25,709 nucleotides of DNA from a virus, in IMG/VR virus record IMGVR_UViG_3300037189_001192, positions 1 to 25,709 of that record, one strand, 5' to 3'. The position numbers and the translations under genes were made by a program. This document shows positions 1 to 25,709 of the stretch, one piece after another (positions within the stretch are counted from its first letter, which is position 1; each line of letters opens with the position of its first letter). The notes under the pieces are model-generated. The model saw nothing but the letters and a program-made list of their open reading frames with translations, ran no database searches and was not told where the DNA came from.

Positions 1-314
1 ATACCTGTGGAGTTAAATTTTTCAATATTAACATAATTGTCGCCTGTGTATGCAATGTATACATTATAGGATGTATCAACTATAATACTACTGATTATAG
101 CTGTTGTATCGTATAGACTTTTTTGCCATACAAGAGATGGTCCAGTATTATTAATTTTAGCAAAGTAATTTCTAGAAGCAACATAGATATTATTTTGATC
201 ATCAAGATCGGCACTGCAATATAAAGAATCTGGCTGACTCCCGGTTGTTAATCCTCCAAACCAAACTTTGCTTTGCGAGGGTCGGAATGCACTATTGCTA
301 AAATTTAATGACAT
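1..314 (-). CDS. Beta-propeller-like tail/fibre protein, N-terminal part (runs off left edge)
   Basis: An open frame starts at an ATG (complement of 312-314) and continues past the window edge, so only about 104 residues are visible. It begins MSLNFSNSAF. It then shows blade-like repeats in which a hydrophobic strand such as NNIYVAS or YNVYIAY is followed by a polar turn and a VWQKS-type strand. The same pattern, including VWTKS and VWKRS strands, fills the middle of the 713-aa protein at 10047-12188, so the two are probably paralogous. The gene follows the collagen-like fibre gene after only 2 bp, presumably in the same late operon. The propeller reading rests on repeat pattern and analogy, and no catalytic residues are evident. 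The product is probably a virion fibre or appendage component, but the missing C-terminus could change this. Confidence 0.6.
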   Translation of the reverse strand, partial: MSLNFSNSAFRPSQSKVWFGGLTTGSQPDSLYCSADLDDQNNIYVASRNYFAKINNTGPSLVWQKSLYDTTAIISSIIVDTSYNVYIAYTGDNYVNIEKFNSTG

Positions 315-316
315 AA

Positions 317-2692
317 TTAAGCTACAAATCCTACTGCTAGCCAGTATATTGTTCTAGTTGCGCCCGTGCGAACCTCAAACTGTGTATTAGTCTGATTGGC
401 AACAGCCGTACCTAATGTTGTTGCATAGGTAGCAGTATACGGGGTAGCTATTACTCCCATAACACCTCCTGTAAATGTTTTAGGGTAAGATACGACCACA
501 CCTGCAGTACCCGCACTGACTGTTCCCCATTGCAATAGCAAGTTATTTGGTAACAGGCAGTAACCTGATGAAGATGTTCTATCTACAAACCCAGTAGCAA
601 ACCCCCCTCCAGATAAACCAAGAGACAATAAAGTACCCGTAATATTAGCATTACCTACGACACTAAGCGGAGCGATTGGACTTGTATTACCAATACCTAC
701 GCTACCACTAGGTGCAACGTATATAGAAGTGAAGTTATTATTATTAGCAGCAAATGATAAACTATTACCGCTAGCAGCATACATCCCGTATGGTGCTACG
801 GTTACTTGCTGTGTAGAGTTAGATACTATGATATTATTCGTATTAGATACAAAAGTACCAGCTAGTGTTAGAGTATTAGATGTTTTATCAAAAGTTAAAC
901 CAGTAGCACCGTTTAAGTCGCCAGCATCGTTGAACTGTACCTCTTTATTATTTCCACCCGGTGTACCTTTAGAGCCAGAATATCCTACAGAACCATTAAA
1001 TCCTACAGAACCATTAAATCCTGTAGAGCCATTATAACCAGCTCCAGTAGAACCTGTAAAGCCAACAGAACCATCAAATCCTCTAGAACCATCAAATCCT
1101 GTAGAACCATTGAAACCAGTAGAACCATTGAAACCAGTAGAACCTGCATAACCTAATGAACCCGTATATCCAGGAGCAGTTGAAGCAGATCCCGTATAAC
1201 CAACAGAACCTGCATAACCTAATGAACCCGTATATCCAGGAGCAGTTGAAGCAGATCCCGTATAACCAACAGAGCCGTTAAATCCCGTAAAACCAGTAAA
1301 ACCAATTCCGCCCTGCTCGCCACGAGAACCTGTATAGCCAATAGAACCAGTATAACCAATAGAGCCATCGAAACCAGTAGAACCATTAAAACCAGTAGAG
1401 CCTGCATAACCTACAGAACCCGTATATCCTATTGAACCAGTATAACCTATAGATCCTGTATAGCCGAGACTACCTCTAGACCCTGCATACCCTGTATCTC
1501 CCTTATCACCAGTTCTTGCAAAGGTTATAATAATACCTAAAGAGTCAGTAAATGATGTAGCACCGTTCAACCAAGCAACCGGTACATCATAGTGATCTAC
1601 GTGCTCAGTATGAAAACCATTAATAGAAAAATACGCAAAATTACGTGTATTTGCTTTTTCTGTTACAGTGAAAGTACCTTTAATAACTGATGTAGAGTCG
1701 TCGATTGTCTGTAGGTAATTATAGTTGTTTAATGCAAAAGCGTCAACATAGTTAATATATAGAGTATTTGCTACTGTTAGATTGGTATTATTGAACTTCA
1801 TAATACCTGTTGCTACAACATCATCAGTAGCTATTTTATAAGTGTAGTCGAAAGCAGCGCCGCCGAAATCTCCTTTAGGACCAATAGATCCAGTATAACC
1901 AGTAGAACCATTAAAGCCGGTAGAGCCTGCATAACCAACAGAACCTGTATAACCAACAGAACCTGTATAACCAACAGAACCTGCATAACCTATTGATCCA
2001 GTGTAACCAGTAGAACCATTAAATCCAGTAGAACCCGCATAACCAATAGAGCCAGTATAACCGTTAGAACCATTAAAGCCTGCAGAACCCGCATATCCTA
2101 TCGAACCCGCATAACCAATAGAACCTGTATAACCAGTAGAGCCTGTATATCCTTGAGATCCGGTATAGCCAATAGATCCGGTATAGCCAATAGATCCTGT
2201 ATATCCAGTAGAACCTGTATAACCAGTAGATCCTGTATATCCTTGAGAACCAGTATAGCCAGTAGAACCTGTATAACCAGTAGATCCTGTATATCCTTGA
2301 GAACCAGTATAGCCAGTAGATCCTGTATAGCCCTGTGATCCTGTGTAGCCAATAGAACCGGTATATCCTGTTGATCCTGTGTAGCCAATAGAGCCGGTAT
2401 AGCCAATAGATCCTGTATATCCAGTAGAGCCGATATATCCTGTTGATCCTGTATACCCTATAGAACCTGTATAGCCTAATGAACCTGCATATCCTGCGGC
2501 AGTTGAAGCAGAACCTGTATATCCAGTACCTGATCCCCAATAACGACGTCCATCTGTATCAGATAGAAGAGCCTGTCCGTTACTAGCTGGTAACCCTAAA
2601 TTAGACTCTACCTGGGTAGGGACAATAAACCCATTAGCCTGACTAAGACCTGTTGTAGCAGGAATCTGACCTGATAAAAATGAAAACCCCAT
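317..2692 (-). CDS. Collagen-like tail fibre with gp53-like C-terminal tip (791 aa)
   Basis: This is a long fibre protein. Residues 1-55 are a short N-terminal head ending in a GRRYWGSGTG linker. About 56-275 and 396-582 are collagen-like Gly-X-Y shafts built from a hexapeptide G-[YF]-[TNAD]-G-S-x. About 277-395 form a globular insert between the shafts, starting GGAAFDYTYK and ending in FARTGDKGDTG, a module I recall from marine T4-like fibres. About 583-690 are a beta-rich neck with a GSVGIGNTSP motif. About 695-791 carry an LPNNLLLQWG motif and resemble the gp53-like tail-fibre C-terminal domain, a probable receptor-binding or trimerising tip. The start codon overlaps the previous stop (TAATG), implying translational coupling. 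The exact host receptor and virion position are unknown. It is the cassette B counterpart of the 1306-aa fibre. Confidence 0.85.
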   Translation of the reverse strand: MGFSFLSGQIPATTGLSQANGFIVPTQVESNLGLPASNGQALLSDTDGRRYWGSGTGYTGSASTAAGYAGSLGYTGSIGYTGSTGYIGSTGYTGSIGYTGSIGYTGSTGYTGSIGYTGSQGYTGSTGYTGSQGYTGSTGYTGSTGYTGSQGYTGSTGYTGSTGYTGSIGYTGSIGYTGSQGYTGSTGYTGSIGYAGSIGYAGSAGFNGSNGYTGSIGYAGSTGFNGSTGYTGSIGYAGSVGYTGSVGYTGSVGYAGSTGFNGSTGYTGSIGPKGDFGGAAFDYTYKIATDDVVATGIMKFNNTNLTVANTLYINYVDAFALNNYNYLQTIDDSTSVIKGTFTVTEKANTRNFAYFSINGFHTEHVDHYDVPVAWLNGATSFTDSLGIIITFARTGDKGDTGYAGSRGSLGYTGSIGYTGSIGYTGSVGYAGSTGFNGSTGFDGSIGYTGSIGYTGSRGEQGGIGFTGFTGFNGSVGYTGSASTAPGYTGSLGYAGSVGYTGSASTAPGYTGSLGYAGSTGFNGSTGFNGSTGFDGSRGFDGSVGFTGSTGAGYNGSTGFNGSVGFNGSVGYSGSKGTPGGNNKEVQFNDAGDLNGATGLTFDKTSNTLTLAGTFVSNTNNIIVSNSTQQVTVAPYGMYAASGNSLSFAANNNNFTSIYVAPSGSVGIGNTSPIAPLSVVGNANITGTLLSLGLSGGGFATGFVDRTSSSGYCLLPNNLLLQWGTVSAGTAGVVVSYPKTFTGGVMGVIATPYTATYATTLGTAVANQTNTQFEVRTGATRTIYWLAVGFVA
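960..1505 (-). repeat. Collagen-like hexapeptide repeat block, C-terminal shaft of the 791-aa fibre
   Basis: Tandem degenerate 18-bp units encode G-[YF]-[TND]-G-S-x with Gly at every third position. The array is interrupted by two GYTGSASTAPGYTGSLGYAGS stretches that break the Gly-X-Y register. It lies wholly inside the fibre gene and is the source of several spurious long open frames on both strands. Confidence 0.9.
1141..1272 (-). repeat. Perfect 66-bp tandem duplication inside the collagen shaft
   Basis: Bases 1141-1206 and 1207-1272 read as identical by eye. Each copy encodes one 22-residue stretch containing ASTAPGYTGSLGYAG. The flanking 18-bp repeats vary at synonymous positions, so perfect identity over 66 bp points to a recent slippage or recombination event. 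Confidence 0.85.
1870..2525 (-). repeat. Collagen-like hexapeptide repeat block, N-terminal shaft of the 791-aa fibre
   Basis: About 36 tandem 18-bp units encode mostly GYTGSx, with x being I, T, Q or V, and some GYAGS and GFNGS variants towards the C-terminal end. It includes a perfect 54-bp tandem pair at 2207-2314 and three adjacent 18-bp copies around 1930-1980. Gly occupies every third residue throughout. Confidence 0.9.
2207..2314 (-). repeat. Perfect 54-bp tandem duplication inside the collagen shaft
   Basis: Bases 2207-2260 and 2261-2314 are identical by eye. Each holds three hexapeptide units, GYTGSQ GYTGST GYTGST in some order. The 54-bp length keeps both the reading frame and the Gly-X-Y register. 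Confidence 0.85.
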
Positions 2693-3159
2693 TATACCAC
2701 CCCAATATGTTCACTAGATAGTTTTTCTTCAGCAGCCGCCCATACATCAAAAACATTTGCAGTCTCTGCACGTATCTGTATTTTATCCCCGGATATACTG
2801 TTCGAATCTCTTTTAAATAAGCTTCTTCCTTGAATAGGAATAAAGGCTGTATCATATGCTGGTACAGATATTTTACCAAAGCTAACGGTGTTACCATCTT
2901 CGCCAAGCAGAATAACTTCAATCCACTTGGTCGCTGCAGTTTTATTTCTGGCAGCAAGCGGTGTAATGAAAAACACTTCACCAGGTCTGATAGCTCTTGT
3001 AGCATCATCAGGGTCTCTACTTGCATAATTCTCTGCAGGGTCCGGAACTGAAAAATCTGGTGCTTCCGTAATAGAAGTATAGTTTACAGGAACATTTACT
3101 ATATATGCGTTAAAAGCTCTGCCTGTTGATGGGGTCTTACATATAATTCTTATTGCCAC
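2692..3159 (-). CDS. Small beta-rich virion protein between beta-helix and collagen-fibre genes (155 aa)
   Basis: This is a 155-residue protein of unknown exact function with no signal peptide or membrane segment. Its C-terminal half reads as alternating strands: WIEVILLGEDG, a VPAYDTAFIPI strand, then SGDKIQIRAET and an Ala/Glu-rich end. The P-x-x-D...SG[DE]K pattern recurs in the 144-aa protein at 16105-16539, which has the same position in cassette A, so I treat the two as distant paralogues. The start is GTG (complement of 3157-3159), chosen because a strong AAGGAG (complement of 3169-3174) lies 9 bases upstream, inside the end of the previous gene. The stop overlaps the fibre start as TAATG. 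It is probably a structural or adaptor subunit for the fibre. Confidence 0.6.
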   Translation of the reverse strand: MAIRIICKTPSTGRAFNAYIVNVPVNYTSITEAPDFSVPDPAENYASRDPDDATRAIRPGEVFFITPLAARNKTAATKWIEVILLGEDGNTVSFGKISVPAYDTAFIPIQGRSLFKRDSNSISGDKIQIRAETANVFDVWAAAEEKLSSEHIGVV

Positions 3160-3161
3160 GA

Positions 3162-4790
3162 TTAAAAACTCCTTGAAATAGCTGTCTTTGTAGCTATTCT
3201 GTTAACTGCTTGATCGAATGGCGGACCACTTAGTTCGCCTGTATCTGCGTTAATTTCTAGACCTCCCACAAAAACAGCGTTACCCTGATCATCCTGACCA
3301 GATGCAATAATAGTACCGCTATTTATTTCTAGGATACTATCCTGAATACGAGCGCTGTTCTTTACAGGAGGTATTTTAGTTAACGCCACACCTGCCATTA
3401 CCCCTGTAAATGTATGACCAATAGCTGTAATAACAGAAGGTTCAACTCTTAATGATGGTGTATTAATAGATGTAGTAAGTGCGGTAACAAGATTAGCAAC
3501 AATTACATCTGCGTTAGCATTAACAGCTGCGAGAGCTTGTATTTGATCTCGCATGTTTTGGAATGAATATACGAATGCTGCTTTTTTATCTGGTGTAAAA
3601 ACTGTATTACCGTTATAATCATAAAGACCCTTTGCAAAGTCAAGCATCGGCTTTTCATTTGCAGACTGGAGAGTCCAGATCATTGTCTGTAGAAATGTAT
3701 TTGCATCTCTTCTAGTATAAGCTTCATCTTCAGCATTCCAGGTTGAGGTATAACCTCGTGATACTAGATTGCTCCAAAGTGTATTAATAATAGTCGAACG
3801 CGCATTGTTTACAGCATTCGCTGCATTAGCTTGCGGGGTTAAGTTAATAGCTACTTCTTGAGGAGAAAGAATATTACGACTACCATCAGCTACAAGAGTA
3901 TAATCTCCGAACTGTGTGGAACAAGCTGATAAAATAATCTGCCCACCACTCAAGGCATAAAAATGCTTATGACACCAAATACTGACTGCGTTAACTGCGT
4001 TAATGAGCGCTCCATTCTTAGCACAGTAACCAATACCATTATGCGAAACAGGGGTTGCACCCCATGTCATAATGTTTGGATATATACTATATGGAGAGCA
4101 AACAGCACCATCTGCTAATGCGACGCCAGCACCCCGACCAATATATGGATTAGCATTCGCACGATCAAGCGGCGGCGCAATATAAGTCCAGGTAGGCGGT
4201 ACACGAACAGCAATCTTGTGTGCGTATGGTGCTCTTGTAATAATAGCGCCAGGTCTAAACGAAATAGCAAACCCCTCTGATGGGTTATCTAGATCATCAA
4301 TACGCCAACCTTCAAATAGAGGGCCTTCAATAAAACAACCAGAACCCATACGAAATACATTTTGCTCTTCATAGCCTGGGTTTGGTTTAAAGATAACAGT
4401 TCTATGTACGGCACGAATCATACAATTATCTGGCATATTTAAATGCCCGTTAGTATAATAAACACCGGGACCAATATCAATTAAAGTAAGGTCGTTTCTA
4501 GCCGTTGCTAGTACAAGAGCTCTTTCAACAGTAGCAAGCGGGCGATCCCAAGACGAACCGTCATAAGTATCCAAACCATTTGTAGATACAAATAATGCAT
4601 TACCTACAGGAATCTTACTTACGAATTCTACTATTTCTTGAACAGGAGAGTTATTTACGGTATGATTAATCTTAGCAAATATCTTACCGTCACTAATATT
4701 GATCGCTGGTTCTCCCAGTAACAGATCATTAATACCCGGTTTTCTATCCGGGGTACTAGAGCGTTTGAGAAGAATTGTGTTATTTGCCAT
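3162..4790 (-). CDS. Right-handed beta-helix tail fibre/appendage protein (542 aa)
   Basis: Residues 5-40 match the Mtd-type phage fibre N-terminus: LLKRSSTPDRKPGINDLLLG followed by EPAINISDGKIF. From about 67, FVSTNGLDTYDG then RPLATVERAL is the classic entry into a right-handed parallel beta-helix (pectin-lyase-like fold). Turns with PDNCMI, NGIGY (near 250) and GGQIIL, then FGDYTLVADG (near 283-300), run to about 305. A helical insert follows at about 310-430 with MIWTLQSAN. The C-terminal part has QGNAVFVGG near 500. No pectinase catalytic set is obvious, so it is more likely a binding or structural fibre than a depolymerase. It is paralogous to the 692-aa protein at 16543-18621. It is the first gene of cassette B, 45 bp downstream of a late promoter. 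Confidence 0.8.
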   Translation of the reverse strand: MANNTILLKRSSTPDRKPGINDLLLGEPAINISDGKIFAKINHTVNNSPVQEIVEFVSKIPVGNALFVSTNGLDTYDGSSWDRPLATVERALVLATARNDLTLIDIGPGVYYTNGHLNMPDNCMIRAVHRTVIFKPNPGYEEQNVFRMGSGCFIEGPLFEGWRIDDLDNPSEGFAISFRPGAIITRAPYAHKIAVRVPPTWTYIAPPLDRANANPYIGRGAGVALADGAVCSPYSIYPNIMTWGATPVSHNGIGYCAKNGALINAVNAVSIWCHKHFYALSGGQIILSACSTQFGDYTLVADGSRNILSPQEVAINLTPQANAANAVNNARSTIINTLWSNLVSRGYTSTWNAEDEAYTRRDANTFLQTMIWTLQSANEKPMLDFAKGLYDYNGNTVFTPDKKAAFVYSFQNMRDQIQALAAVNANADVIVANLVTALTTSINTPSLRVEPSVITAIGHTFTGVMAGVALTKIPPVKNSARIQDSILEINSGTIIASGQDDQGNAVFVGGLEINADTGELSGPPFDQAVNRIATKTAISRSF

Positions 4791-4800
4791 TATGTTCTCT

Positions 4801-4808
4801 TATAAATA
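4801..4808 (+). promoter_or_regulatory. T4-type late promoter for the glycosyltransferase gene
   Basis: This is an exact TATAAATA on the plus strand, the consensus -10-like element read by T4-family gp55. Transcription should begin roughly 6 bases after it, giving a leader of about 50 bases before the ATG at 4865. It lies inside the leader transcribed from the opposing promoter at 4835-4842. Confidence 0.75.
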
Positions 4809-4834
4809 CCCAGTAAGTGGTAGTTCGTTTGTTT

Positions 4835-4842
4835 TATTTATA
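4835..4842 (-). promoter_or_regulatory. T4-type late promoter for cassette B (beta-helix gene onward)
   Basis: TATTTATA on the plus strand gives an exact TATAAATA reading leftward, 45 bp from the beta-helix start at 4790. Predicted transcripts from this promoter and from 4801-4808 overlap at their 5' ends by about 15 bases. Confidence 0.8.
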
Positions 4843-4864
4843 TATTATTATATCGAGGTGATTG

Positions 4865-7800
4865 ATGAAAATATGCTTTGTTGATACTATGGGTCTGTGC
4901 TATGACGGAAGCACCCTTAATAAAAGAGGCCTCGGCGGCTCAGAATCTGCCGTCATTCTATTATCTAAAGAACTAGCTAGGCTAGGTTTCGAAGTTACAG
5001 TTTTTAACGACTGTACATCCGAAGATACCAGACCCGGTATGTATGACGGGGTTCTATACCAGCCTCTAAGAGATATAGAAAATCCAGCAATAGATATGCA
5101 CTATGACGTGATGATCGGTTCTCGATCTGTCGCAGCCTTTGCACCTGCTCATATCAAAGAGCGTTTTAAAACATTCTCTTACATGCCAGACTTTACTCGA
5201 TTACAACGCATTAAGCATAAAGTGTTATGGATGCATGATACCTTCTGTGACGGCGATGATCTTATTGAAGGTTTTCTGCTTGACGGATTAATAAACGAGG
5301 TTTTTGTACTATCTGACTTCCATCTGGATTATGTTACTAACTGTGACCATGGTCGTAAACGTAATTTTGAAGTACTTAAGAAGTACATGTTTATTACACG
5401 CAACGGTATTGGTAATATGAAGCCAGATTGGATTGATGTTACTCAGAAAGATCCGAACCATTTTGTTTATAATTCTTCCTTTACTAAAGGTATGCAGCCT
5501 CTTGTAGAAGATGTCTGGCCTAGAGTTAAAGCAGCTGCACCAGATGCTAAGCTGACTGTTATTGGAGGCTTCTATAAGTTTCCTGGTGGACAACCCGACG
5601 AACAAGAACAGTCTTGGCGACGAATGGTAGAAGAACATGGCAAAGACATTAACTTCACTGGCATTATTCCTCAACAAGAAATTTCTAAAATCCTTACAAC
5701 AGCATCTTATATGCTATACCCTGCTGGATATCCAGAGACATATGGTATCTCGGCATTAGAATCTCTGGCACATAACGTTCCTATTATTACTTGTGACTTC
5801 GGCGCTCTAGAAGAAACGGCAATGAATAGTGCTTGTTATAAGATTCCATATGCTATTGTACCTAACGGTCTATTTCCTTGGATTAATAAAGAAGATCAAG
5901 TTAATCGTTTTGTCGATATGACTCTACACGCTTACCATAACAAGTATCTACACCAGCAAAAGATGTATGCCTGTAATGCTGTCAAAGATATCTGTGGTTG
6001 GAATACTGTTGCACTTCAATGGAAGCAACACCTATTCCATAAGCTAGGAGAGTATTTGCCTGTAGATGAATATAGACAAGTACAAGAGATTAACTATAAG
6101 GTTCGTAAAACATTTGGACGTCGATTTACTAACCAAGAAGAATTGCAACCCCCTTGCAATATACAAAAAGAAATAGGCATTATTACGGCTGTATATAATG
6201 CTGAGAATTATATCGAGAAATGTATTCTTTCGGTTGCCCAGCAGAATTATAAGTGGTATACAATGTATATTGTAGATGATGCATCTACTGATAATACTGT
6301 AAGTGTAGCACGTCGTACTATTGACTCACTTCCTCAAGAGATACGACATAATTTTGTACTGATTCTTAATGATGAAAATGTAGGTGCTGTTGCTAACCAC
6401 TATAAGGTTATTAATGAATATATTGGCGTTGAAGACTTCTTCATGATCCTGGATGGAGATGATTGGCTTGTTAATGATCCGAACATATTCCATTTTTATA
6501 ATAATCTATATCACGAGGGCGCTGAGTTTACGTATGGCTCTTGCTGGTCTCTAGTAGATAATATTCCTCTTGTTGCCCAGGAATACCCGCCTCAGGTCAA
6601 AGCTAATAAAGCGTATCGCGATTATAAATTCAACTGGAATATGCCTTATACACACCTTCGTACTTTTCATTGTAAGTTGCTGCGGGGTCTAAAAGAAACT
6701 GATCTATTAGTTGATGGAGAGTGGCCGAGAGCTGGAGGAGATACTGCATTATTCTATCACTTAATTGAAGCAGCCGAACCAGATAAGGTTGTATGTATAC
6801 CAGACATAGTGTATGTTTACAATGATACTAACCCACTAAATGACTATAAAGTTAATGGGGAAGAGCAGACTAAGACAGCTAAAAAGGTGACTAGTAAAAA
6901 GATGTCTAAAGAAAAAATCTCTGTAATTGTTCCTACTATGTGGCGCTGTAATGATGTATTCGCTAGAGCTCTACAGAACTATGTGGACTGTGATCTAGTA
7001 GACGATATTATTATTATCAACAATGATAAAAATGTAACACCACAATGGAATATTTTATACAACACCAAAGTTCGGATGCTGAATCAAGAAACAAATATTT
7101 TCTGTAATCCTGCTTGGAATCTAGGGGCTGAGTTGGCTCTGAACGATAAGATGTGCTTTGTTAATGATGATATTGAGTTCGATCCAAAAGTTTTTGATAA
7201 GGTCGTCGACCTAGTTGTTCCAGAGAATGGTACAATAGGTATGGTTACTGGTGAAGAGAAGTTTAACCACCCGCCAACTACAGACAAAAGCATCAGCATT
7301 CTCGAATGTAAATCAAGTAGCGAGAGCTATGCAGATTGTCATGATAAGACAATGCCTCATGGTTTCGGACAGTTGTTCTTTGTACATAAAAAGAATTGGG
7401 AACCTGTGCCGGAAGGGTTGTTACTATACTACGGCGACGACATGATCTGGAATCAGCATTTGCGTAAGGGGCTTATCAATCATATTATTTACAACTTCGA
7501 CTGGTATTCTCCTATGGCACAGACATCGGGTGATCCTGCTATTTCTGCTGGACGAATAGAGGGGGAACACCCAATCTATATGAACTGGTTAAACAACACA
7601 CCTATTATGGAAGAGAAGAAAGAAGAAATGACAAAAAAGCGTATTCTAATTGGTATTCCTACTAAAGATGATATTAGGGCAGAGACTTTTAAATCTATCT
7701 ATGATCTAATCATTCCCGAAGGTTACGAAGCAGACTTTCAGTTCTTTTATGGATATGCAGTAGATCAGGTACGTAATCTAATTGCAGATTGGACAGTTAA

Positions 7801-8302
7801 TCTTTATGATTATTTGTTCGCAGTAGATCATGATATTACATTCGAACCAGACACTCTAGTAAAACTGTTAGCACACGATAAGCCTATTGTGTCTGGAGTT
7901 TATAGACAGAGAATGGAACCTCCAGTACTGGAGATCTATGATAGTAATTATCGTAATGTATCTATGGATTTTGCAAATCAACAAGGCTTATTTGAAATAG
8001 GTGCTTGTGGCTTTGGTTGTGTTCTTGTAAAGAAAGAAGTATTTACTGCTGTTGGATATCCGCAGTTCGTATATCACCAAGCACTCAGTCATGCTAATAC
8101 TTTTAGTGAAGATTTAGATTTTTGTAGAAAAGCCCGTGATAAGGGGTATAGTGTATGGTGCGATACCACTATTCTATGCGGACACATAGGTCTCCATACA
8201 TTCACTGTACAACCTACAGTAGTGCCGACGTCTATTGTTGAAGAACCAGCTAATCCGATAGCTGCTTACCTACAGGAACTTAAAAACCACCGCCATCAAT
8301 AA
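4865..8302 (+). CDS. Four-domain glycosyltransferase fusion (GT4 + three GT2/GT-A-like)
   Basis: This single 1145-aa frame holds four transferase domains. Domain 1 (about 1-400) is GT-B family 4: LGGSESAVILLSKELARLGF near 25-45 and an E-x7-E site in PETYGISALESL near 290. Domain 2 (about 435-670) is a GT2: IGIITAVYNAENYIEKCILS, VDDASTD, and the metal-binding DGDD near 530. Domain 3 (about 683-905) is GT-A-like: ISVIVPT, PAWNLGAELA, VNDDIEF near 768, YYGDDMIW. Domain 4 (about 923-1125) is GT-A-like: ILIGIPT, VDHDITFEP near 990, SEDLDFCRKARDKGY ending in GHIG. I chose ATG 4865 over the adjacent TTG 4862 because GAGGTG (4855-4860) is well spaced. It is the only gene on this strand and lies behind a late promoter. 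The likely role is building a short glycan on virion fibres, or modifying host surface sugars. Donor and acceptor are unknown. Confidence 0.88.
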   Translation: MKICFVDTMGLCYDGSTLNKRGLGGSESAVILLSKELARLGFEVTVFNDCTSEDTRPGMYDGVLYQPLRDIENPAIDMHYDVMIGSRSVAAFAPAHIKERFKTFSYMPDFTRLQRIKHKVLWMHDTFCDGDDLIEGFLLDGLINEVFVLSDFHLDYVTNCDHGRKRNFEVLKKYMFITRNGIGNMKPDWIDVTQKDPNHFVYNSSFTKGMQPLVEDVWPRVKAAAPDAKLTVIGGFYKFPGGQPDEQEQSWRRMVEEHGKDINFTGIIPQQEISKILTTASYMLYPAGYPETYGISALESLAHNVPIITCDFGALEETAMNSACYKIPYAIVPNGLFPWINKEDQVNRFVDMTLHAYHNKYLHQQKMYACNAVKDICGWNTVALQWKQHLFHKLGEYLPVDEYRQVQEINYKVRKTFGRRFTNQEELQPPCNIQKEIGIITAVYNAENYIEKCILSVAQQNYKWYTMYIVDDASTDNTVSVARRTIDSLPQEIRHNFVLILNDENVGAVANHYKVINEYIGVEDFFMILDGDDWLVNDPNIFHFYNNLYHEGAEFTYGSCWSLVDNIPLVAQEYPPQVKANKAYRDYKFNWNMPYTHLRTFHCKLLRGLKETDLLVDGEWPRAGGDTALFYHLIEAAEPDKVVCIPDIVYVYNDTNPLNDYKVNGEEQTKTAKKVTSKKMSKEKISVIVPTMWRCNDVFARALQNYVDCDLVDDIIIINNDKNVTPQWNILYNTKVRMLNQETNIFCNPAWNLGAELALNDKMCFVNDDIEFDPKVFDKVVDLVVPENGTIGMVTGEEKFNHPPTTDKSISILECKSSSESYADCHDKTMPHGFGQLFFVHKKNWEPVPEGLLLYYGDDMIWNQHLRKGLINHIIYNFDWYSPMAQTSGDPAISAGRIEGEHPIYMNWLNNTPIMEEKKEEMTKKRILIGIPTKDDIRAETFKSIYDLIIPEGYEADFQFFYGYAVDQVRNLIADWTVNLYDYLFAVDHDITFEPDTLVKLLAHDKPIVSGVYRQRMEPPVLEIYDSNYRNVSMDFANQQGLFEIGACGFGCVLVKKEVFTAVGYPQFVYHQALSHANTFSEDLDFCRKARDKGYSVWCDTTILCGHIGLHTFTVQPTVVPTSIVEEPANPIAAYLQELKNHRHQ

Positions 8303-8834
8303 GAAGACTTGTAAAAACAGAGACACCGTTAACGTATAGGTTGTCTGTGTTGAGATTGGTGAAATTGCCTGTACTAGGTATCTGTGAACCAATACGACCT
8401 GGGGACTCCCAGCCTCTCCCTCCAAGAGAATCTGCACTATACGCGGAAAAAGCAATACCTGCGGCATCTGCATATGCAGCGGAAACAGAAGGTAAATAAG
8501 AAGACCAATAAACCCCTGAACCATTGGATACTAATACCTGATCTGGGTCGCCTGGAACCGGCCCAGGACTTCCGTTTGCTGTTACAGTGCCTAATAAACT
8601 TATATTATATAATTTGTCTAGTAACTTTACATCATATTGACCAGTATTAGCATTGTAAATAAAAGTGGCGCCATCGACACGTAATGCGGTATTGACGCCA
8701 CGGACATCGTCAATAGAACGTATTTCTTGAATCTGATTCTTTACTGTAATCGGATCAGTCAGCTCAATTCTTCCGCTAGCTTTTTTAGCGGTGATTGAGA
8801 ACTGTGATCTTTGAATCATTACATTAGCGGTCAT
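8280..8834 (-). CDS. Virion structural / short fibre-type protein (184 aa)
   Basis: The N-terminus MTANVMIQRSQFSITAKKAS is followed by SIDDVRGVNTALRVDGATFI, a pattern I associate with T4-like cyanophage virion proteins. The second half carries fibre modules also found in other genes here: QVLVSNGSGVYWSS, then GWESPGRIGSQIPSTGNFTN and LYVNG. It ends LLIDGGGF, which looks like a natural terminus of such proteins rather than a break. The start overlaps the previous stop as ATGA (8831-8834). The 3' end overlaps the convergent glycosyltransferase gene by 23 bp, so the last residues are encoded antisense to that gene's end. It probably sits on the baseplate or a fibre. Exact function is unknown. 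Confidence 0.65.
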   Translation of the reverse strand: MTANVMIQRSQFSITAKKASGRIELTDPITVKNQIQEIRSIDDVRGVNTALRVDGATFIYNANTGQYDVKLLDKLYNISLLGTVTANGSPGPVPGDPDQVLVSNGSGVYWSSYLPSVSAAYADAAGIAFSAYSADSLGGRGWESPGRIGSQIPSTGNFTNLNTDNLYVNGVSVFTSLLIDGGGF

Positions 8835-9172
8835 CGTCTACTTACCTGTGGAGTGATAGTTACAAGACCTTCGATGATTCTTGATTCAATCTGGGAATTA
8901 TTATTATTGGCTGTAAGATAGCAGTCATATACATAACGCCCTGGGGTAATCTTACTAGATGTCGCAGAGTCCATAGACATAGTTACTTCTCCGGTGTTAG
9001 CGGATACTGCAACTTGAAAAGCATATGATGTTAAAGAAGTATAGTGCTTACGCATCTTTGCTCTGCCAACAAACCCCGTTAGATTAATAGGGGTAGTATT
9101 AGCATCATTAATGTTGATGGTTACTTCGTAATCCGATCCCTGATCTATAATGATATTGCTTTTAATAGCCAT
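8831..9172 (-). CDS. Small BppU-like beta-sandwich virion protein (113 aa)
   Basis: This protein begins MAIKSNIIIDQGSDYEVTIN and continues with NLTGFVGRAKMRKHY and PGRYVYDCYL. This is the arrangement of small Ig-like or baseplate-upper-protein N-terminal-like phage domains: an opening strand on a polar ligand, a D/NLTG turn, and a late GRYVYD strand. No enzymatic motif is seen. It is the first gene after the late promoter at 9205-9212, with an AAGAAGAG ribosome-binding site upstream of the ATG. It is translationally coupled to the 184-aa gene by a 4-base ATGA overlap. Related proteins are common in T4-like cyanophage structural clusters, which I recall but could not check. It is probably a virion or baseplate component. 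Confidence 0.7.
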   Translation of the reverse strand: MAIKSNIIIDQGSDYEVTININDANTTPINLTGFVGRAKMRKHYTSLTSYAFQVAVSANTGEVTMSMDSATSSKITPGRYVYDCYLTANNNNSQIESRIIEGLVTITPQVSRR

Positions 9173-9204
9173 TAATTTAACTCTTCTTTATTCTTGTATC
9201 AGAG

Positions 9205-9212
9205 TATTTATA
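9205..9212 (-). promoter_or_regulatory. T4-type late promoter for the 113-aa and 184-aa genes
   Basis: TATTTATA on the plus strand gives an exact TATAAATA reading leftward, in the 43-bp gap after the heme-oxygenase-like gene. It is 33 bp upstream of the start at 9172, leaving a leader of about 27 bases. Confidence 0.8.
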
Positions 9213-9215
9213 TAA

Positions 9216-9761
9216 TTATATGGTGGTAACATTTTCAGGTATCTGCGGATATGTTAAATGAATTTCATCCATAATCTTAAGTAGCGCCTGGAAGCAATCC
9301 CTGGCTTGTTCTGATATATCATCTCTAGTACGATATGTTTGCAGTACTGCTAATGATGCAGGGCGATCTTCCCAAGTTAAATGATTAGTAGGATACCCAT
9401 CATGTCCTTGGAAACGTCTACGCATGATCTCTCCGCCCATTAAATGAGCACCTGTGAGTACATAAGCCGCACCGTCAATGGATAGAGCATTATCGAGTGT
9501 TGCTACATATTCTGTAGCAGCTGCTAATGGTTCTACTGTTTCTTCAAGAACTGCTAGATCTAGATCTAGCTGCGTAACTCTTTTAATTGAATCATCTACA
9601 TGTGGATCTACGGCTGTGTGGATTTGTTGTAGCGCTTGAATCCATGCTTTATACCAAATCTTAGGAGGATGTCCAGTAGCCATAGACTCTCCAATAGCAT
9701 GCGCTTCACATGCATGATGTAAGTCCCGTGTAGCTTCCCATAATGGTTTGGCCAAAGCCAT
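9216..9761 (-). CDS. Heme-oxygenase-like protein (181 aa)
   Basis: The all-helical sequence opens with LWEATRDLHHACEAHAIG (residues 7-24). This aligns with the first helix of heme oxygenases (EAT-x-x-[VL]-H), placing His15 as candidate proximal heme ligand. At 99-111, AYVLTGAHLMGGEI resembles the distal-helix YV-x-x-G-x-x-x-G-G motif, but the spacing is G-x4-GG rather than the usual G-x3-GG. Heme oxygenases open heme to biliverdin, CO and iron, and phage versions (cyanophage ho1) are known to supply bilins. I chose ATG 9761 over the in-frame GTG at 9791 because it places the helix motif at the N-terminus as in the family and avoids a 29-base overlap. It sits among virion genes without an adjacent bilin reductase. 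A non-catalytic helical virion protein, or another member of the fold, is possible. Confidence 0.55.
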   Translation of the reverse strand: MALAKPLWEATRDLHHACEAHAIGESMATGHPPKIWYKAWIQALQQIHTAVDPHVDDSIKRVTQLDLDLAVLEETVEPLAAATEYVATLDNALSIDGAAYVLTGAHLMGGEIMRRRFQGHDGYPTNHLTWEDRPASLAVLQTYRTRDDISEQARDCFQALLKIMDEIHLTYPQIPENVTTI

Positions 9762-9762
9762 A

Positions 9763-10035
9763 TTAAACCGTACCTTCAGCATATTTTTCACTAGCTAAAG
9801 CTGCAGTTGCTTCCATATCTATTGAACCATCTTCTAATAAAACAGCTTGAACTATTAAACCTGCATCCCGTATATCTATATCATTTTTAAAATTTTCTAA
9901 TTTTAAAAGAGATGCTTCTGTATCTAAAATACCTCCATTAAAGACAGCAGGTATTTCAAACCGAAACTCTCCATAACTACCAGTAATATACCATTCTTCT
10001 ACTGTAGAAGGCATATTATAAATTAAATTTCTCAT
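9763..10035 (-). CDS. Hypothetical protein (90 aa)
   Basis: I do not recognise this gene. It is 90 residues, starts MRNLIYNMPSTVEEWYITGS, is acidic in its middle (NFKNDIDIRD) and ends in an Ala/Glu-rich helix (MEATAALASEKYAEG). There is no signal peptide, membrane segment or cysteine motif. The start has a good TAAGGA site (complement of 10044-10049) 8 bases upstream, which overlaps the stop of the preceding 713-aa gene. One base separates its stop from the heme-oxygenase-like start, so the two are probably co-translated. There is no promoter of its own, so it is likely expressed as the tail of the cassette A late transcript. The function could relate to either neighbour. Confidence 0.6.
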   Translation of the reverse strand: MRNLIYNMPSTVEEWYITGSYGEFRFEIPAVFNGGILDTEASLLKLENFKNDIDIRDAGLIVQAVLLEDGSIDMEATAALASEKYAEGTV

Positions 10036-10043
10036 ATATTATA

Positions 10044-10049
10044 TCCTTA
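10044..10049 (-). promoter_or_regulatory. Ribosome-binding site overlapping a stop codon
   Basis: TAAGGA on the minus strand combines the 713-aa gene's TAA stop with an AAGGA Shine-Dalgarno 8 bases before the ATG at 10035. Termination and re-initiation are therefore coupled here. Confidence 0.6.
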
Positions 10050-12188
10050 TATAAACTTAATTGTTGTTGCATTCTTCAGCGCAGATGCTTCTGGACGATT
10101 ATACCAGGTCCAATTAGTTGTAACAATGGCTTGAGTATAGGTAGCTTCTTTGCGATCGAAATAGTAATTATCGTTGATAATCATACTGGTCCAACCTTGA
10201 TTAGGATACTGCCCCACTATCTGTAATTCTGTTGAGCCTTCAGATATACCGCCGCTGCCGGCATATTTCCCTGCAGTATGAATCAACTCGAATATTTTCC
10301 CCGAATCAGCAACCCCCGAAATCGGCGTCAGAAAACTTAAAGCAGTATTAGGAGTTACGCCATAGCCTCCATATTCATAATATGTTTTTTGATTATCTGG
10401 GTACTGTGGAAAATATTGAAGGAATGCTTTAGTACCACCAGGAGTAGTTTTTGTATCTAATATAATAAGCGGTTTTTCCAGTGTATATAATAAACCTGGT
10501 TGGATATAAAAATCTGGGCTGTTCCCATCCGTTATTGTAGCATCTTTCATATCGAAGGTTGAGGTACCATTTGTCGGGTTTGACGGGGTTATATTGGAAG
10601 TTCTATCCAGATATAATACACCGTTAGTGGTACCGGTTAGAGCTATATTTTTTCTAGTTACCTGACACGAATCATCATACATAACATAAGAACTATCAAC
10701 TGCATTTATATAACGACCTGTGCCTGAACCGTCTGCAGGTAATATAGCTATTCCTTGTTTAGCTCCATTCGTGCCGTATGTATACATAACATATACATAT
10801 TTCTCTGTTGGATCTAGCCATACTGAACGCACCACTGTATCAGTAAGATCCGCAGCATAAATGCTACGTTTCCATACTACATTATCAGAAGAATCATATT
10901 TTATAATAAATCCGGTAAATTTATTAGAAAATCCTGTCCGATATCCCCCTACAACGTAATAATAGTTTGTGTTTGTCGCGCCTTTATTAATACATACATT
11001 AGTTAAGATGGCGGAGAGACCTGAAATATCTAATTCAGGAGTCGTAGTTGTCGGGTCCCCTTGCACATAAAATTGCCACGAATTAGTTCTAATGCCCGTT
11101 GAATCAAATTTTTGCAATAATTGAAAATCTATACCCCCTGTATCTTGAGTAATTACACCTACATATACATTATTAGTAGTAGTTGCACAACAAAAATTTA
11201 AATCGTTGACGACTTTAGAGGATAACGCATTTTTAGTGGTTAAAGAATCAGTGGATTTTATATACGTTCCCCAGTTTACAGTTGATGTTGATATATCAAA
11301 ACAAACCAGTATAATTCCGCCGAAATAATTACCTATAGCATATACCCTATTCCCTACCATATCTATGTTATTGAATGTTTGAGGGAGACTGCCGCCAGAA
11401 CTATTATTAAACCTATATGCTCCTATAAAAGCCCCGGTATCTGGATTTAATTCTATTATAGAAGGTCCATTTAAGGTATGTGCTGAAACAATTGAATATC
11501 CCCCCACAATAAACAATCTACTTAGGGATTCATTATAATATACCGACTGTAATTGAATTTTAGATGATACATATGTCCTCGATGGAAATTTCTTTTTCCA
11601 ACGCACTGCGCCATCAGAGTTTAAACTGAACACAAAACTTCCACGTGTTGGATCACCAGCCGTTGTCCTATCTGGAGGTTCGAAGTTTCCAACATAAAAC
11701 GTTGATTTATCACTATTTCTTACTGCAATACCCGTGATACAGGTCTCATATCCACTAGCAGAACTATTTATAGCGTAACTTTTTGTCCAGACCTTAAATC
11801 CTGAGGAAGTAGTTTTCATAATATATTTAGAGGTTGAAGTTGTACCCGCACCATAACCATATATAACTTTTAGATCAGAATCTGTAACACCCCTTGGAGC
11901 TTTTCCGTCTAATATCCGTCTTGGTTCGGTATTTAAATATGGAAGTGAAGACAGGCGCATCAGCGCACCTACAGATGCAGAGGCATTATAAAATAATTTT
12001 ATATTGATAGGTGGCTTAGGATCAGTAAGAATAGATGGTATTGGTCCATAATCTCCCGAGGTACCTGATAAAACATAGCTACCGTCTGCGTAGTAATTAC
12101 CCAGTTTAATATTCTTCTTATCGGTAGCACCACCGAACTCTGTTTGAATAGCAGAAAATAATAAATTTCCGGATGCTGGCAAAACCAT
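10047..12188 (-). CDS. Beta-propeller-like tail fibre protein (713 aa)
   Basis: Residues 1-70 follow a widespread phage tail N-terminal pattern: LPASGNLLFSAIQTEFGG, then IKLGNYY and PINIKLFYN. The centre, about 100-480, is a series of strand repeats typical of beta-propellers: VWTKSYA, FYVGN, VRWKKKF, LFIVGGYS, VYAIGNYFGG, YVVGGYRTG, VVWKRSIY, KYVYVMYTYG. The C-terminus has GWTSMIINDNYYFDRKEATY and NWTWYNRP, resembling short C-terminal beta domains of other phage fibres. No enzyme residues are obvious, so it is most likely a binding appendage. Its start overlaps the stop of the 1306-aa fibre (TAATG at 12186-12190). A similar protein begins at 314 in the same place relative to the other collagen fibre. 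Confidence 0.65.
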   Translation of the reverse strand: MVLPASGNLLFSAIQTEFGGATDKKNIKLGNYYADGSYVLSGTSGDYGPIPSILTDPKPPINIKLFYNASASVGALMRLSSLPYLNTEPRRILDGKAPRGVTDSDLKVIYGYGAGTTSTSKYIMKTTSSGFKVWTKSYAINSSASGYETCITGIAVRNSDKSTFYVGNFEPPDRTTAGDPTRGSFVFSLNSDGAVRWKKKFPSRTYVSSKIQLQSVYYNESLSRLFIVGGYSIVSAHTLNGPSIIELNPDTGAFIGAYRFNNSSGGSLPQTFNNIDMVGNRVYAIGNYFGGIILVCFDISTSTVNWGTYIKSTDSLTTKNALSSKVVNDLNFCCATTTNNVYVGVITQDTGGIDFQLLQKFDSTGIRTNSWQFYVQGDPTTTTPELDISGLSAILTNVCINKGATNTNYYYVVGGYRTGFSNKFTGFIIKYDSSDNVVWKRSIYAADLTDTVVRSVWLDPTEKYVYVMYTYGTNGAKQGIAILPADGSGTGRYINAVDSSYVMYDDSCQVTRKNIALTGTTNGVLYLDRTSNITPSNPTNGTSTFDMKDATITDGNSPDFYIQPGLLYTLEKPLIILDTKTTPGGTKAFLQYFPQYPDNQKTYYEYGGYGVTPNTALSFLTPISGVADSGKIFELIHTAGKYAGSGGISEGSTELQIVGQYPNQGWTSMIINDNYYFDRKEATYTQAIVTTNWTWYNRPEASALKNATTIKFI

Positions 12189-15100
12189 TATCTGTTAGCT
12201 TTCAGTTCATCTAGTTGATTCTTAAGCTCATTAATACCCTGAATAACTAGACCTAGGATCTTTTCATATTTAACAGCAAGTGTACCGTCTACTCTTTCAG
12301 CTACAACTTCTGGAAGAACAGCCTGTACTTCTTGAGCGATAATACCCGTATCACGCTTACGAACGAAGTAACCATCTTCGCCGCCGCGTGATTGAATGTA
12401 ATCATCTGTCCAATCGAACATAACACCTGTGATCTTGCCTAGTTTATCTAGGGCAGATTCAATTGGTATGATGTTTTCTTTGAGTCTTCTATCCGAAGAA
12501 TAAAAAGCGGTGATATCTGCAGTTGCTCTAATTTCTCCTTGAGTACTGGAAGCAGATGTACCAACACCTAGAGAGTAAACTTGAGCATTTGCATTAGTAT
12601 CGAAGGTACCTTTAGAACCAGCATAGCCTACTGAACCATCGAAGCCTTTAGAGCCATTGAAACCATTAGAACCATTATATCCAGTAGAACCATTGAACCC
12701 CGTAGAACCATTAAAACCTTTAGAACCATCAAAGCCTAAGTCCCCTCTAGAACCATTATAACCAGTAGAGCCATTGAACCCCGTAGAACCATCAAAACCT
12801 TTAGAGCCATTGAAACCATTAGATCCATTATATCCAGTAGAGCCATTGAACCCCGTAGAACCATCAAAACCTTTAGAACCGTCAAAGCCTTTAGAGCCAT
12901 TAAAACCAGTGGAACCATTAAAACCAGTAGAACCGTTATATCCGGCACCAGTAGAACCATCAAAGCCTTTAGAGCCATTATAACCTACCGAGCCATTAAA
13001 ACCAGTAGAACCGTTATAACCGGTACCAGTAGAACCATCAAAGCCTTTAGATCCATTGAAACCAGTAGAGCCATTATAGCCGCCAGAACCATCAAAGCCT
13101 TTAGATCCATTGAAACCAGTAGAACCATTAAATCCTTTAGAGCCATCAAACCCTTTAGAGCCATTATAACCTACAAAACGACCGGCATTAACCCATGCAG
13201 TACCCGAGAAACTATAGATATTACCAGTATCTGTAGTTATATAAGCGTCACTAATAGCATTACCTGGTTGATTTAGGTAATTAACCTCATTACCGTAATA
13301 GGGTATTGATGTTACAGTATCTACTGAACCTCTAATTTTAACAGAATTTCCAGTGTCTCCCTTAGAGCCATCAAAGCCTTTAGAGCCATTAAATCCAGTA
13401 GAACCATTGAAACCAGTAGAACCATTGAAACCTGTGGAACCGTCAAAGCCTCTAGAGCCATTATAGCCGACTGATCCGTAATATCCTATAGAGCCAGCAT
13501 ATCCTACAGAGCCATCAAAGCCTTTAGAACCATCAAAGCCTTTAGATCCATCGAAGCCTCTAGAACCATTATATCCAACAGACCCTGCAAATCCTAAGGA
13601 ACCATTAAATCCTACAGAGCCATCAAAGCCTTTAGATCCGTCAAAGCCTTTAGATCCATCGAAACCTTTAGAACCATTGAAGCCTATAAAACGTCCGCCA
13701 TCAGTAAAGGTTTTGGTGCTAGTATTGCTAGTATATATCCAAATATTACCGGTATCTATAGTTATAAATGCGTCTCCGGCATCTCCTCCGTAAGTGGCTG
13801 CATCAGGTAATGCCGCCTGGTTTGCGCGGCTACCTATGATCTTAATAGAGGCGCCAACTTCTCCCTTAGAACCAGCATAACCAACAGAACCATCAAATCC
13901 TCTAGAACCATTGAAACCAACAGAACCATTGAAACCAGCAGAACCATTGAAACCAGCAGAACCATTAAATCCTTTAGATCCGTCGAAGCCTCTGGAACCA
14001 TTGAAACCAACAGAACCATCGAAGCCTTTAGAACCATTGAAACCTGTAGAGCCTGTAAAGCCAATAGAGCCAGTATAACCTACAAATGGAATACCGTCTC
14101 CCCACCCTGCGCCATCGTAAATATACAATCTACCAGTAGAAGTAACTACAACAGCATCGCCTTCTACAGCAGAAATACTAGACAAATCAGAATAGTTGGT
14201 AACTGAGGTCTTAATAGTAATAGCTCGACCTCGTGATCCAGTATAACCTACCGAACCAGTATATCCTACAGAACCATTAAATCCTCTAGAGCCATTAAAT
14301 CCTGTAGAACCATTAAAACCTGCTCCTACAGAACCAGTATAACCTACTGAACCATTAAAACCAACAGAACCATTGAAGCCAGTAGAGCCATTATAACCAG
14401 TAGAACCAGTCCAGCCAACAGACCCATTGAAACCAGTCGAGCCTTGGAAACCTTTAGAACCTGTGTAACCTACTGAACCATTAAAACCCACAGAGCCACT
14501 GAAACCTGTGGAACCGTTAAAACCAGTGGAACCGTTAAAACCAGTGGAACCTGTGTAACCTATCGAACCAGTATATCCAACAGAGCCAGTGAAACCAGTA
14601 GAACCGTTAAAACCAGCGGAACCGATATATCCTACAGAGCCTCCGAATCCTATAGAGCCAGTATAACCTGTAGAACCATTAAATCCTGTAGAACCAGCGT
14701 AGCCAACAGAACCTGTATAACCTACAGAGCCTCCAAAGCCTACAGAGCCTCCAAAGCCTACAGAGCCCGTATAACCTGTAGATCCGTTATAACCTGCGCC
14801 ACGAGAACCAGTATAGCCTACAGAACCATCAAAGCCTCTAGAGCCAGTATAACTTGTTGACCAATAAGTAGCTGTTCCATTAGTGGTTAGTACTTGCCCT
14901 GGTGCTCCTAGTGAACCGTTTGCGGTTAACGATGTCAGATTTAGATTAGTAATAGTAGCATTATTAGCATTAAGATCTATTGTAACAACACCAGTATTAC
15001 TGATTACTAATAGATTCTTAGAAACGTAGAGTTCGGTACCAGGATTTGTATTAGGTGTTTGACCAATAACAAAAGTATCATCATCTTCGTTCCAGAACAT

Positions 15101-16108
15101 ACCTATGTTGTATGATTCTGCGTTAGCGTTCAGATAACGTTGAAGAACAATACCTGTATCGTTAATAGGGTTTGTTGTTTGACCAGTATTAAGTACAATA
15201 AAGCTATTACTTACATCAAGTGTAGATGTTTGAACAAATGTAGTTGTACCACCAACAATTAGATTACCTGTCAGTGTTACGTCTGTGAAGTATGCAGCGT
15301 TGGCTTTAACAAGACCAATAATTGGAGGGGATGTCCATTTATAGCCGTTTAGGAAGTTAGCATCATTAGCGTAAATAGCAGAATTGGTATTCAACGCAGC
15401 TGCCGCATTTCCAGTCAAATATGTCGCGCTATTAGCAGTATAAGCAAACAGAGCATTAGTAGCAAACACTGCTGAGTTTACATTGAGTTCATTTTCCCTC
15501 TTGCCATATGCAAATACAGTATCATTAGCAATATATGCAAAATCAGCGTTAGTAGCAAATACAGCACTATTAACATTTAATTGATTTTGACGTTTACCAT
15601 ATGCAAAAGCAGTATCGTTTGCGTTATATGCAAAGTTAGCATTTGTTGAAAACGTAGCTTGGTTAGCTGTATATGCAAAGTTTGCATTTGTTGAAAACGT
15701 AGCTTGGTTAGCTGTATATGCAAAGCTCGCATTCGTAGAGAAAGTAGATTGATTCGATGTTAAAGCGAACTGGGCATTCGTAGAAAATGTAGATTGATTT
15801 GATGTATATGCAAAGTTTGCATTTGTAGAGAATGTCGCTTGATTCGATGTTAAAGCGAATTGAGCATTCGTAGAAAAAGTAGATTGATTTGATGTTAAAG
15901 CAAATTGAGCGTTTGTTGAAAACGTAGCTTGGTTAGCGCTGTTAGCAAACTGACTTACAAAAAGCCATTTTACTCCATCAGAATAATATAACTTATCGTC
16001 CGTAGCAAAAACTATCGCCCCTTCATATAGAGTGGCGTCTAGTGTAGTAATATCTACGGGTACGCCCTGCCCTATAACAAGAGAAGAGCCGGAGTTATAT
16101 TTTGTCAT
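12188..16108 (-). CDS. Giant collagen-like tail fibre with S74 intramolecular chaperone (1306 aa)
   Basis: The fibre is built in blocks. Residues 1-53 are an N-terminal head (LYEGAIVFATDDKLYYSDG). Residues 54-158 hold seven 15-residue repeats and 159-220 two 31-residue repeats. About 230-415 is a globular part (LTGNLIVGGTTTF, QVLTTNGTATYWS). About 418-1167 is a collagen-like shaft of G-[YF]-[TNDA]-G-S-x hexads, interrupted by three related globular inserts near 627-675, 750-808 and 917-980. The C-terminus, about 1183-1306, is a peptidase S74 chaperone: SSDRRLKENI supplies the predicted Ser1205-Lys1210 dyad, followed by TGIIAQEVQAVLPEVV and a terminal coiled coil. By family knowledge this domain trimerises the fibre and then cuts itself off near the serine. 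The start overlaps the 144-aa stop (ATGA), and the stop overlaps the next start. Confidence 0.9.
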   Translation of the reverse strand: MTKYNSGSSLVIGQGVPVDITTLDATLYEGAIVFATDDKLYYSDGVKWLFVSQFANSANQATFSTNAQFALTSNQSTFSTNAQFALTSNQATFSTNANFAYTSNQSTFSTNAQFALTSNQSTFSTNASFAYTANQATFSTNANFAYTANQATFSTNANFAYNANDTAFAYGKRQNQLNVNSAVFATNADFAYIANDTVFAYGKRENELNVNSAVFATNALFAYTANSATYLTGNAAAALNTNSAIYANDANFLNGYKWTSPPIIGLVKANAAYFTDVTLTGNLIVGGTTTFVQTSTLDVSNSFIVLNTGQTTNPINDTGIVLQRYLNANAESYNIGMFWNEDDDTFVIGQTPNTNPGTELYVSKNLLVISNTGVVTIDLNANNATITNLNLTSLTANGSLGAPGQVLTTNGTATYWSTSYTGSRGFDGSVGYTGSRGAGYNGSTGYTGSVGFGGSVGFGGSVGYTGSVGYAGSTGFNGSTGYTGSIGFGGSVGYIGSAGFNGSTGFTGSVGYTGSIGYTGSTGFNGSTGFNGSTGFSGSVGFNGSVGYTGSKGFQGSTGFNGSVGWTGSTGYNGSTGFNGSVGFNGSVGYTGSVGAGFNGSTGFNGSRGFNGSVGYTGSVGYTGSRGRAITIKTSVTNYSDLSSISAVEGDAVVVTSTGRLYIYDGAGWGDGIPFVGYTGSIGFTGSTGFNGSKGFDGSVGFNGSRGFDGSKGFNGSAGFNGSAGFNGSVGFNGSRGFDGSVGYAGSKGEVGASIKIIGSRANQAALPDAATYGGDAGDAFITIDTGNIWIYTSNTSTKTFTDGGRFIGFNGSKGFDGSKGFDGSKGFDGSVGFNGSLGFAGSVGYNGSRGFDGSKGFDGSKGFDGSVGYAGSIGYYGSVGYNGSRGFDGSTGFNGSTGFNGSTGFNGSKGFDGSKGDTGNSVKIRGSVDTVTSIPYYGNEVNYLNQPGNAISDAYITTDTGNIYSFSGTAWVNAGRFVGYNGSKGFDGSKGFNGSTGFNGSKGFDGSGGYNGSTGFNGSKGFDGSTGTGYNGSTGFNGSVGYNGSKGFDGSTGAGYNGSTGFNGSTGFNGSKGFDGSKGFDGSTGFNGSTGYNGSNGFNGSKGFDGSTGFNGSTGYNGSRGDLGFDGSKGFNGSTGFNGSTGYNGSNGFNGSKGFDGSVGYAGSKGTFDTNANAQVYSLGVGTSASSTQGEIRATADITAFYSSDRRLKENIIPIESALDKLGKITGVMFDWTDDYIQSRGGEDGYFVRKRDTGIIAQEVQAVLPEVVAERVDGTLAVKYEKILGLVIQGINELKNQLDELKANR
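12605..14860 (-). repeat. Collagen-like hexapeptide repeat region with three interruptions
   Basis: Tandem 18-bp units encode GFNGSx, GFDGSx, GYTGSx and variants, with Gly at every third residue. The array is broken by non-repetitive segments at about 14085-14230, 13685-13860 and 13170-13360. Nearest the C-terminus the units favour Lys and Asp (GSKGFDGSKGFDGS). Higher-order duplication is visible near 12640-12860, where a GFNGSTGYNGSNGFNGS group occurs twice. Confidence 0.9.
15449..15634 (-). repeat. Two 93-bp (31-residue) imperfect tandem repeats
   Basis: Residues 159-189 and 190-220 of the fibre share FAYxANDTxFAYGKR, then [QE]-N-[QE]-LNVNSAVFATNA, with about five differences. They look like an expanded version of the preceding 15-residue unit. 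Confidence 0.8.
15635..15949 (-). repeat. Seven 45-bp (15-residue) tandem repeats in the fibre N-terminal region
   Basis: Seven copies cover residues 54-158, with consensus FA[LY]T[SA]NQ[AS]TFSTNA[QNS]. The adjacent DNA copies at 15626-15670 and 15671-15715 differ at a single base. The strict 15-residue period with Phe at fixed places suggests a regular fibrous fold distinct from the collagen shaft. Confidence 0.85.
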
Positions 16109-16539
16109 GCTACTCTAACCTCAAAGTCTTCTCTTTGATTGACGATATATGTGAAATGTGCTGTCGCAGCACCGGATGCTATAACTTCTAACTTCTCTCC
16201 TGATAGTAGAACCTGTCTTTCAAAAGTGATAGTCAAGAAATCGTTAGGAGGAATGGCAGTGTTAGCTATAATTGGATAAGCAATACTATCCGTACCTATA
16301 ATTCGAGCAGATGCTTTTATTGAAACTGCAGGACCTGTGGTTGTATTGGTAATAATAAGCCCTGTTACAATAGCCGCTGTGTTCACAAACTTGGCTTCAA
16401 CTGGTCCATTCAATGGTATATAATATCTGGGAACCGTTACGAGTTCGGTCCAGATCGCAGGATTAGAGAGATTCTTACGAGATGCTTCGAATATGTTTAA
16501 AGGCGGTCTTGGGGTTATTGTATTTGCTGCTAAAGCCAT
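16105..16539 (-). CDS. Small beta-rich virion protein between beta-helix and collagen-fibre genes (144 aa)
   Basis: This is a 144-residue protein with a short polar N-terminus (ITPRPPLNIFEASRKNLSNP) and then alternating hydrophobic strands: AIVTGLIITNTTTG, VSIKASARII, PPNDFLTITFERQ, SGEKLEVIASG and a final HFTYIVNQRE. This resembles small phage beta-sandwich subunits that end in a similar strand before an acidic tail. The PPND...SGEK pattern matches VPAYD...SGDK in the 155-aa protein at 2692-3159, which has the same neighbours. A strong AGGAGG (complement of 16547-16552) sits 7 bases upstream, within the end of the beta-helix gene. Its stop overlaps the fibre start (ATGA). It is a probable adaptor or structural subunit. 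Confidence 0.6.
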   Translation of the reverse strand: MALAANTITPRPPLNIFEASRKNLSNPAIWTELVTVPRYYIPLNGPVEAKFVNTAAIVTGLIITNTTTGPAVSIKASARIIGTDSIAYPIIANTAIPPNDFLTITFERQVLLSGEKLEVIASGAATAHFTYIVNQREDFEVRVA

Positions 16540-16542
16540 GTG

Positions 16543-18621
16543 TTAGCCTCCTATGCCAACGATTAGTGGAAGGGTAATATTCTGCACGCCACGGGAGAAT
16601 GCTTGCCCTTCAATTGTACTGCGTTCGAAATCGACTTTTAAGTCTTTACCTAGATAGGTATCGCCTTGTTCTGTATTGAATGTTGCGTAAATAATACCGC
16701 CATTCGATTGATAAAGATTTGTTGTTGGATCAGTTGCGGTGCCGGAAGCACGCTGTCCAAATGGTAGCGCGTTGTAGTTAACGCCAGAACCCGCATAAGA
16801 GAACTGATGGGATGCAGCTTCAATCTTAGATGGGAATGGTAATGTATAGGATATAGGATTACTAATAACATTATTTGCTAAATTAAAATACTGATCGATT
16901 AGCTGACTCGCCACCTCAGCTTCTGATTCATGAGCTGTATTAGGTAAGTAAGCTAAAGTCTTTAGTTCAGTTCTAATTTTATCCCAGCTTGCTAAGAAGT
17001 ATGGTTTTAGTGATTCACTAAAAGCAAGAACAGAGTTTGCAGTATAAGGTCCAGTAGTGTTTGCTTTAAATAAACTCTGTGTCCAGAATATAACACTCTT
17101 ATCTTGACCCGAAATTAGATCCTCTGCTGTCTCTTTAAGAATAGTTTCTGTATCTCGAAGCGCAAGCGCATTATTAGCGCCGGTTATCGCTGTAGTCCAG
17201 TTTGGGATAGATGGAAAACCTACAATAGTATTACTGTTTAACTTTGTCGCAATAGTAGAAACATTGTTTGCGATATAGTAACCAAAATTAGGGCATTTTA
17301 GACCAATTAAGTTTTGATTTGCAATGCCAGGTACCCGTATTGCGTATCTGAACCCCGTTGATGCGAAAGCGTAATCGCCGAACGTAGCATTGGAATTAAC
17401 AACAGTTACCTGCCCTCCAGCATGAGCCCATATACCTACACGAGACCAGTTGGTAAATACAGAAACAAGTTGTACTAGAGCGCTATTAACAATTGCATAA
17501 CCAATACCATTTGGGTTAACAGCCGTAAACGAGTCAACAACAACTGAACGCAATGGAGAGTCTGGATCTAGAATAGCGCCATCTGCGTACAGATTTCCGC
17601 CGGTCATTGGTACTAATGGATTGCCGGATTGTCTATCTTGCGGACCAGACATTTCCTGATATGATAGATCGTGTAATACGCAACAATCCCCAATATATGG
17701 AGAACGTGAAATATATGCGCCTGGTTTGAATGCAAAAGCATAACCTTTTTTCGGCGGACCATAATCTAGAGAAGCATAATCCTTACCGCCTGAAGTATAT
17801 TTTACAGAATTATACCATGAAGCTTCGTGTCTTAATCCAGTAAAAGTAAATCCTCTAACCTTAATACCTGAGTTAAGAAGAAACATGTTGTTTTCTCTCG
17901 AACCCCCTACTTCAGCAAGTGTAAGTTTAGTTACACGAGCATCGTAGCCATATAATGCGCAACCTGCAGGTATTTCAGTATTTGGTGCAACTTCATACTC
18001 ACCTGGATGTACAATAATAACACATGACTTACCTACAGCATTCGCCGCTAAAAGAGCAGCTCCAATAGTCTGGAATGGCTTATAGATAGACATACCAGTA
18101 TTGCTGGTCTGACGAATATATGTGTTAGCGTCATTATCATTACCGTTCATAGTAACATAGAACGTACGCTCAACATGTTTACGTGGTGTAAGTTGTTGTG
18201 CTAGCGCTGGTAGCAAGCCTGTATTAGCCCATGAGCCAGAACCTGAATCTCCTCGTTTATAATACCAATCATTATTAACAATGGTAGGATCTTTATATAC
18301 CAATGCAATTGAGTTATTGGCAAATGAAAGATTTGCTGCTAGTGTAGTTGTATTTGCGGTAATAAAGTCGACTTTTGCCAGGCCAGCGGCTGAAAGAGCT
18401 GTAATAGTTTCTTCAAGATTATTAACACGGGGGATTTCTAATGTACCAGTGACAATCTCACCAAACTTATCGATAGTGAATTGACTCAAACCATTTCTTT
18501 TAAGGTCGAGAAGTTTCGAACTAACGTCCGAATATGCATCGTAGGTGTTCATTTTAACAGAGGTAAAACTGGTAGCGGAATCCGCCCAGGTATCTCTCAT
18601 GTCATAAATTTTAGTCGTCAC
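16543..18621 (-). CDS. Right-handed beta-helix tail fibre/appendage protein (692 aa)
   Basis: Residues 1-60 form a fibre-type head (MTTKIYDMRDTWADSAT, then SKLLDLKRNGLSQFTIDKFG). From about 152, RTFYVTMNGNDND and later KPFQTIGAAL mark the entry to a parallel beta-helix. Signature turns shared with the 542-aa paralogue follow: PGAYISRSPYIGD, NGIGYAIVNSAL near 371, GGQVTVV near 401 and FGDYAFA near 413. A helical insert lies at about 488-563, and the C-terminal part has GGIIYATFNTEQGDTYLGKD. No polysaccharide-lyase catalytic set is evident. The start is GTG (complement of 18619-18621), chosen because AAGGG lies 8 bases upstream; the next in-frame Met is codon 8. It heads cassette A, 25 bp after a late promoter. 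Confidence 0.8.
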   Translation of the reverse strand: MTTKIYDMRDTWADSATSFTSVKMNTYDAYSDVSSKLLDLKRNGLSQFTIDKFGEIVTGTLEIPRVNNLEETITALSAAGLAKVDFITANTTTLAANLSFANNSIALVYKDPTIVNNDWYYKRGDSGSGSWANTGLLPALAQQLTPRKHVERTFYVTMNGNDNDANTYIRQTSNTGMSIYKPFQTIGAALLAANAVGKSCVIIVHPGEYEVAPNTEIPAGCALYGYDARVTKLTLAEVGGSRENNMFLLNSGIKVRGFTFTGLRHEASWYNSVKYTSGGKDYASLDYGPPKKGYAFAFKPGAYISRSPYIGDCCVLHDLSYQEMSGPQDRQSGNPLVPMTGGNLYADGAILDPDSPLRSVVVDSFTAVNPNGIGYAIVNSALVQLVSVFTNWSRVGIWAHAGGQVTVVNSNATFGDYAFASTGFRYAIRVPGIANQNLIGLKCPNFGYYIANNVSTIATKLNSNTIVGFPSIPNWTTAITGANNALALRDTETILKETAEDLISGQDKSVIFWTQSLFKANTTGPYTANSVLAFSESLKPYFLASWDKIRTELKTLAYLPNTAHESEAEVASQLIDQYFNLANNVISNPISYTLPFPSKIEAASHQFSYAGSGVNYNALPFGQRASGTATDPTTNLYQSNGGIIYATFNTEQGDTYLGKDLKVDFERSTIEGQAFSRGVQNITLPLIVGIGG
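16547..16552 (-). promoter_or_regulatory. Strong ribosome-binding site for the 144-aa gene
   Basis: AGGAGG on the minus strand lies inside the last codons of the beta-helix gene, 7 bases before the ATG at 16539. It is the strongest Shine-Dalgarno in the window, which suggests high synthesis of the small protein relative to its neighbours. Confidence 0.65.
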
Positions 18622-18645
18622 GCATATATCCCTTATATTTTATTT

Positions 18646-18653
18646 TATTTATA
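18646..18653 (-). promoter_or_regulatory. T4-type late promoter for cassette A
   Basis: TATTTATA on the plus strand gives an exact TATAAATA reading leftward, in the 40-bp gap between the chaperone-like gene and the beta-helix gene. It lies 25 bp from the GTG start, with a predicted leader of only about 18 bases that still contains AAGGG. Confidence 0.8.
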
Positions 18654-18661
18654 ATATGGAA

Positions 18662-19033
18662 TTAAGCCGGAGAAGTTGGCCATATAACTCTATTTGCATA
18701 TATGTAGTCTTGAGGAAGGTCACGTAGAGCCTGTCTATAAACTGCCCATGCGTTCTTATCACCGGGCCAATCAAGTAACTGGGTATAATCGCTTTGTTGT
18801 AATATATTATTTCTTTTTGCTCTAATATCTTCCCAGGTAACAGAAGGAGGCGGGGCATCTACAACTACTAGCTTACCGTTTTGGTTGATAATCTGTTTAC
18901 CACCTACACTAAGTTGTTCCATCAATAGATAATGTTCTTCTTCGGTTATTTCTACTAGATCATCTGGCAGATCGGGATAATCAATAGAAACTGGATAGAA
19001 ACCTTTTGTACTTACACTATATCTAATTGTCAT
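18662..19033 (-). CDS. Tail fibre/tail assembly chaperone-like protein (123 aa)
   Basis: The C-terminal half has the hallmark pattern of phage tail-assembly-chaperone proteins found next to fibre genes. It shows WEDIRAKRNNILQQSDYTQL, then LDWPGDKNAWAVYRQALRDL, and ends NRVIWPTSPA (compare PF16778-type W-x-x-x-R-x-x-R-[ND]...YR-x-ALRDLP...WP-x-x-P). The N-terminal half (YSVSTKGFYPVSIDYPDLPD, then VEITEEEHYLLMEQL) fits the variable part of such proteins. By family knowledge these help fold or attach the adjacent fibre and may not remain in the virion. It lies 4 bp after the 450-aa fibre gene, its most likely client, and is the last gene before the next late promoter. Confidence 0.75.
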   Translation of the reverse strand: MTIRYSVSTKGFYPVSIDYPDLPDDLVEITEEEHYLLMEQLSVGGKQIINQNGKLVVVDAPPPSVTWEDIRAKRNNILQQSDYTQLLDWPGDKNAWAVYRQALRDLPQDYIYANRVIWPTSPA

Positions 19034-19037
19034 AATG

Positions 19038-20390
19038 TTAATATCCTATTGCAATGAACATGTGAGGGATGCCTTGGTTCGGCAAGCTATCATAACTACT
19101 TGCACCAAACGTAGATTTGCTTCTTATCCAGAAAGTCGGGTTATTCTGCTTGCTATATGTCGCTTGATCTTTTGATACAGATCCAACTATAGATAGACAC
19201 GCAGAAGGAAATGCTATAGGAAAACTAAAAGTGGATGCGCCAGTATCGGCATTAGCATTAGCTAATTGTCCCCATTGTATAATAATTCCATTTGGTAATT
19301 TAGTATAGCCACCATAACTAGTATAACCGCCTACACTTGCCAAGGCCCGAGTCATCGATGTATCATTTTCAAAATCTGCTGCAGAAATTATTTTATTTTC
19401 ACCTAGATACGCTGTACCATCGGACTTGAGTGTTATAGCTGCGGTTCCGCCCTTATTAGGGGAATAAATCTTAACGCCATTAGTAAACCGTAATGAACCA
19501 TAACCGTCGTCTAGGTCAGCAATGTCTCCGTTATTTAAATTGATATTTCCGGTAGTCGTTATGTCTCCATCAAAAGACGCACTGTTCGACCAAGCCCAGT
19601 TGCCATCGTTAGTAATATCTGCATATGCTATTTCTTGATTGCCAACAGAATTTGTTATTTGAAAGTAAGCATGAGGAGTAGATGAATCCGTTGCTCTTAT
19701 TCTGACACCGCCTGTTCTACCTCCAGCGGGTGTAAGCGCATCGATATAACCATTAAAACGAAAAGATGTAGAGTTTAGTAAGAAAGTATCAACGTTTCTA
19801 ATTTTATACTGATCAGCCGTGATTGTGGTAAAAGTTCCTGTACTAGGAGTGGTTACACCAATTTCATCAGGAGAAGCCCAGCTCTTATTTAATAAGGTAG
19901 TTGCGTTAGTTGTCAGTGTAGATATATAAGTGGTATTTACAGATACACCGCTAGTATCTACTTTAATACCTGTCCCTGCTTTAACAGTTATAGTACCAGT
20001 TGTATCTATCGGTCCACCGGCTAGTCCATTTCCAGTGATTATTTTTGTCACCGTACCAGATCCTGGAGGACTTGACCAATATACAACACTTCCGTCGGTG
20101 GTAAGAACCTGACCAGCACCGCCATTACTATTGTTTAGTAGAAGTTTTGCACTTGGAGAAATAACAAAATGTGTAGAATTAGCAGTGTAGCTATTGGTTG
20201 CAATAGTATTAGCAGTAAATGTACCATACAAACGAGCGTTTTTAGATTCGTTGATAGATCCTGTTATACCTTGAGTAGAATTAGCCGTTAGAACTTCACT
20301 AGAAAGCGCACTAATGATATCATTAGTTCGTAGAAGCCAAGTATTGAAGGTTTCTGTTTGTATATCTACGTTGGCGATTTGTTTAGCCAT
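19038..20390 (-). CDS. Tail fibre with gp53-like C-terminal tip (450 aa)
   Basis: The N-terminus (IANVDIQTETFNTWLLRTND, then LSSEVLTAN) matches the attachment region I recall from marine T4-like tail fibres. A linker QVLTTDGSVVYWSSPPGSG leads to a repetitive beta stretch (ITGNGLAGGPIDTTGTITV). A W-x-SP module follows (SWASPDEIGVTTPSTGTF), also present in the 184-aa and 1306-aa proteins. About residues 355-450 form a gp53-like tip with TKLPNGIIIQWGQ near 364 and a conserved HMFIAIGY end. It has no collagen shaft. It is translated just after the 61-aa gene (5-bp gap) and is followed by its likely chaperone. It is probably a receptor-binding fibre. A weak GGCGGA is the only Shine-Dalgarno candidate. 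Confidence 0.8.
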   Translation of the reverse strand: MAKQIANVDIQTETFNTWLLRTNDIISALSSEVLTANSTQGITGSINESKNARLYGTFTANTIATNSYTANSTHFVISPSAKLLLNNSNGGAGQVLTTDGSVVYWSSPPGSGTVTKIITGNGLAGGPIDTTGTITVKAGTGIKVDTSGVSVNTTYISTLTTNATTLLNKSWASPDEIGVTTPSTGTFTTITADQYKIRNVDTFLLNSTSFRFNGYIDALTPAGGRTGGVRIRATDSSTPHAYFQITNSVGNQEIAYADITNDGNWAWSNSASFDGDITTTGNINLNNGDIADLDDGYGSLRFTNGVKIYSPNKGGTAAITLKSDGTAYLGENKIISAADFENDTSMTRALASVGGYTSYGGYTKLPNGIIIQWGQLANANADTGASTFSFPIAFPSACLSIVGSVSKDQATYSKQNNPTFWIRSKSTFGASSYDSLPNQGIPHMFIAIGY

Positions 20391-20395
20391 AATGT

Positions 20396-20581
20396 TTATT
20401 TTCCGCCTATAACCTGTTGCAACATTTCTTTAATATCAGATAACTCTGATTTAAGATTATTCAATTCCTGACACACAGACTCTATTTTCTTCTTATCATG
20501 TCGACGTGCAAGAATTGTTTGATAATCTTTCTCGTTAGTATTTATAACAAGTCCCGAGGAGGTATCTCTAAGATAAGACAT
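20396..20581 (-). CDS. Small coiled-coil protein (61 aa)
   Basis: Residues 1-25 (MSYLRDTSSGLVINTNEKDY) form a short head. About 30-57 form an amphipathic helix with Leu/Ile at heptad spacing (VCQELNNLKSELSDIKEMLQ), probably a coiled coil. The start overlaps the stop of the 894-aa gene as TAATG and the stop is 5 bp before the 450-aa fibre, so it is a coupled member of the structural operon. Small proteins of this type recur in T4-like cyanophage structural clusters by recollection, with no assigned role. A trimeric connector or an assembly factor for its neighbours would fit the sequence, but this is inference. Confidence 0.65.
   Translation of the reverse strand: MSYLRDTSSGLVINTNEKDYQTILARRHDKKKIESVCQELNNLKSELSDIKEMLQQVIGGK
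20539..20546 (-). promoter_or_regulatory. Possible intragenic late promoter before the 450-aa fibre
   Basis: An exact TATAAATA reading leftward lies within codons for V-I-N-T of the 61-aa gene, about 150 bp before the fibre start. It has the right direction, but because it is inside a coding sequence in A+T-rich DNA it may be chance. Confidence 0.3.
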
Positions 20582-23265
20582 TATGCGGACACTCCAAGAA
20601 CCTGGATCTGATCAATTCTAGGCACCCTATAGGTACTATCTGATAAGAACACAATCTTAATTTGCATTGTATCGAATCCGTCGAACTCCGATCTTGCATT
20701 ATTAAAGTATCTTACAATATTTGTATTATTGATATTATTAAAAGCAGCAGTCGGATACTTAACCACATCTACCTTTAAACCAGACCCCTGAACATTTGTT
20801 GTTTCAATAGGTTTGCCTAATGTAATATCTGTAGTTGTTTTACTCAATACAGTCGCTACTTGATAATTATCTAAAGGAAATAGTGGGTTATAAATTTTTA
20901 TAACATCGTTAGCAGATACGTAACTACCAATCTGATCCGCTCCATTAGCAGTAATTGTTGCGTTATTTAACGCTGCTGTAAATGTGCCTGGTAGTGTTCT
21001 GTATGATTCGCTAAAAGCTGGTATACCTAGTTCATATTCAATAAAATCTGTATTATCATCTGAGGAAGAGTACTTATTAATATTGGATACTAATTCTAAA
21101 GGAGACCATGCTTTATCATCAAAAGATTCAGGATCTTTGGAATTATATAGACGCACATAACAATTAATTTCTGTTCCTAGAGGTCTATAAGCCACCATAA
21201 ACATACGGACGTCTTCAGCTAATCTATTATTACTAAAGTTTACCTTAGTAGAGATATGTTTAGATACTGCTATACCGTTTCCTGTTACCTCGGTATCTAT
21301 TAGAATATCGTCACCATCCGCTACCGAACTAGTAACTGAAGATAGATTTTCTATTGCGTATAGATCTAACACTGAGTTTTCTAGAGAAGGTGACGAGTAA
21401 ATCTCGCCAGTACCTAACACACTAAAGTCTGCTTCTACCTTAACTGACTTATTAGAGATCAGAAGATCGGAATTGCTGTATAGAGAAGCATTATTAATTT
21501 CGTTAGTCCGTGATAGAATATAAGCATCGTACTTAGAAATATCTGTTACAGTAAGTCCATTAAGTTTGATATTATCTTTGTTATTGTCTATATATTCAAT
21601 AACACCTGAAATAGCGCCCTTAGAAGCAAACTTAATATTAGTATCAATAATGCCAGTAGCAGGAGTTCTTACACTTCCCTTGAGTCTTACACGATCAACG
21701 TTAAGGTTATCTATTGATATTATACTAGATCTAGCTTGAGAGGTAGTGCCTACAATAGTTCCTGACGTTTGAAATACTACATCACTATTCGCAGTAGAAT
21801 TAGATATTACCATCTTGTCATTAATAATATCATAATTGGCAAGTCTGCCCATCGGAGTACTAGCAATATATCTAGCCGCGGTGTTCGAAAATTCTATAAT
21901 ACCATTAACACTGATATTAGAATTATTAGCAATCTCCGAGATGCTAACAATCTGAGAACGAACACCACTAACAAGAACAATAGGTGAGCCTATAGTAAGT
22001 GTATTAAAACCAGTACCGGAATAACCAGTAATAGTATTAGCACCTTTCACTAGAGTTAAGAAACCGTCTGCAGGTGTTGTGTCCTGATAAACATATTCGC
22101 CGCCGATAAATGTTCCAGAAATTTTATCAACCGTTAAAAATTCGTAGTTTTTATTTACGAATATTTTCTTATCATTCGATACAACGTATTTGGCACATCT
22201 AGCGTTAAATTTAATATCTGTATCCGAAATCGCATTGAAGACGCCTGCGTTTGTTCTACGGAACAGCTTGCCGTCTTTATTAGAATTGCTACCGGCTGAT
22301 GGTGTGTTTGTGCCTACTAACTTATCACCAACTTTATTAGACCAAAGTTCATAACCTGGATCTTCGAATATGATAACAATACCATAAAATTTACCTGTCG
22401 CTAGTTTCAGGGGCTCTCTAAAACCAAACGTGGTTGAAGAAGAGGCATCCGCATAGGAATAAACCATTCCGTATTGTTTGTAGGTTAGTGACTGTGTGTA
22501 TGTTTTAGATAATACAGGACTATCGTTTTCTACTTCACAGATAGCAACTGTTACACCAGCGTTGGAAATACCGGAAGCGTTATTTGTTTGACTAGGTTTT
22601 CTTTTAAAGAAAAGATCTATGGAAGTAAGTGCGATCTCTCCGGTATTGCCCACTGATTCAGGATCCGCATAGAATGTCTGAATATAAGAATAGCTAGGAG
22701 GTGTAAAATAAGGACCTTGTAGAGCTTGCTTAGAAACTTCAGTATAAGAAATAGTAGAAGCAACATCCGTAACAGAAGGTTTTTTCTTAGTAAGTATTTG
22801 TGCTTCTTCCCAAGCATATCTTGGCAATGTTAATTGAATCTCTGCTACTGAAGATTCGTCGGAAGATACGATTTTAAGCGTCTTCGTACCTGCAATCATA
22901 GCGGCTTCAGCCGCAGCTACTTCAACAGGTGTTGTAGGTGTAATTGTAGATTGGTAATAAAATGTAAAAGAGATACTACCTTCATGAAAAAGATAGTTAG
23001 ACACTGATGAGACGAGTCCTTCACCAATATTAGTGCCTTGTTGTTTACAACGGTTAGTAACATCGATACCGTTGAAATACACTCTATGAACTGTATTAGG
23101 CTTTAGACCCGTCACATTTAAATCTATAGCTTGCTCTAATGCGACAAAGCTATTTCTTGCATCGCTTGACACAAGAAAAGCAGAAGGGGAGCTAATACTA
23201 ACAAGTCCCAACTTTGTCGGATATCTTAAAGAACGCGAAATAAGATAATTTGGTCCATAACCCAT
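20581..23265 (-). CDS. Large virion structural protein (894 aa)
   Basis: This is a large beta-rich protein without signal peptide or membrane segments. The N-terminus (MGYGPNYLISRSLRYPTKLG) is followed by a fibronectin-like stretch (VTGLKPNTVHRVYFNG). Near 195-220, IQTFYADPESVGNTGEIALT then SIDLFFKRKPS, and near 300-350, PGYELWSNKVGDKL and DGKLFRRTNAGVFN then SDTDIKF, match a conserved layout of T4-like cyanophage structural proteins (DUF4815-like group, by recollection). The C-terminus ends YRVPRIDQIQVLGVSA. An AAGGA (complement of 23275-23279) lies 9 bases before the ATG. It is 22 bp after the upstream structural gene. It is probably a baseplate or tail-periphery component to which fibres attach. 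Its precise position is unknown. Confidence 0.7.
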   Translation of the reverse strand: MGYGPNYLISRSLRYPTKLGLVSISSPSAFLVSSDARNSFVALEQAIDLNVTGLKPNTVHRVYFNGIDVTNRCKQQGTNIGEGLVSSVSNYLFHEGSISFTFYYQSTITPTTPVEVAAAEAAMIAGTKTLKIVSSDESSVAEIQLTLPRYAWEEAQILTKKKPSVTDVASTISYTEVSKQALQGPYFTPPSYSYIQTFYADPESVGNTGEIALTSIDLFFKRKPSQTNNASGISNAGVTVAICEVENDSPVLSKTYTQSLTYKQYGMVYSYADASSSTTFGFREPLKLATGKFYGIVIIFEDPGYELWSNKVGDKLVGTNTPSAGSNSNKDGKLFRRTNAGVFNAISDTDIKFNARCAKYVVSNDKKIFVNKNYEFLTVDKISGTFIGGEYVYQDTTPADGFLTLVKGANTITGYSGTGFNTLTIGSPIVLVSGVRSQIVSISEIANNSNISVNGIIEFSNTAARYIASTPMGRLANYDIINDKMVISNSTANSDVVFQTSGTIVGTTSQARSSIISIDNLNVDRVRLKGSVRTPATGIIDTNIKFASKGAISGVIEYIDNNKDNIKLNGLTVTDISKYDAYILSRTNEINNASLYSNSDLLISNKSVKVEADFSVLGTGEIYSSPSLENSVLDLYAIENLSSVTSSVADGDDILIDTEVTGNGIAVSKHISTKVNFSNNRLAEDVRMFMVAYRPLGTEINCYVRLYNSKDPESFDDKAWSPLELVSNINKYSSSDDNTDFIEYELGIPAFSESYRTLPGTFTAALNNATITANGADQIGSYVSANDVIKIYNPLFPLDNYQVATVLSKTTTDITLGKPIETTNVQGSGLKVDVVKYPTAAFNNINNTNIVRYFNNARSEFDGFDTMQIKIVFLSDSTYRVPRIDQIQVLGVSA

Positions 23266-23287
23266 TTAATTTTTTCCTTGAAGTATA

Positions 23288-25709
23288 TTACTTATGACGC
23301 CATAGTGGGTCTGTTAGATATTCGTAATCTTCTCGAAGACTTACGCCTAAACCACTATATGTTAGTTTATAGTTAGTAGTATTAATAGCGGCCAATTGAT
23401 TAACTGTTGTGTCTGTTGGATAGAATAATTTATATCCAAAGGTTCCGGCAGCCCCTCTATTAAGATCAAAGAGACCTCCATGACGTCCACCTTTATATAT
23501 TCTAATCTTATAATACATACCCAGATCTGGATTGTGAGTCCACAATAACTTAAACTGATCTTCTAACCAAGTACCCCATGAAGTACTATATGGATTAGAC
23601 ATTCTTTGTAGACTGCCTGTATGCTCTATGTCTCTGCCACCGTTTAAGTAGAGTTGCTTAGTACCAACATCAGTAGATGTTATAGGCAATGCTGAAGCAC
23701 TACTAATCGTTTGTGTCCATGGTCCATTAGTATTTCTAGACTGGAAGATTTCTGCACCGATTCTGTTATTCTTTGAGTTGATATAAAATTCTACTGGACC
23801 TGTCAGCGAGGAGAAGGTATAGAAGAATTCTTCAAAAACATATCCGCTATCATCACGGGAATTACTTCTTTGTTCCTGTACTACATTAGTGACAATTTGA
23901 ACTACTGTAGGTTCAACTGGTGCAACTTCTACAGCACCATCAGTAGCTCTTGTCTGGGAAACTAGAGTTTTTTCGACATATGGTAACGAGTGAGCATCTG
24001 TGCCAGAATTACTTAGTCCAATATTAATTTCGTTAACTAGTGGTGATAAGTAACCATCAACAATAGTAGCACTATAATGTGGATTGGATACGTCAGAATA
24101 TGTGTAATCTTCAAAACCGTCTACAAAGAAACCAAACTTGAAACGATCTGCACCATCATAGCCAGGAATAGATCTTTTTTGTGCTATTGTTTCAGTTAAG
24201 GACAATGAAGTATAATATTCTAAATCGTCAATTCTTCTCTCTAACTTACCAATATCCTGCATAGTATAGTTGCGAGGTTGTAGAGCATTACGATCTGTTA
24301 CACCTAATGGTGTCGCCACGCGATAATTGTTTAGTCTGTGTGTTGTGTATTTTTCGTTAGCAATCTTAGTATCTGCAAATGCCGTTGTGTTTGCTGACAA
24401 CACAAAAGGTTGTGAAGGATATGCTGGAATGTTTAGTATGTTAATCGTTAGAGCGTTTTCTGGAGAAGGCGGAGCCTCGTTAGAACCAGGAGTACCTTTA
24501 ATTACACGGAACTGATTTGACGTATCTATGATAACTCTATCTGTTCTGCCAACATAATTAGTGATCGTGGCAGATAATTCCGAATCAGGTACAGGAAATT
24601 TCTTATCATCTCCTGAGAAAGCATTTGAATATGATAGCTCGGCTGGATTGATAGGAGCTGTTGCAAAATTAGCCGCAGTAACAGGTGTTGCAGTTGTATT
24701 TGAGTTTGGTCTAATATCAAATTGATCCCGAAGGTCGTAATAGTTACCTCTATTACCATATACCTCTGGAATTTCTAATGTATTAATAGTACCTGTAGAA
24801 GAAGCTAAAGATATACCATCATTTAAAGGATATGTACCAGAACCTCCTGGTGCCTTTAAACCTCCAGTAGCATTATGAGTGAAGTAATCAAAATCAACTA
24901 GAAGAAAATCTGTAGATTGTAATGTTATGTTTGCTTTTGGTTTTAGATATAGGTACGACATTCCATAATAATCTTCTGTTTGATTATGATCAATATAGAA
25001 GTTTTGAGTCACATCTTGTCCTGTCGAAGGACCGAAGGTCCCATCTGTACCTAAATAAACTGTGTTAAGTCTAAAGACATCAGATACCCCTAGAGCCCAA
25101 GGACCTATAGTTGTGTCAGCATTATTGCTTAGACGCAATCTAACCATTCTATGTCTGTTAACAGTCTTAGCCACCGGCGTGATATTAGCTTGTTTCGCAT
25201 TATAGGTAACAGCCGCAGATACGCTTGGAGAAATTGCGCCCATGTTAATAGTGAGTAGTTTGCGTGACGTGTTAGTTGCTACAGTAACTCGATCCATAGG
25301 TATAGGAACGTTTGCTGGATAACCTAATGTAAATGTATTAGCAGTAGCGAGGAACACCGCATTACTCATTAGCGTAGCGAAGGTATTGTTGCTAACAGAC
25401 TTAATCTGTGCATAACCAAGCACACCAACTTTAATATAATCCCCTGCAGAGATATCTGTTAAGAAGCGATTAGTTGCAGGATTAGTACCAATCAGGCTTG
25501 TTGAAGTTGTATTGCAGCTAACAGGTCCACCTAATGTAACGCTACTAGCAGTGTTAGCTAGCGGAACAATAATAATATCTCTCTCTTGTGTAGAAGAAAG
25601 TGTACCTGCATAAGGGAATATGTCGCTACCAGATGAAGCTAACGCAATAGTAATAACACCGCCTGTAGATACTGTATAATTGTTAACTGTGCGATAATTA
25701 TAAGAAACA
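23288..25709 (-). CDS. Large virion structural protein, C-terminal 806 aa (runs off right edge)
   Basis: The frame stays open from its stop at 23288 to the window edge, so the true start lies outside. The GTG at 25421-25423 is an internal codon: upstream in frame I read YRTVNNYTVSTGGVITIALA, ERDIIIVPLANTASSVTLGG and ISAGDYIKVGVLGYAQIKSV without a stop or Met. The visible part has beta-strand repeats, then NYTMQDIGKLERRIDDLEYY near 24205-24265, a motif I recall from T4-like cyanophage virion proteins. It ends with WTHNPDLGMYYKIRIYKGGR and LTDPLWRHK. It is likely a baseplate or tail structural protein acting with the 894-aa product, which follows after 22 bp. Assignment to a named family needs the missing N-terminus. 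Confidence 0.7.
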   Translation of the reverse strand, partial: VSYNYRTVNNYTVSTGGVITIALASSGSDIFPYAGTLSSTQERDIIIVPLANTASSVTLGGPVSCNTTSTSLIGTNPATNRFLTDISAGDYIKVGVLGYAQIKSVSNNTFATLMSNAVFLATANTFTLGYPANVPIPMDRVTVATNTSRKLLTINMGAISPSVSAAVTYNAKQANITPVAKTVNRHRMVRLRLSNNADTTIGPWALGVSDVFRLNTVYLGTDGTFGPSTGQDVTQNFYIDHNQTEDYYGMSYLYLKPKANITLQSTDFLLVDFDYFTHNATGGLKAPGGSGTYPLNDGISLASSTGTINTLEIPEVYGNRGNYYDLRDQFDIRPNSNTTATPVTAANFATAPINPAELSYSNAFSGDDKKFPVPDSELSATITNYVGRTDRVIIDTSNQFRVIKGTPGSNEAPPSPENALTINILNIPAYPSQPFVLSANTTAFADTKIANEKYTTHRLNNYRVATPLGVTDRNALQPRNYTMQDIGKLERRIDDLEYYTSLSLTETIAQKRSIPGYDGADRFKFGFFVDGFEDYTYSDVSNPHYSATIVDGYLSPLVNEINIGLSNSGTDAHSLPYVEKTLVSQTRATDGAVEVAPVEPTVVQIVTNVVQEQRSNSRDDSGYVFEEFFYTFSSLTGPVEFYINSKNNRIGAEIFQSRNTNGPWTQTISSASALPITSTDVGTKQLYLNGGRDIEHTGSLQRMSNPYSTSWGTWLEDQFKLLWTHNPDLGMYYKIRIYKGGRHGGLFDLNRGAAGTFGYKLFYPTDTTVNQLAAINTTNYKLTYSGLGVSLREDYEYLTDPLWRHK

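Follow-up and report, generated by a model that had tools for sequence, protein, structure and literature searches.

In cultured cyanophages, the closest described counterparts of the locus reported here appear as a tail fibre gene and a gene for a hypothetical protein. The genome of P-SSM2 contains two such clusters, PSSM2_293-294-295 and PSSM2_021-022-023, in which a beta-helix tail-fibre-like gene, a small gene and a fibre gene follow one another, and the same order of beta-helix, small protein and fibre is present in S-PRM1, S-CAM9 and S-8S56. The small proteins of these cyanophages belong to phrog_1276 and are 109-117 aa long (330 aa in PSSM2_022). By position, the nearest known region is that of T4 genes 10-12-wac, which encodes the short tail fibre and the whiskers and precedes gp13, with large structural genes on one side and gp13-gp17 on the other. 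Most of what serves host recognition in uncultured aquatic phages lacks annotation.

The window, that is, the whole 25.7-kb stretch of DNA analysed here, constitutes the record of an uncultured virus of bacteria and harbors two gene cassettes, termed W and X. These are ordered like the cyanophage clusters and, as in P-SSM2, there are two of them. They differ from their cyanophage counterparts in the beta-helix cores, those of the cyanophages sharing no more than about 24-28% identity with W or X, and in the length of the small proteins, which is 144 aa in W and 155 aa in X. A literature search by title and abstract retrieved no paper describing this triad of beta-helix, small protein and fibre, nor one that reports a heme oxygenase within fibre clusters of phages.

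Genomic position and gene layout

Judged from its sequence, the window represents the region of a T4-like phage that encodes the fibres, with large structural proteins (DUF4815/phrog_358) on one side and the neck/terminase block gp13-gp17 on the other. A near-identical contig (G001, IMGVR 3300032303_000109; 98.3-99.9% nucleotide identity over long aligned pieces) extends the window and carries, to the left of position 1, the remainder of the propeller-like gene (601 aa), a sulfotransferase-like gene of 203 aa, and then gp13, gp14, gp15, gp16 and gp17. The PHROG matches of this gp13-gp17 block, which adjoins the fibre genes, are in order Ad2, Hc2, sheath stabiliser, TerS and TerL. Given these genes to the left of position 1, the window lies at the place that the gene 10 to wac region holds in the T4 gene order. 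Only the position is shared, as no sequence relation of T4 gp10, gp12 or wac to the cassettes was detected by the searches run. In contig G008 the gp13-gp17 block likewise adjoins fibre genes, by similarity to the G001 genes, and there the terminase large subunit gene is found in two frames with a 225-aa ORF between them (G008:C1:37849-40612), which suggests an intron or a homing gene. The gene directly after cassette X in the near-identical contig (L003:14648-15259) is galactose-3-O-sulfotransferase-like (phrog_3347, E=1.6e-5).

Cassette W (10047-18653) and cassette X (1-4842) are encoded on the minus strand, both with the order beta-helix, small beta protein, collagen-like fibre and fourth gene. 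The open reading frames of the initial annotation, their sizes and the tight junctions in both cassettes were borne out. It had also assigned a late promoter to each cassette, and the T4-type late promoter box TATAAATA is in fact present on the minus strand at 18653-18646 (W) and 4842-4835 (X), 32 nt and 52 nt upstream of the respective beta-helix gene, but it is not cassette-specific: copies are also located upstream of a 450-aa fibre gene (20546) and of a 113-aa gene (9212), and another lies inside a gene (11772). The W beta-helix genes of relatives have TATAAATA or a one-base variant upstream. The present analysis supports the view that the locus holds two fibre modules, each complete, behind a promoter of its own and with a different tip.

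Between W and X there are four small genes and, on the opposite strand, a gene for a 1146-aa multidomain glycosyltransferase with GT4- and GT2-type domains (4862..8302, +), whose substrates might be the fibres or the host surface; it is present in several relatives and absent in G008. The small genes, all on the minus strand, comprise a 90-aa ORF (9763..10035) and those for the heme-oxygenase-like protein W2c (191 aa, 9216..9791), for W2b (113 aa, 8831..9172), a homologue of LtfC-like beta-sandwich or L-shaped tail fibre assembly proteins, and for the short fibre-like protein W2a (184 aa, 8280..8834). W2c matches the heme oxygenase profile PF01126 with 24.4 bits (cut-off 23), and its homologues from other phages score lower; two motifs, GAH..GG and an HHxxE close to the N-terminus, are retained across 21 homologues. 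A W2c-like gene follows most W and X modules outside the cyanophages, in many unrelated phages (33-81% identity), and none was detected beside the cyanophage modules examined. This companion gene and the range of phage backbones sharing the core (see below) are the most unexpected by-products of the analysis.

Correspondence between the cassettes

The beta-helix proteins W6 (692 aa, 16543..18621, -) and X6 (542 aa, 3162..4790, -) are homologous, as had been claimed, with 537 aa aligned at 26% identity (E=2e-37), and the cores of both match phrog_17885 or related families (E=1.2e-17 for W6 and E=2e-18 for X6). W6 has its own N-terminal anchor (residues 1-149), followed by the shared core and the C-terminal domain (150-692), and X6 begins with a KRS-type anchor (1-61) that precedes an X-type core (62-542). 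With relatives added, the beta-helix cores form four groups, W, X, Y and cyanophage (C), of which Y is a third type that occupies the W position in contig G007. The KRS-type anchor is common to X and cyanophage proteins and is not found in W or Y; anchors of this type may be common in phage fibre proteins and could be recruited more than once. Several tandem copies of the middle segment (profile positions about 256-400) are present in some of the X beta-helix proteins (L005:6659-9994, L068:7536-11615). No solved relatives of the beta-helix core or the small proteins were found by sequence, and IpaD and similar matches were rejected as chance (E>0.08).

The small beta proteins W5 (144 aa, 16105..16539, -) and X5 (155 aa, 2692..3159, -) had been paired through a P-x-x-D...SG[DE]K motif. 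Their homology holds, not through this motif but through an intermediate and the fold. Direct BLAST between them yields no match (E=1.6) and hhalign a moderate one (probability 64, E=6e-5); the pair is bridged by the 141-aa small protein of G007 (Y5), which matches W5 with E=1e-9 and X5 with E=9e-12. AlphaFold2 models of X5 (pLDDT 89) and W5 (pLDDT 80) agree in the order of their strands, structure searches with both models retrieve jelly-roll proteins, and the same jelly-roll fold is predicted for the two. The X5 model matches small cyanophage virion structural proteins, with TM to 0.81 on the target and E to 7e-8. W5 is a relative of phrog_1276 (E=1.6e-4, 6/7 members; hhalign to the cyanophage proteins 95%), and X5, which gives no direct match to phrog_1276, is linked to it only through the Y5 intermediate and the fold. 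In W-type modules of high-GC phages (L160-L163), a second, weaker W5-like domain is present in a downstream 246-aa protein. Wherever the downstream sequence of a W, X or Y locus is intact, beta-helix and small protein are paired, and their distances are correlated (Mantel r=0.80 within X, 0.96 overall), so that both genes travel together.

The collagen-like fibres W4 (1306 aa, 12188..16108, -) and X4 (791 aa, 317..2692, -) carry the different tips initially described, an S74 C-terminal chaperone in W4 and a gp53-like C-terminal tip in X4 (E=2.2e-9), and their N-terminal docks differ as well. This conserved N-terminus of about 50 aa is of two types: dW, which is the dock of Y fibres and of all W fibres in which a dock could be detected (21 loci), and dX, which occurs in X fibres of T4-like phages and in five cyanophage cassettes, X fibres of high-GC phages having dW or no detected dock; these tallies count loci, some of them near copies, and not independent phages. 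The collagen tract of W4 (window 12188-16108, -) is 32 aa shorter than that of the near-identical contig (L001:10432-14448), with only 3 substitutions besides, a difference that may be due to repeat copy-number variation or to an assembly error.

The fourth genes had been described as a propeller-like pair. X3 is present in the window as its 5' part (3..314, -), and the complete gene (601 aa, L003:12846-14651) is found in the near-identical contig. It gave no significant match to the 713-aa W3 (10047..12188, -), and with this negative BLAST result the two were rejected as paralogues. W3 itself is weakly propeller-like (PQQ_2 E=0.022, under the cut-off). Pattern scans with each of the fourth genes found no relative beyond the near-identical contig, a 29%-identical protein is located at the W3 position in contig G002, and the fourth genes vary from relative to relative. 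Since the fibres share collagen repeats only and the fourth genes show no detectable homology, three genes correspond between the cassettes, and not four.

Origin of the two cassettes

The beta-helix cores yield an unrooted tree whose four groups are set apart by long branches. It separates X and Y from W and C, and X+Y is supported at 100/99 or better. In AU tests, W and X as sisters were rejected (p=3e-6), as was W+Y (p=6.5e-6); addition of nine further W relatives gave the same topology and again rejected W+Y (AU p=1e-5). The small-protein tree has the same shape, and the alternatives are not rejected there (AU p=0.45 for both). By the ends of the module, its anchors and docks, X goes with C and W with Y; by the cores, X goes with Y and W with C, a discordance that is hard to reconcile with a single duplication and simple divergence.

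Cores of the W and X types turn up again, at about 50-60% identity, in phages whose backbones are unrelated and whose GC ranges from 35 to 65%. X cores, present in contigs of 35-64% GC, are 57-61% identical where the terminase matches at only 26-33% (G022, G025 and G014; the 61% core is accompanied by a 26% partial terminase match), and in some X-core phages the terminase match is very distant or undetected. In P-SSM2 the terminase is 46% identical, yet the C-type cores reach only about 24-28%. W cores are found at about 50% identity in contigs of 48-65% GC, in which the similarity usually starts at residue 148-150, indicating that the N-terminal anchor differs in those contigs. The X module follows a lambda J homologue at L044 (E=2e-144) and a terminase and SU10-type portal at L053; from these one or two neighbouring genes, backbones of this kind would be siphovirus- or podovirus-like.

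One or two modules are carried by the related phage genomes surveyed, as the initial annotation allowed. Two are present in G001-G005 and G008 (W+X), in G007 and G009 (Y+X) and in P-SSM2 (two triads among four beta-helix places); one was found in G014 (110 kb), G025 (160 kb) and G031 (78 kb, W only), which may be fragments. The close relatives are all metagenomic contigs, mostly fragments, and therefore a missing second cassette proves nothing. No psbA was found in 14 related contigs. A first genome-collection scan for hosts found nothing, and a second one only a linker/N-terminal match, in Pseudomonas.

The reading that we prefer, with a probability of roughly 65%, is that W and X are two divergent, mosaic members of a widespread, mobile adhesin module, recombined from different branches and not duplicated within the lineage, and operating through the adaptor mechanism proposed below. 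Its homologies, gene order, core phylogeny and mosaic ends are read from the sequences themselves. It had been argued instead that the whole four-gene cassette was anciently duplicated in this lineage and that the copies then diverged and had their tips replaced. The order and tight junctions shared by W and X, the homology of their beta-helix and small genes and the presence of two cassettes in several relatives would agree with this. However, copies of one segment should be homologous in all four gene pairs, and here the fourth pair is unmatched and the fibre N-termini differ; they should also be sisters, and the rejection of W and X as sister cores disfavours a duplication within this lineage, the small proteins being uninformative on this point. 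Moreover, W and X are each closer to modules of unrelated phages than to one another. Given these mismatches and the discordance between ends and cores, one segmental duplication followed by divergence is not supported, and we consider it quite improbable.

As the beta-helix tree is unrooted, it leaves room for a duplication older than all these lineages, and thus than the split from the cyanophages, followed by loss. A very old event in the common ancestor of T4-like phages could have given rise to the W and X types, which would have descended vertically, with some losses, and been copied out to other phages. Diverse T4-like contigs (G001-G005, G007, G008 and G009) have the two-module layout in one and the same place of the genome, which, like the two triads of P-SSM2, is in line with such a history, and a root on the X branch fits the tree; but the Y core, at the first position, groups with X and not with W, and the disagreement between ends and cores means that recombination is needed anyway. 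We regard this history as unlikely. It could also be that one cassette is decaying, or that the two are alternatives, a single fibre type being built at any time. Their expression is read from sequence only, which is what gives this idea its room, but both cassettes are intact and a late promoter box precedes each, and in close relatives the beta-helix genes of W and of X remain open, at about 70-80% identity, so that we give it hardly any credence.

Proposed assembly and comparison with known systems

For the mosaic adhesin module that we favour, the proposed model is that the beta-helix protein would attach to a tail site through its own exchangeable N-terminus, while the jelly-roll protein would cap the beta-helix C-terminal domain and capture the short N-terminal dock of the collagen-like fibre, which would carry the variable tip outward. 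We infer the trimers, contacts, sites and receptor binding of this assembly, and the adaptor and dock roles are proposed from gene order and from the fold resemblance of the W5 and X5 models to solved structures (TM 0.3-0.5). W and X probably represent two types of fibre located at distinct sites of the virion. Their different anchors suggest different virion attachment sites, and their different docks suggest two fibre classes, yet X adaptors occur with both docks. A more tentative idea, which we hold as somewhat doubtful, is that the beta-helix core and the jelly-roll adaptor form a transferable universal joint across myovirus, siphovirus and podovirus backbones, with a local anchor at one end and one of two docks at the other, often accompanied by a heme-oxygenase-fold protein acting in fibre assembly or adsorption.

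The module, of which some phages carry two, can now be recognised with defined boundaries (anchor, core, adaptor, dock and fibre). It predicts exchange between unrelated phages, and the adaptor and dock hypotheses are testable on cultured phages such as P-SSM2 and S-PRM1.

The adaptor idea is modelled on BxpB, by analogy and not by homology. In the Bacillus exosporium, ExsFA/BxpB is likewise a small jelly-roll protein beside a collagen-like filament, BclA, with a short conserved N-terminal segment; BxpB is an 11-stranded trimer, and a peptide of residues 20-38 of BclA binds to it (PMC10470788). The ExsFA structures 7r1m and 9h3d are among the PDB fold matches of W5, with low TM. The exosporium system differs in that no sequence homology was found between its proteins and those of the window, and the TM scores are weak. 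In phages of Klebsiella and E. coli, the receptor-binding proteins are reported to be modular, with N-terminal anchors and distal domains that are swapped between phages (PMC8262889, PMC10408124), as would also be the case for W and X. Here, the exchanged core is an internal unit that extends across two genes, beta-helix and adaptor, with both of its ends changing.
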